This document shows positions 1-64,000 of a stretch of DNA of 64,000 nucleotides, one piece after another. The DNA comes from Pelagomonas calceolata (lineage: Eukaryota > Sar > Pelagophyceae > Pelagomonadales > Pelagomonadaceae): positions 2,632,501 through 2,696,500 of the forward strand of contig CAKKNE010000002.1 in assembly GCA_918797485.1 (NCBI GenBank), in the 5' to 3' direction. Position numbers and translations under genes: made by a program. The notes beneath the pieces were generated by a model, which searched no databases, had not been told where the DNA came from, and saw only the letters and a program-made list of their open reading frames with translations. Each line of letters begins with the position of its first letter. The stretch's first letter is position 1.

Positions 1-738
1 GCGAGTCTGGTGGCTCCATTGATCCTACCGGCCGTCGAGAAAGCGTTGGTGCGGGATCCGAGAGACGTGGCGCCGACTCAAAAACAGATGGCCGCGACGC
101 GCCAGGCCGTCGAGGGCCTCGAGGCCGATTTGTGCGGGCGGGGCTACGGAAATGCGTCGTTGGTCAAGGCCTTGGACCACGCGGCGACGACGGCCGCCGA
201 AGCGGCGCGGGCGCGAGTCCTGGACGAGGCGCGCAAGGCGTTGAGGGGCGACTGGCACAACGCGACGGAAGCCGAGTGCGCGCCTTTGGTGGACCGCGTG
301 AACGAGGCCGAACCCGGCGAGGCCGCGCCGCCGCCCACGTTGTTGGTCTCGGCGGTCGTGCTGGACCTGGCGTCGATCATCGACCGCGCGGCGGACGAGG
401 CCGCGTCGGCGCCCACGGCCGAAATGGCCTCCACCTTATTCTCGGGCGTGCGCCTTTCATTTGAACTCTTCCGCGGCTTCGCGTCGCTCCAAGACTGCTC
501 GCGGTCGCCTAGATTAGCGCGGCTCCTGGCGAACGACTGCCTCTTCTGCGCGCGCCTCGCGGCGCGCGTGTCCGTCGACCGCGGGCCGGCCATCGGCCGC
601 GCGGCGGCGCAGCCGCACCTATCCCTCGTGGACCAGATCGAGCCGCTGCGGGCGCTCGCGGACGGCTTCCGCGCGAAAGCCGACGACGACGTTTCGCCGC
701 CGGCGCCGCCGGCCCTCCTCTCGGCCATCGCGGCGTAA
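1..738 (+). CDS. ZW10-like tethering protein, C-terminal part (5' end outside the window)
   Basis: The frame is open from the first base of the window and stops with TAA at 736-738, so this is the last ~245 residues of a larger protein. The GTG at position 10 is not a credible start. The fragment is largely alpha-helical. A stretch near residues 140-185 (LFSGVRLSFELFRGF, then a run ending LLANDCLFCARLAARV) resembles the C-terminal part of ZW10, where a helix leads into a conserved 'NDCMYLAHHL'-like segment. ZW10 acts in the Dsl1/NRZ complex that tethers Golgi-to-ER vesicles, and in animals also at kinetochores. The match is from memory of the family and is weak. Another multisubunit-tether protein (RINT1 or COG-like) is possible. 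It is tail-to-tail with the M50 protease, 91 bp apart. Confidence 0.45.
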   Translation, partial: ASLVAPLILPAVEKALVRDPRDVAPTQKQMAATRQAVEGLEADLCGRGYGNASLVKALDHAATTAAEAARARVLDEARKALRGDWHNATEAECAPLVDRVNEAEPGEAAPPPTLLVSAVVLDLASIIDRAADEAASAPTAEMASTLFSGVRLSFELFRGFASLQDCSRSPRLARLLANDCLFCARLAARVSVDRGPAIGRAAAQPHLSLVDQIEPLRALADGFRAKADDDVSPPAPPALLSAIAA

Positions 739-829
739 GCATACAGAAGATTTGCCCTTCGCACGTCGCGGCGGCTACCCGCAAGTGAGGCGCACTAGTA
801 AGCCTGCGAGTCGGAACTACTACAGATGA

Positions 830-1708
830 TTACACTCCGGCCGTCGGCCGAGCTGCCCGTGGTGCGGGCGTGGCGAAGAGTGGGTGCGCGTCGATGCGCC
901 CCTCCTTCCGCTCCTTAAAGAGGAGGTAGGTCTGCTGGGCGATCCACGCGCCCATGAAGACCCACATCGCGCCGCCTCGGCCCGTGATGAGCTCGTAGAG
1001 CCCGTAGCCGAAAATGACGAGACCGAAGAAGGCAGACGCGTAGATGCAGTACGCCGCGACCTTGTCTTGAGGTTTGCCGCACATCAATCCGATCGAGACG
1101 GCCATGACCGCCCCATCGAGCGGCCAGCACGGCACTATGGAATTGAAGAGGGCCATCAATATGTTCATATGGTACATCGTCAACGCTAACTCTTCGAACC
1201 AGTCCCAGCCGTACTTCTCCGCTACTTTCCTTTGATACCAGCCTTCTGCTAATTCACCTTCATCATGGAAGCCGGAGAAGGCCCACGCGAGGAATACCCA
1301 GAGTAATGTCATCGGGATATGGGTCAGCGGGCCGCTCACCGCTATTAAGAACCTTTCTCGAGGCGTCTGGCCGTCGACTGCTACGCTTAATAAACCGCCG
1401 AGCGGCCAGAGGAGTAGTTCTTGCGGGGCCGCGCCGCATCGACTGGCGGCCCACGCGTGGCCCAATTCGTGGACCGTCACCGTGATCCAGAGGAAGGGCC
1501 CGTAGACGCAGAGCACCAACAGGAAGCGAGCGAGGTTGCCGCCCGCCGCCAAGACGCCGAGACACGCCAGGCCCGGCACGATTAACAATAAACAGTGGGC
1601 CTTGACCGGGATGGCCTCGCCCTTCCCGCCGATCTTCGGCGAGAGGTGGATGGTCGTGAGCTTGATGCTCGCGCTGCCCAGTGGGACGCGGTCCATCTGG
1701 GCCGCCAT
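830..1708 (-). CDS. M50-type integral membrane zinc metalloprotease
   Basis: 292 aa starting at an ATG (complement of 1706-1708). The HELGH zinc motif lies at residues 80-84 inside a hydrophobic segment, preceded by two membrane segments (about 38-58 and 62-80). A second conserved LDG sits near residues 197-199 after another hydrophobic stretch, as in site-2-protease and SpoIVFB-like M50 proteins, where HExxH and the distal Asp bind zinc in the membrane. Two or three more membrane spans follow, and the last ~30 residues are polar. There is no PDZ domain, so it belongs to the short form of the family. The substrate is unknown; such enzymes cut membrane-anchored regulators. It is divergent from the lipase fusion gene, with a palindromic promoter element at 1835-1857 between them. 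Confidence 0.8.
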   Translation of the reverse strand: MAAQMDRVPLGSASIKLTTIHLSPKIGGKGEAIPVKAHCLLLIVPGLACLGVLAAGGNLARFLLVLCVYGPFLWITVTVHELGHAWAASRCGAAPQELLLWPLGGLLSVAVDGQTPRERFLIAVSGPLTHIPMTLLWVFLAWAFSGFHDEGELAEGWYQRKVAEKYGWDWFEELALTMYHMNILMALFNSIVPCWPLDGAVMAVSIGLMCGKPQDKVAAYCIYASAFFGLVIFGYGLYELITGRGGAMWVFMGAWIAQQTYLLFKERKEGRIDAHPLFATPAPRAARPTAGV

Positions 1709-1834
1709 GATGCGAGGTGTTATTCTTCGTCCGGGCTGCCTCTACCTTCTGGAACCGCGTCCTGCGCAGTTTTATTTATGCCGGGCTGCCTCTACTCAGC
1801 AGCACGGGCTGGCGGAAACAAAAAACGAATGCGC

Positions 1835-1857
1835 GCTAGTGTCTTACGGACGCTAGC
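1835..1857 (+). promoter_or_regulatory. Divergent-promoter palindrome, copy 1 (23 nt)
   Basis: Left arm GCTAGTGTC, spacer TTACG, right arm GACGCTAGC. The arms are inverted repeats of 9 nt with a single T/G mismatch. It lies in the 386 bp head-to-head gap, 127 bp from the start codon of the M50 protease and 238 bp from that of the lipase fusion. The same gap also holds a 15 bp direct repeat (1731-1745 and 1781-1795, 50 bp apart). No other gene is visible in it. Confidence 0.75.
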
Positions 1858-2094
1858 GTCCGTTTTTGCGATGAGAACGATGAGAACGAGGCGTTCACGC
1901 TCTGTGTTATAAGCGTAGGCTGCTAAATCATTCATACCCTCGGCCAGGGCCAGCTCTTTCGTATCGCCGAGAGGCATACGTGCCCCCAACTAGCCTCCGC
2001 AGCACAAGGACATTTTTTGCAGCCCGGACAACGCGGCGCGTAGTCATTAGCAGTCCAGACCTGTAGAGCTGAGCAGTGCAGAGATAAAAAGAAA

Positions 2095-4896
2095 ATGGAG
2101 CCCGACCTCGAGGGCTACGCGCAGCTCACGACGGACGACGAGGAAGTCTCGGACGAGGAGGACTCGATCCACTCCGAGCCATCAATAGAAGAGGAGGAGC
2201 CCAAGATCCTGCTCGAAGTATTATCGCCGGGCGGCGCGCGGCTCGTCTTCCTGCTGGTCTACGCGTGTTGCGCTATTGCGATAGCGCAGTACGCCCTGGC
2301 CGCGCGGGCGACGAAGGCCACGGCGACCGCCTTGTCGGGCCAGACCCTCGACGTGATCAGTCAGGACGATGCTACGATCTGGCTCGCGCGCTTCCCCGCT
2401 TTAGGAGATGTGCAGGGCAACGTGGCGCTGCGTGCCATCTACCCGAACCAGACGGCCATTCATGATTCAAACACCACCGTTGACGACGACGCCACTGTAG
2501 ACGACGACGCCGTGGCCGCGTCCACGCTGCCGGTGACCTACGACATCGACGTGTGGGCGACGCGCTCGCGGAACGCCGGTCTGGGCGACGCCAAGACCGT
2601 GGTACTACAAAGGAATAGTGAGACGGCCTACATGAACACCGCGGGAGACAATGTTCTGGCGACGTCGACGAAGGTCGCGTCGTGGTACCAGCGCTCCGAG
2701 AGCGTGCCGTCGCGGTCGCGCGTCCACGGCTTCCTCGTGCAGCTCACGTACTGCGTACCCGCGAACGCTACCCAAAGGTGCGCGGCCGTCGACGACGCGA
2801 CGCGGCGAACGCTCGCACGTGGCGGCGATCTAACGTTAAAATACCACGACCTCAAGCCGCTCACGACGCCGGCGCGGGCCGCGGCGCGCATCTTGTTATT
2901 GGTCTGGTGGGGCTTGTTATTCACGGCGTGGGCGCCTTACATACGCAGGGGCGGCGCTTTATATTTGTCGCTCCTACTTGTTGGTCTCTTGTTCTTCGCG
3001 GACCCCGTGGATTGTGTGGTCGAGGCGCTGCCGCGTTCTACGAAGATCCCGCCGCTGGTCGCGTTCTGCTCCCGCGTTGGTCGAAGACTGGGCGAGGCGA
3101 CGTTGTTAGCAGCTCTGCTGTTGGCCGCGGACGCCGACGGCCGCGCGGCGCGTTCGTTAGATCCGCTCTGGCGGAGCGGCCGGCCCTACTATCTGCTGGC
3201 GCCCGTGGTCTACGGCTTCTGCGGCGTCTGGGCCGTCTTCCTGCAGTTTCCGACGCTCTGGGGGTCCGATCGACCACCGACGCTCGCGCTCGTTTCGTGG
3301 CCGGCCGGTTCGCTCCGGGCCTTCGCGGCGGCGGCGCTGGGCGCCGTCGCTTCGGGCCTGGCCTGGGGCGTGCTGTTCATATGTCTCATCGTGCGGGCGG
3401 GCCGGCGCCTCGCGGCCGCGCCGTACGCGAGGACGCGGAGGCACCAGCTGGCCTTCCGCTTCTTCGCGCTGCAGGCGTCGTTGGTGGCGCTGTTCGTCGC
3501 GGCGTCCTTCGTGATTGGGTTCGTGGATTTGTGGCGCGATTACAGATCCGACTTCATGGCTTTCGTGAAACATGGAGACGCTCGTGCGGTCAAGGACCTC
3601 GCTGGTGCCTTGGAAGCCCTTGTCACGGACGATGTAAGGGATTTAGCTGAGGCTTATTGTTTTGCGGTCTACGTGGCACTCTTGCTTTATGTGAATCTGC
3701 CGCCGCCGCAGAACAACGACCTCCTCACTAGTCGTGAGGTCGTACGCGACGAGCGCGACGACAAACGTCGCAGACGGCGCCGGCCGCACGCGCGCCCGGC
3801 CTTCGTCGTCGAGACGGCGCGGTGGCTGGCAGAGGTCTCCGACGCGACCTACGGCGACGGGACGAGGGACCTCGAGTGCGGCATGGTGAACGTGACGCGG
3901 CTGGCGCACGACGACACGCGCGGCCTCGTGGCCCTACGGGCGCGGGACCCGTCGCACGTGGTCGTGGCCTTCCGGGGAACTGCGTCCGCGTCGCAAATTT
4001 CGACGAACGCCGACGTGCGCCTGAAGCGCATCGTGACACCCTCCGCTCCAGACGAGCCGCCGCCGCCGCCCGTTTTAAGATCGGAGTCCTCGCTTGAAGA
4101 CGACGACGAGCCCGCGGGAAACGGGCGCCTCGGCCTCGACCTGTTGGTGCGGACCGCCGCGGTCGCCGTGGATGTGACTGCGCGCGGGGGAGACCTGCTA
4201 CAGGACTTCGCGCGCGGGCTCCTCAACGCGTCCGGGGCCGTGGACGTGGCGCCAGGCCTCGCACAAACCGTAGAACCCTGCGTGCACAACGGCTTCTGGA
4301 CTGCCTACGCGGGCGTGCGACCGCAATTGGAACGGGCCTTGTCAGAGGCGCTCGCGACCAACGAAGTGAGGCGCGTCAGCTTCACGGGCCATTCCTTAGG
4401 CGGCGCGCTGGCGCAGCTCGCGAGCGCGGACTTCGCGAGCGGCGCGCTCTGCCCGACGCACGGCCGGCGCGCCGACTGCGTCACGTTCGGGGCCCCACGC
4501 GTGGGCAACGCCGTCTGGGCGCGCGCGTTCTCCAAACTAGTTCCGGAGGCGTGGCGCGTCGTCTGCGACGGCGACGTCATCGCGTTCCTGCGGGGCTGCG
4601 GCTACGTCCACGCGGGCGTCGAGGTCGTGGTCGACGCCTCGGCGCAGACGCCGGGATATGTGGTCGTCGACCCGACGCCCGTCGAGAAGAAGCTGCGCCT
4701 GGGCTGCGGCAAGTCGGTGGGAGCACACAAGCTTGCGGCCTACCGCAAGGGCCTCTGGGGCGCGGCGGGGTGTCGGGGAGACCCGCCCGCGCGACGAGCT
4801 CGGCAATCTGAGTCTCCGGCGCCACCAGTTGCTGAACATACCGTCTCCTGCTGCTGGCGGACGCGTGTCGACGTCGACGCGACGCCGCCCATATAA
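2095..4896 (+). CDS. Multispanning membrane protein (Wntless/TMEM181-like) fused to a class 3 lipase
   Basis: 933 aa; ATG in a good context (aaaATGg). There is an acidic cytosolic N-terminus (1-45), one membrane span near 50-75, and a long probable luminal beta-rich domain (75-260). A block of about seven hydrophobic spans (265-560) follows, in the order seen in Wntless/TMEM181-type proteins of the GOST group. Residues ~600-910 are an alpha/beta-hydrolase of the class 3 lipase family: GHSLGG with nucleophile Ser767, then VTFGAPRVGN, an Asp candidate in CDGDVIAFL, and a His in VGAHKLAAYRKG. The charged tail after ~900 has no recognised domain. Inferred role: a lipase tethered to a secretory-pathway membrane, perhaps a regulated diacylglycerol-lipase-like enzyme. 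The lipase call is firm; the identity of the membrane block is less so. Tail-to-tail with the next gene. Confidence 0.75.
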   Translation: MEPDLEGYAQLTTDDEEVSDEEDSIHSEPSIEEEEPKILLEVLSPGGARLVFLLVYACCAIAIAQYALAARATKATATALSGQTLDVISQDDATIWLARFPALGDVQGNVALRAIYPNQTAIHDSNTTVDDDATVDDDAVAASTLPVTYDIDVWATRSRNAGLGDAKTVVLQRNSETAYMNTAGDNVLATSTKVASWYQRSESVPSRSRVHGFLVQLTYCVPANATQRCAAVDDATRRTLARGGDLTLKYHDLKPLTTPARAAARILLLVWWGLLFTAWAPYIRRGGALYLSLLLVGLLFFADPVDCVVEALPRSTKIPPLVAFCSRVGRRLGEATLLAALLLAADADGRAARSLDPLWRSGRPYYLLAPVVYGFCGVWAVFLQFPTLWGSDRPPTLALVSWPAGSLRAFAAAALGAVASGLAWGVLFICLIVRAGRRLAAAPYARTRRHQLAFRFFALQASLVALFVAASFVIGFVDLWRDYRSDFMAFVKHGDARAVKDLAGALEALVTDDVRDLAEAYCFAVYVALLLYVNLPPPQNNDLLTSREVVRDERDDKRRRRRRPHARPAFVVETARWLAEVSDATYGDGTRDLECGMVNVTRLAHDDTRGLVALRARDPSHVVVAFRGTASASQISTNADVRLKRIVTPSAPDEPPPPPVLRSESSLEDDDEPAGNGRLGLDLLVRTAAVAVDVTARGGDLLQDFARGLLNASGAVDVAPGLAQTVEPCVHNGFWTAYAGVRPQLERALSEALATNEVRRVSFTGHSLGGALAQLASADFASGALCPTHGRRADCVTFGAPRVGNAVWARAFSKLVPEAWRVVCDGDVIAFLRGCGYVHAGVEVVVDASAQTPGYVVVDPTPVEKKLRLGCGKSVGAHKLAAYRKGLWGAAGCRGDPPARRARQSESPAPPVAEHTVSCCWRTRVDVDATPPI

Positions 4897-5031
4897 TCTT
4901 TGTCTCTGTTTTTCTACTTCTAAGTCCCAGACATGAATATATATACACATTACGCCTTGTGGCGCGACCGCGTGGCGGCCGCTGGTCTTGTCGATCGATT
5001 TTCTGTATGCGTCACCATCGGATGTGGTTTC

Positions 5032-5853
5032 CTACCCGAAGGCGCGGAGGTTGTAGAGCGAGCCGTCCATGTCGTCGAGGCCCGGCGCCGGCTTGCTCGG
5101 CAGCGCGTGGAGCGACCCGTCCATCGTCGCGAGCGCGGGCGCGGCGACTTCCGCTGCCTTCGCGTCGAGTTCGACCTGGGCCACGCGCCGCGCCAGATCA
5201 TCGTCCGCGTCGGCGACGGCCGCCTGCGCCTCCGCCGATCCCAGCCCGCCGCGCTTCCGCTTGACGCCGTCCAGACTGTCCGAGCCCGGCGGGCCCGGCT
5301 CAGCTAACGCCGCGAGGTTGTCCGACGAACTGATTCGAGACTTCGACCCGATGCGCCGGAGCTTTCTTCGTAGCGAGCGGGCCATGAACCACGGGAGCTT
5401 CTCGAGCTGATACAGGGGCGGCAGCGACTTGATGCGCTCGAGCTGCGCCGCCCGTACTAGTTTCCGCGACGCCTCGATGGCCTCCGGCGAGATCCCTTCG
5501 GCGGCGAGGATCTCCCGCCGCCGTTCCGGATGGATCCAGGGCACGGGCCTTCTTGGATAAAAACGCGGCCGGAGCGGCTGGTGCTCGTCGACACTTTTCA
5601 CGATGCAACACACCTCCTCCCGGCCCAACCCGAGTGCGACGCCCGACCGCACCGCCGGGTTGTCGGCGATGGCCATGGGGAAGACGTGGATCGAGACGTC
5701 GCCGAACGCGACGCGGCGGCGCTTCGTCGCCATGAGCGCGTCGTCGATGTGCTCGGAGCGCTGGGCGGGCCGCGGCGCCGACGGCGTGACGCGGCGCGGT
5801 TTCGGTTTCTTAGCGCACGAATTAATTAAAAGAGCTACTTTGTCGCGCGGCAT
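5032..5853 (-). CDS. Stramenopile-type protein of unknown function
   Basis: 273 aa with an ATG start. The basic N-terminus (KKPKPRR, then KRRR) suggests a nuclear protein. Residues ~47-75 (VAFGDVSIHVFPMAIADNP followed by a Gly-rich LGLG) match a short motif I remember from many uncharacterised diatom and other stramenopile proteins, of the form 'V-F-V-I-E..-lGDNP-v-GpP-LgW'. The middle is helical and charged (HPERRREILAAEGI onward), with a basic stretch RSLRRKLRRIGSKSR. Near the C-terminus a short unit MDGSL-L is repeated twice (MDGSLHALPSKP and MDGSLYNLRAFG). No enzyme signature is visible. Its 5' gap with the thymidine kinase gene is 624 bp and is one of only two complete head-to-head gaps here without a clear palindrome. 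Confidence 0.6.
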   Translation of the reverse strand: MPRDKVALLINSCAKKPKPRRVTPSAPRPAQRSEHIDDALMATKRRRVAFGDVSIHVFPMAIADNPAVRSGVALGLGREEVCCIVKSVDEHQPLRPRFYPRRPVPWIHPERRREILAAEGISPEAIEASRKLVRAAQLERIKSLPPLYQLEKLPWFMARSLRRKLRRIGSKSRISSSDNLAALAEPGPPGSDSLDGVKRKRGGLGSAEAQAAVADADDDLARRVAQVELDAKAAEVAAPALATMDGSLHALPSKPAPGLDDMDGSLYNLRAFG

Positions 5854-6477
5854 CGACGAACCCGCGCGCGGTCGCAGTTTTCAGCGAAATCCCGAAGGAC
5901 TATTTGTTCAGGACTTTTGTCACGAACCGTGGGGTCCTCGCGCTCGCGGGTCGCGCTCGCTAGCTCGTCTGAGCCCTCAATAAAGTGGGTGAGCAGTGTG
6001 TTCAGAGTTTCCTGAGAGTCGCCGCTCAAATCTCGTCGTCCACGCGGATCAGGCGCCCGATTGCACTGGACTTTGACGCACGAGTGTTTCCTCCGCGCGC
6101 GCTGCGGCCAAGGGCAAGAGCTCTGTGATATATATGTTGCCTCTGGCAGGTGAACACACGCCATCTCTGTGCAGAGCGAAGACTCAAAGTGGCTCATGGA
6201 TTGCTCTTTGCAGCTTTAATCGTCGCACTAGCATCCAGCCACTAGCGCTCACAACATCTCAGCTCTCCGGCAAAGGCGCGGGCGCATCGCAGCCTTCTGG
6301 GGGAGGCACGCGCGTGCGGGACGCTCTGAGATCCGCCCTGTTTGCACGCGAAAGCAGGCAGCCCAAGGAACAGGGCCGCACGCCCCAGAGGGCAGCAACA
6401 GCCCAGAGGCGCCACCCCCGCCAACGCCGCCGCGGGACTGCCCAGAGGCAGTCTAACCCCGCGGCGCGGCGGCGAGC
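5854..6477. other. Head-to-head intergenic region without a clear palindrome
   Basis: 624 bp between the divergent unknown gene and the thymidine kinase gene. I see no RNA gene or credible ORF. It contains two half-site-like CACTAGC words near 6216-6238 but not the full interrupted palindrome. A GCCCAGAGG-rich stretch lies just before the kinase ATG (about 6380-6450), with the word occurring two to three times. Confidence 0.5.
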
Positions 6478-7335
6478 ATGGGCAAGCTTTATTTCAACTA
6501 CAGTACGATGAACGCCGGCAAGTCGACGGCCCTCCTCCAGGCGGCCTACAACTACGAGGAGCGGGGCATGGCGGTGCTCTTATTGACCGCCGCGTGCGAC
6601 GATAGAAGTGGACGAGGTCGCATCGCGAGCCGCGTCGGACTGGCGAGAAATGCCGAGGTGTTTGACGCCTCTACTGATTTGTACGAGCGGGTCCGAACAG
6701 CTAGAGGCGACGAGGACGCCGACAACACCGTGTCGTGCGTTTTGATCGACGAGGCCCAGTTCCTCACAAAAACCCAAGTCTGGCAGTTAGCTAGAGCGGT
6801 GGACGATGTTGGTGTTCCTGTCCTCTGCTATGGACTAAGGGTCGATTTTAGGGGAGAATTGTTTCCCGGGAGTGCCGCCTTGCTAGCTTGGGCGGACGAG
6901 CTGAGAGAGGTAAGAACAGTATGCTTCTGCGGCAAGAAGGCGACGATGGTCGTGCGGCGAGGTGCCGACGGGAATCCGTTGACGCACGGCGACCAGGTCG
7001 GCATCGGCGGCGAGGAGCAGTACGTGAGCTTATGTCGGAGGCACTTCCGGGCGGCAACTTCCAAAAACGACGACGGCAAGAGCGAGGCCGTGCGCTTCGT
7101 CGAGTCTGCATTAGGTGCGCCTGCTTTGCCGCCCGGCCGCGCGCTGCCCGCGAAGATCCGCGAGCCGCCGCCGCCGCCGCTCATGACGGTGACGCCGATC
7201 AAGGCGCGCGCGGCGTCCCCCGCCGGCCCGGCGCAGCGCGCCGGGCCCGTGGCGGGCGTCTTCTCGGGCCTGCGCCCGGCGCCGCGCGTCTTCTGCATCG
7301 GGGGCCTCGGCGCGGGGCCGCCGAGGTCCTCCTAG
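6478..7335 (+). CDS. tdk: Thymidine kinase, bacterial (E. coli Tdk) type
   Basis: 285 aa from the ATG at 6478. Residues 1-205 are a complete type II thymidine kinase: P-loop MNAGKST at 11-17, the catalytic/Walker B segment VLIDEAQFLT, the lasso region GIGGEEQYVSLC, and zinc-type ligands in TVCFCGKK and CRRHF. It phosphorylates thymidine in the salvage pathway. The wording is strikingly like E. coli Tdk (LYF-YS-MNAGKSTALLQ; PVLCYGLR-DFRGELF; ICFCG-KA) rather than the plant/animal TK1 form, which suggests acquisition from bacteria. This rests on remembered sequences. A proline/alanine-rich tail of ~80 residues is added. The 3' end overlaps the convergent gene by 4 bp. Confidence 0.93.
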   Translation: MGKLYFNYSTMNAGKSTALLQAAYNYEERGMAVLLLTAACDDRSGRGRIASRVGLARNAEVFDASTDLYERVRTARGDEDADNTVSCVLIDEAQFLTKTQVWQLARAVDDVGVPVLCYGLRVDFRGELFPGSAALLAWADELREVRTVCFCGKKATMVVRRGADGNPLTHGDQVGIGGEEQYVSLCRRHFRAATSKNDDGKSEAVRFVESALGAPALPPGRALPAKIREPPPPPLMTVTPIKARAASPAGPAQRAGPVAGVFSGLRPAPRVFCIGGLGAGPPRSS

Positions 7336-8471
7336 TAACCACTCTTAGGCTTTTCTCTAGCCAGCGTGTGGGCTTTACTCCACGGCCCTGCACGCCATCG
7401 CCGCGAGACTCGGAGGCTTATGCTGTAATGAAAGACGCGGCACGCGCCCGCCGCCGGATCAGCTGTACTAACACTCTCATACTTCTCCATCGCCCGATCG
7501 AGAGGTGGCTCCGTGGCCTTGACGATCTCCAGGGGGCCCAGCCGACCCCGCTTGAGGCGGACGTGGTGCCGGTCCGCGTAGGCGCAGGGAGGCGCCGTCC
7601 CCGCGCAGAGGTGCCGGGCTACGAGCCCCATGTGCTGGTAGGTCGCCGTCACGAGCTCCGCGCAGTGCATGCTCCGGCAATCGGCGGCCGCCTCCGTGAA
7701 GAGCGCGTGGAAGGGCGCCTCCTTCTCGAACTCCGTGCCCCGCACCTTGGCGATCCACGCCTCGAGTCGTTCTGGGGCTAATCGTGCCTCGCTCAACGAC
7801 CGCACGGCGACCGTCGCGTACTCGTCGTAGGCCGGATCTTCCAGGAGCCGGTGTCTTAGGTCATAGATGTGAACGCCCTCGCCCGACGCCTCCAGCAGTT
7901 GCGGCTTCCCCGATTCGCACACGTGGAAGTGGCGCGGGTCCCGTCGTTTGTGCTTGGCCCAGCGCTTCGGATGTGCGCCGTCTCCGTGGAAGGACTGGTC
8001 CTCTTCCTCGACATCTGTGAGACGGCCGCGCACGACCATGGCGACGTGGTTCCAAGTGCTGTCCGTGAGCACCTGGATGGCGTTGCCGACCCAGCTCATC
8101 GCCGGCCCGGACGAGCACAACACGAGGTCGCCGGTTTTCAACGCGTCGAGTCTTACAGCCACCGTGGCCGGGTACTTGCTTAAGTTCGGGCCCCACCGGT
8201 CGTACGGCGCCGCCCGCTTCGACAGCACGGCGACCATGGCGTTGTGCGTCGTCGGGTCAAGCTTCGAGAGGACGTCGCCGACGACGGCCATGCGCTGTGC
8301 GCTGGCAGCGTCCATAAAGTCGGTCGCGGAGGCGCGCGGCGACGGCTCCCGGTCCGCGAGCGTCGGCAGCGGCGGCGCCCGCGCGGCGAGGACGGCGGCC
8401 GGCGGCGCTCTGGGCTCGTTTGCTGGTTCTATCGGCTTAATGGCGCTGGTTGGCATGCAAACTACGACCAT
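7332..8471 (-). CDS. Permuted NlpC/P60-fold (YiiX-like) cysteine hydrolase domain protein
   Basis: 379 aa, ATG at the complement of 8469-8471. After a Pro/Ala-rich N-terminus (1-55) comes LKTGDLVLCSSG (111-122) and DSTWNHVAMVV with His142. Well downstream is MHCAELVTATY with Cys270. The order His-then-Cys and the 'GD-L...W-HV' and 'C-ELV' motifs fit the circularly permuted papain-like YiiX/YebB group of NlpC/P60 proteins, which act as amidases, peptidases or acyltransferases. The third catalytic residue cannot be assigned by eye. There is no clear signal peptide. The last ~40 residues are Arg/Trp-rich and do not look like part of the fold. Divergent from V-ATPase subunit d with a palindrome between them. 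Confidence 0.6.
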   Translation of the reverse strand: MVVVCMPTSAIKPIEPANEPRAPPAAVLAARAPPLPTLADREPSPRASATDFMDAASAQRMAVVGDVLSKLDPTTHNAMVAVLSKRAAPYDRWGPNLSKYPATVAVRLDALKTGDLVLCSSGPAMSWVGNAIQVLTDSTWNHVAMVVRGRLTDVEEEDQSFHGDGAHPKRWAKHKRRDPRHFHVCESGKPQLLEASGEGVHIYDLRHRLLEDPAYDEYATVAVRSLSEARLAPERLEAWIAKVRGTEFEKEAPFHALFTEAAADCRSMHCAELVTATYQHMGLVARHLCAGTAPPCAYADRHHVRLKRGRLGPLEIVKATEPPLDRAMEKYESVSTADPAAGACRVFHYSISLRVSRRWRAGPWSKAHTLAREKPKSGY

Positions 8472-8692
8472 TGTGTTGACGGCAGCCTGAATATGCGTCT
8501 AGGGTTGTGTTGCGCTCGTGCGTGTGTTGCGGGCAGCTCCAGTTCGATTGTACGGTTCGTACTGCGCAGCCAGCCAAGTTTTGCACTTTCCCGGCATGAG
8601 CCGGAGACGAGGCGCTCAGAAGTGGAAGGATGCGTAGTCTCAAGTCCTCCCCTTGATATCTGAACAAGCTGAGAGGTCGAAGGGACCCGTGC

Positions 8693-8715
8693 GCTAGCGG
8701 CAGTAAGACACTAGC
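8693..8715 (-). promoter_or_regulatory. Divergent-promoter palindrome, copy 2 (23 nt)
   Basis: Read on the minus strand: GCTAGTGTCTTAC, then TGCC, then GCTAGC. It sits in the 418 bp head-to-head gap, 222 bp from the start of the YiiX-like gene and 175 bp from the start of V-ATPase subunit d. Nothing else is recognised in the gap. Confidence 0.75.
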
Positions 8716-8889
8716 AAGCAACCCTCGACCACAAGCGGCTCAGCTCTTATACGGCACCGCTGTAGCAATAAAACTCGTAAAAGCGCTGCGGAGACATCGT
8801 CTCATTGGCGTTAACCTCCACGCCAAGTCTTGCGCCCAGCCGCGCCGCCGCCAAAGTTTGCCTACCCGACGCAGCAGCATCACTGAACC

Positions 8890-10035
8890 ATGAGCCAGAA
8901 CTTATGCGTACACAACCGCGACTTCGGCATGACCGAAGCCTTGGTGAGAGGCTTCCGCACGGGCTTCCTCAAGGATAGTGATTATCACCACCTGACGCAG
9001 TGCGAAACTCTTGAGGACGTCAAAATGAATTTGGCAGAGACGGACTACGACCAGTTTCTGGCCGACGCGCCCGTCGTGAATCCGGCCGTGATCCTAGAAA
9101 AGGCCACGGGCAAGATGGTGGCCGAATTCAAGTATCTGCGAGCGCAAGCCGTGGAACCCTTGGCTACTTTCCTGGACTACATTACCTACGAGTACATGAT
9201 CGACAACGTCATGTTGTTGCTGAAGGGTACGCTATCTGGGAGAGACGTGGGCGAGCTCATCGAGCAGTGCCACCCGCTCGGGCTGTTTAGGGATAGTACG
9301 ATGCGAAGCATACCAGCCTTCGAGAACTCGCCGAAGGGATACGCTGATCTTTATCAGTTGGTATTAGTAGACACCCCCGTAGGACCCTACTTCTCGCAGT
9401 TTCTCGCGGAGAGCGCTGAACGAATCGGTTCAGCTTCGGAGGTGAGACATGTACTGGAAGAGGTCGAATTGGAAATAGTGAAACATTCATTGATGAAATT
9501 GTATCTGGAAGACTTCGCCGCGTTCTGCCAATCGATCGGTGGCGACACGGCGGAGGTCATGGGTGAAATACTCAACGCGAGGGCCGACCAGAGAGCTATC
9601 AACGTCACTCTCAACTCCTTCGGGACGCCGTTAAACGAACCCCAGATGCGTTCCAGAGAACGTAGAAGATTATACCCGTCCATTGGTTTCCTCTACCCGG
9701 CAGGAACGCATAAATTAGCAGAAGCGTCCGACGAACAAGCCCTAGGCAATGCCATAAACTGGCACCCCATGTACCGCGAGATCTATGCAGCCCACGTCAA
9801 CGAAGGCGTGGATGACCGGTCGATTGATGACGCCTTCTATGAGCGGGAAGTGAGGATGCTCGAATTGGCCTTCGAGGGCCAAATGCATTTCGGGATTTAC
9901 TACGCGTACGTCAAGTTGAAGGAGCAGGAGGTGCGCAACTTGGTCTGGATCAGCGAGTGCATCGTGCAGCAGCAGAAGGACGAGATCAACAAGTTCGTGC
10001 CCTGCTTCTCCAAAAGCGCGCCGTGGCGCTCCTAG
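8890..10035 (+). CDS. V-type proton ATPase subunit d
   Basis: 381 aa, ATG at 8890, which is close to the usual ~350 aa with a short insertion. This is the Vo-sector subunit d (VMA6/ATP6V0D), a peripheral subunit that caps the c-ring and couples the central stalk to proton translocation in vacuolar and endosomal membranes. Recognisable features are the N-terminal GMTEALVRGFRTGFLKDSDY, then LDYITYEYMIDNVMLLLKG, HPLGLF, DTPVGPYFSQF, and the C-terminal run KLKEQEVRNLVWISECI. There are no introns. It is tail-to-tail with SBDS, 26 bp apart. Confidence 0.96.
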   Translation: MSQNLCVHNRDFGMTEALVRGFRTGFLKDSDYHHLTQCETLEDVKMNLAETDYDQFLADAPVVNPAVILEKATGKMVAEFKYLRAQAVEPLATFLDYITYEYMIDNVMLLLKGTLSGRDVGELIEQCHPLGLFRDSTMRSIPAFENSPKGYADLYQLVLVDTPVGPYFSQFLAESAERIGSASEVRHVLEEVELEIVKHSLMKLYLEDFAAFCQSIGGDTAEVMGEILNARADQRAINVTLNSFGTPLNEPQMRSRERRRLYPSIGFLYPAGTHKLAEASDEQALGNAINWHPMYREIYAAHVNEGVDDRSIDDAFYEREVRMLELAFEGQMHFGIYYAYVKLKEQEVRNLVWISECIVQQQKDEINKFVPCFSKSAPWRS

Positions 10036-10061
10036 CTTGTGACACTAAGTATACATACATA

Positions 10062-11039
10062 TTACATGATGGCTTGTTCCTCGGTAAACGTCTTTTCGTC
10101 GACGGGCGGCTGCTGTTTCAGTTTGCGTGCTAAATTGAAGCGGTGCCAGTCCGATTTGAAATGTGCCCGATGCGCGGCCGCGTCGGGGAAGGCGCCGCCG
10201 CACGTATTGCAGGCTAGCACTCTAGGTTTCGGCGCGACTGGTCCCTTGGCTGGTTTCGGTGGTTTCTGTACGGGTGGAGGTGGCGGCGGCAGTGTTGGAC
10301 TCGCTTCGCATACAGCGGCGCGCTCGACGACCTCGACGCTCCCTTTACTATCTGTCGCTTTTGCGACCGCCTCGACAATCTCGCGGTAGACGCGCGGCGG
10401 CACTAAACATGTGATAGAGGCGTCCTTGACCGTGCACGTGACGTCGCCGTCCACGGCTTGCAGAGCCGCCACAACATCAGAAGGCTCCGCAGCTCCACAC
10501 ACGACCCGAAGCTCCATGGGCGCGCGCTTCAGCCCGTGGTCCCGTTCCAGCACCTTCATGACGTCCAAAGCCTGGCGCTTCGCGCTCTTTGTGGTAGAAG
10601 GCGCAAATCCTGCGTCATCTCGCAACAACCGCCCGACGGCGTCCGGCGCCAGCCGCGCGCCCGTGGCGGCGTCTATACACATGCTCGCCACGAGGTTCGT
10701 GACTTCGGCCATCAGTTTGTCGGTCTCCGCTTCCCGTTCTTTGGCCGATACTTGGAGTGAGCCTTTCTTCAGAATTTCCTCGCAGATCTGTTCTACACTA
10801 AGTCCGGGGAAGTGCTTCTGGAGCTGCTTCTTTGGCGCGACGACGCCGTGCACCGTGTTCGTAAAGACCTGGGCGACTTGGAGCACCTCGTCGACGTCCG
10901 CCTCGACGCCGGCCCTGAAATCTTTTACTTTGCTGGGATAGGCGGCCACTTCAAAAGTTTGGCTCTTCTTCTTGAGTTTTACTACGCTGACACTTGAAAG
11001 CTCGATGCGGTTCTGCGGCGTGCCGACGCGGCGGGACAT
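10062..11039 (-). CDS. SBDS: SBDS ribosome maturation factor with a C-terminal zinc finger
   Basis: 325 aa starting at the ATG at 11039 (MSRRVGTPQNRIELSSV), which matches where SBDS proteins begin. The frame stays open upstream, but those extra 48 residues look like untranslated leader. Domain I (RAGVEADVDEVLQ), domain II (three-helix, STTKSAKRQALDVMKVLE) and domain III follow in order to about residue 240. SBDS works with EFL1 to release eIF6 from 60S subunits. After a proline-rich linker, residues ~275-315 form a C2H2-like finger (CNTCGGAF, then HRAHFKSDWHRFNLARKL), as in plant SBDS and the REI1/ANKZF1 family of 60S factors. Divergent from the ankyrin gene. Confidence 0.93.
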   Translation of the reverse strand: MSRRVGTPQNRIELSSVSVVKLKKKSQTFEVAAYPSKVKDFRAGVEADVDEVLQVAQVFTNTVHGVVAPKKQLQKHFPGLSVEQICEEILKKGSLQVSAKEREAETDKLMAEVTNLVASMCIDAATGARLAPDAVGRLLRDDAGFAPSTTKSAKRQALDVMKVLERDHGLKRAPMELRVVCGAAEPSDVVAALQAVDGDVTCTVKDASITCLVPPRVYREIVEAVAKATDSKGSVEVVERAAVCEASPTLPPPPPPVQKPPKPAKGPVAPKPRVLACNTCGGAFPDAAAHRAHFKSDWHRFNLARKLKQQPPVDEKTFTEEQAIM

Positions 11040-11231
11040 CGCTGCCGCTTGTTCTTGTTGTGGTTTGGTTGCTGCTGCAGAGGTGTGCAGGAACTGATAC
11101 TGATGCGTTGCACAACTTGTCTTCAATCGCTGCGTGATGCACCGTTCAGTGGTCGCTGCAGTGATGCAAGTGCGGGTCTGCAAAGCGCAGCCACAAGCGT
11201 ATCGCTCGACGACGCCGTGAAAGAGCAGCTT

Positions 11232-11255
11232 GCTAGTGTCTTATAGGCCGCTAGC
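11232..11255 (+). promoter_or_regulatory. Divergent-promoter palindrome, copy 3 (24 nt)
   Basis: GCTAGTGTCTTAT, then AGGCC, then GCTAGC. It lies in the 322 bp gap between SBDS (193 bp from its ATG) and the ankyrin gene (107 bp). The gap holds nothing else that I recognise. Confidence 0.75.
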
Positions 11256-11361
11256 TACGTTTTTTTATGCCAACTTTGACCTTTGCGGGCGCCGTTTGTG
11301 CGTGATCATGAGCCAGGCGTGAAAGCGCCTCTCCAGAGCTGCGCGCAGCCACGCTGTCTCC

Positions 11362-12191
11362 ATGATTCCCGAAAATGTAGCCGCTGCTGCAAATAATTGC
11401 GAAATAAACGCAGTAATGGAGTGGCTGGCCGCGCACCCGCAGTCCGTGAACGACGTCGACTCCGGGGGAGAGTCGCTACTCGTACTGTGCGTAAATGAAA
11501 GCTACGACGGAATTGAGACTAACCAAGACGACCAGCTCGAACTGGTCCGCTACCTTTTGAGTCAAGGGGCGGACCCAAATCTCAGCAGTGGTTCGGACGA
11601 CGAGACGCCATTGTATGCGTCCTGTGGTTCAGGCCGTGCACACCCTTTTCCTCACGCCCAACTACTTGTAGCTTGTTTGCTCCGCGCCGGCGCCGACCCA
11701 AACCTGAAGGTTGCCGAAAATGCCCCTCTCTTCTCCGCGCTCGACTGTTTCCTCGGAGCAGACGAAGGATCATGGATCCTTCCCGTCGTCGCGCATTTGC
11801 TGCGATACGGCGCGTCGCTGGACAATTGCGAAGGGAACCGGTCGGCTGAGGAGGTGATGCAGAGGAGGAGCGGCGTTGGCCCGAGTTGGTCCAGGGAAAC
11901 CTGGAATTTCAAGCTGCTGCGATTCTGATCCGAGGCGTACGCGCCGCGGGCTCGTGGAAAAAATATTGCCGGAGATGGGGCGCGCACCGCGACATCCTGA
12001 GGCTTCGGAGCCTCGTGGTTCGCGGCCGCGGTACGACGAGTGACACATGGCTCGCTGGCATGGTCCGACTGAAGGAGAACGGCCTCGTCTGGAAGGTCCT
12101 GTCGTTCTGGCGCGATCCCGACGACATCGAGGAGGTCGTCCTTCCGCCGGATGAAGAGTGGCCGGAACCCTATTTTGTGAGAGTGTATTAA
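11362..12191 (+). CDS. Ankyrin-repeat protein with a pelagophyte-type C-terminal domain; one 41-nt intron
   Basis: ATG at 11362. The N-terminal frame carries about four ankyrin repeats (VRYLLSQGADPNL, LLRAGADPNL, LLRYGASLD). A plain reading runs into a stop at 11928. Removing a GT...AG segment at 11854-11894 (41 nt) joins it to a second frame that reads GVRAAGSWKKYCRRW, then ILRLRSLVVRGRG, then GLVWKVLSFWR. This order (ankyrins, 'VRAAGSW', 'LR-L--RGRA', 'VFWKVLSFWR') is, as I remember it, a common layout of ankyrin proteins in pelagophyte genomes. The spliced protein is 262 aa. The terminal block could be a substrate-adaptor motif, but its function is not known. A frameshift instead of an intron is possible. 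Confidence 0.7.
11854..11894 (+). other. Predicted 41-nt spliceosomal intron
   Basis: Starts GTGATG and ends CCAG. Its removal (41 nt) shifts codons from the first ankyrin frame to the second without adding a stop, joining GAG to GGA. Other AG acceptors nearby would not preserve frame with this donor as cleanly. Inferred only from frame logic. Confidence 0.55.
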
Positions 12192-12238
12192 GAGTGTATG
12201 ACTAGTAAACCGAATGTGCTTTAAAATACAATGAGTAT

Positions 12239-13348
12239 TTAGTCGTCGTCCCGCGGGTAGCCCGTGTTCCGCAGCGGGAACTTGAACGGCAATCTCAAAG
12301 TTGCGTCTCCGGGGGGCATATTTCGTAAAGGCCGCGCCGGCCTATGAGGCATATTGTGCGCAGAATTCGGGAGCGGGCCCGGGACCCGGTTGTCCGAGGC
12401 CGGCGCCCGGTCGGCGTCCGGTCCCAAACCTGCATATTCGCCCTTGGGATGCGGGAAGATCTTGTCGTACTGGCGCGCGAACCAGACCGGGTGGTCCCGC
12501 CGGATCCCGACCTCGTATTCGTCGATGCGCACGCCTGGATTTTCATGCGTGCCGCGGTGCGCCATGATCTTCGCCGCAGGGTTCGTGTCGAGGTCGTAGT
12601 GGTGCACGTGCAGCCAGCCCGTGCCCGGGACGTAGCCCCGTGCGAAGCGCTGCGGCGTGATCTCCCAGTCGCACTGGCGCCACGTACTACTGCCGGATAT
12701 TCGCTGACCTTCGGCGCAGTCTTGACATTCTTGCACGTCGGCGACGCCCCACTTGTTGCTGAACTTGCCGGCGGGGCAGCTCGCCGTGCATTTATTGGTG
12801 GTCAAACCCATGGTCGCGCCGTATTTACCGGGCGGGCACTCAAAACACTCACTTTCTGACTTTGCACCGGGTTTGTCTCGGTATTTTCCCGCGGGGCAGT
12901 CCGCGCTGCAGAATTCGCTGACCAAGCCCGCGGCATCGCCGTACCGCCCTCGCGGACAGTCGGCGCAGCCGTCCGCTCTTAGTGAAACGAGTCTTTGGAA
13001 GTTGTTGTCCGAGGCCCCCGTCGGGCGGTAGCGCCCGGGCTGGCACGTGATACTCGGCACGACGCCGGCCTTCGTCCTTAAATCTTCCCCGGTAAGCCAG
13101 CTCGCCTTGTTGTCGTAGCCGCCCACGGTGTAGCGTCGCACATACGACGTCGTCATGAGCGAGGGCGTCAGCCGCCGCCGTTGCTCTCCTTGCGTTGTTG
13201 TTAGGTATACGGCGCCGCCGAGGACGAGGCCTCCGGCTATGACGATGACGCGGCGGCGGCGGCGGCGGCCCCGGGGCACCTCTTCGTCGTCCCGGACGAC
13301 GGCCGGGCCGGCCTCGAGGGTCTCTTCTCCTGTGGGGGTGCTCTCCAT
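12239..13348 (-). CDS. Single-pass membrane protein with a cysteine-rich (GCC2/GCC3, ephrin-receptor-like) ectodomain
   Basis: 369 aa from the ATG at 13348 (MESTPTGEETL). An in-frame extension upstream looks like leader. A short acidic cytosolic tail and an Arg cluster (PRGRRRRRR) precede one membrane span (about 33-50), so the protein is type II. Residues ~100-245 contain repeated CPAGKY/CPPGKY/CPRGRY units with regularly spaced cysteines, the GCC2/GCC3-type extracellular module. The C-terminal ~120 residues hold WLHVHHYDLDTNP, a His-rich region (AHRGTHENPG) and a Pro/Arg tail, without a recognised domain. Probably a surface or secretory-pathway protein; the ligand is unknown. Tail-to-tail with the ankyrin gene, 47 bp apart, and divergent from myosin. 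Confidence 0.65.
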   Translation of the reverse strand: MESTPTGEETLEAGPAVVRDDEEVPRGRRRRRRVIVIAGGLVLGGAVYLTTTQGEQRRRLTPSLMTTSYVRRYTVGGYDNKASWLTGEDLRTKAGVVPSITCQPGRYRPTGASDNNFQRLVSLRADGCADCPRGRYGDAAGLVSEFCSADCPAGKYRDKPGAKSESECFECPPGKYGATMGLTTNKCTASCPAGKFSNKWGVADVQECQDCAEGQRISGSSTWRQCDWEITPQRFARGYVPGTGWLHVHHYDLDTNPAAKIMAHRGTHENPGVRIDEYEVGIRRDHPVWFARQYDKIFPHPKGEYAGLGPDADRAPASDNRVPGPLPNSAHNMPHRPARPLRNMPPGDATLRLPFKFPLRNTGYPRDDD

Positions 13349-13617
13349 GCTATATGGGTTTACTCTGTGGGCGTCTCCCAGGGCCTTGGGCAGCAGATCG
13401 TGGGCCGGGGCAGGTAGTGAGCAATGCCTCCGCTGTCTCCTTTGTCTCGCACAAGCCGCGCGCGAGCTGTAGCGGCCAGGGGAGCGCACACAGCGGACAT
13501 CTCCAAGCCAGTGTCTGCGCTGCGGAGCCGTAGCAGACCCACAGCCTAGGACATCTGCCGAGGCGTCGCGATGGGTCCCTCGGCGAACGCGACGCGCTGG
13601 ACTCAATCGACAAAACG

Positions 13618-13640
13618 GCTAGTGTGTCTGTCGACGCTAG
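13618..13640 (+). promoter_or_regulatory. Divergent-promoter palindrome, copy 4 (variant, 23 nt)
   Basis: GCTAGTGTGTCTG, then TCGAC, then GCTAG. One GT is duplicated in the left arm and TTA is changed to G. It lies in the 440 bp head-to-head gap, 270 bp from the Cys-rich membrane protein start and 149 bp from the myosin start. Confidence 0.65.
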
Positions 13641-13788
13641 AGTTCGAGCGCAAAACATTTGCGCGGCGCGTCTTAGCCGCTGCTGTGCACGCACACGATC
13701 GCTGGAGCAGCGCACGGCTCGCACGCGACCGCTTTGCAGGAGCGGTGCGCCGCGTGACGACCTCTGCTGCGCGGGCCAGGCCTTGACC

Positions 13789-16700
13789 ATGGAGGAGGCC
13801 GCGGCCGTATGGATCAGAGACGACGACGAGGGCTGGCTGCCGGGCGTGGTGAAGCAGGTCGATGACGATCAAATAGAAGTGGACGTCGTGGACGACGACG
13901 GGACCACCATCGAGGCGATCACGGTCCCGACGCAAGAAATCAAGAGAAGGGACGCGGACGCGAAGCCCGTCGACGACCTGATTTCCTTAGCGGTGCTGCA
14001 CGAGCCGGCCATCTTGCACGCCTTGCGGCGACGGTACGCGAGTGGCGAGATTTATACCTTCAACGGGGCCATTTTAATCGCGGTGAATCCCTTCAGAAAA
14101 CTAGCACTATACACCGACGACATCCTGGAGCGCTACGCAAATAGAGGCCTGTTGCACGCCCAGGGCGTGCCCCAAGCGACGTTGCCTCCGCACGTGTATA
14201 CGGTCGCCGACGCGGCTTATAGAAGTATGTCCGAAGCTATTACCTCAAACGCGAAGCAAGGATCGCAGTCGGTCTTGATTTCGGGAGAGAGCGGCGCGGG
14301 CAAGACGGAGACCACCAAAATCGTGATGAGGTATCTCACGGTAGTAGGAAGAGGGTCCTCGTCCGAGAACGCGGTGACGGATAAGGTATTGCGGAGCAAT
14401 CCTATCCTCGAGGCCTTCGGGAACGCGCGGACCGTGAGGAACGACAATTCGTCGCGGTTCGGGAAGTTCATCGACCTCGAATTCGACGACCGGGGCGCGA
14501 TGCGCGGCGCGGCCATAGATACTTATTTACTGGAAAAAATAAGGCTGCCGCGACATGCCCAGGGTGAAAGGAACTTCCACGTCTTCTACCAGTTAAGTGC
14601 CACCTCCAACAAAGATGATGCGTGGCAGTTACCTCCCTCACCGGCAACCACCTGTACTTATCTCAAGCAGGGCGGCGTGCCTTCTTTAGCTTCCATGGAC
14701 GATGGTAAAGAGTTCGACACGGTCGTGGAGGCTTTGAAAGCATTGGGTGTGTCTGACGGTGACGTGAAGCACGTTTTTGCGTTGGTCGCGGGCCTCACGC
14801 ACTTAGGAGACGTCCTTTTTGAATTTGCCGTTGGTGATGATGGCGGCGGTTCCCACGTCGAAGATCGAACTGTGTTAGATCGGGCTGCATCCTTGTGCGG
14901 CCTAGATGCGGATAAATTGTTACAAGCAGTCACGCAGCGAACGGTCTCCGCGAGAAACGAGTCCTATACCGTTCGCCTGGTGCCGCAGGACGCGTGTCAA
15001 GCGCGGGACGCCGTCGCCAAAGCTTTATACGGCAGATTGTTCGCGTGGTTAGTAAAAGCAATAAACAAAGGCATCCAGAAAAATGATTTCCGGAAGGCGG
15101 CGTCCATAGGTGTATTGGACATCTTCGGCTTCGAGTGTTTTAGTACAAATTCCTTCGAGCAGCTCTGCATCAACTACACGAACGAAACGTTGCAGCAGCA
15201 GTTCAATAGATATGTTTTTAAATTAGAACAGGAGGAATACGAGCGCGAGAAAATTACGTGGAGCTTCGTCGAGTTCCCGGACAACCAGGACTGTCTGGAT
15301 TTGATTGAAGGTACTAGGAAGGCATGTCCCCCTGATGGTGGTTTATTAGTGATGTTAGATGATGAGTGTCGGTTGCCTCGTGGGAGTGATGCGAATTATG
15401 CTGCAAGAATCCTGAAGTCCCTCAAGTCTCATGATCGGTTGTGTGCTTCGAAAAAACAAGTAGTAGACGGTATTTTCGAAGTGAGGCACTACGCTGGTCC
15501 TGTGCCCTACGTCGCGCAAGGCTTCCTCGAGAAGAACAAGGATGAATTACCGAGTGACGCCGTACAACTCTTCAACGACACAAAAGGTTTCCTACAGGAC
15601 TGCTGCGCCGCCTTTGATCAGGAGACCACGGACGTGAAGAAGAAGAAAGTGACCGTCGCGTCCCAGTTCAAAACCCAGCTGAGAAAATTGATGGAGTCCA
15701 TCAGTAGTACCACACCGCATTACGTGCGATGCTTGAAGCCGAACGATAAAAATATACCGGACGAGTTCGTGCGGAAGCGCGTCGCGGAGCAGCTGAGATA
15801 CGGGGGTGTGTTAGAAGCAGTTAGGGTCGCGCGCTCGGGCTTTCCGGTGCGCCTACCGCACGCCGAGTTCGTGCGACGCTACGCGGCGTTGGGGCCTTGT
15901 CCATTACAGGGAGATCGGAAGGGCTGCGCGTCATTAATCGAGGCCTTCGCGTCCGATGACAAAGACGCGTACCAGCTCGGCCTGACCAAAGTTTTCCTGC
16001 GGAAGAACGCCCATGATTCTTTGGAGACGGCGCGGTCGTCCGCGCGGCGGTCCGCCGCCGTGCGGTTGCAATCTTGGGAAAGGAGGCGCCAAGCACTCAC
16101 GAGGGTCGGGTCGAGGCTGCGCGCGGGCCGCGCGTTGTCGCGCTGGGCGTTCGCGGCGCTGGCTTCCATGAGAGTCCGGTCGAAACGGCGCGAGTGGAAT
16201 GCGCTGCGCGTCGAGACGGCCTGGCGCTGTGCGAGGCATCGGAACCGCTTCCGTGCTGTGACGCGCGGCGTCCTCGCGCTGCAGAAGCTCGGCCGCGGCG
16301 TCGGCGCGCGCCGGGCGACGGCCCAGAGGAGACGCGTCGCGGCTACGGTGCGGATCCAGAGCGCCGGCCGCGGTTTAAAACCGCGCCGCTTCCGGACCAA
16401 GACGGTCCGCGCGATAACACAAACCCAAGCTTTCGTAAGGCGGTCCATGGCGAAGCGCGCGGCGCAGCGGGCGCGAAGTGAAATGAAAGACGTCGCCAAC
16501 CTCCAGACGGAGGCCGAGGCCATGAAGGAGGAGATTCAACAGTTGCGCGCGAGGGCCCAGCAAGAGACGCTCGAGCGCGAGCACGCCGCCGTCGGCGCGG
16601 CGACCGCGGAGGTCTCGAGACTCAGGGACGAGCTCGACGCGGTCCTCGCCGTCGGGGACGCGAAACTACGGAGCGCGGAGCGCCTCTGCTCGAAGCTGCG

Positions 16701-17817
16701 CGGCGACGGCGACCGCAAGTCCGCCGCGATCGACACGCTCGAGCTCCGAATCGCCGACGCGGACGCGCGGCGCGACGCCGCAGAAGCTAGAGTGGTGGAG
16801 GCCGAGCGTCTGATGAAGGAGGAGGCGCAGCGCGCCGACCGCCTCGCCGACGCGGCCAAGGACGCCGACGCGGGCCTCGCGCAGCAACTCGAAGCGGAGA
16901 CGGCGCGCCGCGAGGAGGCCGAGGCCGCGCTCGCGTCGCTGCGCTCGGCCTCGCCGCCGCCGCCGCCCGTGCCTCCCCAAGAGCCCCTGCGGCGCGCGCC
17001 GTCGTCGACGCCGCCCACGTCGCCGCGCAACCCGGGGCCGCCGGCCGACCTGGGCGCCGCGTTCCTCGAGGCGTTGCGGCGCGGCATCGCGGCGGTGGCC
17101 TGGGAGGACGGCGCGAGCGAGCCCGTCCAGCTCGAGCTGCGCGCGGGCGCGCCGAGCGCGCCGGGCGCGCCCTTCGCTTTGGCCGGCGCCCAGCTCTGCT
17201 TCGTCGTCAAAAGCACGTCGCTCTTCCGGCGCCGGAAGCCGCCGCCGCCTTTAGCGCTAGCGGCGCTCTACGGCGCGCGCGCCGGGAATGGTGGAGAGGC
17301 GGCCCTCTCTTCTCATTCCATTGCCTTGGCGGCGGAGGGCGACGACCGCCAACAGCGCGAGGTCGTCCTCGAGTTTCCTACCGAGAGTGGCGCCGCTGAA
17401 GCTTTAGCAGGGTTCCGCCACGCGCTGGACGCGCTCCAGCACCACCCTCATCGCTCACCTCCGCCGTCGCCGCCGCCGCCAACCTCGCCGCCGCCGCCGC
17501 CACCAAGGGAGGACATCGCGGACGCCGTCGCCGAGCTAGAAAAACAATTACTCCTCGAGCGCGCGAACAACCAGAAGATGATGCTCCAGATGCTTGAGAT
17601 GCAGAACGACGTCAACCGCGGCAGCGCGAAGATCGTCGAGCTCAAGCAGGAGACGGCGGGCCTGCGGTCGCAGCTCGTCGCGCGCGACCGCATGCACGCC
17701 GACGACGCGCGCATGCGCCTCCAGCTCGGCAAGCGGCTCCAGCAGCTCGTCTTCGACAACGCTGCTTTACGAAGAACGTGCGACGACCTCGAGCGCCACG
17801 CGCAGAAGGCCTTCTAA
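13789..17817 (+). CDS. Myosin heavy chain, stramenopile type with a PH-like tail
   Basis: 1342 aa from the ATG at 13789; the open frame upstream has no better start. Residues 1-60 resemble an SH3-like N-terminal domain. The motor spans ~65-735: P-loop GESGAGKT (166-173), switch I NDNSSRFGKF (~218), switch II DIFGFE (~444), and actin-binding region LKPNDKNIPD (~649). Several degenerate IQ motifs for light chains follow (~755-890; for example VAATVRIQSAGRGLKPRRF). Then come a coiled coil (~900-1060), a Pro-rich linker, a PH-like fold (~1085-1214) and a second coiled coil (~1244-1342). Two coiled coils suggest a dimeric cargo motor and the PH-like region suggests membrane binding. I do not assign a class. 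Tail-to-tail with LST8. Confidence 0.93.
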   Translation: MEEAAAVWIRDDDEGWLPGVVKQVDDDQIEVDVVDDDGTTIEAITVPTQEIKRRDADAKPVDDLISLAVLHEPAILHALRRRYASGEIYTFNGAILIAVNPFRKLALYTDDILERYANRGLLHAQGVPQATLPPHVYTVADAAYRSMSEAITSNAKQGSQSVLISGESGAGKTETTKIVMRYLTVVGRGSSSENAVTDKVLRSNPILEAFGNARTVRNDNSSRFGKFIDLEFDDRGAMRGAAIDTYLLEKIRLPRHAQGERNFHVFYQLSATSNKDDAWQLPPSPATTCTYLKQGGVPSLASMDDGKEFDTVVEALKALGVSDGDVKHVFALVAGLTHLGDVLFEFAVGDDGGGSHVEDRTVLDRAASLCGLDADKLLQAVTQRTVSARNESYTVRLVPQDACQARDAVAKALYGRLFAWLVKAINKGIQKNDFRKAASIGVLDIFGFECFSTNSFEQLCINYTNETLQQQFNRYVFKLEQEEYEREKITWSFVEFPDNQDCLDLIEGTRKACPPDGGLLVMLDDECRLPRGSDANYAARILKSLKSHDRLCASKKQVVDGIFEVRHYAGPVPYVAQGFLEKNKDELPSDAVQLFNDTKGFLQDCCAAFDQETTDVKKKKVTVASQFKTQLRKLMESISSTTPHYVRCLKPNDKNIPDEFVRKRVAEQLRYGGVLEAVRVARSGFPVRLPHAEFVRRYAALGPCPLQGDRKGCASLIEAFASDDKDAYQLGLTKVFLRKNAHDSLETARSSARRSAAVRLQSWERRRQALTRVGSRLRAGRALSRWAFAALASMRVRSKRREWNALRVETAWRCARHRNRFRAVTRGVLALQKLGRGVGARRATAQRRRVAATVRIQSAGRGLKPRRFRTKTVRAITQTQAFVRRSMAKRAAQRARSEMKDVANLQTEAEAMKEEIQQLRARAQQETLEREHAAVGAATAEVSRLRDELDAVLAVGDAKLRSAERLCSKLRGDGDRKSAAIDTLELRIADADARRDAAEARVVEAERLMKEEAQRADRLADAAKDADAGLAQQLEAETARREEAEAALASLRSASPPPPPVPPQEPLRRAPSSTPPTSPRNPGPPADLGAAFLEALRRGIAAVAWEDGASEPVQLELRAGAPSAPGAPFALAGAQLCFVVKSTSLFRRRKPPPPLALAALYGARAGNGGEAALSSHSIALAAEGDDRQQREVVLEFPTESGAAEALAGFRHALDALQHHPHRSPPPSPPPPTSPPPPPPREDIADAVAELEKQLLLERANNQKMMLQMLEMQNDVNRGSAKIVELKQETAGLRSQLVARDRMHADDARMRLQLGKRLQQLVFDNAALRRTCDDLERHAQKAF

Positions 17818-17887
17818 CTTAGTATGTGTGACTTCAAGTTTCTGTTTTTCACGTCCAAACTTTCCAAACTCACAACAGAACAGTTAG

Positions 17888-18841
17888 TTAGGCAGCAGAC
17901 GAGTCGTTCAGCGCGCAGCACGTCACGGCGAGCGAGTGCCCCGAGTAGTAGCGGATCGCCGCGCCGGACGACAGGTCCCAGAGCCGCGCGCTGTGGTCCG
18001 ACGACGCCGTCACGAGGTACGCCGAGTCGGCGGAGAAGCAGGCGTCCCAGACCCAGCGCTGGTGCTGGGCGAGCGTCTTCTCGAGCGCGAAGCCCCGCCG
18101 CGCGTTCCAGATTTTTGCGGTTTTGTCGCTCGCCGTCGTGACCAATAACCGGGCGTCGGGCGAGGCCCGGCACGACAGGACGTAGGTCCGGTCGGACCCC
18201 GCGTCGTGCGCCGCCTCGATGATATGGTCTAAACCGTGCGCGTCGGAATCGTCGGGCCGCCAGACGTAGACGTCCGCGTCCCTTGTGGCTGCAGCTAAGA
18301 AAGAACCATCATTGGCACACGCGACGGCGCGCACGGGCACGTCGTCGGCCGGCCGCAGCGTCTCGCGGCATTTGTCCGCCACTACGTCCCAGACCCGCAC
18401 CCTGCCACTATCGTCTCCACTGACAATTTCGTCGCCGCCCCGCCGCAGACAGGCCGAGTGGCACGCGACGGCATCACCCTTCCCGTCCGTACAGGAGAAC
18501 GTGGTTTTGCACCGAGGCGGCGCCCGGAGGTCCCATATTTTAACCGTACCGTCCTCGCTCGACGAAAAGAGCCAGCTCCGATCTCTACAAAAGCCGCAGG
18601 CCGTCGCGTTGCCCGCGTGGCTAAACTCGGCGACGGGCGCTGATGTCTGCGTGTGGGCCACGTCGAACACGCGCACGTGGGGGTTTCCTCCCGCCGCCAG
18701 AAACAACTTGTCGTCCGAAATAGCTAAACAGTTCACCTGGCTGTCGGGATAGCGCACGGTCCGCGTGCATACTCTTGAACTAGCCTCCCAGAACCGTATT
18801 TTATGATCATAACCCGCGGTCGCGAGGACGACGGCGGTCAT
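17888..18841 (-). CDS. LST8: LST8, WD40 subunit of TOR complexes
   Basis: 317 aa, the normal length for this seven-bladed propeller, ATG at the complement of 18839-18841. The diagnostic opening VLATAGYDHKIRFWEA, followed by DSQVNCLAISDDK and LAAGGNPHVRVFDV, is characteristic of LST8/mLST8. It binds the kinase domain of TOR and supports TORC1 and TORC2 in nutrient signalling. Later blades show SSEDGTVKIWDLR and TASSDHSARLWDL. Divergent from the plastid KEA antiporter. Confidence 0.95.
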   Translation of the reverse strand: MTAVVLATAGYDHKIRFWEASSRVCTRTVRYPDSQVNCLAISDDKLFLAAGGNPHVRVFDVAHTQTSAPVAEFSHAGNATACGFCRDRSWLFSSSEDGTVKIWDLRAPPRCKTTFSCTDGKGDAVACHSACLRRGGDEIVSGDDSGRVRVWDVVADKCRETLRPADDVPVRAVACANDGSFLAAATRDADVYVWRPDDSDAHGLDHIIEAAHDAGSDRTYVLSCRASPDARLLVTTASDKTAKIWNARRGFALEKTLAQHQRWVWDACFSADSAYLVTASSDHSARLWDLSSGAAIRYYSGHSLAVTCCALNDSSAA

Positions 18842-19161
18842 CGCCTCCTCCCTTTACGAGTCGGTTCCGTCGCCCGGGCGCTCTAGTCCGCCGGCTGGCT
18901 GTTTTGCAAACAAGGGGGAACTTGTTTTGCGCGTGGTCAAGCTACGCAGTCCGCGCGACGCTCGACGTTGTCGATGCAGGCTTGCCTGCAGTTGGGCCTT
19001 GCGAAGCTGTGGCGTCTCTCGCGCGCAGAGAGGGCTCGCGCAGCGATCGATGCCAGCGGCGCCGACGTCTTGGCTCCACACCTAAGCACTACCACAAAAA
19101 CTTGCCCTCGTGCCTTGTTGCCGAGGATCCCTTGCTTGACAACTACAAAAACTTGCTTGCT

Positions 19162-19183
19162 GCTAGTGTCTTACGACGCTAGC
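19162..19183 (+). promoter_or_regulatory. Divergent-promoter palindrome, copy 5 (22 nt)
   Basis: GCTAGTGTCTTAC, then GAC, then GCTAGC. It is in the 527 bp gap between LST8 (321 bp to its ATG) and KEA (186 bp). The flanking sequence also repeats ACAAAAACTTGC twice (about 19093 and 19145) upstream of it. No other gene is seen in the gap. Confidence 0.75.
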
Positions 19184-19368
19184 TTCATAAAAGCTTCACC
19201 TGAGCCAAAACCCACCGTCACGTTCACATTTTACCCACAGTGCACCTCCTCTTGCAGCCCTGAGGGCGGCTGGCTCAAAACTGCTGCAAGCCGGTAGCTA
19301 GACTAGCAAAACACAGCACTGCTACAGCGACTGCTACCGGGCTTGCGCCGCGGTAGCGACAAGACAAG

Positions 19369-21558
19369 ATGCGACGACCACTCGTGCTGCTCACAGCAAC
19401 CACCGCCCTCGCCTGGGCGCCGCCGCCGACGCAATTTGCCGCGGCGCGACGGGGCGCCGCGGCGGCGCTCCCGCAGCTCCGCCCCACCACAACACATAGA
19501 GCCGCACCGGCTGCCGACGCGCCCCTGCCGCCGCCGACGTTGACAACAAAACTCGTGTCGAAGGTAAGGAGAGCGGTCGCACGACCAAAATGGAGGGGCG
19601 CGGCCGCCGTGTCCGCCGGCGCGGTCGCCGCCGCATGGGGTCTGCGCGCGCCCCTCGCCGCGGTCCTGGAGAAGAGTTTTCTCGGAGACGCGTTTGCGAC
19701 GTTATTGAGGGCCGGCGCGCGACGGGACGCTTTAGCTGTATTACTGGCGTTCGCGGTGGCGGTCCCGGGATTCAAGGGCTTCGGAGCATCGCCGGTTTTG
19801 GCCTTCCTCGCTTCTGGTGCTCTACTAGGCCCGCACGGCCTGGCGGTCATCTCTGATGTGGGCCTCACGCAACGCCTGGCGGACCTGGGCGTGTGTTTCT
19901 TTTTGTTCGAGATGGGTCTCGAGCTAAGTCTCGGCCGCCTTAAGGCGCTGCGGCGGGAGCTGGGCCTGGGCGCGGCGCAGGTCGCGGCGACCTCAATCAT
20001 ATTGGCCAAATTGGCGACGCCGGCGCTGCGGCTCACGACTACTTCCCAAGCAGCGGTCGTGGGATCTGCCCTTGCTTTATCGTCCTCGGCCTTTGCGCTG
20101 CGATTGCTGCGAGATAGAGATGATTTAGCGACAGCTCATGGAAGGGCTGCGCTAGGTGTGTTGCTCGCGCAGAATTTGGCGGTCGTACCTTTGCTAGCGG
20201 CGATCCCCGGCCTGGCGGGTCGAAGCGCGGTTGAGGGAACGGTGGGCAAAGCAGTCGCGGCGGCGGCCGCCAAGGGCTTAATTGCCTTGGCGACCGTGGA
20301 GCTCGTGGGAAAACACGTCATGAATTCTTTGTTCTTCATGAGCGCTCAAACCAAGTCGCAGGAAGCGTTTCTCGCAGTTGTCCTACTGAACGTCCTGGGT
20401 ATCGCGTCGGTCACGGAGGCGGCGGGCTTACCTGCCGCTCTAGGTGCTCTATTGGCGGGAGCGTCTCTCTCTCAAACGAGATACCGCTACCAGGTCGAGG
20501 CCGACGTGGCCCCGTTCCGAGGTGTATTGCTAGGGCTGTTTTTTGCCACGGTCGGTTTTTCGGTCGACTTCGGGGTCGTCGCGGCGAGGCCGAGAGCTGC
20601 TCTGGCGGCGACGCTGGGTCTCGTGGCGGCAAAAGCTGCGGCTCTGGTCCCGCTCGGGCTCTTCTTCCGGCTGCCGGCAGCGGCGGCGGCGCGCACTGGG
20701 CTACTATTGGCGCCGGCGGGGGAATTTGGTTTTGTCGCGGTGGGGCTCGCCAAGGCTTTCAAGGTGCTAGATGCCTCGACGGCACGACTATTGACGACGG
20801 CCGCCGCGCTCAGTATGTGCCTCACGCCAGGCTTAGCAGCTCTTGGTGATCGCTTGGCCGAGCCGTTGGACCGGCTGGAGGCCGCGTGGCTGAGACGGTC
20901 TCGAAGAGCGAGAGACGACGCCGCGGTTGGGAGAGCCGTAAAGAACGCCCAGGGCGAGTTGGTGGTGGTGGTAGGATATGGACGCGTGGGACGTGTCGTG
21001 TGCGAGTTACTGGACGCCAAGCTCCAGAGATACGTGGTCTTCGATTTAGATCCCCATAAAGCCACCGACGCGCGGCAGCGGGGCAAGCCCGTGTTCTTTG
21101 GCGATCTGGGGAGACCGGAGGTCCTGGAGTACTTTGGGGTTGGAGCTGCTAGGTTGGTTGTCGTGGCGGTCGCCGACAAACGAGCGACGAATCGCGTGGT
21201 CGTCGCATTGAGGAGGCTATACCCAGACCTCGAGATCATTGCGCGAGCGAGAGACAGCGAACACCAGCGACGGCTGAACAAGATGCTCGGCGTCGTGGCG
21301 ATGGTGCCGACGCTGCCCGAGGACTCGCGGCTGTTGTCGTTGCCGTTCGGCGGCGCCGTGCTCCGCGCTTTGAATTACAAGAAGGAGGACGTCGACGGAT
21401 TGATAGAGGAATCGAGGAGATCCGCTCTGGGCCTGTTCGACGGCGTCTCCGAAACTCTGGTCGCGGAGGAGCAGGCTACATTACTCGAACAGCTCGGCGT
21501 GCCTCAAGATTCAGAGAACTCCGAGGAGCCGGCCGAGGAGGAGGCCGTCACCGTCTAG
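19369..21558 (+). CDS. Plastid K+/H+ antiporter, KEA family (CPA2 with RCK domain)
   Basis: 729 aa, ATG at 19369. The N-terminus is a hydrophobic signal segment ending TTALA before WAPPP, followed by an Ala/Arg-rich transit-like stretch. This is a bipartite secondary-plastid leader with Trp in place of the usual Phe at the cleavage site. Residues ~115-500 hold about 12 membrane segments of the CPA2 exchanger (FKGFGASPVLAFLASGALLGPHG, in part; FFLFEMGLELS; LAPAGEFGFVAVGLAKAF). From ~529 a Rossmann RCK/TrkA-N domain begins (VVVGYGRVGRVV). The family exchanges K+ for H+ across envelope or thylakoid membranes and tunes the proton motive force. Tail-to-tail with aspartyl aminopeptidase. Confidence 0.92.
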   Translation: MRRPLVLLTATTALAWAPPPTQFAAARRGAAAALPQLRPTTTHRAAPAADAPLPPPTLTTKLVSKVRRAVARPKWRGAAAVSAGAVAAAWGLRAPLAAVLEKSFLGDAFATLLRAGARRDALAVLLAFAVAVPGFKGFGASPVLAFLASGALLGPHGLAVISDVGLTQRLADLGVCFFLFEMGLELSLGRLKALRRELGLGAAQVAATSIILAKLATPALRLTTTSQAAVVGSALALSSSAFALRLLRDRDDLATAHGRAALGVLLAQNLAVVPLLAAIPGLAGRSAVEGTVGKAVAAAAAKGLIALATVELVGKHVMNSLFFMSAQTKSQEAFLAVVLLNVLGIASVTEAAGLPAALGALLAGASLSQTRYRYQVEADVAPFRGVLLGLFFATVGFSVDFGVVAARPRAALAATLGLVAAKAAALVPLGLFFRLPAAAAARTGLLLAPAGEFGFVAVGLAKAFKVLDASTARLLTTAAALSMCLTPGLAALGDRLAEPLDRLEAAWLRRSRRARDDAAVGRAVKNAQGELVVVVGYGRVGRVVCELLDAKLQRYVVFDLDPHKATDARQRGKPVFFGDLGRPEVLEYFGVGAARLVVVAVADKRATNRVVVALRRLYPDLEIIARARDSEHQRRLNKMLGVVAMVPTLPEDSRLLSLPFGGAVLRALNYKKEDVDGLIEESRRSALGLFDGVSETLVAEEQATLLEQLGVPQDSENSEEPAEEEAVTV

Positions 21559-21609
21559 CTTTGTCTGCTACCCCTGAACACACCTAACTTATATGTCAGT
21601 TTATCACTA

Positions 21610-21769
21610 GGCTGGTCAGCAACTGGTTAGTCATAGGGTAAGGACTGGTAAGGTAAGGTATGTAAAACGGGGCACGGGATCAGACCTGCGACTACAGCGA
21701 CGGGGGGTATTCCACCGGACATAGGAACCGTTATTACATTTATGATCGACCGACTTGACCATGCTCCAG
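21610..21769 (+). repeat. Unclassified dispersed repeat, copy A (~160 bp)
   Basis: Three co-linear blocks match the reverse complement of 50496-50633. Block 1 is ACTGGTTAGTCATAGGG at 21622 (16 of 17 identical). Block 2 is CTGCGACTA-CAGCGACG at 21686. Block 3 is a 23-nt perfect match at 21747-21769 beginning CGACCGACTTG and ending CATGCTCCAG, preceded by TATTACATT. It fills most of the 275 bp gap between two converging 3' ends. It could be a MITE-like or SINE-like element or a structured non-coding RNA. No ORF and no clear terminal repeats are seen. Confidence 0.6.
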
Positions 21770-21833
21770 TCTGAGAACGGCGGCTCGGGCGGACGACGGA
21801 AATTCCAAGAGGTACGATACTAGTAGTGATAGT

Positions 21834-23303
21834 TTAACACGCCGATACGGCGACGCCCCACCCTTTGCCAGGATCAGCCCAGAACGGATCCACGCCGTCG
21901 ACGTCCACCGCCTTCGCTACGTCAGAGTACGTCTCGAAGGCGGCGCGGAACGTCTTCACCGCGTAGTACACGTCGTCGGCGCCCATGATCTCTCGACAGG
22001 AATGCATCGAGAGCTGCGGCGGGCCGACGTCGACCGTTTTCAAACCTAAACCGGCCGCCGTGATGGGCCCGATCGTCGTGCCGCAGCCGCTGTCGGCCTT
22101 GACGGCGAAGTCTTGCAGCGGGCAGGCCGCCTTCTGCGCGAAGCGACGGATGAGCGCGCACCCCACGGCGTCCGTCGCGTAGCGCTGGTTCGCGTTGTGC
22201 TTGATGACCAGGCCGCCTTGCAACTTCACGGCGTGCTTCGGGTCGTGCCGGTCCGCGTAGTTCGGGTGGAGCCCGTGGGCCATGTCGCTGGAAATCTGAA
22301 AGCTCCTGGCGACGAAGGCGTCGAAGTCAGCACCTCGCAAGCCCTTGTAGGCCCTACGCAGGACGTCTCCAAGAAACGGCGACTGCGCGCCCTGTTGTGA
22401 TAGACTTCCGACCTCCTCGTGGTCGAACATGGCCAAGACCCTCAAAGACGCGTCGCCCTGTAGCGTTTCCAAGGATTCGATCAACGCCGTAGTGCCGCAG
22501 TAGCACGAGCCCTGGTTGTCGAGGCGGCCGCTGCTGACGAATTCGGACCGCGCCCCAATCAGCGCCGCGGGCTGGAAGTCGGCCAGCTGCAGCTCGAGCT
22601 CCAGGATCTCGTCTTCGCCGCATGTCAACGCCTCGGCGGCGAGCTTGACCACGACGTCGTCGTGGCGCTTCGCGACGTCTGATGCAAGAGCGTCCTGGAT
22701 GCCCGTCGCGAGGAGGGGCGGCAGGTGCTGCTGGAGGTTCGGCTTGAAGCTGGACCGCTCGTCGCCCGAAGTTAGATGAATCGCAAGCGTCGGGATGCGG
22801 CAGACGGCCCGATTCAACCGTACCAGCTCCTGCGACACGCGGCCCTTTCGCCTTACTAATGCTCTTCCGACAAGTGTAAGGTCGCGGTCGAACCACGTGT
22901 GCCAGAGGCCGCCGCCGTAGCCTACCACCCCTAACATCGTGTTGCCGCTCTTCTCCAGGCGCGACACGGGCTTGAGCTTGGGGCAGGGCGAGTCCGTGTG
23001 GGCGCCCACACAAATGGCTCCTGATGTTTCGTTGTTGAATTTGCCGCCGACCGCGAAAGCACAAAGGGAGCTGCCGTTCCTTGTCACGATATACTTGCCG
23101 TTCGGTTGCACGGTCCACGCCTTGCGCTCGTCGAGGACCTCGAAGCCGGCTTTGGTTAACCGTGCCGTGACCTCGGCGACACAGTGGAAGGCGCTCTGCG
23201 CGGCGTTCAGGTAGTCGACGACGTCGGCGTCGTATGCGCGCAGCTCTTTGCGCGGCGCGCACTCTTTGCAGGTCTCCGGCGTCGCGGTGCCAGAGGTCGT
23301 CAT
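21834..23303 (-). CDS. Aspartyl aminopeptidase (M18 family)
   Basis: 489 aa with an ATG start, a typical M18 length. It removes N-terminal Asp/Glu from peptides in the cytosol or vacuole and forms dodecamers with two metal ions per active site. The family signatures are present: AHTDSPCPKLKP with metal-ligand His near 102, then LDNQGSCYCG (bridging Asp), FDHEEVGS (ligand Glu and catalytic Glu), and the C-terminal SMHSCREIMGADD with the last ligand His. The N-terminal extension with three Cys (TCKEC) is short. Divergent from the oxygenase/dehydrogenase fusion gene. Confidence 0.96.
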   Translation of the reverse strand: MTTSGTATPETCKECAPRKELRAYDADVVDYLNAAQSAFHCVAEVTARLTKAGFEVLDERKAWTVQPNGKYIVTRNGSSLCAFAVGGKFNNETSGAICVGAHTDSPCPKLKPVSRLEKSGNTMLGVVGYGGGLWHTWFDRDLTLVGRALVRRKGRVSQELVRLNRAVCRIPTLAIHLTSGDERSSFKPNLQQHLPPLLATGIQDALASDVAKRHDDVVVKLAAEALTCGEDEILELELQLADFQPAALIGARSEFVSSGRLDNQGSCYCGTTALIESLETLQGDASLRVLAMFDHEEVGSLSQQGAQSPFLGDVLRRAYKGLRGADFDAFVARSFQISSDMAHGLHPNYADRHDPKHAVKLQGGLVIKHNANQRYATDAVGCALIRRFAQKAACPLQDFAVKADSGCGTTIGPITAAGLGLKTVDVGPPQLSMHSCREIMGADDVYYAVKTFRAAFETYSDVAKAVDVDGVDPFWADPGKGWGVAVSAC

Positions 23304-23436
23304 TTTGCTCGCTGGGAGTGGTTGCTTTTAAAAACTTGGAGTCGACTGCGACGTCGTGAGCTTTTTGTGTACTGTCTCGCGTCAGTGGTCTATTTAGCGC
23401 CCTGGCGGTCTGCTGTGCCCGGATGGCCTTGCAAAT

Positions 23437-23458
23437 CTAGCGTGTCTAAGACGCTAGC
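23437..23458 (+). promoter_or_regulatory. Divergent-promoter palindrome, copy 6 (variant, 22 nt)
   Basis: CTAGCGTGTCTAAG, then ACGCTAGC. Relative to the consensus the left arm has an extra CG and the spacer is shortened, making the site nearly fully self-complementary. It lies in a 267 bp head-to-head gap, 134 bp from aspartyl aminopeptidase and 113 bp from the fusion gene. Confidence 0.7.
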
Positions 23459-23570
23459 AGGAGCTCAAAAAAACGTAAGCTCTCAGTCACGCGTTCAAGC
23501 CATCACGCGTGCAACTCTCTCGATGTGCACACGCTGCCGCTGCCAGTAACCAGTGCAGATGTGAAGCATC

Positions 23571-25127
23571 ATGAGACGCATCGCACTCTCTGCACTCATA
23601 AGCCTGCGCCAGGCACGCAGCCTCTCGATCCTGCAGCGCGGTGCGCACCATGCAGTGGTGCGAGGTGTCCTGGACCGCAGCGACGTCGACGCGATACGAC
23701 GGCAGGCGGGACAGGCCGTCGCCGTGAGCACGGACGGCCGCGCGTCACACGTCAATTGCTTCGACCTTCACGAATTGCCGGACGTTTTGAAACGGCTTCA
23801 GGAAGCGATCGGTGTCGTCACGGAGGACCGCTCGTGGCCACCGCTCGCCGAGGACTTCCAGATGTGCGACGCGCAGCATTGTGTTTATAGCACTGGCGGA
23901 CATTTCGACTGGCACCTCGACGACGAGTCGGACGGGGCGCAAGGCTTTCGTCGGCTGTCGGCAGTGGTGCTCATGTCCGACAGTGGTGAATTTGAAGGCG
24001 GCGCGTTCTGCGTGGATCGCTCGGAAGCGTCGGCGTTGCCCCTCGCGAACTGTGGAGACGCGGTAATTTTCCAGGGCGAGCACCTCTGGCACCGCGTCGG
24101 CGCCGTCACGGCGGGCCGCCGCGAGACGCTCGTGCTTGGCACGTTTGATCGAGCGAAACGGACTGTCCGGTTCGCCACGACTGGGTCGGCGGAGGAGACA
24201 ATTCGCGTGCCTGTCGTCTCGAAGATCCGAGGACTTCTGCCGGCCGTCGAGCGCGAGCTAGACGCGTACGCGCTGCCGCCAGTAGACCTGGTGGAGTCCT
24301 CTGGCGACGACGCCGCGTGGCGAGATGCGCACGTCGCGTTGGCGGATCCAGGGGTCATCGCCGGAAAGCTGGATGGCGCCGAGAACCTGGAGTGGCTCCA
24401 GTCGACGTGGGCGGGGACAAACGCGTTGATGGAAGGCCGTAGAGACTTTCGCTGCACGAAACTCTCGGGCTGCTTTGGACCTTTGATTAGCGAGTACGTT
24501 TTTGCCCATCTTTTGGGCAACAGTGCGGGGTCGCGACTCCTGCGGTCGGCACGAGGGTGGGCCCAGAAGGAATTCATAGAGGTGGCACGGCCGCTCAAGC
24601 GCCAGACTCTTGGCGTCCTTGGGACGGGTGACATTGGGACACATGTGGCCGGCGTGGCGAAGGCGTTCGGAATGGAGACGCTTGGCCTCGCGCGAGACGA
24701 AGCTCCAAGGACCAACTTCGACGACACAACCCGAGACGTCGACGAGGTCCTGCGCCAGAGCGACGTGGTTCTCTCCGCGCTGCCCTCGACGCCGGCGACG
24801 CGCGGGCTGCTCGACGGCAGCAGATTACGTGCGTGTACGAAGCGGCCGGTGCTCATCAACGTGGGCCGCGGCGACCTCGTAAGTGCGGCGAGCGTCGTCG
24901 AGGCGCTGGACAATGGCTGGATAGGTGAGGCCGCCTTGGACGTTTTCGAGGTCGAGCCCCTCCCGGCTGATTCACCGCTCTGGGCACGCGACGATTGCTA
25001 CGTGACGCCCCACGTGGCGGCGCTGAGCCGCCCGGAGGACGTTGCGACGGTGTTTGTCGCGAATTTGGACCGGTATTTTCGCGGCGAGCCGCTGCTGTAC
25101 GAGGTGGACTGGGGGAAGGGGTATTAA
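23571..25127 (+). CDS. Fusion: PKHD-type 2OG-Fe(II) oxygenase plus D-2-hydroxyacid dehydrogenase
   Basis: 518 aa, ATG at 23571; the basic N-terminus (MRRIALSALISLRQARS) may target mitochondria or plastid. Residues ~25-205 are a prolyl/PKHD-type hydroxylase: GGHFDWHLDDE supplies iron ligands His115 and Asp117, FEGGAF follows, and LWHRVGAVTAGRRETL supplies distal His174 and the 2-oxoglutarate Arg. Residues ~220-510 are a GhrA-like 2-hydroxyacid dehydrogenase: NAD motif GTGDIG (351-356), INVGRGDLV with catalytic Arg433, DVFEVEPLP with Glu462, and TPHVAALSRPED with His481. Both catalytic sets look complete. I do not know this domain pairing from elsewhere. The one continuous frame argues for a real fusion. 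The next gene is on the same strand, the only tandem pair here. Confidence 0.85.
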   Translation: MRRIALSALISLRQARSLSILQRGAHHAVVRGVLDRSDVDAIRRQAGQAVAVSTDGRASHVNCFDLHELPDVLKRLQEAIGVVTEDRSWPPLAEDFQMCDAQHCVYSTGGHFDWHLDDESDGAQGFRRLSAVVLMSDSGEFEGGAFCVDRSEASALPLANCGDAVIFQGEHLWHRVGAVTAGRRETLVLGTFDRAKRTVRFATTGSAEETIRVPVVSKIRGLLPAVERELDAYALPPVDLVESSGDDAAWRDAHVALADPGVIAGKLDGAENLEWLQSTWAGTNALMEGRRDFRCTKLSGCFGPLISEYVFAHLLGNSAGSRLLRSARGWAQKEFIEVARPLKRQTLGVLGTGDIGTHVAGVAKAFGMETLGLARDEAPRTNFDDTTRDVDEVLRQSDVVLSALPSTPATRGLLDGSRLRACTKRPVLINVGRGDLVSAASVVEALDNGWIGEAALDVFEVEPLPADSPLWARDDCYVTPHVAALSRPEDVATVFVANLDRYFRGEPLLYEVDWGKGY

Positions 25128-25474
25128 TTTGTGGTTTGTGTGATGCCGTCGGCGGGACTGCGTCTGCTCGATGGCGTGGGCGCTGACCGGAGGCCTAATC
25201 ACGCAAAAAAGAGAGATTGCCTAATCACGCAAAAAAGATGCGAGAAAAACCCGTTTTTTTGTGGCGCGGCGCGTGACTTTTTTGGCGGCTAGTTTAAATT
25301 GTGCACCACAGCCCGGCCACACGGCTTCAAAAATAAACAGCAGTAGCCTCACTGAGCAGCGCTGTGCAGTTTCGCTCAACGAGAACGACTCTGCACACAG
25401 GGGTAACCCCCAGCTTACCAGCAGCCTCCCGCGCCAGCAGCCGTACGCAAGAGCCGCAGCGGTACGCAGACACG
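25128..25474. other. Intergenic gap between the only tandem gene pair
   Basis: 347 bp. It holds a 19 bp direct repeat (next entry), A/T-rich tracts rare elsewhere in this genome (AAAAAAG, GAGAAAAACCCGTTTTTTT) and no ORF, tRNA or divergent-promoter palindrome that I can see. Confidence 0.5.
25194..25238 (+). repeat. Two tandem copies of a 19-bp A-rich unit, 26 bp apart
   Basis: CCTAATCACGCAAAAAAGA occurs at 25194-25212 and again, identical, at 25220-25238. It lies 67 bp after the stop codon of the fusion gene and may be a 3'-end or promoter element for the acidic protein gene. Confidence 0.7.
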
Positions 25475-25867
25475 ATGGCCGAGATAATCAAGAAGAAGAA
25501 GAAGCAAACGAAACTCAAGGACGACAGCGAGAGCGAGGAGGAGGATTTGGACTTCGTTGTCGCCGACTCCGACGACGGCTCGAGGGACGGCGACGACGAC
25601 CTGGACCGCGCCGAGGGCAAGCGCAAGCGCGACTCGTCGAGCGACGAGGACTCGAGCGACAGCGATAGTGACAGCGACGACGACGACGACATCGACCACG
25701 TCATGTCGAAGGACGAGGTCGCGGCGCTCAAGAAGGACCAGGGCAACGTCATCCCGCGCGCGAAGCGGCGCGCGGCGCTCGCGTCGGGGATTGGCGACGC
25801 GTCCGCGCTCGAGGCCATCCAGCAGGCGAAGCCGGATTCCGACGAGGAGGCGGAGTTCGAGTTCTAG
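25475..25867 (+). CDS. Small acidic, serine/aspartate-rich nuclear protein
   Basis: 130 aa from the ATG at 25475 (MAEIIKKKKKQTK); the open frame upstream has no earlier credible start. A basic N-terminus is followed by a long Asp/Glu/Ser run (residues ~15-75), a hydrophobic patch (DIDHVMSKDEVAALKKDQGN), a basic motif NVIPRAKRRAA, and an acidic end DEEAEFEF. The combination of acidic tracts, a short 'N-I-P-RR' motif and an aromatic-acidic terminus is reminiscent of small histone chaperones, but I cannot assign a family. Low-complexity composition limits confidence. Its 3' end is only 13 bp from that of the F-box/FIST gene. Confidence 0.6.
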   Translation: MAEIIKKKKKQTKLKDDSESEEEDLDFVVADSDDGSRDGDDDLDRAEGKRKRDSSSDEDSSDSDSDSDDDDDIDHVMSKDEVAALKKDQGNVIPRAKRRAALASGIGDASALEAIQQAKPDSDEEAEFEF

Positions 25868-25880
25868 AGTAGATAAAACT

Positions 25881-26702
25881 TTAGCATATCGCGTTGACCC
25901 CGTCGTCGCCCCCCTCGGCCGACCCGCCGGCGCGGAGCCAGCGCATCAGCCCGGAGAACGCGCCCTCGCTCCGCGGTTTCGCGCCGACGACGCCGAAACC
26001 GTCGACGAGCGCGACGAGGTCGAGCGCGTCGGGCGACGGCCCCGCGCCTCTCACCAGATACTGCTCCGTCCTTCGTAGTACGGCAGCGACGGCGACTCTT
26101 CCCGGGTCCGCGCACGGCCGCGGGAGCCTCAGCGCCAGCAATGCGACGCCGTGGCCGATGATGCCATCGACGCGGAGCGCGCCCGCGATGGTACATAAAG
26201 CGCAGCACGTCGGCGGCAGCCTTCTCCTTACCGCCGCCCGTAATTCGGGCAGTTGCAGGCGCCAGGGCCGCGCGGCCAGCACCACCACGACGTCCGGTGG
26301 CCCGGCGAGCGACGCCACCGCCCGGCGCGCCAATTCCGCCCCCACGGACTCGGCCGGGTCGCCCGAGCGGTAGTCCTCGGCCTCGTGTTCGGTACAATTC
26401 TTTGAACAGTAGGCAAAGCCCTCGTGGCGCGCGGCGTCGACGGCCGCGACGTTCGCCGCGAGCGCCCGTAAGCTGCGCACCGTCGTCGACAAAGCTAGTG
26501 TAGACCGCAGGTCGCAGAATTCGAGCACCGCCGCCCAGACGCCGTTCAGGGGCTCGGGCGGCGTCTCGGCCGCCTTCGTGTCGACCGTCAGAGCGTAGGT
26601 CGGCGACCGCCACAAGCGAGCGCGGTCGTCGGCGGCGCCCCACGTTAAAGACGGGTCGTCCGGAACGTAGTGCCACTTTCTGGGGTTGTAGTGGAGGCGC
26701 AT
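25881..26702 (-). CDS. F-box plus FIST-domain protein (FBXO22-like)
   Basis: 273 aa, ATG at the complement of 26700-26702. Residues ~48-80 (PLNGVWAAVLEFCDLRS followed by LSTTVRSLRALA) fit an F-box that would bind SKP1 in an SCF ubiquitin ligase. From ~95 to ~205 the sequence follows the FIST N-domain pattern: a beta strand with VVVVLAARP, helical LPELRAAVRRRLPP, then CCALCTIAGALRVDGIIG and VALLALRLP. The pairing occurs in FBXO22. The usual FIST C-domain seems short or missing. The assignment is from pattern recognition only. It reads tail-to-tail with the acidic protein gene. Confidence 0.5.
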   Translation of the reverse strand: MRLHYNPRKWHYVPDDPSLTWGAADDRARLWRSPTYALTVDTKAAETPPEPLNGVWAAVLEFCDLRSTLALSTTVRSLRALAANVAAVDAARHEGFAYCSKNCTEHEAEDYRSGDPAESVGAELARRAVASLAGPPDVVVVLAARPWRLQLPELRAAVRRRLPPTCCALCTIAGALRVDGIIGHGVALLALRLPRPCADPGRVAVAAVLRRTEQYLVRGAGPSPDALDLVALVDGFGVVGAKPRSEGAFSGLMRWLRAGGSAEGGDDGVNAIC

Positions 26703-27120
26703 TTTTTATAATGATGCGTCGCGTCGATGGCGTAAGAGCTATCCCGACCTCGATATACGATAGGTCAGGCGCTGCGCCGCTTCACGCGCAACAAGACTGG
26801 AATTTAGCAGGGAGAGCTAATCCAGCTGTGAGAGCACGCTACGTGCGAGGAAGCTTGAGATGCGGCCGTTGCTGCAGGTATACTGTACCCAGCAAGACTT
26901 TTGGCACAGTTATCACCTTCGCACAGCAAGTAACGAGACAGCCAGTGGACGCGTGCTTGCCAGCTGGCGGCTAGGGACCTGTAAAGACATACTAGTCAAA
27001 CTAGCCTGAGCCTAAGGCTTTGGAAAGCGCCATGGCTGCGCCTATCGTGCGGGGATCTCGGACAATGTAAGGCTCTACTTATACTCGCGCGCGGCGGCGG
27101 CGAGCGGCGGCGCGGCGCGC
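26703..27120. other. Head-to-head gap with a degraded palindrome and a possible upstream exon
   Basis: 418 bp. Besides the degraded palindrome (26970-26995), an ATG at 27032 opens a 35-nt frame that runs into GTAAGG, a good splice-donor sequence, at 27067. Joining it to an AG at 27142-27143 would keep the frame of the TPR gene downstream. An 87-codon ORF at 26711-26974 has no family resemblance and is probably chance. Confidence 0.4.
26970..26995 (-). promoter_or_regulatory. Divergent-promoter palindrome, degraded copy (26 nt)
   Basis: Read on the minus strand: CTAGTATGTCTTTAC, then AGGTCC, then CTAGC. The order and spacing of the consensus are kept, with two insertions in the left arm. It is 268 bp from the F-box/FIST start and 126 bp from the TPR ATG (37 bp from the alternative ATG at 27032). 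Confidence 0.5.
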
Positions 27121-27522
27121 ATGCGAGCGGGCGAGCGAGCGAGGGCTGACGCGATGACGGAAGCAGCCAATAGCCTTGCGGCGGCCCTTAGTCGTCTGCG
27201 GCGCTTCGAAGAAGCGAGGTCGCTGCTACGTAACACGATCCCCCTGGCGCAACGCGTTGTTGGTCACCCTATTGTTGGTGAGGATAGAGAACTCACCCTT
27301 ATAATGAAACTTACATACGCGAAGTGCCTCTACAAAGACGACGGCGCCACGCTCGACGATCTCCGCGAGGCCGTGAACACGCTCGAGGACACGGAACGGA
27401 CTGCGCGGCGCGTGCTCGGTGCCGCGCATCCTCTCGTGCAAAATCATATTGGTCGCTCCCTGGGAGAGTCGCGAGCCACGCTCCGCGCCCGCGAGACGCC
27501 GTCGCCAGCGGAGAGTGCGTAA
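27121..27522 (+). CDS. Short TPR-like (kinesin-light-chain style) protein
   Basis: 133 aa if begun at the ATG at 27121. ATG 27154 (MTEAANSLAAAL) or a spliced start at 27032 are alternatives. Residues ~15-110 contain TPR-style helices (LAAALSRLRRFEEARSLLRN, in full 20 residues; then LDDLREAVNTLEDTERTARR). They end VLGAAHPLVQNHIGRSLGES, a phrase I associate with the last repeats of large kinesin-light-chain-type TPR proteins in pelagophytes. Those usually have several upstream repeats, which are absent here. It may be a truncated family member that kept a promoter, or a gene with unseen 5' exons. Interaction scaffolds are the usual role. Tail-to-tail with the IQ/WW gene. Confidence 0.5.
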   Translation: MRAGERARADAMTEAANSLAAALSRLRRFEEARSLLRNTIPLAQRVVGHPIVGEDRELTLIMKLTYAKCLYKDDGATLDDLREAVNTLEDTERTARRVLGAAHPLVQNHIGRSLGESRATLRARETPSPAESA

Positions 27523-27567
27523 GTTGTAAGCTTTCCCAGCGCCGGGTCAAGATTAAATTCACATATA

Positions 27568-30500
27568 TCAATTACCCAAATGGTACGAGTTCCCCTTCGA
27601 CGACTTCGACCACGAGTACGTGTCCGACCCGCCGGACGTGTGCGACATGTACGTCGCCGAGTCCATTTCCAACAACCTTTGTTCTTCCTCCTCGGCTTTG
27701 ATGCGGTAGTGTTGCGTGGTTAAGTGGCGGTATTCCGAGATGGGCTGTTTGCCGTCTTTCCGCTCCATGGCCTCGAGGACGTCGCGCTGTCGTCGCCGCT
27801 GCCTCCTTTCCTCGATGACGGTCATGAGGACCTGCGTCTCCCGTTGCGTCTTGTCGACTAACTCCGTAGAAGAAAAGGTCTCGGACGTCGTCAGCTCCTG
27901 GGACGTCACCAACTGCTTCAGTGCGACAACTTGATCTTCGTCAGGGCCCTTCAGGGCCCGACCACGAGCGAGCCGCTGCAGTTCCTTCGCTACATAAGAG
28001 GGCTTTGTCGTAATTGAGGACCTTCTGACCGACGCCCTTCGTAAAACTCGATCCTCCTCCTCCTGCCTGCGCCGCTCCGCCTCGAGGGCCAATCCCGTAT
28101 CCTCCAGCTTCTTCAAATCAGCCTCACCAGACTTAGGATCGCCGCCTCGAAGGACCTTAAAGGACATATCATCAACAGCTCGTTTCCCCTCCTTCTCCAG
28201 GACCTTGGCTAGCTCCCCATCATAACACTTCCGACATAGCTTTCGTTTGGTATCATTGCAGTGCAATTCGCAAAAGGCGTCGTCACAAACCTCACAAAAC
28301 ACGGTACCCCGAGGCCTCGTCCACATCATGTCCTGCGAGCACGGGTTGTAGTAGTAGGGAGTTTGCGTTTCGTCCTCGAGCCGCACCCATTCATCGTCGA
28401 CCTTCAGATCGTAGGCGCCGAGCGCGTAGGGCTTGCGCCACGTGATTTCCCTCGTCAACTTATCTCGGTAGAAGTAGCATGTGTGCTCGGCGTCGTATCG
28501 CTTTTCAAACCGCGCATAAGCTCGTCGTCGCAGCTCCACGCGAGATTCATGCAGAGCTCGAATCCTTTGAATCTTCAGCGCCGAAATGTTCTGCATCCGG
28601 ACCCTATCTTTCTCCTTTTCGGCGCGCGCCTCGGCTTCCGCTTTTTCAATGGCCGCGTAGTGCGCGTCGGCCGCCGCTCGGCGCTCCGCGTCGACCACAA
28701 GCTCTTCATCTTGACATCGCTTCAGTAGAATCTCTTCCAGAGCCATCGCTTCACACTCGGGAATCTCGAGATCATGCCCCTGCTTCCCTGCTCGTTTGAA
28801 CACGATCTGCGTCCGAATCCGCACCTCCTTATTTAGTTTTTTGGCTGTACGTCTTTCCTCAGTGGTCTCCGGAGACAGGCGACACCACTCCAAGTGCTTT
28901 CGCAATGCCGCGACTCGCTCAATTTTCACGCGTTCCCACTTCTGGATCCAGCCCGCGATCCTTTCATCATCGAGCATTTCCTGGAGCTTCTTGGCCCGTT
29001 CCTCCTTCTCGAGCTCCGCCTCGTGTTCTTTCCTTCTCCTAAACCTCAAGATCTTGGCCTGTTGCGCGGCATCAAATCCTTCCATCAGCGTACTTTGGAG
29101 GTACTCCTCCTTGCGTTGCCGGTAGTACTCGCTGATGGCGTTCTGGTAGACGCGTTTCTTCCGCAGGTTCTCTTCGTAGAGGCGGTCCATGTCCCTCGCG
29201 GCGGCCGCTTTTGCTGCGGTGTCGTCTCGCGCTTGTTGTACTTCTCTTCTAGCCTTTCTCGCTCGGAACGCTCCTTGAAGAAATCGCGCGACGGCGATTT
29301 CTTGGCGCTTCGCCCACAAGGCGCGCCGTTCTTTCAACTTTCTCACTTCCTTATCGAGCTTCTCTTCCAACCTCCAGAGCGTGATTCTCCGAGCCCGAAG
29401 ACCGCGCGTATGCCTCGCTATTTCCGTCGCCGCCCAGTGCCTTCGTCTTTTCTCCCTAAGGTACTCGTTCTGCAGCAGCCACCGTCTCGCTCGGCACTGG
29501 ATGCCCGTCACAAGTAAATGGATCCGCAGCACCCATCTAGCTTCCAACCTGCCCAAGAAACCTCTTCCCACCCTTTGTAACTCATGCGCCCGCACCTCGA
29601 TCAGCGCTTCCCGCCGCCACTTCACAAAAGAATAGGAGCACCTGATGCAAATACAGCGCTTGATGCCGCGTAGCGTAAACAATTTGATCCTTCTGATGCG
29701 TTGCGCCACCTCCCGCCACTTGAGAAAACGTCGCCGCTGTCGAAACGGGTGCGTGATGGCGAACTGCGTCGCCTCGAAGTCGTGCCTCTGGACCAGTCGC
29801 GCTCGCTTGATCTCCGTGGCGATCATCGGGTGGTACTGCTCATCTTCGATCGCGTAGGTCCACGTCCGCACGTCTTTCAGACCAAACGGTGTCGAACCTT
29901 CCATCAGACGTTTCAGGGGTGGGGCGCTTATGAGGCGCTCGAACAACGGCCTGGTAAGCTTGATGGCGTCCATCGGCGATGCTGCTTCGCACCCTTCCCT
30001 ATCTAACGCCTTCTTGCCGGACGCTTGCAACATCAGCGCCTGCGTTTCCGCGTCTCTCGTCAACGTACTAGCCTCGACGTCTCCTCTTCTAACTAAACCG
30101 GTCCAGGCGTCATCCACTAATTTGGAGAGCATGGGCCGCATCTCGGCGTGGCCCACGGCGTGTAGTAGATACTTGGCATCCGCAATTCTAGCGTCGAAGG
30201 GCGGTTTACATTTCATGTCGAAGGACCCTTCACTCCCGACTAATGCGAAGCCCCACCGCAGGTGGTCCGCCGGTTCTCGCGTCGGGAAGCAGACGACGTG
30301 CAACATTATGAGGATGTTACGCCAGGGCATCTTATCCGAACCATCCTCGTCGAACGCGTCGAACAAGTTATCCATCAGTTTTTTGGTACCTTGGTCCACG
30401 GCACCCCTTACGGGAGCTAGTTCAAACCCAAAAACTCTCCTCATCACTACTAAGAAGCGGGCGCGCTCGCATAATCTTTTTGGGCAGGATCGATGCAATT

Positions 30501-30792
30501 CCTCATAGAGAGCGCCCTCCCGACCCGCCAAGGAGATGTTCCTGCTCGTCACGAGCTGCTGGAGCTTGAGGACGCACCGCCACCGCTCGTCTTCGAGCAG
30601 CGGTTCCCTTTTTCTTCTATACTCGAGATAGCTGTCGAAGGCGGTCTCCAATGCCCTTTGGTCCTTCGGGCCGAACTGCAGCTCGTACTTCGTGTCGCGC
30701 GCGAGGGACTTGACCGGGGACTTCGAGGGCTGCGTGGCGCCGCACGACCCGCGGCCGCTGAGCTGCGGCAGGGCCACCATACCCTTACCCAT
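27568..30792 (-). CDS. Large IQ-motif, WW-domain, coiled-coil protein, possibly ciliary
   Basis: 1074 aa from the ATG at 30792 (MGKGMVALPQL); the longer open frame begins with GTG. Residues ~100-230 are helical, with an EF-hand-like acidic loop FDAFDEDGSDKM. A basic region with IQ-like motifs follows (~400-450; HELQRVGRGFLGRLEARW), then long charged coiled coil (~450-740). Two WW domains sit near 771 (CYFYRDKLTREITWRKP) and 815 (TPYYYNPCSQDMMWTRP). Just after them is a Cys-rich zinc-binding patch (CEVCDDAFCELHC, LCRKC; ~832-855), then a coiled tail. Stramenopile genomes contain many such proteins and several are flagellar. The presence of CFAP91 and an axonemal dynein nearby fits, but function is not shown by the sequence. 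Divergent from CK1. Confidence 0.7.
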   Translation of the reverse strand: MGKGMVALPQLSGRGSCGATQPSKSPVKSLARDTKYELQFGPKDQRALETAFDSYLEYRRKREPLLEDERWRCVLKLQQLVTSRNISLAGREGALYEELHRSCPKRLCERARFLVVMRRVFGFELAPVRGAVDQGTKKLMDNLFDAFDEDGSDKMPWRNILIMLHVVCFPTREPADHLRWGFALVGSEGSFDMKCKPPFDARIADAKYLLHAVGHAEMRPMLSKLVDDAWTGLVRRGDVEASTLTRDAETQALMLQASGKKALDREGCEAASPMDAIKLTRPLFERLISAPPLKRLMEGSTPFGLKDVRTWTYAIEDEQYHPMIATEIKRARLVQRHDFEATQFAITHPFRQRRRFLKWREVAQRIRRIKLFTLRGIKRCICIRCSYSFVKWRREALIEVRAHELQRVGRGFLGRLEARWVLRIHLLVTGIQCRARRWLLQNEYLREKRRRHWAATEIARHTRGLRARRITLWRLEEKLDKEVRKLKERRALWAKRQEIAVARFLQGAFRARKARREVQQARDDTAAKAAAARDMDRLYEENLRKKRVYQNAISEYYRQRKEEYLQSTLMEGFDAAQQAKILRFRRRKEHEAELEKEERAKKLQEMLDDERIAGWIQKWERVKIERVAALRKHLEWCRLSPETTEERRTAKKLNKEVRIRTQIVFKRAGKQGHDLEIPECEAMALEEILLKRCQDEELVVDAERRAAADAHYAAIEKAEAEARAEKEKDRVRMQNISALKIQRIRALHESRVELRRRAYARFEKRYDAEHTCYFYRDKLTREITWRKPYALGAYDLKVDDEWVRLEDETQTPYYYNPCSQDMMWTRPRGTVFCEVCDDAFCELHCNDTKRKLCRKCYDGELAKVLEKEGKRAVDDMSFKVLRGGDPKSGEADLKKLEDTGLALEAERRRQEEEDRVLRRASVRRSSITTKPSYVAKELQRLARGRALKGPDEDQVVALKQLVTSQELTTSETFSSTELVDKTQRETQVLMTVIEERRQRRRQRDVLEAMERKDGKQPISEYRHLTTQHYRIKAEEEEQRLLEMDSATYMSHTSGGSDTYSWSKSSKGNSYHLGN

Positions 30793-31048
30793 GGGTGTAG
30801 GGGCTGCCCGCGGCTTGTATGAGCGTCGAGGCCGGACGGAGGCTACCGTAGTATTGTTAGCATGGTCCTGGCCGGCCTTTAGGCGTGCTTGGCCCCGCAC
30901 CGGGCGCGCTAAGGCCCTGGTTTTTGACAGCGCCCTTGGTTGGCAAAACCAGGCTTACCCCGCACGCAGCTTGCGGAGTGCTCGCGCGCCGAGGCCTCCT
31001 GGGCAGGGGTCTACGCACGGCGCTTCGACAAGATCGGCAAAAAAATGC

Positions 31049-31073
31049 GCTAGCGCCTGTAAGACACACTAGC
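31049..31073 (-). promoter_or_regulatory. Divergent-promoter palindrome, copy 7 (25 nt)
   Basis: Read on the minus strand: GCTAGTGTGTCTTAC, then AGGC, then GCTAGC. One GT is duplicated in the left arm. It is in the 539 bp gap, 257 bp from the IQ/WW start and 259 bp from the CK1 start. The rest of the gap is GC-rich without a recognised gene. Confidence 0.75.
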
Positions 31074-31331
31074 AAAGCCCTCCACCCGCCGGCCGGTGCG
31101 CTGAGGCTTAATCTATCCTCCCAGGCCCCGCTCTGCACGCGGGTATATTTTTTGCCATCTCTCGCCGCCAGCCCGGGCCAGACGCCTGCGCCGCGCCGCT
31201 CGCCAGCTGCAGCTGCACCTAGAGGCGCCCGGCCAAAAAAGAAAGAACCCCCGGGACGCCGCCCCGGGCGCGCCACGGAGCGCCGCCGCGGCCGCCGCGC
31301 CCCACTGCTCCGAACAAAACACCAGAACACC

Positions 31332-32738
31332 ATGTCCGCGTCGCTCGTCGCCCACCGCTACCGGACGCACAAGCGCCTAGGAGCCGGTTCCTTTGGGGAG
31401 ATTTTTGTTGGATCCGACGTCAACACGGGATTGCGAGTCGCCATGAAGTTCGAGAAGCACGGCCTGCGGTGTCCCCAGTTAAGGCACGAGTATAAGGTGT
31501 ATCGAGAACTGCAAGGGTGTAGAGGTGTCTGCAAGGTCCAATATTATGGGACCCACAACAACTTCAACGTCATGGTCCTGGACTTGCTGGGACCGTCTCT
31601 CGAAGAATTGTTCACGAAGTGCGGGAGACGGTTCTCGCTAAAAACAACATTGAAATTGGCGGACCAGATGTTGGAGCGGTGCGAAGCGTTGCACGGTAGA
31701 CATCTCATACATAGGGACGTGAAGCCGGCGAACTTCACGATGGGCGACGCTTCTTCCTCGCCGCTAGTTTATTGCATCGACTTCGGCCTGTCCAAAAGAT
31801 TTAGGAACCCGCATACCCTTCAACACATTCCCCATCGAGTGGGGAAAAGTCTCACTGGAACACCTAGATACGCCTCCATTTCCAATCATTTGGGCATCGA
31901 ACAGAGTCGTCGAGATGATTTGGAGGCGGTTGGCTATGTACTCGTATACTTCGCGAAAGGTAGGTTGCCCTGGCAAGGTCTGAAAGCCAAGTCGGCCCAC
32001 AAGAAGTACAAGCTCATCCTAGATAAAAAGCAGGAAATTAGCATTGCGCAACTGTGCCACGGCTGCCCGGCGCAGTTCGCGGAGTACCTGTCGTACTGTA
32101 GAAGCTTGAAATTTGACGCGTCGCCGAACGTGGCTTATCTGCGGAGACTCTTCCGCGACCTCTACTCGACGAGCGGCCACGACGTCGCGCAGATCGCGGC
32201 GAACGACTGGGACTGGATGGCGAATGCCGACGTCCGCGTCGACGCCACTACCGCGCAAGCGTATGGCGCTAGACCAGATACGGCGCAAGCGAGACGGGCC
32301 ACGTCCGCTCGGCCCGGAGCAAGACCCGCACGCCCGCAGTCGGCGTCGGCCCAACGGCCGGCAAACGAGGAGCAGTTCTACGCGCCGCCTGGGCGCAGCG
32401 CGTCGCGGGGCTACGACTACGGCGGCGACCGTTATGCTTCTCGTAGACCGCGCACGGCGACGGCGCGGGTCGGCGAGACGGACCCCGAGCGGCGTTGGGC
32501 CGCGCGCGGCTCGCGCGAGGCGCCCGCGCAACCGGCGCGGCGCGAGCGGCCCCAGTCTGCCGCGGCAGCGCCGTCCTACCAACAAAGACCGTCGGCGTCG
32601 TCGCGCTCGGGTGGTCGGGGCGGCGACGACGGCGCGCACGTCGTCGCCGGCGCGCGGTCCATGATGGGCCTCGCGCGCGCGCGGTCCGCGCGGTCCGCGG
32701 GCGGCGGCGCGCGGCCGCGGACGTCTTCGCGCGGATAG
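31332..32738 (+). CDS. Casein kinase 1 family Ser/Thr kinase
   Basis: 468 aa from the ATG at 31332, inside a longer open frame. The kinase domain (8-290) has the Gly-rich loop LGAGSFGEIFVG, Lys39, the catalytic loop HRDVKPANF (~127), and DFGLSKRF (Asp ~150). The CK1 hallmark SLTGTPRYASI replaces the usual APE region, and EAVGYVLVYF follows. CK1 kinases act on primed or acidic substrates in vesicle traffic, clock and Wnt-type signalling. The tail (~300-468) is Arg/Ala/Ser-rich and low complexity with repeated RPQSA-like units, probably disordered. Tail-to-tail with the M3 peptidase, 65 bp apart. Confidence 0.95.
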   Translation: MSASLVAHRYRTHKRLGAGSFGEIFVGSDVNTGLRVAMKFEKHGLRCPQLRHEYKVYRELQGCRGVCKVQYYGTHNNFNVMVLDLLGPSLEELFTKCGRRFSLKTTLKLADQMLERCEALHGRHLIHRDVKPANFTMGDASSSPLVYCIDFGLSKRFRNPHTLQHIPHRVGKSLTGTPRYASISNHLGIEQSRRDDLEAVGYVLVYFAKGRLPWQGLKAKSAHKKYKLILDKKQEISIAQLCHGCPAQFAEYLSYCRSLKFDASPNVAYLRRLFRDLYSTSGHDVAQIAANDWDWMANADVRVDATTAQAYGARPDTAQARRATSARPGARPARPQSASAQRPANEEQFYAPPGRSASRGYDYGGDRYASRRPRTATARVGETDPERRWAARGSREAPAQPARRERPQSAAAAPSYQQRPSASSRSGGRGGDDGAHVVAGARSMMGLARARSARSAGGGARPRTSSRG

Positions 32739-32803
32739 TAGTAGAGAGACACTCGCGCGTTCCTTAATACTTCCGTCCTATACATGAAATAGATTTTACG
32801 TAG

Positions 32804-34885
32804 TTAACTCGACACCGGGACCCCGAGCCGCTCGAAGTACGCGTCCTCCCGGAACGGCCGGCCCAGGAACGCCTCCATCATCGCGGCGCCGCCGGCCGCG
32901 GCGCCGGGCTCGAGCACGCACTCGCGGAAGCGGCGCCCCGCGGCCGCGTCGAGCTCGTCGCCGAACTGTTTGTACGCGTCGACGGCGTTGACCTCGCTCC
33001 AGAGGTACGAGTAGTAGCCCGCGTCGTACCCGATGCACATATGGTACCACGTCGACGCGAAGTGTGTCCCGGGCGCTTCGGTGAAACCTGCAGTCTCCCT
33101 ATAAATTTCCTGCCAAAGACCACACGCGTCGACGTCGGCGGCTGACGCGAGCGAGTGCATGGCCATGTCGTAGCGACACATCGCAATATACCTCGCGTTG
33201 CCCAAACCGGCTAGGAGGTGCCGGTTCTCCGCGAGCGCCTCGATCGTTTTTGACGGCAGCGAGGCACCCGTCTCCGCGTGCGGCCTGGCAATCTTCGCCA
33301 AGACCGCAGGCGCGTACCTGCGCGGGCGACCCGTGACGCGGCGATGGCGTGGGGGCCGCGTAGAAGCAGACAACGTTTCGGACGCGGCCGCCGCGTACAC
33401 AAACTGCTGCGTGAGCATCGACGGCACCTCCAACATATCCATCTCGACGCCGCCCGGCCAGGGCACCATGGGCCAGGCCCAGCCGAGAATCGACGGCTTC
33501 GGCGCGCCGGCGAGGGCGTGGAAAACGTGGCCCAGTTCATGTAATAATGTTTCGACCTCGCGGAAGCGTAATCTTCCATTCGCGTCGCCCATGTTGCCGA
33601 GCACGGCGCAACAATTCGGCGCGCCGTTCACAAGTGCCGGCCGCAGGGGCACGACCATCTGATGGCCGAACTTGCCGTCCCTCGACTTGAGGTCTAAAGC
33701 CACGTGGCCCACTATGATATCGTCCTTTGCGACCTCATATAATTCGCAGTCGTCGTGCCAGAGTTGTGCGTCGTCGAGCGGGCCGCGCACCGTAAATCCA
33801 AATAAGTCCTCGCCCAAGGCTTTGATCGTCGCGGGGACCACTTCAGACGCGGGAAAGTGGGGCTTGAGCGCCTCCTCGTCGATGCCTTTCGATTCTCGGA
33901 TCTGTCGACCGAAATACGCCGTGTCCCACGGGTCCAGGGCGTCGGCGCCGGGCGTCTCGCTCCTTTTCAACGCGAGGAGCGACGCGTAGTCCTCGTCGCG
34001 CTTCGGCTTCAGGCGCGTGACGACGCGATCCAGGAAGGCGTTCACCTCGTCCGGCGACGAGGCCATGTTGCCCTTTAGCGTCCCTTCGGCGTGGCTCGCG
34101 AAGCCCAGGAGTCCCGCTATCTGGGCGCGCAGCGCTACGACCCTATTCAGGCGCCGCGCGTTCTCCGGGCAGCGCGAGGTTCCTGCAATATAAGCCTTGC
34201 GCCGCGCCGCGGGGTCCCGCGCGTGCTGCAATACGGGCGTGAGGGTGGGGGCTTTGAGTGATACGAGCAATTTGTCGCCGTCTCCGACGGGAAGGGCGTC
34301 CACCAGGGCCGCGGGCACGCCCTCGAGCTCGTCGCGCGTCAGTGCGACAGTAGATGAGTCGCCGTTGATCTCTTGTTCCATGGCGGCGCACTCGGCTCCT
34401 AGCTCTAGCTTCAGCTTCGCGACTTGTTCGCGCGCAGCGGCATCGGCGAGCGCGAGGCCATTCGCCTCGAAGCGCGCAACGTGCTTATCGCGTGCGCGCG
34501 CCAGCAGAGGATCCGTCGTCTCGGACGCCTTGATGGCGTCGTAAAGAGCCTTGCGGCCGTAACAGGTTCCGAACGCATCGATAATGCTTCGTTTCGCCGC
34601 AGCACCAGCATCACGTGCCGCGGCGTCCGTCGCCACGAGCGCCGGTAAGCAAACTTCAGCGGACCCTACTGCGACGGCGTCCGTGGCACGAGTCCACGCT
34701 GCTAGTGCGTCTTGTGCATTGCCGCTTTCTATGTCAGTCGCTGCGGCCTCGAGGCCGCTCACGAGCGCTGCAGCAGTATCTCTAATCTCTGCTGCTCCAA
34801 GCCGCAGTCTGAGCTGCGTGTGCGGGCACCGCATCGCTCGGGCTGCAGTGAGGAGAATGATTGCGCGATGAATTGGGTGCAGCAT
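32804..34885 (-). CDS. M3 family oligopeptidase (oligopeptidase A / thimet type)
   Basis: 693 aa with ATG at 34885; a second in-frame ATG 17 codons later (MRCPHTQL) is also possible. The zinc motif HELGH lies in ETLLHELGHVFHALAG (~450), with the third ligand Glu in EMDMLEVPSML. The C-terminal part keeps the family order: LGNARYIAMCRYDMAMHSL, then FASTWYHMCIGYDAGYYSYLW (21 residues; key His and Tyr/Gly residues match the substrate loop), then LEPGAAAGGAAMMEAFLGR. It degrades short peptides, such as cleaved targeting sequences in organelles or cytosol. A basic insertion (RPPRHRRVTGRPRR) between the third ligand and the C-terminal part is unusual and might hide a small in-frame intron. Divergent from the FHA gene. 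Confidence 0.93.
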   Translation of the reverse strand: MLHPIHRAIILLTAARAMRCPHTQLRLRLGAAEIRDTAAALVSGLEAAATDIESGNAQDALAAWTRATDAVAVGSAEVCLPALVATDAAARDAGAAAKRSIIDAFGTCYGRKALYDAIKASETTDPLLARARDKHVARFEANGLALADAAAREQVAKLKLELGAECAAMEQEINGDSSTVALTRDELEGVPAALVDALPVGDGDKLLVSLKAPTLTPVLQHARDPAARRKAYIAGTSRCPENARRLNRVVALRAQIAGLLGFASHAEGTLKGNMASSPDEVNAFLDRVVTRLKPKRDEDYASLLALKRSETPGADALDPWDTAYFGRQIRESKGIDEEALKPHFPASEVVPATIKALGEDLFGFTVRGPLDDAQLWHDDCELYEVAKDDIIVGHVALDLKSRDGKFGHQMVVPLRPALVNGAPNCCAVLGNMGDANGRLRFREVETLLHELGHVFHALAGAPKPSILGWAWPMVPWPGGVEMDMLEVPSMLTQQFVYAAAASETLSASTRPPRHRRVTGRPRRYAPAVLAKIARPHAETGASLPSKTIEALAENRHLLAGLGNARYIAMCRYDMAMHSLASAADVDACGLWQEIYRETAGFTEAPGTHFASTWYHMCIGYDAGYYSYLWSEVNAVDAYKQFGDELDAAAGRRFRECVLEPGAAAGGAAMMEAFLGRPFREDAYFERLGVPVSS

Positions 34886-34945
34886 GCACAGCTCACCAAT
34901 GGGCTATGCCGTGCAGAATGCCTTGCTTTGCCGCGGCACTGGCTT

Positions 34946-34969
34946 GCTAGTGTCTTACAGGACGCTAGC
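34946..34969 (+). promoter_or_regulatory. Divergent-promoter palindrome, copy 8 (24 nt)
   Basis: GCTAGTGTCTTAC, then AGGAC, then GCTAGC. It lies in the shortest head-to-head gap (178 bp), only 61 bp from the M3 peptidase ATG and 95 bp from the FHA gene ATG, so it must be close to both transcription starts. Confidence 0.78.
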
Positions 34970-35063
34970 TGCCTACCGGCGGCCCACGCACGCGCTTTGT
35001 CCGGAGGAGCGTTTGAGACTGCTCTTTGACAGCTCAAACATAGCACGACTCGCTACCGCAGCG

Positions 35064-36764
35064 ATGGCCGCCGAAAAAGCCGCCGACGGCGGCCCACCCA
35101 TACCGGACTGGGCCGCCGGCGACGCGGCGACGGAGGCGCCCTTCGTGCTCGAAGTGATCAAGGACGGCGTGCCCGTCGACGAGATACCATTGACGGCGGC
35201 GCGCTGCCTCGTGGGTCGGGCGGCCGACGCCGTGCAGGTGCCGCTCGCGCACGCGTCCATCAGTCGAGTGCACGCCTGCTTCCAGCGGTCGACGGACGGT
35301 TTGTTGTATGTGGCCGACTGCGCGTCGTCGCACGGCTCGCGGCTCAACAAAGCGCCGTTGCCAGCTCTGAAATATGTGGAAGCGCGCGACGGCGACGTGC
35401 TGCAGTTCGGGGCTTCCACGCGTATCTTCGCGTTACATAAGAGAGGACGGGAGCGCGCCGAACGAGCATTGTTAGACACGGCGACCGCGGACGCGTCCGC
35501 CACCAAACACGATGCCACAAGAAAGGTGCGCAAGATCCACACGGAGAAGGAGCAGCCTCCCGACGTTGCAGAGAAGAAGCAGGTCACGGCCGCGGATTTA
35601 CATGCGACGACCTGGGGCCAGGACGACGACGCGGCTCCCGAGAAAGACGACGAGGCGCTGCCCGACTACCTGAAGAAGGACCAGGGCTTCATGGAGTACG
35701 GGGGAGAGATCTCGTCGACGCTCAAGACCGAGGAGAAGTCTGAAAGAGACGCGAAGCTGCACGAGCGCCTCGAGACGAAGCTCCGGAAGTTGAATGCCGC
35801 GCGGTCCCACAACCAGCGTTTACTAACGAAGGAGGGCGGCCAGGCCGGGTTGTCGGACGGCCAACGGAAAGCTTTTGACTCCAATGATGAACGCATCAAG
35901 AAGTTGACCGATGAGATATCTGATTTGGAAGATACGATCCGAGGAAGAAATAAGCAAAGGGACGAGTCCCGAAGGCGGAACGAGGACGACTCCTACTTAT
36001 ACGCGAAGCAGCGGGACGAGGAGCCGGAGGAGGAGGTCATGCGCGACCTCACGACGCCGCTGGCGCGCGCGCGGACGGCCGAGGAGAAACAAGCTAGACG
36101 GAACCGGCGGTTCATGACCGCGGCGCCGGCCGCGGCGCCGCCTCCCCCTGATGAGGAAGATGGTATGACCTACGAAATGTTAAGGGAGAAGCGGGACCGC
36201 GTCGACGCGGCGTTGGTAAAACTGCGGGAAGGCCCTTCGCTCAGTACAAGGGAGGCCGGTGATGATGTCCTGGACGACTTCATGGCCGCGAACGACGAGC
36301 AGGAGGCGTCGGACGTCGCGGCGGCCGCCGCGCGTGACACGGCGGCGCTCGAGAAGGAGCGCGCGCGGCTGACCGTGCTCATGGACTTCGCGCGGCCGGC
36401 CCTCGAGGGCCTCTCGTCGTCGAAGACGCCGGCCGCCGTCGCGCCGCCACCGGAGCCCAATGCGCCGGAAGCGCCCGAACCGGAGGCCGCAGCTCCGACG
36501 CTGCCGCCGCCGAAGCCGCCGGCGCCGCCAAAACTTAAAGTGGCGGCGCCCATGGCCCCGACGCTGCCGCGCGCGCCCGACCCTGAGGACGAGGAACCCT
36601 CAAAACGCCGCAAGAAGAAGAAGCGCCGCGTCATGGGCCCGGCGCGCGGGCCCTCGTCGTCCGCCGCGACGAGCGCGCTCGAGGGCGGCGACGTGGACTG
36701 GGCGCCGCCCATGGGGCAAGACGGGAGTGGTCGGACGGCGCTGAATGACAAGTTCGGGTATTAA
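35064..36764 (+). CDS. Kanadaptin-like FHA-domain nuclear protein (SLC4A1AP family)
   Basis: 566 aa from the ATG at 35064; the upstream open frame is leader. Residues ~27-128 form an FHA phospho-threonine-binding domain (CLVGRAADAVQVPLAHASIS followed by RVHACF, and SSHGSRLN). A conserved ATTWGQDDD segment follows (~175). Then comes a charged helical region with EYGGEISSTLKTEEKSERDAK, a coiled coil (ERIKKLTDEISDLEDTIRG), DDFMAANDEQ (~405), a Pro-rich linker, and a basic C-terminus (KRRKKKKRRVMGPARG). The order FHA, acidic 'TWG', coiled coil, 'D-FM' fits kanadaptin, a nuclear protein linked to pre-mRNA processing. Assignment is by layout from memory. Tail-to-tail with FabI. Confidence 0.7.
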   Translation: MAAEKAADGGPPIPDWAAGDAATEAPFVLEVIKDGVPVDEIPLTAARCLVGRAADAVQVPLAHASISRVHACFQRSTDGLLYVADCASSHGSRLNKAPLPALKYVEARDGDVLQFGASTRIFALHKRGRERAERALLDTATADASATKHDATRKVRKIHTEKEQPPDVAEKKQVTAADLHATTWGQDDDAAPEKDDEALPDYLKKDQGFMEYGGEISSTLKTEEKSERDAKLHERLETKLRKLNAARSHNQRLLTKEGGQAGLSDGQRKAFDSNDERIKKLTDEISDLEDTIRGRNKQRDESRRRNEDDSYLYAKQRDEEPEEEVMRDLTTPLARARTAEEKQARRNRRFMTAAPAAAPPPPDEEDGMTYEMLREKRDRVDAALVKLREGPSLSTREAGDDVLDDFMAANDEQEASDVAAAAARDTAALEKERARLTVLMDFARPALEGLSSSKTPAAVAPPPEPNAPEAPEPEAAAPTLPPPKPPAPPKLKVAAPMAPTLPRAPDPEDEEPSKRRKKKKRRVMGPARGPSSSAATSALEGGDVDWAPPMGQDGSGRTALNDKFGY

Positions 36765-36855
36765 GTTTTTGTTGTTGTACCTGTTGCAGGCGCTCCACGC
36801 CGTCGAAGCGACGTCGATATACTTTCCCCCGACACTTACACCCCGGAAAATAAGC

Positions 36856-37213
36856 CTAGGCCTTGGCCGGCACGGGCAGGCCCTCGCCGTCGGCCGTCAG
36901 CGCGTTCGAGTCCACCGCCATGCCCATGGCGTGGAGGCCGTTGTCGACGTAGAGCGTCACGCCCGTCACCGCCCTCGCTAAAGGCGAGAGCAAGAAGTAG
37001 GCCGACGACCCGACGTCGTCGGCATACAAGTCCTTGCCGAGCGGGGAGTTCGCCTTCGAGTAGTCGATCGCGAGATCGATGAAGGACTTCTTGCCCCTCT
37101 CGCTAATAGCGGAGGCGGCCCGGGACTTGAGGGGGCCCGCGGAGATGGTGTTGACGCGGATGCCGTACTTGCGACCGGCCTCCCACGCTAAAGTACGGGT
37201 ATCGCTCTCGAGG

Positions 37214-37248
<35 letters not shown>

Positions 37249-37896
37249 CGGGATGACGTCCTCGGACGCGATGTAGGTCAGGGACAACGCCGCACCGCCC
37301 TCGTTCATGATGGGGGCGCAGTGCTGCACGAGCGACACGAAGGAGTAGGCCGACGCGGAGTTGGCGCCGAGGTAGCCCCTTCTCGACGTCTCGAGGAGCG
37401 GTTTCGTCACTTCCGGACCGTTCGCCAGCGAGTGGATCATGAAGTCGATCTTGCCGTAGTCCGCCTCGATCTGCTTCGCGACTTCGGAGATCGTGTACCC
37501 ATCCAAGCCGGCGTAGCGCTTGTTGGTCTTCGTCTCCTCCGGGACATCCTCAGGGGTGTCGAAGACCGCATCGAGCGGGTAGATCTTGTCGATGTCCATG
37601 GTTCTTCCACCAGACAACTCGCGGTCGGCGTCCATCTTGCCGCCCTCGAGCGACTTCTTGAAGATGGCGAGGACCGGTGGCCAGGTGCCCACAATAATCT
37701 TGCAGCCCGCCTCGGCCAGCGACTTGGCGATGGCCCAGCCGTAGCCCGTGCTGTCGGCGACGCCCGCGACGAACGCGACCTTGCCGGAGAGGTCGCCCTC
37801 CTGGGGCGCCGCATTTAAGGAGACGCGCGCCGGTGTCCGGCGCGTCGAGGTCTGGAAGGCCGTCGCGCCGATAGCGAGGGCGAGGATGGTCCTCAT
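36856..37896 (-). CDS. Plastid enoyl-[acyl-carrier-protein] reductase (FabI/ENR)
   Basis: 346 aa from the ATG at 37896 ([13 protein letters not shown]). The upstream open frame begins with GTG and is discarded. The leader is a signal peptide ending GATA before [17 protein letters not shown], a classic secondary-plastid 'A-A/F' site with a following transit peptide. The mature protein is plant/algal Fab[20 protein letters not shown] (NAD fold), [30 protein letters not shown] with the catalytic Tyr, then Lys, and [14 protein letters not shown]. It performs the last reduction in plastid type II fatty acid synthesis. The plant-type insert ([23 protein letters not shown]) is present. Divergent from the NTH1-type glycosylase. 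Confidence 0.96.
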
Positions 37897-38159
37897 GGTG
37901 CTACAGGATGCAAGAGTCTTGGATTTGCGGCAGCGATCGCAGCGAAACGGCGACGCAGCGGTATGTATGCAGTATGTAGGTTGCAGAACAGCACTTGTGC
38001 TTGCGAAGGGTGCAAGATCAGGCACGCTTTGCTAAGCTCTTTGTCGCTTGCAATGTCATCAATCATGCCCACTTCGACGTCGTGGAATCGTCCAAACGAG
38101 CCATGCCTTGTGGTAAGGATGCCTGTGTAGACCACTACACGCGAGCAGTGAGTGGCTTC

Positions 38160-38182
38160 GCTAGCGCCTGTAAGACACTAGC
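38160..38182 (-). promoter_or_regulatory. Divergent-promoter palindrome, copy 9 (23 nt)
   Basis: Read on the minus strand: GCTAGTGTCTTAC, then AGGC, then GCTAGC. It is almost central in the 551 bp gap: 264 bp from the FabI ATG and 266 bp from the glycosylase ATG. The rest of the gap shows no gene. Confidence 0.78.
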
Positions 38183-38447
38183 CAGCCAAGCCCAGCTGGG
38201 AGCGCCAAGCTGGCAGTGTGCGCTTCGCTGTAGCTGCTGGTGCTGCTAGTGGATCACTGTGGCCAGGCCATAGCTCGAGAAACGGAAAAACGCAGCGCTT
38301 TTAGCCTCAGAAACCAGCTTTTGGCTCGGAGAGCATCTGCTCGGAGAGCAGGAGAGCAGCAAAAGGCTGCAAAAAATCACCAAAACGATCACCCTCACGC
38401 GACGCGCGAGCGTGCTCGCGCTCTGCGCCGTCCGGAGCACGTCGCTG

Positions 38448-39354
38448 ATGGCGCCGAAGAAGCGCCCGCCGCGCGCCGCGCCGCCGAGTGCGAAGCGGGC
38501 CAAGGCCACGACGCCCGTCGTCACCATGCCACCCGGCTTCAAAGACGAGTGGCGCCTCATCAAGGAACTACGCAAGGACCGGACCGCCGTCGTCGACACG
38601 ATGGGCTGCGAGCGACTCGCCGATCCGCACGCGTCGGAGAAGGATCGTAGGTACCACGTCCTCGTCTCTTTGATGCTGTCCTCCCAGACGAAGGACACCG
38701 TGAACGCGGCGGTCATGGGCGCCCTCAAAGCTCGGGGCTTATCCGTGAAACGAATCCTGGACGAGACCAGTGAGGACGAGTTCCACGAATTGATCAAGCC
38801 CGTCGGCTTCCACAACGTCAAGACGAAGAACATCCGGAAGGCGACGCAGATCCTGAGAGATCAGTACGATGAAGAGGTGCCGTCGACCATGGAGGCTTTA
38901 TTAGCTCTCCCGGGCGTCGGCCCGAAGATGGCGTTGCTGGTCCTGAAATGCGCGTTTGACATCACAGCAGGGATCTCAGTGGACACGCACGTGCATAGAA
39001 TTTCAAACCAGCTGGGCTGGACGGGCGGGACCCTGTGTGGAAATCAAAATGTCACGGCGCCCGCTCGAAGATTTCTACACAGGCGGCGCTCCAACGTTGG
39101 ACAAGGCTGCGTTCCCCTGCAAAGACCCCGAGAAGACGCGGAAAGCTCTGGAGCAGTGGGTGCCGCGCGACGACTGGGGCGACGTGAACTGGCTGCTCGT
39201 GGGGCTGGGCCAGGAGGTCCAGACGGAGAAGCCGAAGTTGCTACGGAAGGCGCTGGACTCGTCGGATCCGGCGTATGCGGTCGCGTTCCTCGGGCGAATC
39301 GGTATGGACACTGCCAAGGTCGCGAAGGCCGAGGGGCTGGAGCTCGTAACATGA
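38448..39354 (+). CDS. NTH1: Endonuclease III homologue (NTH1-type DNA glycosylase) without the Fe-S cluster loop; one 46-nt intron
   Basis: Spliced from 38448-39036 and 39083-39354, 286 aa. The helix-hairpin-helix [17 protein letters not shown] contains the catalytic Lys160 and [15 protein letters not shown] the catalytic Asp179. The family removes oxidised pyrimidines from DNA. Frame continuity breaks after GWTGG and resumes as [19 protein letters not shown], then WLLVGLGQE. Excising a 46-nt GT...AG segment joins the two. After LLVGLGQ the family normally has four Cys (C-x6-C-x2-C-x5-C) that bind a [4Fe-4S] cluster. Here there is no Cys at all in the last ~60 residues. The basic N-terminus ([17 protein letters not shown]) suits nuclear import. 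Tail-to-tail with ALG12. Confidence 0.88.
39037..39082 (+). other. Predicted 46-nt intron in the DNA glycosylase gene
   Basis: Begins GTGGAAATC and ends TTTCTACACAG, a pyrimidine-rich acceptor. Removal gives the one-base frame change needed to continue the NTH domain. An alternative donor two bases earlier (39035) would not change frame and so does not work. Confidence 0.65.
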
Positions 39355-39403
39355 CTAGTATCTCTTAAAACAAACAACAGTTGTCGCGTCGATGGCGTCA
39401 GCA

Positions 39404-40981
39404 CTACCTCAACCGCGCGTGCCGCAGGATCGCGAGACGCGGCGCCGTCGTCGCGTGGAGGAACGGGAATTTTTTAAGATCGATCTTCAGTCCGGAAAAC
39501 GCCTCGACCGTCGCGACCACGTCAAAAGCATCGTCTTCCACAGGCAGCTCCGCGAGCCGAAAGTCGAACTCGTCGAAATCAAGCAGCCCGTCGCGCTTGT
39601 CGTAGATCCAACCCGCGTGGACCAGCTCCTCGCCGAAGCGCGAGGCGCCGGTCGTGCAAGCGAGGTCGTCGAGGTGGACCCGCGCCGGCCCCGGGAGCGC
39701 ATAGCCATAGTCGTCGTGCAAGAGGCGTAATGCCACGCCGCCGGGGTAGTTGTTTCGTGACGCGGGCGCGAAGATTATGAGAGTCGCCGCCGCGGTCGCC
39801 GCGACGACGCCGAGGACCGCTATCCTCAATACTCGCGACCTCCAGAGCCGCTCACAAGCAACGGCCGCGCAGAGGTTGAGCAGTGGCAAGGCCGGGAACA
39901 CGAAACGGAGTTCTTTATGGGGGATAAAGCTCAATAACACGACTGAAGCCAAAGCCGAGACGAACCACGGCCGACATTCTCCTTCGAGCAGCGCGCCGAC
40001 CACAGAAAGCGGCAAAGCGAAGCCCAGGGCTCGCGGCAGGGCCGACGTCGCATACCATAACGGAGGAGACGTGCCCCACGCGGCGCTCCGATCTTCCACG
40101 GGGTTGTTAAATAGCAAAACCTCGCCCTCGGGCCAGACCGTACGCCGCCACAGCTTGGAATCCACGACCACCGACAAGGCTACCGCCAGACCTACGCCGA
40201 GCATCGTGCACAACGCGCCCTTCGGTAACGGACAGCTCCTCTCGATAAAGCACCACGCCACGCCGAGCGGGAGGGCTACAGCAGCGACGTCGCACCGGAT
40301 CGACGCCACGACCGCGCCGAGGAGGCCCAGCGCCGTACCTCTGTGACCGTCCAAGGCCGCGCCATACGCCCACAATACGAGAGGCAGCGCGAGCGAGTTC
40401 GGCAGGAAGCGCGACGCGTAGAACGGGCCGTGGAACTGGACCGCGGCGAGCACGCAGAGGAGGCGCCTCGCAGTGGACCCGAAGGCTCGACCTGCGGCCC
40501 TCGAGAATCGCGCGAACGCGGCCGCGGTCACGACCGCGAGGACGAGGCGGCAGCCTACTTGTGCCGCGAGCCTCGGGGCGTTTGGTGGTGGCGCGCGCGA
40601 GCCCACGACGTACCGCAAGACGGCCGCACTCGTGCCGGGGCACGCTCTAGCTATTGGCCTCAAAAACGTAGCTACGACGCCGTAGAGGAATGCGATACCC
40701 AACGCGCCCAGGAACGTCCGCGGCACCGTCCCGGGGTAGGTGTGGTGGTCCCATTCGTCGACGTCGGGTACGAAGAGCGCGTCGTGGGCCGCTTGCGTGT
40801 TGAACGACTCCTCGACCTTCGTGAAGGGGCAGGCGAGGCAGTGCGCCACCGCTGCGCCGGCGAAGAGCAAATCCCACGCGCCTGCTTGGTGCGACGGCTG
40901 CTCTGCTTGTGAGAAGAGCTGTGACGGCTGCGGCGTTGCAGCTGGTGGGGCTTTGGCGGGGCGGCGGTTACGCAGCGGCAT
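39404..40981 (-). CDS. ALG12: ALG12-type dolichyl-P-mannose alpha-1,6-mannosyltransferase (GT22)
   Basis: 525 aa, ATG at the complement of 40979-40981. This is a multispanning ER protein of family GT22, which adds the eighth mannose to the lipid-linked oligosaccharide for N-glycosylation. Signatures: CPFTKVEESFNTQAAHD near the N-terminus (conserved KVEESFN luminal loop), HHTYPGTVPRTFLGAL, and SFIPHKELRFVFPALPLLN (the HKE-RF motif). About ten hydrophobic spans lie between and after. Divergent from CFAP91 across the longest gap in the window. Confidence 0.92.
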   Translation of the reverse strand: MPLRNRRPAKAPPAATPQPSQLFSQAEQPSHQAGAWDLLFAGAAVAHCLACPFTKVEESFNTQAAHDALFVPDVDEWDHHTYPGTVPRTFLGALGIAFLYGVVATFLRPIARACPGTSAAVLRYVVGSRAPPPNAPRLAAQVGCRLVLAVVTAAAFARFSRAAGRAFGSTARRLLCVLAAVQFHGPFYASRFLPNSLALPLVLWAYGAALDGHRGTALGLLGAVVASIRCDVAAVALPLGVAWCFIERSCPLPKGALCTMLGVGLAVALSVVVDSKLWRRTVWPEGEVLLFNNPVEDRSAAWGTSPPLWYATSALPRALGFALPLSVVGALLEGECRPWFVSALASVVLLSFIPHKELRFVFPALPLLNLCAAVACERLWRSRVLRIAVLGVVAATAAATLIIFAPASRNNYPGGVALRLLHDDYGYALPGPARVHLDDLACTTGASRFGEELVHAGWIYDKRDGLLDFDEFDFRLAELPVEDDAFDVVATVEAFSGLKIDLKKFPFLHATTAPRLAILRHARLR

Positions 40982-41760
40982 CTCGTGTTTTCAGGATACT
41001 GCAGAGGAGCCCACAGCTGCCTTGAGCAATGCCACAGCGATGGCGGACGCAGTGCTTACTTAAAGCACTGTCGAGAATCGATGAGAAGTGTTCAAAAACG
41101 CAACTGAAGCACTTTCACCGGTGTGCCAGATGGCCTGGACTCCGCGAGAGATGCTAACTAGCGGCCCGTAAGACACTAGGGATGCCTGCAACATGTGTGC
41201 ATCGCGCCGCCGCGGCGTGCGGCCGGGACGCCGGGCGGAGGGACAACATCATCGGAGCCGTCAGAACCCGTCGATGCTAGGGCAATCCGTCCGGGCTCCG
41301 GCGCGCGGCATGACCTGTAGCCTGAGCTTTACTCTGCAATCGGCAGAGCCAAAATAGGGGGTGAACCCGCGCGACGAAAGCCCCGCTCATGCGAGGGTTT
41401 ACCGGCCACGGGCGCGGCCCTAGAGCGACACTAGACTGCTACGAGCCGAAAGGGCAGCCAAATGGCAGCCCAATGGACCATGAGGGGCAGCCCTGCCGGG
41501 AACCTGGACCCTTGGCGTGGCCGCACGAGGGGTCCTGGCTGCCCCCGACGACACCTCGGCGCGACGAAATCAGATAGTGTAACCTAGCTACAGCTCGTAC
41601 AAAGGTAGCGCTTGTCGGCCCTGCGGCAGCTACGCTCGGCGCGGCAAGCACCCGACGCGAGGCTGCGGAACAACCAAGGCACACATAGGACCCACCGCGA
41701 GCCAGCGGAGACGAACCGAAGCGCGCTCGGGGCTGCCCCAACAACGAGCAGCTACCACCA
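40982..41760. other. Longest head-to-head gap (779 bp)
   Basis: Contains palindrome copy 10 (41158-41179) and, at 41420-41434, a shorter CTAGAGCGACACTAG inverted repeat that may be a decayed second copy. It also has GGCAGCC words repeated around 41454-41500. I see no tRNA, snRNA or credible ORF; short ORFs here lack family resemblance. Confidence 0.5.
41158..41179 (-). promoter_or_regulatory. Divergent-promoter palindrome, copy 10 (22 nt)
   Basis: Read on the minus strand: CTAGTGTCTTAC, then GGGC, then CGCTAG. The outer G/C pair is lost. It is 177 bp from the ALG12 ATG and 582 bp from the CFAP91 ATG, the only copy far from one of its genes. Confidence 0.72.
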
Positions 41761-43362
41761 ATGGCCCGCACGGAGTCGAGGGCCTTCGACGCCTACTTCG
41801 ACCCCACCTGGCACGGCGCCGGCGCGCCCCCCCGGCCCCGACCCGCGCCCTTCCACGCTGAGACGCAAGTACCCCAGGAACGGTACAAGTACTTCCAGCG
41901 GCCTTTGGTCGAGCACCTCAATCCTTTATCGACGAACGTGCTGATCGCGCCGTCCACCAAAAAGGAGGAGCTGGACGATGGCGACGCCCGCGTGAAGGAT
42001 GCGGGGACGCAGTCGACGTATCGAGAGTCCGAGGCCCAAACCGACCCTTATACGCCCGCGTATGTCGTACCGGAGGGCACGGACCCCGAGGTCCTGATGC
42101 TCGAACATTTAAAGTTCGGCGAGGGGTTGCCCGCCGGCGCGCGGGAAGTGGAGAAGATCGAGCAGGCTCGGGCTAAAAGACATTTGGAGGCCAATCTCCC
42201 GCCCGCGACGGACGAATGTTCTTTAGCTTTAAGAAGAAGGCTCCTGGAATGGCAGGAGATGAAGGAATTCAACATCAAGCAGAAGGAAATTGATGACGCG
42301 CACGCGCGAAGGTTGGGGCTGTTACGGCGCGCTTTGGACGAGAGAGATCAAGATCGAGAATTTATGCAAGAGCAGCGCGTCGATACGTTAAGGCAGAAGC
42401 GGGGCGAAGTGCGAGATCGCGCGTTGGAGTCCATCCAAGCGCAACGCATCAAGACGCTGCGGAAGCTCTCATTAGCGAGGGGAAGACTCTCGCAGAAGGA
42501 GCCGTATTCGGCACCGACGCCCGTCTCCAATCTAACAGGAAAGGATGCGCGACGTAGGAAAGCGGGCCGCGACATCATTTCCGAGTACGCGAACTACAGT
42601 TCTACGCAGTACGCGCCGATCACACGCGAGGGCACGAAGCTCGACAAGGACTCGCATATTTTCGATGTTACCAGAGTCGCGCCGCACTTGAACGGCCACG
42701 GTCTTCTGAATCAGCTCGGCGACGAGCCGCCCGCTCGATTAACCGAAACCATCGTCAAGGTGCCCATTCCCCAATCCGAACTGCCCGCGAAAACGGCGGA
42801 AGATCGGCACGCGGCGACGTTACGGCAGGACCTGGCTACATTGACATCCGTCCTGGAAGACGAGAGGAATCCTCAAGCCGCAGCCGATAGGAAGGAGGCC
42901 GCGCGGCTCGCGGCTCTGCCCGCCTGGTCGCCCTCGAAGACGCGCGTCGAGGAGAAGGACGCCACGCCGGAGAAGGAAACGACGCCGGAGGACGAGGAAC
43001 TGGCCGAGGCCCACGCGTACTTCGGGAATTTGCTCGAGAACGTGGAACAGGGGCGCCAGTCGATCCGGGAGCTGCGGGACGCGGCGACGACGCCGGCGAC
43101 GGCGGCGGAGTTGTCTGCGGATGACGACAAAGAAGCGCGGCGGCGCGCGGTGGAACGCGGGGCCGCGGACTCCATTGCCGGAGTTGTGGCCTCTTCTCTG
43201 CTCGACTACCTCTCCAAGGAATTAGTTCGGGAGGAGGAGAAGGAGGCGCTCGCTCAGCTGGCGAAGACGGCGGATATAGAAAGACGCGCGCGCGAGCAAG
43301 CCGAGACGGACCGGCGCGAGGCCGAGGAGCGCGTCAAGGCGCGGTCCGACGAGGCTAGTTAA
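41761..43362 (+). CDS. CFAP91: CFAP91 (MAATS1), radial-spoke/calmodulin-complex axonemal protein
   Basis: 533 aa, ATG at 41761. The family motif is clear: DAGTQSTYRESEAQTDPYTP (~80-99), then GTDPEVLMLEHLKFGEGLPAG. A highly charged helical domain (LEWQEMKEFNIKQKEIDDAH; LRQKRGEVRDRALESIQAQR) and coiled-coil C-terminus follow. The N-terminus reads FDAYFDPTWHG, also typical. In Chlamydomonas the homologue FAP91 sits at the base of radial spokes with the calmodulin-associated complex and helps regulate inner-arm dyneins. It is a good partner for the DNAH1-like dynein 7 kb further right. Tail-to-tail with a small unknown gene. Confidence 0.82.
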   Translation: MARTESRAFDAYFDPTWHGAGAPPRPRPAPFHAETQVPQERYKYFQRPLVEHLNPLSTNVLIAPSTKKEELDDGDARVKDAGTQSTYRESEAQTDPYTPAYVVPEGTDPEVLMLEHLKFGEGLPAGAREVEKIEQARAKRHLEANLPPATDECSLALRRRLLEWQEMKEFNIKQKEIDDAHARRLGLLRRALDERDQDREFMQEQRVDTLRQKRGEVRDRALESIQAQRIKTLRKLSLARGRLSQKEPYSAPTPVSNLTGKDARRRKAGRDIISEYANYSSTQYAPITREGTKLDKDSHIFDVTRVAPHLNGHGLLNQLGDEPPARLTETIVKVPIPQSELPAKTAEDRHAATLRQDLATLTSVLEDERNPQAAADRKEAARLAALPAWSPSKTRVEEKDATPEKETTPEDEELAEAHAYFGNLLENVEQGRQSIRELRDAATTPATAAELSADDDKEARRRAVERGAADSIAGVVASSLLDYLSKELVREEEKEALAQLAKTADIERRAREQAETDRREAEERVKARSDEAS

Positions 43363-43466
43363 GACAAATTCCCACATTTAGTAGTTCGGGCTCGGGCTCG
43401 GGTCCGGGTCCGAGTCCAATAAGTCCCCATGAGGACTCCAGGACATCATCGGCCGAGGACGTCCGA

Positions 43467-43871
43467 TCAATTCGCACTCGCCTTGAGCTCCGCGACGCGC
43501 GCCTCGGCGACGTCGCAGGCGGCGCGGAGCTTGTCGCGCTCCGCGAGCCGCCGGGCGAGCCAGGCGCTCCGCGTCGCGTCGGCCGGCGCGACATCTGCTG
43601 GTACTACAGAAGCGGAGCCGTCGGCCGCGTCGAGGCGCTCGAGCTCCTCCAAAACTGCCGGATCATCAACCAGTGTTGTCAAGTAGTCCCGGATCGCCGC
43701 CTCGCCGTTGCGCACCTCCCTCCGTAGTCCCTCGTCCACGTTCTCGGCGAGCGCGGGCCGCAGCTCCACGAATTCCGCGAAGACGTCGCGCGCGTTGAGG
43801 GCGCTCGCGCGCGCGGTCCACGACGCGGCGACCTTGCTGGCGAGGCGCTGGAGCTGCTCGTTTCGCTGCAT
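43467..43871 (-). CDS. Small helical protein of unknown function
   Basis: 134 aa from the ATG at 43871 (MQRNEQLQRLASKV); the nine residues before it start with TTG. The sequence is nearly all helix-forming and strongly charged (VFAEFVELRPALAENVDEGL; RREVRNGEAAIRDYLTTL; WLARRLAERDKLRAACDVAE), with an Ala/Asp/Pro loop around residue 95. It has no membrane span, signal peptide or catalytic motif. It could be a small coiled-coil subunit of a complex. Support for it being real comes from its alternating position and the palindrome 184 bp upstream of its start. Confidence 0.55.
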   Translation of the reverse strand: MQRNEQLQRLASKVAASWTARASALNARDVFAEFVELRPALAENVDEGLRREVRNGEAAIRDYLTTLVDDPAVLEELERLDAADGSASVVPADVAPADATRSAWLARRLAERDKLRAACDVAEARVAELKASAN

Positions 43872-44054
43872 TTTAACTCCTGAGTCTGAGAGTTTCAAAG
43901 CAAACGCAGCGGCAAGCGAGAGTTGTGCAACGAGCGTTGGCCCACGTTTCGCACGGCTGGAAAGAATGAGTCTGCCCGTATAGCGAACTACTTGGCCTTT
44001 GTAGGCGTCGTCCAGCTCTGGAGCGCGCGCGACCGACGGCTTTTGCAGGGATGC

Positions 44055-44077
44055 CTAGTGTCTTACTGGCCGCTAGC
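44055..44077 (+). promoter_or_regulatory. Divergent-promoter palindrome, copy 11 (23 nt)
   Basis: CTAGTGTCTTAC, then TGGCC, then GCTAGC. It is nearly central in a 395 bp gap: 184 bp from the small helical protein start and 190 bp from the transporter start. Nothing else is recognised in the gap. Confidence 0.76.
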
Positions 44078-44266
44078 TCCAGGTTTTTGCGGTTTTTTTA
44101 CCGTAAGCACAGCCGCTGTCTTTCGCAATCGCTTTTTGTGATCACCACTGTGCTGCAAAATTACCGCCCGGTGCACCACAAAACCCTCCCGGAGAGCTGT
44201 GCCACAGCAGAGCAGCACTACCTGGTTTTCTCCCAGCTCCAGCTGAGCAGCACTCTCGGCAGAACA

Positions 44267-45628
44267 ATGAAACGCGCCACCCCCCAGCCCGTCGACGACG
44301 AGGCCACCACGCCCTTCATCCCGCGCAACGACTCCGTGACGAATTTGGACGCGCAGCCTCGAGGCCCCATCCGGTGGGGCGCCCTCAACCAGTCCCAGAC
44401 GGCCCTCGAGGAAAGGTTAAGGACGGTCTGCCTCGCTATTTGTGCTGGAGGTGTTGTGAGCTGGGGCCTCGCGAAGCTTAAGTTCGCGCTCGTCCCGCTC
44501 GTCTTATCACTGGCGCTGCGCTACTTACTGCAGCCCATGATCGACGCCCTGACGAGGACAGCCGCCAGACGACGGTGGCGCCGCGACGAACCCTCCAAAC
44601 TCGACGAGGCCCTCGCGAAACGATGTGGTAAGTTAGGCAAGGCCTGCGTGTTGATGAAGCGGAAATGTACTCGTTTAGCTTTACCTTATTCTATGGCCGT
44701 GCTCGTGTCGCTGGCTTTGGCTCTGGGTTTGTTAATCTTCGTGGCCATGCTCATCGCGGAGAGCGTGAGGGATTTCACTGGTAGAGCTGATGCATATGCG
44801 GAGCAGGTCCAGAACGCGTTGGTGATTATTGTGCGGTGGATGGACGCTTATGGTATTTCACATAAGTGGCGGCGGACGTCCTCTTTAACTCATTTGGCGG
44901 AAAAACTACAATTGAGTGCTTGGGTGACCGCAACCGTGTTCTCGATCGGAGAAGGCTTACTCAGTCTGTTGTCGACGACGTTCCTAGTGATTCTCTTCAC
45001 ACTATACTTGCTCTTGACACCCTCGTTAACAAACGAGGAGGAGGAAGAAGGCGACGACACGCCCAAGGCCTCGGTCTTCCAACGCAAAGTCGACCGGCAG
45101 ATCCACACCTACGTCAAAGGTAAAGTCGCGCTGTCGGCGCTGGTCGCTATTCTCACAGCTGGTTTGCTCTACGCCCTACGCGTGGACCTATGGCTCGCCT
45201 TCAGCGTCGTCGCGTTCTTTGCCAACTTTGTACCTAATCTGGGCGCTATCGTGGCGGTGGCACTGCCGATGCCTGTGGTGTTGATCGACCCCGACGGGAG
45301 TCCTTTTCATTCGGGGATGGCGTTCTTCTCGTTGGTGCTGATGCACGCGCTCGTGGGCAACGTCGTCGAGCCCGTGTTTTTTGGGCATAGCATGCGCCTG
45401 CACCCCGTCGTTGTTCTACTGAGTCTGATGATCTGGGGTTTTATATGGGGCGTCCCCGGCTGCGTGCTGGCGGTGCCGATCACGGCGGTGCTGCGGATCT
45501 ACCTGCAGTCGATCGACCACCCGCTGGCGTTGGCCTTGGCAAACGTGCTGGACGGCTTCGCGCGACCGGTGTCGGCGTTCCTGCCCCCGCCGAGCGAACG
45601 TCCGTCGACCGCTTACGCAGCAGTGTAA
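44267..45628 (+). CDS. AI-2E/UPF0118 family membrane transporter
   Basis: 453 aa from the ATG at 44267 in a longer open frame. About eight membrane segments are visible: ICAGGVVSWGLAKLKFALVP (near 60-80), MAVLVSLALALGLLIFVAML (~145), FLVILFTLYLLLTPS (~245), ALSALVAILTAGLLYAL (~288), AFFANFVPNLGAIVAVALP (~315), and further spans. The 'F-vP-lGai-a-lP' and 'nvveP-ffG-smrlhPvvvlls' phrases are the signature of PF01594 transporters. Substrates in bacteria include autoinducer-2 or Na+/H+; the eukaryotic substrate is not known. The N-terminal ~55 residues are polar and cytosolic. Tail-to-tail with UTP12. Confidence 0.85.
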   Translation: MKRATPQPVDDEATTPFIPRNDSVTNLDAQPRGPIRWGALNQSQTALEERLRTVCLAICAGGVVSWGLAKLKFALVPLVLSLALRYLLQPMIDALTRTAARRRWRRDEPSKLDEALAKRCGKLGKACVLMKRKCTRLALPYSMAVLVSLALALGLLIFVAMLIAESVRDFTGRADAYAEQVQNALVIIVRWMDAYGISHKWRRTSSLTHLAEKLQLSAWVTATVFSIGEGLLSLLSTTFLVILFTLYLLLTPSLTNEEEEEGDDTPKASVFQRKVDRQIHTYVKGKVALSALVAILTAGLLYALRVDLWLAFSVVAFFANFVPNLGAIVAVALPMPVVLIDPDGSPFHSGMAFFSLVLMHALVGNVVEPVFFGHSMRLHPVVVLLSLMIWGFIWGVPGCVLAVPITAVLRIYLQSIDHPLALALANVLDGFARPVSAFLPPPSERPSTAYAAV

Positions 45629-45793
45629 TGTACGATAATAGTACATGCGTTCCGCAGCTTCGCGAATCGCGACCCCGGGCCCACAAGCTCACGCCGCGGC
45701 GAGTTGGCGGCACTTGTTGCGGCCCGAGTGCGGCCCGCCCCATCGGAACCCCGCCCCAGGCCAACGCTGTGTTGTGGGTCGTACAATACTTAG

Positions 45794-48445
45794 TTATGAA
45801 CGCAGCTTCGCGATGCGACACGCCGCCAGGTTGCGCCCGAAGAGCGCCCGTTCCGCATCTAGGCGCTTCCGGAGCGCGTCGCGGAGCTTCAGGAGAGGCC
45901 GCCTCAACGGCGCGTGCGCGCTCACTTCCCGCGCGTGCAGTTTGAGAGATAGAGCCGCCGCCCGCGCGCAGAGTTCAACGTCCACACTCTCGTCGCCGTC
46001 CAACGCGTCGGCGAGGAACTCCAGCAACACGGCCACCAGATCCACCGGTAACACTAATAGAGCCGGCTCCAGGTCCGCCGCGCTCGTCAAATCACCTAAC
46101 CTTCTCAGGACATATCTCCGCGGCGCCATGCCGAGCAATAGTGGAGACGGCGCCGGCGGTTGGGTCCCCTTCTCGAGCGCAGCCGCTCGGACGGCAGCCT
46201 CGCCCTGCGCCAGTTCCAGCGCCTCGGCTATTCTTTCCGCACCCTTCTGGGCCGCGTGCGACGTCTTGGCCGGTATGATGTGACCGGACGCGCCCGGCTG
46301 CGCCACCTCGTCGAGGCCGTCGCCTAGTTTATCCAATGTAGCATCGAGTTGCGCATCCTGCTCCTCGGACGCGAAGACGGGCTCGTCCGTGCGCGCCCAA
46401 CATCTTAATGCCCGATCCGCGCCCGCCGTGTAGAGCGCGCTCCCGTCCGGGTTCGAAGCGACACTCCAAACCTCGGACGTGTGGCCCCTTCTGAATAATT
46501 GCACAAAAGGCGTCTCCAACCGGTCGCAGTCCCACTGTTTGACAGAGCCGTCCTTGCTGGTCGTGATGCAGTAATGCGTGCCCCGCAGCCACTGGAGGCC
46601 GGTCACGGCGTCGTCGTGGGCTAATATCGACCGTCGTAGGTCGCCGAACTCGAGGCCCCACAATTTTAAAGTTTTGTCCGACGAGCCCGTCGCGAGTAAC
46701 TTGCCATCAGACGAACCACCGACACATAAACACGGCAGCGAATGGCCGTAGAGCGACACCTTGAACTTGAACGTATCCGCATACAGCACCCGGACACAAT
46801 GGTCGGTCGTCGCGACGCAGACGAAGCCGTCCTTTCTCCCTCGCGCGTCCCGCGCGAAGGCCACCGCGAGGCATTCTTCGCCTTCGATCGGTAGGGTCTT
46901 CGCGTGCGTGAGACCGTCATCCCCATGGGTCCAGAGTTTCACCAGCGGGTCGCCCCCGCAACTCACGACACAAGTTGTGTCCATCGCAGTCGCGGACACG
47001 GCCAGGGCTAGGACGGCACCGGCGTGGGCCACGGAACCGTCGCTGTCTCTAGCTTCTTTAGTGTCACCGGACGCCGCGTCGACCTCCAACAACCCACCGC
47101 TCTTGAGGCCCGCGACCAATTTTCTACCACCCGGCAAAAACGCGACCGCGAGCACCGCCTTCGCCGCGTCGAGCGTCCTCAACAACCTCGCGTCGTCGCT
47201 CCAGATCTTCACGCACTTCGACGCCGCCGAAGCGACGGCGGCGCCGTCGTCGGACACGGCCACCGCGCGGACCGCCGACCGGTGGCCGGGCAGTTGTAAC
47301 GTCCGCACCGCGGCCTCCGCGTTGTCAGCGGCGTCCGCGACGGAGCCCTTGCGCGTCATTTGTGAGGTTATTGACGCGTCTCTTAACTCCAGCTCGTTCG
47401 TCCGCGTCGACAGGACCAGCGACACCGTCGACGACGTCACGGCAACAACACAGAAGGAGCGCAGCCGGTGCTCCGACGTTATGATAGATAGGGGCTCGAG
47501 CTCGTCCGCCGCGGCCACTTCATCATTCTCATCGGTGAGGCCCTTTTCGCGCCGCCTTCGGGCCCGCCGCTTCGCCTTTTTTGCCGCGTCAGCGGCGCCT
47601 CGTACCCGAAACAACTCCAGCGTCCGCCCGTGCGTCAGGGCCGCCAGGATTCTAGGTGCCACAAACCTAAGCTGCTGGCAGGGCTCCATGGCGTGGCGTT
47701 TTATGGAACCGAGCCCGTCCAGCGGCGCCTCCGCGTCGACGTCCAGGCGCCACAACCGCAACTCCCGGTCCCCGGCGCCCGTCACGACGCGGTTCGATTC
47801 TGGATCATGATCAATACCCACAGCCACGCCGCCGCCGGCGCCCGTGATCGTTTGTATGCAGTGCTGCATTCTCGCGTCCCAGATTTTTATCAGGCCGTCG
47901 CGCGACGTCGACGCGACGAGACGCCTCCCATCGGACCCGGCCGCCCAGTCCCCGAGACACGCGAGATCCGTGACGGCGGCGCGGTGGCCCACGAGTCTGT
48001 GACTCGCGCGCTCCGCGACGACGTCGATCAGCACGATGTCGCCGTTCGCGCCGCCCGTTACGAGCGTAGCGGCGAAGGGGCACCACCGGAGCGCTTGCAC
48101 CGCGGCCCGGTGGTGGTCGTGGGCCTGGGGCGTGTCCGCGTCGCCCCGCCACACGCGCACTAAACCGGACGCGCAGGCGGCCGCGATGGATCCGTCGACC
48201 GCCGCCGCCACGGCCACGACCTCGCCGCGCGGCCCGTCGAGCGGCGACGCTCCCACCAAGTCGGTTTCGTCGCCGCGTCTCAGTGTTCGAGTGCGTTCGC
48301 CCGTCCTCACGCGCCAGCAGACGACGTCGCGGCCAGCGCCGCAGACCACTTCTTTGGTGTTAGGCAGGGCGGCGACGGGCGCGCGCGGCGAGGTGATGAT
48401 GCCCGCGAACCACTGCGGCGCGTAGCGGAGGTAGTTCTTCTCCAT
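45794..48445 (-). CDS. WDR3: UTP12/WDR3, WD40 component of the small-subunit processome
   Basis: 883 aa, ATG at the complement of 48443-48445. The start KNYLRYAPQWFAGII matches the UTP12/WDR3 opening. Two tandem seven-bladed propellers follow: first about 20-330 (STSRDGLIKIWDARMQHC), second about 360-690 (SLYGHSLPCLCVGGSSDGK; ATGSSDKTLKLWGLEFGDL; HDDAVTGLQWL). A basic insertion sits between them (KKAKRRARRRREK). The C-terminal ~180 residues are the helical Utp12 domain. It binds pre-rRNA with the U3 snoRNP (UTP-B) in the nucleolus. Divergent from the serine carboxypeptidase, but no clear palindrome lies between them. Confidence 0.93.
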   Translation of the reverse strand: MEKNYLRYAPQWFAGIITSPRAPVAALPNTKEVVCGAGRDVVCWRVRTGERTRTLRRGDETDLVGASPLDGPRGEVVAVAAAVDGSIAAACASGLVRVWRGDADTPQAHDHHRAAVQALRWCPFAATLVTGGANGDIVLIDVVAERASHRLVGHRAAVTDLACLGDWAAGSDGRRLVASTSRDGLIKIWDARMQHCIQTITGAGGGVAVGIDHDPESNRVVTGAGDRELRLWRLDVDAEAPLDGLGSIKRHAMEPCQQLRFVAPRILAALTHGRTLELFRVRGAADAAKKAKRRARRRREKGLTDENDEVAAADELEPLSIITSEHRLRSFCVVAVTSSTVSLVLSTRTNELELRDASITSQMTRKGSVADAADNAEAAVRTLQLPGHRSAVRAVAVSDDGAAVASAASKCVKIWSDDARLLRTLDAAKAVLAVAFLPGGRKLVAGLKSGGLLEVDAASGDTKEARDSDGSVAHAGAVLALAVSATAMDTTCVVSCGGDPLVKLWTHGDDGLTHAKTLPIEGEECLAVAFARDARGRKDGFVCVATTDHCVRVLYADTFKFKVSLYGHSLPCLCVGGSSDGKLLATGSSDKTLKLWGLEFGDLRRSILAHDDAVTGLQWLRGTHYCITTSKDGSVKQWDCDRLETPFVQLFRRGHTSEVWSVASNPDGSALYTAGADRALRCWARTDEPVFASEEQDAQLDATLDKLGDGLDEVAQPGASGHIIPAKTSHAAQKGAERIAEALELAQGEAAVRAAALEKGTQPPAPSPLLLGMAPRRYVLRRLGDLTSAADLEPALLVLPVDLVAVLLEFLADALDGDESVDVELCARAAALSLKLHAREVSAHAPLRRPLLKLRDALRKRLDAERALFGRNLAACRIAKLRS

Positions 48446-48791
48446 CGCTCTGTGGTTGATCAGCTGTGTAGTGCTGCTGCAAGCGTTGGAGAACTGAGGT
48501 CTGGGTAGCTGGCTACTGTTCTTGCTTATGCTACTGCTCTTGCATCATCAAAGTGAGCAATGCGGCAATGCGTCGCTCGTCGAGTGCTGCTTTTGCAAAA
48601 GGCTAGCATGCTGCAAAGCCGGCAGCAAAAAAGCTGCACAGCGCACGCGGGCACAGGACTGCAAGAGCAAGGCTGAGTGTGTTCAAAATCCAGCGTGAAC
48701 GCGTGCGAAACGCTGGTAAAACGCCTACGGGCAGAGACCCAGCAGGCATAGAGGACTGCAGCACCAAGCGAAAGTTTTGCGCGCGGCACGC
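48446..48791. other. Head-to-head gap without a clear palindrome
   Basis: 346 bp between UTP12 and the carboxypeptidase. GGCTAGC occurs at about 48601 but without the TGTCTTA half. The region is rich in TGCTGCT/CTTGC words. No gene is seen. Confidence 0.5.
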
Positions 48792-50402
48792 ATGGCGCAC
48801 CTCAGACGACTGCTGTGCTGCAGCAGCCTCGCGCTCGTCGCCGCGAAGCGCCGGTCGCCCAGCGAGCGGACGCCGGAGCGCCGCAGCCCGCGCCGCGGCC
48901 TGCTCTTCGCCGGCGACGCCGATCCCGAGCGGTATTACAACGCGTCCTGGACGCCGGGCCCACCCCAAGCGTGGAATTCGACGCGACGCCTCACCTCCAC
49001 CAATCTGATCGACCCGGCGGCGCACGCCGTCACGAGCCTGCCCGGCCTGCCGGCCGACTGGGCCGGCCGCCACTGGGCCGGCATGGTGGACTCGGACGAT
49101 CGGACGGGCGGCCGCCTCTTCTACTGGCTCTTTGAGAAAAAAGAAAGCGGGCCGGCGCCGGTCATCATTTGGCTCAATGGAGGGCCCGGCTGCTCGAGCA
49201 TGGACGGGCTATTCTTGGAGCTCGGGCCGTTGAAACTTGCGCCACGCGGCGCGACGCCGGCGCTACGGACCCGCGGCGAGAGCTGGCACCGCGCGGCCCA
49301 CGCGCTGTTCGTCGACCAGCCCGTGGGCACTGGGTTCTCCAGAACGTCGCCGCGCGGCTACTGCAAAAACGACCAGTGCATCGTCGACCAGTTCGAGACG
49401 TTTCTGGCGCGGCTCGCCCGGAGCCACCCCGACCTCTTGCTGAAGGATGCCGCGACGTCGGTGCCGATCTACTTCGCGGGCGAGAGCCACGCCGGGCACT
49501 ACATCCCGTTGATGGTCCAGAAACTGCTGTATTACGCCACTTCTGGTATTCAGTGGGACGTGAAGGGCGCGGCCCTCGGCAACGCGTGGGTCGACCCCTG
49601 GCACCAGTACGACGCGACGCGAGCAGCTAGAGCCCTAGGCATCATCTCCGACCAAGAAGCGTCGCGCATCGTGGTCAAGGAGAAGTCGTGCCAGGCGAAA
49701 CTATCGAGGGGCACGTACGTTTCGAAGGAGTGCTGGGATTTACTTGATGACGTATTACGTGTCACACGAACGCGAGCCGGGCGCATCGGTCTGGGAGCCA
49801 ACCAGTACGACGCGCGCGACGCCGTGCGCTCCAGTCGCTTCTTCCCGCCCGACCACGAGCGGGTGGAAGCGTACATGAATCGTCCTGACGTGAGAACGGC
49901 TTTACACGTGGACCGGGCGTCGCAGCGGTTCCGGGAGTGCGCGGACCCGCCCTATGACGCTCTGAGACACCAGGACGGGCTCGGCGTCGTGCCTACTCTT
50001 AGGAGATTGTTAGATGGTCCAAAGGCTGTGCGCCTCCTCTTCTACAACGGCGACATGGACTTGATCTGCAACCACCTCGGCGTCGAGCGGAGCCTCGCGG
50101 CGCTGGCGTGGACGGGCCGCGATCAATTCAGAGACCAGAGGCGACGCGCGTGGATTAGGGGAGACGTTACTGTAGGCCACGTGCGCCGGGCCAAGAATCT
50201 GGAGCTCCTCGTGGTCCGCGACAGCGGTCATATGGTGCCCATGGACCAACCGGAAATTGCATTGGACATGATCGATAGCTTCATTACTGGTAAGCCGATC
50301 GGTGGCGACCCACCCGCGCCGGGCGCCTGCGCGAATTCATGCGCACTGGAGGCGCGCCACCACGGGCGCTTCCGCCGCTACCGGGGCTCCGGCCACTTCT
50401 AG
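48792..50402 (+). CDS. Serine carboxypeptidase (S10, KEX1/carboxypeptidase Y type)
   Basis: 536 aa from the ATG at 48792; the longer frame starts with TTG. A signal peptide (LRRLLCCSSLALVAA) is followed by a basic pro-like stretch. The oxyanion region IWLNGGPGCSSMDG is at ~126-139, catalytic Ser232 is in FAGESHAGHYIP (Tyr of the usual GESYAG replaced by His), Asp is in NGDMDLICNHLG (421/423), and His480 is in DSGHMVPMDQP. These enzymes remove C-terminal residues from peptides in the secretory pathway, vacuole or outside the cell. Cys pairs (CKNDQC; later SCQAK, KECW) suit disulfides. There is no membrane anchor, which favours the vacuolar/secreted form over KEX1. Tail-to-tail with dynein. Confidence 0.95.
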   Translation: MAHLRRLLCCSSLALVAAKRRSPSERTPERRSPRRGLLFAGDADPERYYNASWTPGPPQAWNSTRRLTSTNLIDPAAHAVTSLPGLPADWAGRHWAGMVDSDDRTGGRLFYWLFEKKESGPAPVIIWLNGGPGCSSMDGLFLELGPLKLAPRGATPALRTRGESWHRAAHALFVDQPVGTGFSRTSPRGYCKNDQCIVDQFETFLARLARSHPDLLLKDAATSVPIYFAGESHAGHYIPLMVQKLLYYATSGIQWDVKGAALGNAWVDPWHQYDATRAARALGIISDQEASRIVVKEKSCQAKLSRGTYVSKECWDLLDDVLRVTRTRAGRIGLGANQYDARDAVRSSRFFPPDHERVEAYMNRPDVRTALHVDRASQRFRECADPPYDALRHQDGLGVVPTLRRLLDGPKAVRLLFYNGDMDLICNHLGVERSLAALAWTGRDQFRDQRRRAWIRGDVTVGHVRRAKNLELLVVRDSGHMVPMDQPEIALDMIDSFITGKPIGGDPPAPGACANSCALEARHHGRFRRYRGSGHF

Positions 50403-50763
50403 TAGAGTTGTGTAACGTGTTGATCGTCGTGTACTAATACTGGCCCTTGCTCCCTTACCCTCGGTCTCCGACTCTCCGCGGAGTGCCGGGCGACTCTGGA
50501 GCATGGTCAAGTCGGTCGGGAATTAATGTAATAGCGTCATTATACTTTACCTCAATCGTGTCGTCGCTGATAGTCGCAGCTTTGGTTTTTGAGCCAAAAA
50601 AAATCACTCCCTATTACTAACCAGTAACCAGCCAGTGCTGATGAGTCGGAGGAAATTCCCCCAGGCTGTTCAAAGTCGCCTCTGCCAGTGGGTCCCTAGC
50701 TCGTAGCGAGCGTTGCTCCCCCCTCGATGTCGCGAATTTACTATTGTATTTTCTTACAATTTG
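50403..50763. other. Longest tail-to-tail gap, contains repeat copy B
   Basis: 361 bp. It contains the dispersed repeat at 50496-50633, a GC-rich stem-like CTCTCCGCGGAG at about 50472, and AT-rich sequence toward the dynein stop. No ORF or RNA gene is recognised. Confidence 0.5.
50496..50633 (-). repeat. Unclassified dispersed repeat, copy B (~138 bp)
   Basis: Reverse-complement match to 21610-21769 in three blocks: 50609-50625 (16/17), 50562-50579 (near identical) and 50496-50518 (23-nt perfect). The interblock spacing differs by a few to a few tens of bases, as expected for a diverged non-coding repeat or RNA. Like copy A it sits between two converging 3' ends. Confidence 0.6.
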
Positions 50764-53700
50764 CTAGTCGTCCAGCTGCGACAGCATCGCCACGCCGCGC
50801 TTGATCCAGTGCTGCTGCGTGTGCTCCTTGGCCATGGGCACGCGGATGAACATGACGAAGTTCGTCGAATGGCCCGTGGTGCTGAGGACGCCCGCTCGGG
50901 CGCTTTCCCTGTATACCGGTACCTGGTACTTGTGTGCGGTACCTCGAATCGCGCCCGTGTACAACTCGGGTCGGCCAATGACCTCCTCGATGTCGCCCTT
51001 GACCTTGGGCTGCATATGGAACATCGGACAAGTCGTGTACAATTCCCTAGGTCGCGATTCCGCAATAACATGTTTCTCAACATCCCAGCGCGCCCCCTCG
51101 AAGAACAACCCGTGACAGACGGATCCATCCGGTATTTTTTCGGCAGTAGCCTTCCGTTCCTCGTCCGGTCGTAGTATGGCAAAATCGAACGCGACCGTAT
51201 CGATGGGCAACTGATACTTCCGCGCGTAATTCTGCAGCGTACCCGTAATAAACGCTTGTATGAAGTAGAAGCCGCTGATCCAGAAGATATTTGGGGGCAC
51301 CAAGGCATCGAACCAGTCCTGCAGGAATTTTAGTCTCGCAATAAGATCCAAGACCCACGAGCCTAACGGCTTTCTGGAGGGGTAGGCCGCCTTGGCCCAG
51401 GCTCCGGGCACCTTGCCCGTCACCATGGAGTTGCCCATGGTCTCCAGTTCTCCGCTCATGACCACCAGACCCTTAATGGCGCGCTGCACTTCTTTTAGCA
51501 TGCCCTTGATGAGGTCCGTCAAGTTGTTAAACCTCTGCAGCTCTTGCGTGAGTACGGTGTTCATGGCCTCGTCGTAGCGCACAGGGAATTGAATGAGGGC
51601 GAGTTCAATGTCGTACGCCGGCGGCAGCCGACCCTCGATGTCGGCGCTCACCTCCGCAAGTTGGTCGTCCCACGACATGCCGCCGCCGCCTCCCGACCGC
51701 GGTTGCAAGCTTAGTACCGTGTTCAGCAGGAGATTCGTCTCCCCCAGAGCACAAGTGATGTTCGCGTTGTCGTGGAGGCCGAAGAGCTCGGGCCCCTCCG
51801 TGTACGGTAGGCTGTTGACGTACTCCGCATAACTTCCAAGGGGCCCTTCGGGCGGCGCGTAATAAGTACCGGACGGAGAAAACCGGTACTCGTCGGGCTG
51901 GATGATCACGTCGTAGAAGTCCGTGAGCATGTTCGCCAGGCATCGTCGGTCCTTATCGTCCGTGACGCGCCCGCCGTAGTTGCACTCTCCAGTAAGGTAC
52001 CTTAACGCAGCATACGGGACGTCCGCGTCGCTCTCGAGGTTCTCGAAGAAGATGCGGAGCTGGTCCATGGAAATCTTGAGATCCGTGCCCGAAAACACAT
52101 ATTTCATGTTCCAGCCGAGCGGGCCGTACTTCCGCCGTTCGCGTACCAACGCGTGGAAGAAGCACAGGCCGAACAGGAGCTTCTTGAACTCTCCGGATCT
52201 CTCAATGCCCTCGATGAACTCCTCGGTCACGACCTTCGTGTATGATCCTATTAAATTGGCTCGCACGCCCTTCGGGGGCTCGATGGTCATCTTGATGCCG
52301 TTCTGCAGGATGAAGGCCGGGAAGTGCGGCGACGGTTCCGACGTCAACCACAATCTAAATGATTCGCTGATTCTATCCGGGGAGAGTTCCTCGCATAACC
52401 GCTCCAAAGTAGGCATCCACGAAATACACAAGTGGCAATTCTGCAAACAGACCCAGGTGCCCTTGTCTTGCGCTTCGTTGATGGCGGCGTACGCGATGTC
52501 GCCCTGGCCCTGGCCCAGCGATATCGCATGCAACTTCTTCCCGCCGAACCCCTTTTCCTCGGCTAATGCAAAAAGTGCCGACATGGGATCCGCGCCCGGC
52601 GTCAGCACGAATAATAAGGGAGTGAAGCACTTCGAGTCGTCGTAACATGCCCCCAAGTCAAATTGGGGCACCTCGATGAATCGAGCGCCCATCTCGTCCT
52701 TGACGAAGGCCTGCACCTCTGGTACGACCGCATCCGGTCTGACCGCTCGTAGTAGACATAAGTGTTGAAACGCCGTATAGCCCCGATCGTTCGGTCCCGT
52801 CTTGACGCCGTCCTCATTCCTTCCAGCGGGTGGCCCGACAAGCGCCTGGATGTCCGCCATCGGTTGTTTAGAATCGTAGACGCCCTTCCACGCGTCCAAC
52901 TGGCCCACGAAGGTGTCCACAAAACCGTCGAAAGCAGGTAAGTGGCCAATCGCCAGGATGTCGCCCCAGCACTTGTCCGTGAGCCAATCTGTGGAAGGTA
53001 ACTCCCTTTCCCTATCCATGGCCGTGTTGCCGGCTAACAGGAACCGCAAGTGCGCCGCGTCTAATTTACCTTGCCCGGACATGATTTTGACGGTCAATAA
53101 GAATGAGAACAACAGCTTGTCCTTTTCAAACAACGACCGACACACATTCAAGTACAAGATATACGTGAACGTATTTTTGAGGTTCTCGAGGCGCTGTTCT
53201 AAATTAGGCGCGGCCTCGGCCTTTTCCATGGCGTCGACAAAGAGCGCCTGGTACCACTCCATACTATATTGATACATCGGGTCTATAACTGATAAATCCG
53301 CGATGCAGAAGAACAGCCGCGACCCATGAAAAGCTAATGGTTTATATCCGATTCTAGTCTTGGCAATAATAGCAAAGGTCTTCGCGGCGATCTTCTGCTT
53401 CTTCTCAATTTTCACCGATTTTATTTTGGAATCTTTGAGGGTCTCAATGAGGACCTCGTCGTCCAAGATGTTGCCTTCCGAGTTCTTGAGCAAGTAGAGA
53501 ATCTTGTCCTCGATCTCCTTCAACGCTCGCTTGTTCTCCGCGTCCTCCAACACCAACGCTTCCCGTTGCTGCTCGAGAGCCGCTTCTTCGCACGCGACCG
53601 CCAAGCCGAGCATCTGGTCCTCCAACCCTTCGGCCGTGGCCATGAAATTCAGCAGATTCACTTTCACGCACAACTCGGGGGGATAGTGGGGGTTCCGCAT

Positions 53701-56700
53701 CTTCGAGGTGATGAAGAGTAGGAACGCGTCGTCGTACTCGATCTCGCCGTCGCCGAACTTGAGGGTTTTCGCGCCGCCTCGGACCACGACTTGCTTCAGC
53801 AAAACAGGTTCCAAAACGGGATCTAAGACCTCGCCGACGTTCTCTATTAATACCGGAGTCCCGAATGGTATGGCATTTTCTATCGTACGGGCAAAGGTCG
53901 CCTGGTTCAATTTCACGACTTTCAACGTTTCGCCGTACGTCTTCTTGATCCACTTGTTAGCTTGACCCTGGGGATCGATCATGAGGGGCCACCGGTTGCT
54001 CCGCTCCAGCATGATGGCGTTTTCCACGCTAAATTCGTCGTTCGGCAGCTTGTTGATGACCCATTCTCGGATCGCGACTTCCTCGCCGAGTGTCGACCGT
54101 AACGTAAAGCCGTCGGTCGACGGGATCTGCTTTTCTGACAACTGTTCCTTCCACGCTACCAGAGCGTCTTCTCGGTAGGAGACGACAAATGCCCCAAGAT
54201 ACGCAATAACCCCAGAAGATAGTAAGATGTCACCCGTCACATTGACGTACAACCCAGCTAACTCTTGCGAGAGCGCGGACCACCGCGATTTCTCCCCACC
54301 GAGCCCCTTGATGAGCTCTTCGGCGCGTTTCAGTTGCGTCGCGCATTTGGTCACGGAAGCTTGGAGGTCGCCCTTCTTCTTGTTCGCCGCATCTAGGCCT
54401 TCCTGGAGAGCCGCCAGCTTGTCCTGCACGGCTTTCAGGGCGGCTTCCTTGCCCGCCAAAGCTTCCGAGGCCTCCTTGAGCGACGTCTCCGCGGCCTTCA
54501 AGGCTTCTTTCTTCGGCCCGACGTTCTTGGCCACGGCGTCGTAGATCATCATCGCCGTGACCCACTTACATAAGCCAGCAGCCGCAATCGAGGCTTTTTT
54601 GACAACATCAACGGAAAACATCTCCATCTGCGTGTAGCCGTTCACTTTCACGACCATTTTTTCGTCCATGTTGTCCTTGTCGTAGTCTTTCAGGTTCTGG
54701 AGGAACCGCGCGTCGCCCAGGAGTTGTTTTTGCGCCGGGCCCCAATAATCATCGATTTTCTTCGTACCACCATTGGGATCCTTGATCTTGTCCGGCTTGA
54801 CGCCCATCATGAGGCAGACCGCCTCCATGACGAGCTTGACCGCGTCCGGGGGCTTCTTCATGGCCTTGACTTCGACGATGTCGCCCTTGCTGAGACTATC
54901 GAGGGCTTTGATGGCGCCCTGCAAGGCGGGCATGGCCTTATCCAGGTCCGCTTGGCAGTCGGCGGCGATTTTCGACGCTTCCGCGGCCTGCTGGTTACAC
55001 AGAGCGCGTTCCTTTGAGACCACAGCCTCCACTTCGTTGGCGTCCTTCGTGTCGACCGCAATCTTATCTAAGAGTGCGTCGGTCTCGATCGTGGCCTGTT
55101 TCAACTTCGGTTGCAAGGCCACGAGCTCCGTCTGCATGCCGTCGACTTGCGCCTCCGTAGATAAAATTTTCTCGAGACCATTGTCGTACCGCAGTTTGCG
55201 CTCCATGACGTCGTTGCGCTGGGCCCCCAGCAGCTTCTTGAAGGTATTGATCAATTCGAGATAGGACGTCGGCGTCACGTAGTAGTGGCGCTGCATCTCG
55301 GCGACGTATTTCACGGCCATCCCAGAAACGCGTTCCTGCATGTCGACGCACACGTCGACCACGCCGGCTTTGACGTCCTCCTCGATATCCACGTCTCCTA
55401 AGAAGTAGGACGCGACCGACCGCAGCGCCTGCTCGGGCCACGCCGTGAACCAATCCAAAGTACAGCAATTGACTAATGCCGGGAACATGCGCAACCGTCT
55501 CCGAAACGCATCGCCAATCGGCGACATCGTGATCACCACATGGAGATTGGCCCGACACCTAGAAATGAAGTACTTGTACATCTCCGCCATGATGCCGGTG
55601 TTGACTCCTGCCGCGTTGGCTGCGGGACCCAGCAAGTCGTTGATGACTGACAGGTCCTCCTGCACGAAGAGGTTGGGCACCTCGCCCGTGTTCAGGAGTA
55701 GGTTCACATCCTCGAGGAACGACTCGTAGACGATTTGGGTATCATCAAATAAGAAGACCGTAGGCACGCCCTCGCCATCTTCCGCTCCGGCGGCCGTGAG
55801 GATGCGTTTGAGGTCCTCGCCCCACTCGTTCCTGCCATAGGACTTGCCCACGGCGATCTGGCAGAACTTAAAGTCGCAGACGTAGACGGCTAACGTCGTG
55901 AGCGATTTACGACCGGAGCCGCCGACGCCCATTAATAAAGCGTTGCCGTAGGGCTGCGAGATGATACGCGCGATCCTCGACACGTGCTCCATCGCATTTA
56001 AGAAGAGCACGAGGGCCATCCTACTCCCGCTGTTCTGGTTGTAGTCCTTGAGGAAGTAGTCCATCGACTCCTGTAAATCTTCCTCCAACAGGACCTTCTT
56101 GTACATGCGCTTCTCGGGCATCTGCTGGTAGTCGAGATACGAGCCGAACATGAGCGGTAGGCCCTTTACGCAGACCTTCTTCTCGAAATCTAAGCCAAAG
56201 GCGTCGGAACAACCCTTGGACAGCTCGGCGACGAACCAGTCGCGATCGTGGTCGTTTATTAAACGATCGTGGAACACGCGCATGGCCTCGTGGCACCACA
56301 ACGAAACGAAGACGTCCTTCGCGTTGATCTCCTTCGGGCTCCCTTGCGTGATGCCCTGGAAGACCTTGGCCATGTCTCGCAGGTTGAAGGTGTAGTGCGA
56401 CTTCATGGGTGTAGGAAGTAATCCAGCGGCGATGGTATCATATATATTAATGGTAGCTTCCACGACCGAACCGGACAATTGCTTCACGGGATTCGCGTAG
56501 CCCTTGCCTAGCGCCCAGTCCATGATCGTACTGAACACTCTGGTAAGTGACTCGTTGTTGAACGGCACGAAGTTCAATAGGTTATAATGTCTGACATATC
56601 GCTGCGTGATAAATGTTCTACCACCACCGGGAGGCCCCATCGCCGCCACAAATTGAATATCTACGAGTTGCACGTAGGAGTTCTCCTCGCGGTTGTACCA

Positions 56701-59700
56701 GCCCGCGTGGTCCATCCACTGCCGCAGGATTTCAATGGGCGGCTGGGCGCCGTATTCCTCCTTCGCAGGCATATTGAGATCATCGACAAACACGACACAT
56801 TTCTTGCCGAGGGGTGGCCCCAACACGCCCTTCCGCCTCTTATCGAGCTTGCTATCAATAATATCCTGGGTTTGGTTCGCCGACGTTTGGGCCGAGAAGT
56901 TGAGCATAATATTGGTAAACTCCTCGTTGTCTCCGGACATCAGCGGGTGGTTCTTGACACCCACACTCTTCCCGGTGCCCGTGTCGCCCACACACAACAC
57001 GTTCGCGCCACCATACAGGAGTTGTTCGATGAGCCACTCGTGGCGGATCGTATCTACGGTCGGGACCACGATGCTATTGAATTGCGCCTCTTTGGGGATG
57101 ACGAACTTGGCCCCAGGTTCCACCCAGGACGCCCAGCTCCCGGTCTTGCCGTGAAATCTAAAGTCGTGGATGCCCGACGACGCGTCCGGCGCGAGTTGCG
57201 ACTGGCGCTTCTCCAGACCGCCGTCCTCGTAGTCCGGGGTCTTGGACTTGAAGTCCTTGTACTCGTCGGAGTTGTCGATCTCCGCCGCGTCTCCGGATAA
57301 TAATAACCGTAAGAACGCGTCGAACTTCTCGCGGCCTTCTTTGTCGACCGCGGCTCCTACAGACCACGTCACCGCCATCAAGAATAACCCTTCGACCGTT
57401 CGCGGGACGTCCGTGCCAATAGTCTTCGACTCTTCACACTCGCGCATGAAACAACTCAGTAATTTGAGGGAGTTGCGCATCTGCTCGTGGAGCGTGACCG
57501 GACAAGGGGTCTTGCAGAACTTATCCACAAAATAGGTGAGAGGGGGGAACAGCCACCCATACAACTCCGTGACTAGTTTCGAATGTTCCTTCCAGGGCTC
57601 TTCCAGCGCCTCGCACCAGACTTGGAGGAAGGGCTCCCAGCCGACATTGGTCGCTTCGCAAAAAATCATACCTACACGACTGACCGTGGCGGGCGACGCC
57701 TCTTCCAGATCCTCGGCCTCGAACATCATCGTCATGCGGTCCGTCATCTTGATGATCTCGCCGGACATGAGACACAGTTTTTTATTATCATCGAGCACGG
57801 TGTTCATGTTCTCGATCCAGACCGCATCCACGGGACCGTCGAACATGACCCACTGGCGGTCCTTGCCCGTGTCCATGGCGCAGTTCCGGAAGATGACCGC
57901 CAGTACACCGTCGGACCACTCGTGCGTGTTGTCGTCGAAGTTGCCATATAGTTGGCCCGCATTAATGGACTTGGGGTTCATCGTGTGGATCACCACCTTC
58001 TCGAAGGGTTCGCCTCTTTCGGCGCAGGTCGTCATCGCATCCGCTAAACAATGTACTGATGATGTTTTACCAGAGCACGTCTGGCCGACGATCATGACGC
58101 CGTGTCTTACCAAGACCATTTCGTAGAGCTGCACGATTTTTAAGGTGAAGGTCGACTTGGGTTCCAATTTAGGTTCCCTGCCAGGAGCCACCTTGACGCC
58201 GGACCAGCACATCTCGTCGATCGTCGGGATGAGCGCCCCGTGGTCCGCCTGCGGCAGCTCGACGCCGGGGAACAAGTCGGACGTAATACCCAAAAATAAA
58301 GGTACGTCCTCCACCGTGAACTTTGGTAAATTCACATCCATCACGGAACGCAAAACGACCTTGGCCTCGTCCCACAGGGGGTCGTCGCCGACCTTGAGTC
58401 GTAAGTTACCACACGCCACGAGAATGGAGTTGACGGCGCGCATGCCGTAGTCGTAGTGCTTTTGGCTCGAGCATTGCTCGGAACACAACTGTAACGTTCG
58501 TACTAGCTTCTGGGCATTAATACGAGCGGCCTCGAACCCAAACGAGTACAATCTAATTTCGCCAATCAAAGCGTAATCCGGAACCATCATGGCGCAGGGC
58601 CGGAACAGAGCTTTTAAGTTATCGGGCAATTCCGCACGGCCCGCGTAGCCCGGGTTCATCGTGATGAACGGGTTCGCGTTGGTGTTTAACTTCATAAACG
58701 TGCCCTCGAACGTGAACTTGTCCACGCCCGCGGCCTTGCCCTTGTTGATCGTGAGGATTTGCTGGGCTACGACGGACAACACCTCCACCGAAATGCGGTT
58801 GAACTCGTCGAAGCAGCACCAACTACCACAACCCGCGAGGCCCTTGAAGAACTTGGCCATGGCCTTGTAGTCTAATTGATCAGAACAGTTGAAGACGACA
58901 CATTGTATCGATATCGCTTTGCTGAGATCTTTTACCGTTTCCGTTTTACCGGTACCGGCGGGACCTTCCGGCGCTCCACCGTAGAGTAGGTCAATAGCCG
59001 AGATCATCGTGCGGTAGCATCGATCCGTCAACGGTGTTACGACGAGTCTCATGGAATTGCCGAGGTACTCATAACCGTACAAGCATCTCGCATTCACGAT
59101 GCGCGCAACCACGGTACCCTCGCCCTTTTTCACGGCCTGGCCGTCCTTCCAGGCCGGGCCCCAATAATATCTCATCTGCGACTGCCACTGGAAGTCGGAG
59201 CACTTTTCAATCAACCCAGTAACCATCGTGACGTTCGTGTCTCTCGAGTGAATGTCCATCACGACCAACGCTGATAGAGTTTTTCGTTGGAGTTTCGAGA
59301 GTTGACCTCTAACAAGCATGACAATATCAGTTAAACCTTGATTCAAGTCCAAGACATACTTGTCCAAGCCCTGGTGGCCGCCGGCGTCAATCGCTTCTTC
59401 CGTTTTTTGGGTCCAGAAGATTTGCGAGACGGCCAAAATAGCTTGGGCCGGCCACTTGATGCACCAGTCGATGCGCTTTTGCTTCGGGTAGTCCTGCAAA
59501 GCTAGTTCGACTTGGCGTCTCACAGAAACCCACTGCAGGCCCTCTAGCTCCAAGAGCCATTTTTCCACATTGCCCTTGTTCGGACCGGACTCGGGGTCGA
59601 TGGGTGTCGTTAAATCCACTCGTTCACCTTCGGGCGAGATCATCTGCGTGATTTTCAGGTCCTTCTCGAACTTGATGGTGTTTAAGCCTTCGAAACACTT

Positions 59701-62700
59701 GCCTAGATGAGGCTGCACCGCTCGCGGTTCCTTCGACTGCGAGAGAATTTCAAGCATCTGCTCATCCGCTAGGAAGAAGAAGCGGGGAAAGTACAACCGC
59801 TTCATCTCCAGGTAGTCGGATAAGCCCTTCTGGATCTTGTCCAATTTCTCGTTGGCATCTTGCATCTTCTTGACTAACTGTTTGGACGGCTCCGCTTGGC
59901 TGATGAAGACGGGGTCCTCCTCGGTCGCCTTCATCGTCGACCGCCACAATTTATCGACGTCATTGAAGCGACGAGCCTCGGTAGGTAACTGGCGCATGAT
60001 GTCCTCCGACCCGAAGATGGGCTCCAGGTACATCCAGACGCGCTGCATGGCGATCCACTCGTCCACCAAGTTCTGGGCGTACTTGAGCTGCGATTCCCAG
60101 CCGCGCGCTTCGCCCTCGATGGCCTTGATGTACATGGACCCGCACATGGTCTGCGTCTTGACGATGTGGTCATCTAGTAGAGCTATAATTTCATCAATAC
60201 CGCCCACGATCGACGTGCCCGTCTCCTTGTAGGCCTTGACGTCGAACTCGATCTCGGCCCATTCTTGTTTCATAGCTTCCAAGTTCTTCTCGAGCTTGTA
60301 TTCCTTGTCGGCGCTCACGGTGATTTCTTGCACTTCATCTATTCTATCTTGAATATTTAGATCCAGCAGGAACTGTAGGGTTAACTCAGTACCGGTATTC
60401 TCGTCATACGGTACGATGGTCGTACCGAGCTTGTCCGACAATCGGACCCAGTGCCTGTCCTTCAAAGCGGGATTCGCCAGCGCCTCGATAATCGGTAAGT
60501 TCTTCTTGAACAAGGCCGTCTCATCGCGTAAAGCTTGCGCACATTCCGCCGCTTCGGGGCAGTCCTCCTCGAGAGCAGCTTTGAGCTTGTAGCTCCCCTT
60601 CCACCACGTGTCGACCTCCTTCTTGATTTTAGGAGCGTCCAATTCCATGAAATTGCCATGCTTATATTCATGTTCATTCGCGTGGTAGTCGCTGATCATG
60701 TTCCAGAGGTCCCAGTACGGGGCTAACTCCTCCTCGGCCACGTCCAGCTCCAAAAATTCGGTGGGAGGGAACCCAAAGACCTGTTCCCGATCGTTGAACG
60801 CTTTGCCCTTGGCCTTGGCCTCCAGGATAGAATCCTGGATACCGTTGACGATCTCCACATATTCCGCCTCTTTTTCGTAGTCGTCGAACCCCTTGGCTTG
60901 TTGTACGCGTCGTATGAACTCGGCCAAGTTCATCTCGAACTCGTTCTTTTCTAGCGCGAGCTTGTCGATCATCTTGATTTTGTCGAACTCTATTCTCGAC
61001 TCCGCTTCACTGGAAGCGTCGTGGACGCGCTTCGGGTACTCCATCGTGCTCCAGGCCAGGTGGACGTCGTCCTTTGACAGTTCAATGCCGTACTTGTGGA
61101 AGGACTCTAGTCTAGAGAACATCTTGTCTCCTCTCACGAGTGTTTCTTGGACCTCTAGTCTTGTATCAGCGATGAACTGTTTGAGAGCGGCTAGCTCTTC
61201 TTCGTTCGCCGGCTTCTGGACTAATTTCGCGAGGATTTCCTCATACCTTTCAATCGTAGACTCGTTCTCCTCTCGCGTCGTGTCTAGGATGTACGTGAGC
61301 AAAGCGTTCCGCACGTCGCGAGCTTTCGAAGCTAATTGCTGCTTGATCTCGGTGCAGTCCACGTTCAGCAAAGAAAACAGCTCCACATCTTCGGACAACG
61401 ATTCGATAGACTCGGCGGCGTCGTGGAACTTCTTCACTTCCGAGACCCAGGCTTGATCGATCGACTTCTCGAGGTTAATCGTAGCTTCGTGAATAGCTAA
61501 CTCCTTGGCCTCTCGTTCTTCTTCCTTCTCGTCCGGTAAGTCGTGGGCGGCATCTAACGCCTTCTGGGCCTCCTTGCCCACGTTCTTTGCGAACTGCTTC
61601 ACATGCAACGTCGGGTCGGCGGCGGCGACCCACGCGTAGTCGTTGTATTGTTCACAAAGGGCTAATGGGGCTTCTAACGCTTGTTCTAGCAAGTATTTGA
61701 CGTCGTCTGATGCCGTGTCTATCGTATTATCGATATCGTTGCACAATTCGTCATCACGCTTGACATTTAACAACGTTCGTTCCGGTAGTTTGATCAGGGA
61801 CATCAGGTCCGAATCGCACGTTCGTAACGTTCTTACAATGTCGACGGGCTCCATGATTCGAGCTAACAAAGCCACTTCCAAATCTTCGGGTGTAGGGCTC
61901 AGCTTAACCTTTGGCACGCCGAACCGCGACATCCTGCCCGACGAGTTCATGGCGTCCTGCACGTCAAAAGCGATGTTGAGCGAAGCCTGGAATAAAGGTG
62001 GAGTACTTCTACCCTCCGTCGCGGCGCCCTTCTCGCAGAAGCGCTCGACAAATGACACCCAGTCACTCACAGACAAAGATAATATATCTCTAAGTTGCTG
62101 CTTCTGCCGCAGCTCAAAGTGCCTCAGTAACTTCTTCAGGTCACCTCCCTCATACCTTTCTTCATCAGACTGATAGAAGTCGAAGGTGTCCTGGACGTTA
62201 TCAACCACTTGTTCGACGAACGCTCGGCGCCACTCGCTCGTCAGCTTGTCGCCTAGCTTTTGGCAGTGTTCGGCTTGGGCCGTGGCAAAGTCTTCTAACA
62301 CACAAGGTAAGGTGAAGGGTAGGGCTCCTGGTCTCGTGTCGCCGCCGTTCACGAGCGGCGAGATAGATTCATCTATATCTTCCTCTACTGCCTCTTGGAG
62401 GGGGTTCTTCCAGACGCGTTTCCTCTCTTTGATTCTATCTAAGGCTGCTCCATCGTCCGGTAGTAACATGAAGCGCGACTGGAGAATCTTCTCCCACGTC
62501 GTCGACAGCCACACGAAGCTATCTAATACAGATTTGTGGGCTGATAAGTGTCGTGCCGCTATAATAGCTCGGTTATCCTCATAGGAGTGCGAGGGGATCT
62601 GCACTTTACCTAACTCGGGTGCTGGCGGTAAAGGTGCTACCGTATCCTGCGGGAGTTTCAACCTATCGAAATCTCTTTTGAATCCCGGCTCGTTGATGTA

Positions 62701-63753
62701 CTTTCGTCGAATGATGGTCTTCTTCATGGCTCTCGCATACGCTTGAATGACGTCCGCCGTTAATGTCCTTAACAGCTGGCCCATTGGAGTCCCGGGCTGC
62801 GGAAAGGGCATGGACACTAAACCGTCGTTGACGCGCGCATGCACGCCTCGCAGCGTCGTCTGGGCGATGGCTCGGACCGTCGAGGCCGGCTGCTCGCTCA
62901 CGAAGTAGTCCAGCCTCAAGTTTCGCTTGACGTTTTCTCTCATCGCATGTGCAGAATTTCTACGATCATTCCAGGCCTTCTCGTCTTCTTCGGCAAACCG
63001 AATGTTCAGGCGGTGGGCCATGCGCTCCTTCTGGCCCATTTTCACCTTGAACTGGCGCAGTTCAGCATCGTACGAAACAATTTTAGCTTTTCTCCACCTC
63101 CAAGTACCCCCAGAAGCACCTTTGGCGTTCATCACGAAGTAGGCCGCGAAGCCGGGCACGAAGGGCTCGTCCTTCGGGTTCTTGCCCTTTTTTGCAGTGG
63201 CCATCCACTCCTCCGGCGACTTGTCCAGTTCTTCGTATTCCGCGGAGTCGAACGTTTCGATGGGCAATTTCGACTCGTCTAATCGCAGGAATAGATCCGG
63301 TTGCTTCATTTCTTCGACTTCCTTATCGAGTAAATCAGGAGGTAGGGGTGGCGGTCCCGCACCGGTCACGCCGTCCCAGCCCAAGTCCGGATCATTTTCG
63401 TCGGGTTCCTTAAACTGGCGGTGCGTGCCGTGCATATAAGCATACCTCGCAACAGCGGAGTCGTCATACACGTCCGTCTGGAGCAATTCAAAGGGAAACG
63501 CGCGCGGCGACTCAGGCTCCCGCGCGTCCGCCTTGCGCTGCCTTTCAGCAGCTTCATCCTCCAGCTGGGCGAAGGTCTTCCAGCCCATCTTGCGGTTGTT
63601 GGCATCTAAATAATCTTTTTCGGCGACGGTCTTCGCGGCCGCGATTTTTTTGCGCTTGACATCTTTGGCGCGTCTAGCGCGCTTCTTCGCTTCCAAGTTA
63701 AGCAACCATTGGGGCAGGGGCCGCTCCTGCATGAGCGTCTCCTGCGTCGGCAT
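50764..63753 (-). CDS. DNAH1: Axonemal inner-arm dynein heavy chain, DNAH1-like, single exon
   Basis: 4329 aa in one uninterrupted 13 kb frame, ATG at the complement of 63751-63753. The N-terminus has a DNAH1-type segment (LPIETFDSAEYEELDKSPEE, later WRKAKIVSYDAELRQFKVK and HRLNIRF). The linker lies at ~1000-1500. P-loops: AAA1 GPAGTGKTE (~1597, main hydrolysis site, with WCCFDEFNRI); AAA2 GQTCSGKTS (~1893); AAA3 GDTGTGKS (~2258); AAA4 GVGGSGRKS (~2612). The coiled-coil stalk and microtubule-binding domain follow (~2850-3180), then AAA5, AAA6 and the C-terminal domain with LSTTGHSTNFV and QQHWIKRGVAMLSQLDD. It moves doublet microtubules in the flagellum. Being a single-headed inner arm and the DNAH1 subclass are inferences from remembered homologues. 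Confidence 0.93.
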   Translation of the reverse strand: MPTQETLMQERPLPQWLLNLEAKKRARRAKDVKRKKIAAAKTVAEKDYLDANNRKMGWKTFAQLEDEAAERQRKADAREPESPRAFPFELLQTDVYDDSAVARYAYMHGTHRQFKEPDENDPDLGWDGVTGAGPPPLPPDLLDKEVEEMKQPDLFLRLDESKLPIETFDSAEYEELDKSPEEWMATAKKGKNPKDEPFVPGFAAYFVMNAKGASGGTWRWRKAKIVSYDAELRQFKVKMGQKERMAHRLNIRFAEEDEKAWNDRRNSAHAMRENVKRNLRLDYFVSEQPASTVRAIAQTTLRGVHARVNDGLVSMPFPQPGTPMGQLLRTLTADVIQAYARAMKKTIIRRKYINEPGFKRDFDRLKLPQDTVAPLPPAPELGKVQIPSHSYEDNRAIIAARHLSAHKSVLDSFVWLSTTWEKILQSRFMLLPDDGAALDRIKERKRVWKNPLQEAVEEDIDESISPLVNGGDTRPGALPFTLPCVLEDFATAQAEHCQKLGDKLTSEWRRAFVEQVVDNVQDTFDFYQSDEERYEGGDLKKLLRHFELRQKQQLRDILSLSVSDWVSFVERFCEKGAATEGRSTPPLFQASLNIAFDVQDAMNSSGRMSRFGVPKVKLSPTPEDLEVALLARIMEPVDIVRTLRTCDSDLMSLIKLPERTLLNVKRDDELCNDIDNTIDTASDDVKYLLEQALEAPLALCEQYNDYAWVAAADPTLHVKQFAKNVGKEAQKALDAAHDLPDEKEEEREAKELAIHEATINLEKSIDQAWVSEVKKFHDAAESIESLSEDVELFSLLNVDCTEIKQQLASKARDVRNALLTYILDTTREENESTIERYEEILAKLVQKPANEEELAALKQFIADTRLEVQETLVRGDKMFSRLESFHKYGIELSKDDVHLAWSTMEYPKRVHDASSEAESRIEFDKIKMIDKLALEKNEFEMNLAEFIRRVQQAKGFDDYEKEAEYVEIVNGIQDSILEAKAKGKAFNDREQVFGFPPTEFLELDVAEEELAPYWDLWNMISDYHANEHEYKHGNFMELDAPKIKKEVDTWWKGSYKLKAALEEDCPEAAECAQALRDETALFKKNLPIIEALANPALKDRHWVRLSDKLGTTIVPYDENTGTELTLQFLLDLNIQDRIDEVQEITVSADKEYKLEKNLEAMKQEWAEIEFDVKAYKETGTSIVGGIDEIIALLDDHIVKTQTMCGSMYIKAIEGEARGWESQLKYAQNLVDEWIAMQRVWMYLEPIFGSEDIMRQLPTEARRFNDVDKLWRSTMKATEEDPVFISQAEPSKQLVKKMQDANEKLDKIQKGLSDYLEMKRLYFPRFFFLADEQMLEILSQSKEPRAVQPHLGKCFEGLNTIKFEKDLKITQMISPEGERVDLTTPIDPESGPNKGNVEKWLLELEGLQWVSVRRQVELALQDYPKQKRIDWCIKWPAQAILAVSQIFWTQKTEEAIDAGGHQGLDKYVLDLNQGLTDIVMLVRGQLSKLQRKTLSALVVMDIHSRDTNVTMVTGLIEKCSDFQWQSQMRYYWGPAWKDGQAVKKGEGTVVARIVNARCLYGYEYLGNSMRLVVTPLTDRCYRTMISAIDLLYGGAPEGPAGTGKTETVKDLSKAISIQCVVFNCSDQLDYKAMAKFFKGLAGCGSWCCFDEFNRISVEVLSVVAQQILTINKGKAAGVDKFTFEGTFMKLNTNANPFITMNPGYAGRAELPDNLKALFRPCAMMVPDYALIGEIRLYSFGFEAARINAQKLVRTLQLCSEQCSSQKHYDYGMRAVNSILVACGNLRLKVGDDPLWDEAKVVLRSVMDVNLPKFTVEDVPLFLGITSDLFPGVELPQADHGALIPTIDEMCWSGVKVAPGREPKLEPKSTFTLKIVQLYEMVLVRHGVMIVGQTCSGKTSSVHCLADAMTTCAERGEPFEKVVIHTMNPKSINAGQLYGNFDDNTHEWSDGVLAVIFRNCAMDTGKDRQWVMFDGPVDAVWIENMNTVLDDNKKLCLMSGEIIKMTDRMTMMFEAEDLEEASPATVSRVGMIFCEATNVGWEPFLQVWCEALEEPWKEHSKLVTELYGWLFPPLTYFVDKFCKTPCPVTLHEQMRNSLKLLSCFMRECEESKTIGTDVPRTVEGLFLMAVTWSVGAAVDKEGREKFDAFLRLLLSGDAAEIDNSDEYKDFKSKTPDYEDGGLEKRQSQLAPDASSGIHDFRFHGKTGSWASWVEPGAKFVIPKEAQFNSIVVPTVDTIRHEWLIEQLLYGGANVLCVGDTGTGKSVGVKNHPLMSGDNEEFTNIMLNFSAQTSANQTQDIIDSKLDKRRKGVLGPPLGKKCVVFVDDLNMPAKEEYGAQPPIEILRQWMDHAGWYNREENSYVQLVDIQFVAAMGPPGGGRTFITQRYVRHYNLLNFVPFNNESLTRVFSTIMDWALGKGYANPVKQLSGSVVEATINIYDTIAAGLLPTPMKSHYTFNLRDMAKVFQGITQGSPKEINAKDVFVSLWCHEAMRVFHDRLINDHDRDWFVAELSKGCSDAFGLDFEKKVCVKGLPLMFGSYLDYQQMPEKRMYKKVLLEEDLQESMDYFLKDYNQNSGSRMALVLFLNAMEHVSRIARIISQPYGNALLMGVGGSGRKSLTTLAVYVCDFKFCQIAVGKSYGRNEWGEDLKRILTAAGAEDGEGVPTVFLFDDTQIVYESFLEDVNLLLNTGEVPNLFVQEDLSVINDLLGPAANAAGVNTGIMAEMYKYFISRCRANLHVVITMSPIGDAFRRRLRMFPALVNCCTLDWFTAWPEQALRSVASYFLGDVDIEEDVKAGVVDVCVDMQERVSGMAVKYVAEMQRHYYVTPTSYLELINTFKKLLGAQRNDVMERKLRYDNGLEKILSTEAQVDGMQTELVALQPKLKQATIETDALLDKIAVDTKDANEVEAVVSKERALCNQQAAEASKIAADCQADLDKAMPALQGAIKALDSLSKGDIVEVKAMKKPPDAVKLVMEAVCLMMGVKPDKIKDPNGGTKKIDDYWGPAQKQLLGDARFLQNLKDYDKDNMDEKMVVKVNGYTQMEMFSVDVVKKASIAAAGLCKWVTAMMIYDAVAKNVGPKKEALKAAETSLKEASEALAGKEAALKAVQDKLAALQEGLDAANKKKGDLQASVTKCATQLKRAEELIKGLGGEKSRWSALSQELAGLYVNVTGDILLSSGVIAYLGAFVVSYREDALVAWKEQLSEKQIPSTDGFTLRSTLGEEVAIREWVINKLPNDEFSVENAIMLERSNRWPLMIDPQGQANKWIKKTYGETLKVVKLNQATFARTIENAIPFGTPVLIENVGEVLDPVLEPVLLKQVVVRGGAKTLKFGDGEIEYDDAFLLFITSKMRNPHYPPELCVKVNLLNFMATAEGLEDQMLGLAVACEEAALEQQREALVLEDAENKRALKEIEDKILYLLKNSEGNILDDEVLIETLKDSKIKSVKIEKKQKIAAKTFAIIAKTRIGYKPLAFHGSRLFFCIADLSVIDPMYQYSMEWYQALFVDAMEKAEAAPNLEQRLENLKNTFTYILYLNVCRSLFEKDKLLFSFLLTVKIMSGQGKLDAAHLRFLLAGNTAMDRERELPSTDWLTDKCWGDILAIGHLPAFDGFVDTFVGQLDAWKGVYDSKQPMADIQALVGPPAGRNEDGVKTGPNDRGYTAFQHLCLLRAVRPDAVVPEVQAFVKDEMGARFIEVPQFDLGACYDDSKCFTPLLFVLTPGADPMSALFALAEEKGFGGKKLHAISLGQGQGDIAYAAINEAQDKGTWVCLQNCHLCISWMPTLERLCEELSPDRISESFRLWLTSEPSPHFPAFILQNGIKMTIEPPKGVRANLIGSYTKVVTEEFIEGIERSGEFKKLLFGLCFFHALVRERRKYGPLGWNMKYVFSGTDLKISMDQLRIFFENLESDADVPYAALRYLTGECNYGGRVTDDKDRRCLANMLTDFYDVIIQPDEYRFSPSGTYYAPPEGPLGSYAEYVNSLPYTEGPELFGLHDNANITCALGETNLLLNTVLSLQPRSGGGGGMSWDDQLAEVSADIEGRLPPAYDIELALIQFPVRYDEAMNTVLTQELQRFNNLTDLIKGMLKEVQRAIKGLVVMSGELETMGNSMVTGKVPGAWAKAAYPSRKPLGSWVLDLIARLKFLQDWFDALVPPNIFWISGFYFIQAFITGTLQNYARKYQLPIDTVAFDFAILRPDEERKATAEKIPDGSVCHGLFFEGARWDVEKHVIAESRPRELYTTCPMFHMQPKVKGDIEEVIGRPELYTGAIRGTAHKYQVPVYRESARAGVLSTTGHSTNFVMFIRVPMAKEHTQQHWIKRGVAMLSQLDD

Positions 63754-63935
63754 CGTTGCGGCTGCCCTGGGGCTGCCTTAGCCCCAAGGACCAGCTCGGC
63801 GCGGCTGCGTCGAGCGCTGCAGCAACGGCTGCCCCGGCTCGTCCGCGAGCTTGCCGATGCGTGCGAGGGCGCCCGGGCAGTGCCAACCCTGCCTTAGCGT
63901 GCCCTTTTGCCGGCTTTCAGCCGCTCGGCGCTGGG

Positions 63936-63960
63936 CCTAGCCTGTAAGTCAGTAGTTAGC
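63936..63960 (-). promoter_or_regulatory. Possible degraded palindrome upstream of dynein
   Basis: Read on the plus strand it shows CCTAG, then CCTGTAAG, then TCAGTAGTTAGC, which keeps the order 'CTAG - CCTGTAAG - CA.TAG - GC' of the minus-oriented copies with several changes. It is 183 bp upstream of the dynein ATG, in the usual distance range. The partner gene would lie beyond the window. Confidence 0.3.
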
Positions 63961-64000
63961 CTTCCTCGTCCTGAGCAGGTCCCGCGGTTCCCGCGGGCCC

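Follow-up and report, generated by a model that had tools for sequence, protein, structure and literature searches.

A 22-24-bp asymmetric quasi-palindrome in the 5' flanks of genes of the pelagophyte Pelagomonas calceolata, a candidate promoter element

The window, the whole stretch of DNA that was analysed, comprises 64,000 nucleotides of the Pelagomonas calceolata genome (GenBank assembly GCA_918797485.1, contig CAKKNE010000002.1, positions 2,632,501 to 2,696,500, forward strand). It contains eleven copies of an asymmetric quasi-palindrome of 22-24 bp, whose consensus is approximately TTGCTAGTGTCTTAC-AGG-CCGCTAGCT. All eleven had been reported by a sequence-only reading, and all were recovered at the positions it gave, to within one base. 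On the plus strand, divergent gaps contain site 1 (1835..1857; GCTAGTGTCTTAC-GG-ACGCTAGC), site 4 (13618..13641; a degenerate GT-expanded variant, GCTAGTGTGTCTG-TCG-ACGCTAGA), site 5 (19162..19183; GCTAGTGTCTTAC-G-ACGCTAGC), site 8 (34946..34969; GCTAGTGTCTTAC-AGG-ACGCTAGC) and site 11 (44054..44077; CCTAGTGTCTTAC-TGG-CCGCTAGC). On the minus strand they contain site 2 (8693..8715; GCTAGTGTCTTAC-TG-CCGCTAGC), site 6 (23436..23458; GCTAGCGTCTTAG-AC-ACGCTAGA), site 7 (31049..31073; GT-expanded, GCTAGTGTGTCTT-ACAG-GCGCTAGC), site 9 (38160..38182; GCTAGTGTCTTAC-AG-GCGCTAGC) and site 10 (41157..41180; CCTAGTGTCTTAC-GGG-CCGCTAGT). The remaining copy, site 3 (11232..11255, plus strand; GCTAGTGTCTTAT-AGG-CCGCTAGC), lies in a gap scored as same-strand by our gene model. 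Genes were called with a coding model of our own making, not supplemented by RNA evidence, and at least one likely small gene (11362-11928) escaped it; this plus-strand ORF of 188 aa would turn the gap of site 3 divergent, and the site is probably in a divergent gap. At site 8 the first ATG of the longest ORF is upstream of the site and the coding-model start is at 35066; at site 11 the first ATG of the longest ORF (44051) comes just before the site and the coding-model start is at 44290.

Two divergent gaps that had been named as lacking the element do lack it. The first (5807..6464) has no site scoring ≥19, its best score being 12.4 at 6227 on the minus strand. The second (48446..48828) is flanked by a WDR3-like gene (45794-48445, minus strand) and a serine carboxypeptidase gene (48792-50402, plus strand). 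The neighbours of four window sites are functionally varied: the ten proteins tested include a lipase, M50 and M3 peptidases, V-ATPase AC39, WD40, Na/H exchanger and FHA proteins.

The element is far more frequent than expected by chance. Within the window, CTAGTGTCTTA with at most one mismatch gave 9 matches (shuffle mean 0.30), and the exact two-arm pattern gave 5 (0.00 in shuffles). Across the 32.4-Mb genome, the exact two-arm pattern CTAGTGTCTTACN{0,5}CGCTAG had 2091 matches (reversed control 0), the exact 12-mer CTAGTGTCTTAC had 2364 (control 1), and the 13-mer with at most one mismatch had 3251 (control 12). There are therefore about two thousand exact copies in the genome, and inexact copies are more numerous. 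The spacing between arms is strongly preferred: among the 100 exact matches listed, 73 share one spacing and 17 are one base shorter. When the right arm was sought at 6-16 nt instead of 0-5 nt, only 33 matches were found genome-wide (control 0); in at least two of these there is a right arm at 0-5 nt as well. A matrix built from the window copies only detected 39 further sites in the adjacent 200 kb at the cut-off used for sites (score ≥19), with a chance expectation of about one per 264 kb at score 18. The exact pattern had no match in the IMG/VR viral contigs, a set that may omit records very close to this genome.

We surveyed placement relative to genes over 264 contiguous kb, consisting of the window and the adjacent 200 kb, where the element occurs about once per 5 kb (50 sites). 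Divergent gaps contained 35 of the sites, and same-strand gaps 15, an upper count since site 11232 is probably divergent; in same-strand gaps the element precedes a single start. By gaps, the element was present in 35/55 divergent, 15/51 same-strand and 0/55 convergent ones (P = 1e-4 for the latter, given their non-coding length), and none of the 50 sites was in the 202.8 kb of coding sequence. The absence from coding sequence and tail-to-tail gaps seen in the window thus extends to the 264 kb, where the density in these compartments is not equal to that in the rest. A predicted 5' coding start was found within 600 bp for 49/50 sites and within 350 bp for 46/50 (median 200), the nearest start being 36 to 590 bp away across the 49. 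Consistently, 18 loci elsewhere in the genome, hand-chosen and non-random, included 7 divergent sites, 9 same-strand sites upstream of a start and 2 of neither assignment, with none in convergent gaps or coding sequence. The element belongs to gene 5' flanks and is not restricted to divergent gaps.

These data change the picture drawn from the window in several respects. The statement that almost every head-to-head gap has a copy describes the window well (11/13, counting one gap that crosses the window end and has its site outside) and does not apply outside it (24/42). As 20/55 divergent gaps lack the element, it is not required. No copy had been seen in the one tandem gap of the window, and on 264 kb up to 15/50 sites are in such same-strand gaps; the difference in density between divergent and same-strand gaps is not significant (P = 0.06, and P = 0.26 when the window is left aside), and a dedication to bidirectional promoters is not supported. 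Copies are usually single, as described, but not always: two sites, C1:575888 and 575925, are 37 bp apart.

The 35 divergent sites are central in their gaps, with a mean offset from the middle of 0.11 of gap length versus 0.25 expected (0 of 20000 simulations as low), which together with the proximity to coding starts bears out the proposal of a promoter-associated element; the label "promoter" rests here on position relative to predicted coding starts. Orientation is balanced (25:25 among the 50 sites), and a comparison of the arm distances gave a Wilcoxon P of 0.49. AT content is about 0.43-0.45 over some 200 bp around the site versus 0.33-0.37 farther out. A similar AT-rich middle is found in divergent gaps without a site, and AT-richness is therefore not specific to the element. 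This AT-rich core was all that we saw in base composition around the sites, and we claim no periodicity. Another word, GGCTGCCC, is also enriched in divergent gaps. Among the 55 gaps, 20 have the site only, 15 have both, 7 have GGCTGCCC only and 13 have neither, and on these counts we rejected GGCTGCCC as a clean replacement for the site.

The element lies in gene 5' flanks, is absent from coding sequence and convergent gaps on 264 kb, and is found at a high proportion of genes, whose functions vary, as are sites of general promoter architecture (GRF-like). We consider it probable that it is the recognition site of an abundant DNA-binding protein or complex marking gene 5' flanks. Such a factor would read most motif positions in double-stranded DNA; it would keep the promoter core open and permit transcription to begin on either side. 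As successive genes here often lie on opposite strands, the element would mostly serve gene pairs, hence its resemblance to a bidirectional-promoter element.

The nature of the binder may be questioned. GCTAG-YG is common to both arms and the outermost bases are symmetric, as in a symmetric palindrome with equal facing half-sites GCTAGYGKC bound by a homodimeric transcription factor. This alternative is compatible with our preferred explanation, from which it differs in the kind of binder only, and we regard it as unlikely. Equivalent arms predict that left-left and right-right versions should be common; however, we found 3 (control 0) and 16 (control 13) exact matches genome-wide, versus 2091 (control 0) for the left-right arrangement, and although the three patterns differ in permissiveness, the gap in counts is still more than 100-fold. 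Furthermore, a T/G mispair between the arms is kept in 37/40 sites. The two arms are not interchangeable, and the rarity of left-left and right-right versions argues against a simple homodimer site, the sense in which the suggestion of a dimeric factor is not supported.

The element is also found at the end of a non-coding repeat of 1.3-1.5 kb. The site was present at the right end in 36/40 copies (25 clear, with no more than 2 mismatches to the 13-mer, and 11 degenerate). It occupies the position expected for the promoter of the following gene, a gene start coming directly after it in 12/12 flanks examined. In 34 of the 36 site-bearing copies, it was 13-24 bp from a CTGCA anchor and in the same direction, the anchor being unusable in the other two. 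The end of the repeat thus keeps a short and almost constant distance to the motif, on a fixed side of it, in the manner of a promoter-targeted element. A related quasi-palindrome was found at 7/12 left ends examined (one seen in part) and also in both long-form copies that were read (L049 and L050), with left and right ends in the same direction in the copies read. The spacer ATG (10/36 vs 1/48) and a T insertion giving TTTA (9/36 vs 2/48) are over-represented in repeat copies, so that the site is, at least partly, carried along by the repeat. CTAG was invariant in the 36 repeat copies counted, whereas columns lying 9-20 bases ahead of it gave 33-47%; we place no weight on this comparison, since match to CTAGTGTC was the criterion for choosing the 36 rows and the preceding columns are unaligned for length changes. 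No coding sequence was detected in the two repeat copies decoded. A search of L019, L027 and L023 against Rfam gave no match in two repeat copies and two tRNAs in L023; ARAGORN predicted no tRNA in the window and two in 20 adjacent loci. A second repeat, of about 100 bp, adjoins some long-spacer variants of the site.

These observations raise the question of whether the sites derive from a mobile element, as its footprints or its ends, and survive where insertion is harmless, that is, between genes. Right-end sites, related left ends, the enriched spacer and insertion, and the second repeat would all fit. In contrast, self-comparison of the 264 kb at E 1e-8 found the repeat at two places only, to which sequence shared beyond the motif is confined, and a looser search with the long form matched a dozen other sites over the motif and at most about 9 left-flank bases only; 48/50 sites therefore show no sign of the repeat body. 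Placement is tied to gene 5' ends, the 55 convergent gaps are empty, and the central position in divergent gaps would not be expected from harmless drift. We thus regard this origin as quite unlikely for the sites, and the remains of a mobile element, which the sequence-only reading had foreseen as a possible refutation, do not account for the bulk of them, even if one repeat family does end at such sites. A more specific scenario, tentative and rather improbable, is that the promoter site goes back to a mobile-element end or is to this day common to both. Docking of the repeat at promoter sites might occur by recombination, and the 22-24-bp word would then have two roles, as the core of a bidirectional promoter and as the point of attachment for a non-coding repeat replacing the divergent partner gene.

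Other functions at gene 5' ends seem less likely to us than a factor-bound central site. The position of 49/50 sites 5' of a gene could indicate a core-promoter or initiator element fixing the transcription start itself, but the variable distance to the nearest coding start, the free orientation and the fact that one site can serve two starts make this very unlikely. A replication-origin, chromosome-boundary or nucleosome-barrier site happening to sit in 5' flanks would agree with the central position and the high frequency; the 5'-flank rule is nevertheless more economically explained by a promoter feature, and we give such a role a very small chance. A structural element, either a DNA cruciform or a hairpin in the 5' leader RNA, is highly improbable: the arms are nearly complementary and one RNA strand could form G-U pairs, but the fixed mispair is kept, not repaired, perfect symmetric palindromes are rare, and balanced orientation and arm distances make a strand-specific RNA role unlikely. 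Separately, the motif resembles splice sites (TTACAG/G on one strand, CT/GTAAGA on the other, acceptor- and donor-like); we rejected this reading, as the acceptor AG is only partly kept (A in 53/73, G in 51/73) and orientation is balanced.

Our searches of open-licence literature turned up neither a description of this site nor an account of promoter grammar for pelagophytes. To our knowledge, its length and asymmetry are unusual for so common a site. Among the pelagophytes are a picoalga abundant in the open ocean and species that form brown tides. One highly specific word, present in about 60% of the divergent gaps on the 264 kb, offers a bait for a promoter factor, and a possible cassette for bidirectional expression in these algae. 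It also provides a test of the joint evolution of alternating gene order and shared promoters, and the repeat ending at the element is a natural experiment on insertion at promoters.

Among known systems, introners are intron-making elements of pelagophytes, with a length peak of about 210 bp in P. calceolata (PMC9860276, PMC9481584). They share with the element the condition of a multi-copy sequence in a pelagophyte genome; the element, however, has 22-24 bp and no site in coding sequence (0/50), unlike an intron of about 200 bp. A relation was rejected, as self-BLAST of the 264 kb gave no introner-like (~200-bp) repeat at any site. The Tf1 retrotransposon of fission yeast is targeted to promoters through Sap1. 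The repeat offers a parallel, as its copies stop close to a promoter motif, on one side of it and at an almost constant distance. It differs in being non-coding and in that the site may itself belong to the repeat. BANP is the binder of the vertebrate CGCG element. According to PMC6192621, this element (TCTCGCGAGA) occurs in TATA-less promoters of single genes and gene pairs, has no fixed distance to transcription starts and drives both directions. Both are short palindrome-like promoter words, but the CGCG element has a symmetric core of 10 bp and the algal one is asymmetric, 22-24 bp long and unrelated in sequence; for the former activity is reported (PMC6192621), whereas the latter is a candidate element. 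The ZNF143/THAP11 site is long, specific and present at many mammalian promoters, and is like the algal element in length and specificity, though unrelated in sequence. SBS2 and TAM are names of its motif in mammalian promoters (PMC6944463). Yeast general regulatory factor sites (Abf1, Reb1, Rap1) are found in the middle of open promoter regions, in many cases with divergent genes on either side; they are shorter than the algal element, for which open chromatin is a prediction. In its working mode, the element would resemble yeast Abf1/Reb1 sites, ZNF143 sites or the vertebrate CGCG element.

All eleven copies that the sequence-only reading had flagged in the window were present. With up to one mismatch, the 11-mer of the site occurred 9 times in the window against 0.30 expected from shuffles of the window, and the exact two-arm pattern occurred 5 times against 0.00. 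We then searched the genome (32,445,274 bases, 8 contigs); the accessible text of the genome paper reports the RCC100 assembly as 32.4 Mb in six nuclear contigs, plus plastid and mitochondrion (PMC9481584). The 13-mer had 3251 matches when at most one mismatch was allowed (reversed control, 12), the exact pattern CTAGTGTCTTACN{0,5}CGCTAG had 2091 (control, 0), and the 12-mer by itself had 2364 (control, 1). The right arm followed at 0-5 nt in about 88% of the 12-mer matches and at 6-16 nt in 33, at least two of which also had a nearer right arm. The main text of the genome paper contains no word starting with "promoter" or "motif" (PMC9481584).

The site is an asymmetric quasi-palindrome. The arms do look palindromic, as the sequence-only reading had it, but they are not exchangeable: genome-wide, left-left sites numbered 3 (control, 0) and right-right sites 16 (control, 13), each counted once although they turn up on both strands, against 2091 left-right sites. 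Among the 40 sites scoring at least 24 on a 264-kb stretch (a selection by score, so that conservation is an upper estimate), the commonest base was kept in 35-40 of 40 at every column of the left arm CTAGTGTCTT and of the right arm CGCTAG; a weaker TT precedes the left arm, and a T/G mispair is retained in 37. Spacing was read from the 100 exact matches listed of the 2091, all from contig C1 and the first listed, thus a non-random sample: 73 had a single spacing and 17 were one base shorter, and the commonest spacers among the 73 were AGG (27), ATG (11) and TGG (10). Variants also exist, one GT-expanded (GCTAGTGTGTC...) and others whose spacer contains an additional CTG, CTGAAG or CTGTAAG together with TAC. 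The TAC...TAC insert of these long-spacer forms resembles a short duplication or a footprint. In four of the pieces fetched from the genome (L098, L099, L101 and L103, near 885-985), carrying TTAC-CTGTAAG-TAC-AGG and shorter forms, about 50-110 bp rightward of the site are held in common, which suggests that a second, short repeat adjoins it there.

Placement was analyzed on the 264-kb stretch (20 + 64 + 180 kb joined around the window), on which a coding model was trained and then decoded. Coding sequence made up 77%, and Pfam backed the gene calls for 9 of the 10 window proteins tested. One open frame in the window (50764-63753, minus strand) spans 4329 codons. The 161 gaps of at least 150 bp between coding segments comprised 55 divergent, 55 convergent and 51 same-strand gaps, the last possibly including introns (15 of the 51 are shorter than 250 bp). 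Genes here tend to alternate strands, neighbouring segments switching in 110 of 161 cases with possible introns included among the same-strand gaps; the median gap was 95 bp when convergent and about 508 bp when divergent.

A matrix built from the eleven window copies (ten for the left arm) gave 50 sites scoring at least 19, of which the window holds 11 and the rest of the stretch 39; at score 18, chance yields about one in 264 kb, as estimated from six random sequences that preserve the base-to-base transitions. Thirty-five sites lay in divergent and 15 in same-strand gaps. The latter count is an upper figure, since one likely small gene (11362-11928), if not more, escaped the coding model. 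Equal density in convergent gaps or coding sequence, raised earlier as a contrary outcome, was not seen: none of the 50 fell in the 55 convergent gaps or in the 202.8 kb of coding sequence. With non-coding lengths taken into account, P for the absence from convergent gaps is 1e-4 (1e-3 when the window is left out). With gaps assigned by their start, so that the one over the window's right end, whose site is at 64203, is credited to the window, sites were borne by 11/13 divergent, 1/4 same-strand and 0/13 convergent gaps in the window, and by 24/42, 14/47 and 0/42, respectively, outside it. The earlier claim that the site marks almost every head-to-head gap therefore describes the window well, but not the larger stretch, where the divergent share drops and up to 15 of 50 sites are in same-strand gaps. 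Since the divergent excess over same-strand gaps has P = 0.06 (0.26 outside the window), and 49 of 50 sites have a predicted 5' coding start within 600 bp (median 200 bp), the placement rule is the 5' flank and not divergence as such. The sole site beyond 600 bp, at 4158 of piece L019, is at the left end of a repeat.

In divergent gaps, sites lie near the midpoint, with a mean offset of 0.11 of gap length against 0.25 expected (35 sites; 0 of 20000 simulations were as low). Neither arm is closer to the coding start (Wilcoxon P = 0.49, divergent sites), and the 50 sites are oriented 25:25. The 200 bp around the site are AT-richer, but divergent gaps lacking a site are likewise AT-richer in the middle. 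Not every promoter carries the site, which is missing from 20 of 55 divergent gaps. A second word, GGCTGCCC/GGGCAGCC, had 32 matches in 22 of the 55 divergent gaps and 5 in 4 of the 51 same-strand gaps; GGCTGCCC was absent from the 55 convergent gaps and totalled 53 on the stretch. Judging by this distribution and the site-less divergent gaps, the site may not be the genome's only promoter word.

The placement statistics rest on these 264 kb of one chromosome, on 18 small loci and on the ends of a repeat. The 18 loci, none random, comprise the first C1 matches (L001-L008) and ten of the 33 long-spacer matches (L097-L106). Seven were divergent, nine were same-strand, the start lying about 70-290 bp off, and two (L099, L101) were unassignable; none was convergent or coding. 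Two of them, L097 (C3:119350-121150) and L102 (C6:3788360-3790160), are 97.8% identical across 1.8 kb; their positions fit the chromosome-end duplication of contigs 3 and 6, of over 99% identity, described in the accessible text of PMC9481584.

Some sites lie at the right end of a multi-copy repeat. By self-BLAST, two 1.34-kb copies (L019:4154-5496 and L027:1589-2941) are 84% identical and end at sites. Two copies of a long form of about 1.5 kb (L049:4754-6263 and L050:4789-6302), bounded by a left quasi-palindrome and the right site, are 88% identical. A short and a long copy were each decoded, with no coding region detected. There are at least 40 long copies genome-wide (40 scored of 219 candidates), the others being 80-87% identical to the query. 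A separate three-copy repeat of about 730-790 bp (L020:6901-7643, L023:8606-9393, L026:3358-4139; 94-96% identical) has no site. Site-like sequence in the same direction was found at the right end of 36 of the 40 copies (25 clear, 11 degenerate), and not in L066, L070, L074 and L076. Of these 36, 25 had at most two mismatches to GCTAGTGTCTTAC, four had three, and seven had 4-5, with a CTAG-type left arm still recognizable where expected; the best opposite-strand match had 3-6. The site begins 13-24 bp beyond a conserved CTGCA in 34 of the 36, the anchor being unusable in L059 and L077. A related quasi-palindrome, mostly CCTAGT(G/A)TGTC..., is present at the left end in 7 of the 12 copies examined (one partly seen); it is absent there from five, two of which (L049 and L050) extend leftward into the long form.

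In all 12 right flanks drawn from the 36, a rightward coding region starts 100-437 bp beyond the repeat match, and of six left neighbours four point toward the repeat and two away; the repeat thus stands where a leftward partner gene would be. ATG spacers occur in 10/36 repeat copies vs 1/48 generic sites (P = 7e-4), the TTTA type in 9/36 vs 2/48 (P = 0.008), and AGG spacers in 1/36 vs 5/48 (P = 0.23). The spacer types shared among repeat copies indicate that inheritance of the site is, at least in part, together with the repeat. The repeat does not explain the thousands of copies, since its body was not found at the other sites of the 264 kb; the suggestion that sites are mobile-element remains thus fails for the bulk.

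The site is highly specific, asymmetric, of preferred length, and located at 5' flanks in either direction. We propose that one large factor or hetero-complex would read it along both arms. A homodimer would differ from this solely in the kind of binder; the arms' palindromic look fits it and their lack of exchangeability does not, and the odds of such rivals are not exclusive. Read by one large factor or hetero-complex, the site would have its promoter core held open by the bound factor, and the open core would permit starts on both sides. Free orientation fits a chromatin-acting factor rather than a polymerase-pointing one. The resemblance to known families concerns working mode and place, and we claim no family membership. 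Yeast general regulatory factors keep promoter cores open, with starts allowed on both sides, and the mode proposed here would be analogous. No motif matching the site was met in the accessible text of an oomycete factor survey (PMC11267843). The accessible text of PMC6192621 reports that a CGCG element acts through an open core with starts on both sides in human cells, and the site may work in a comparable way.
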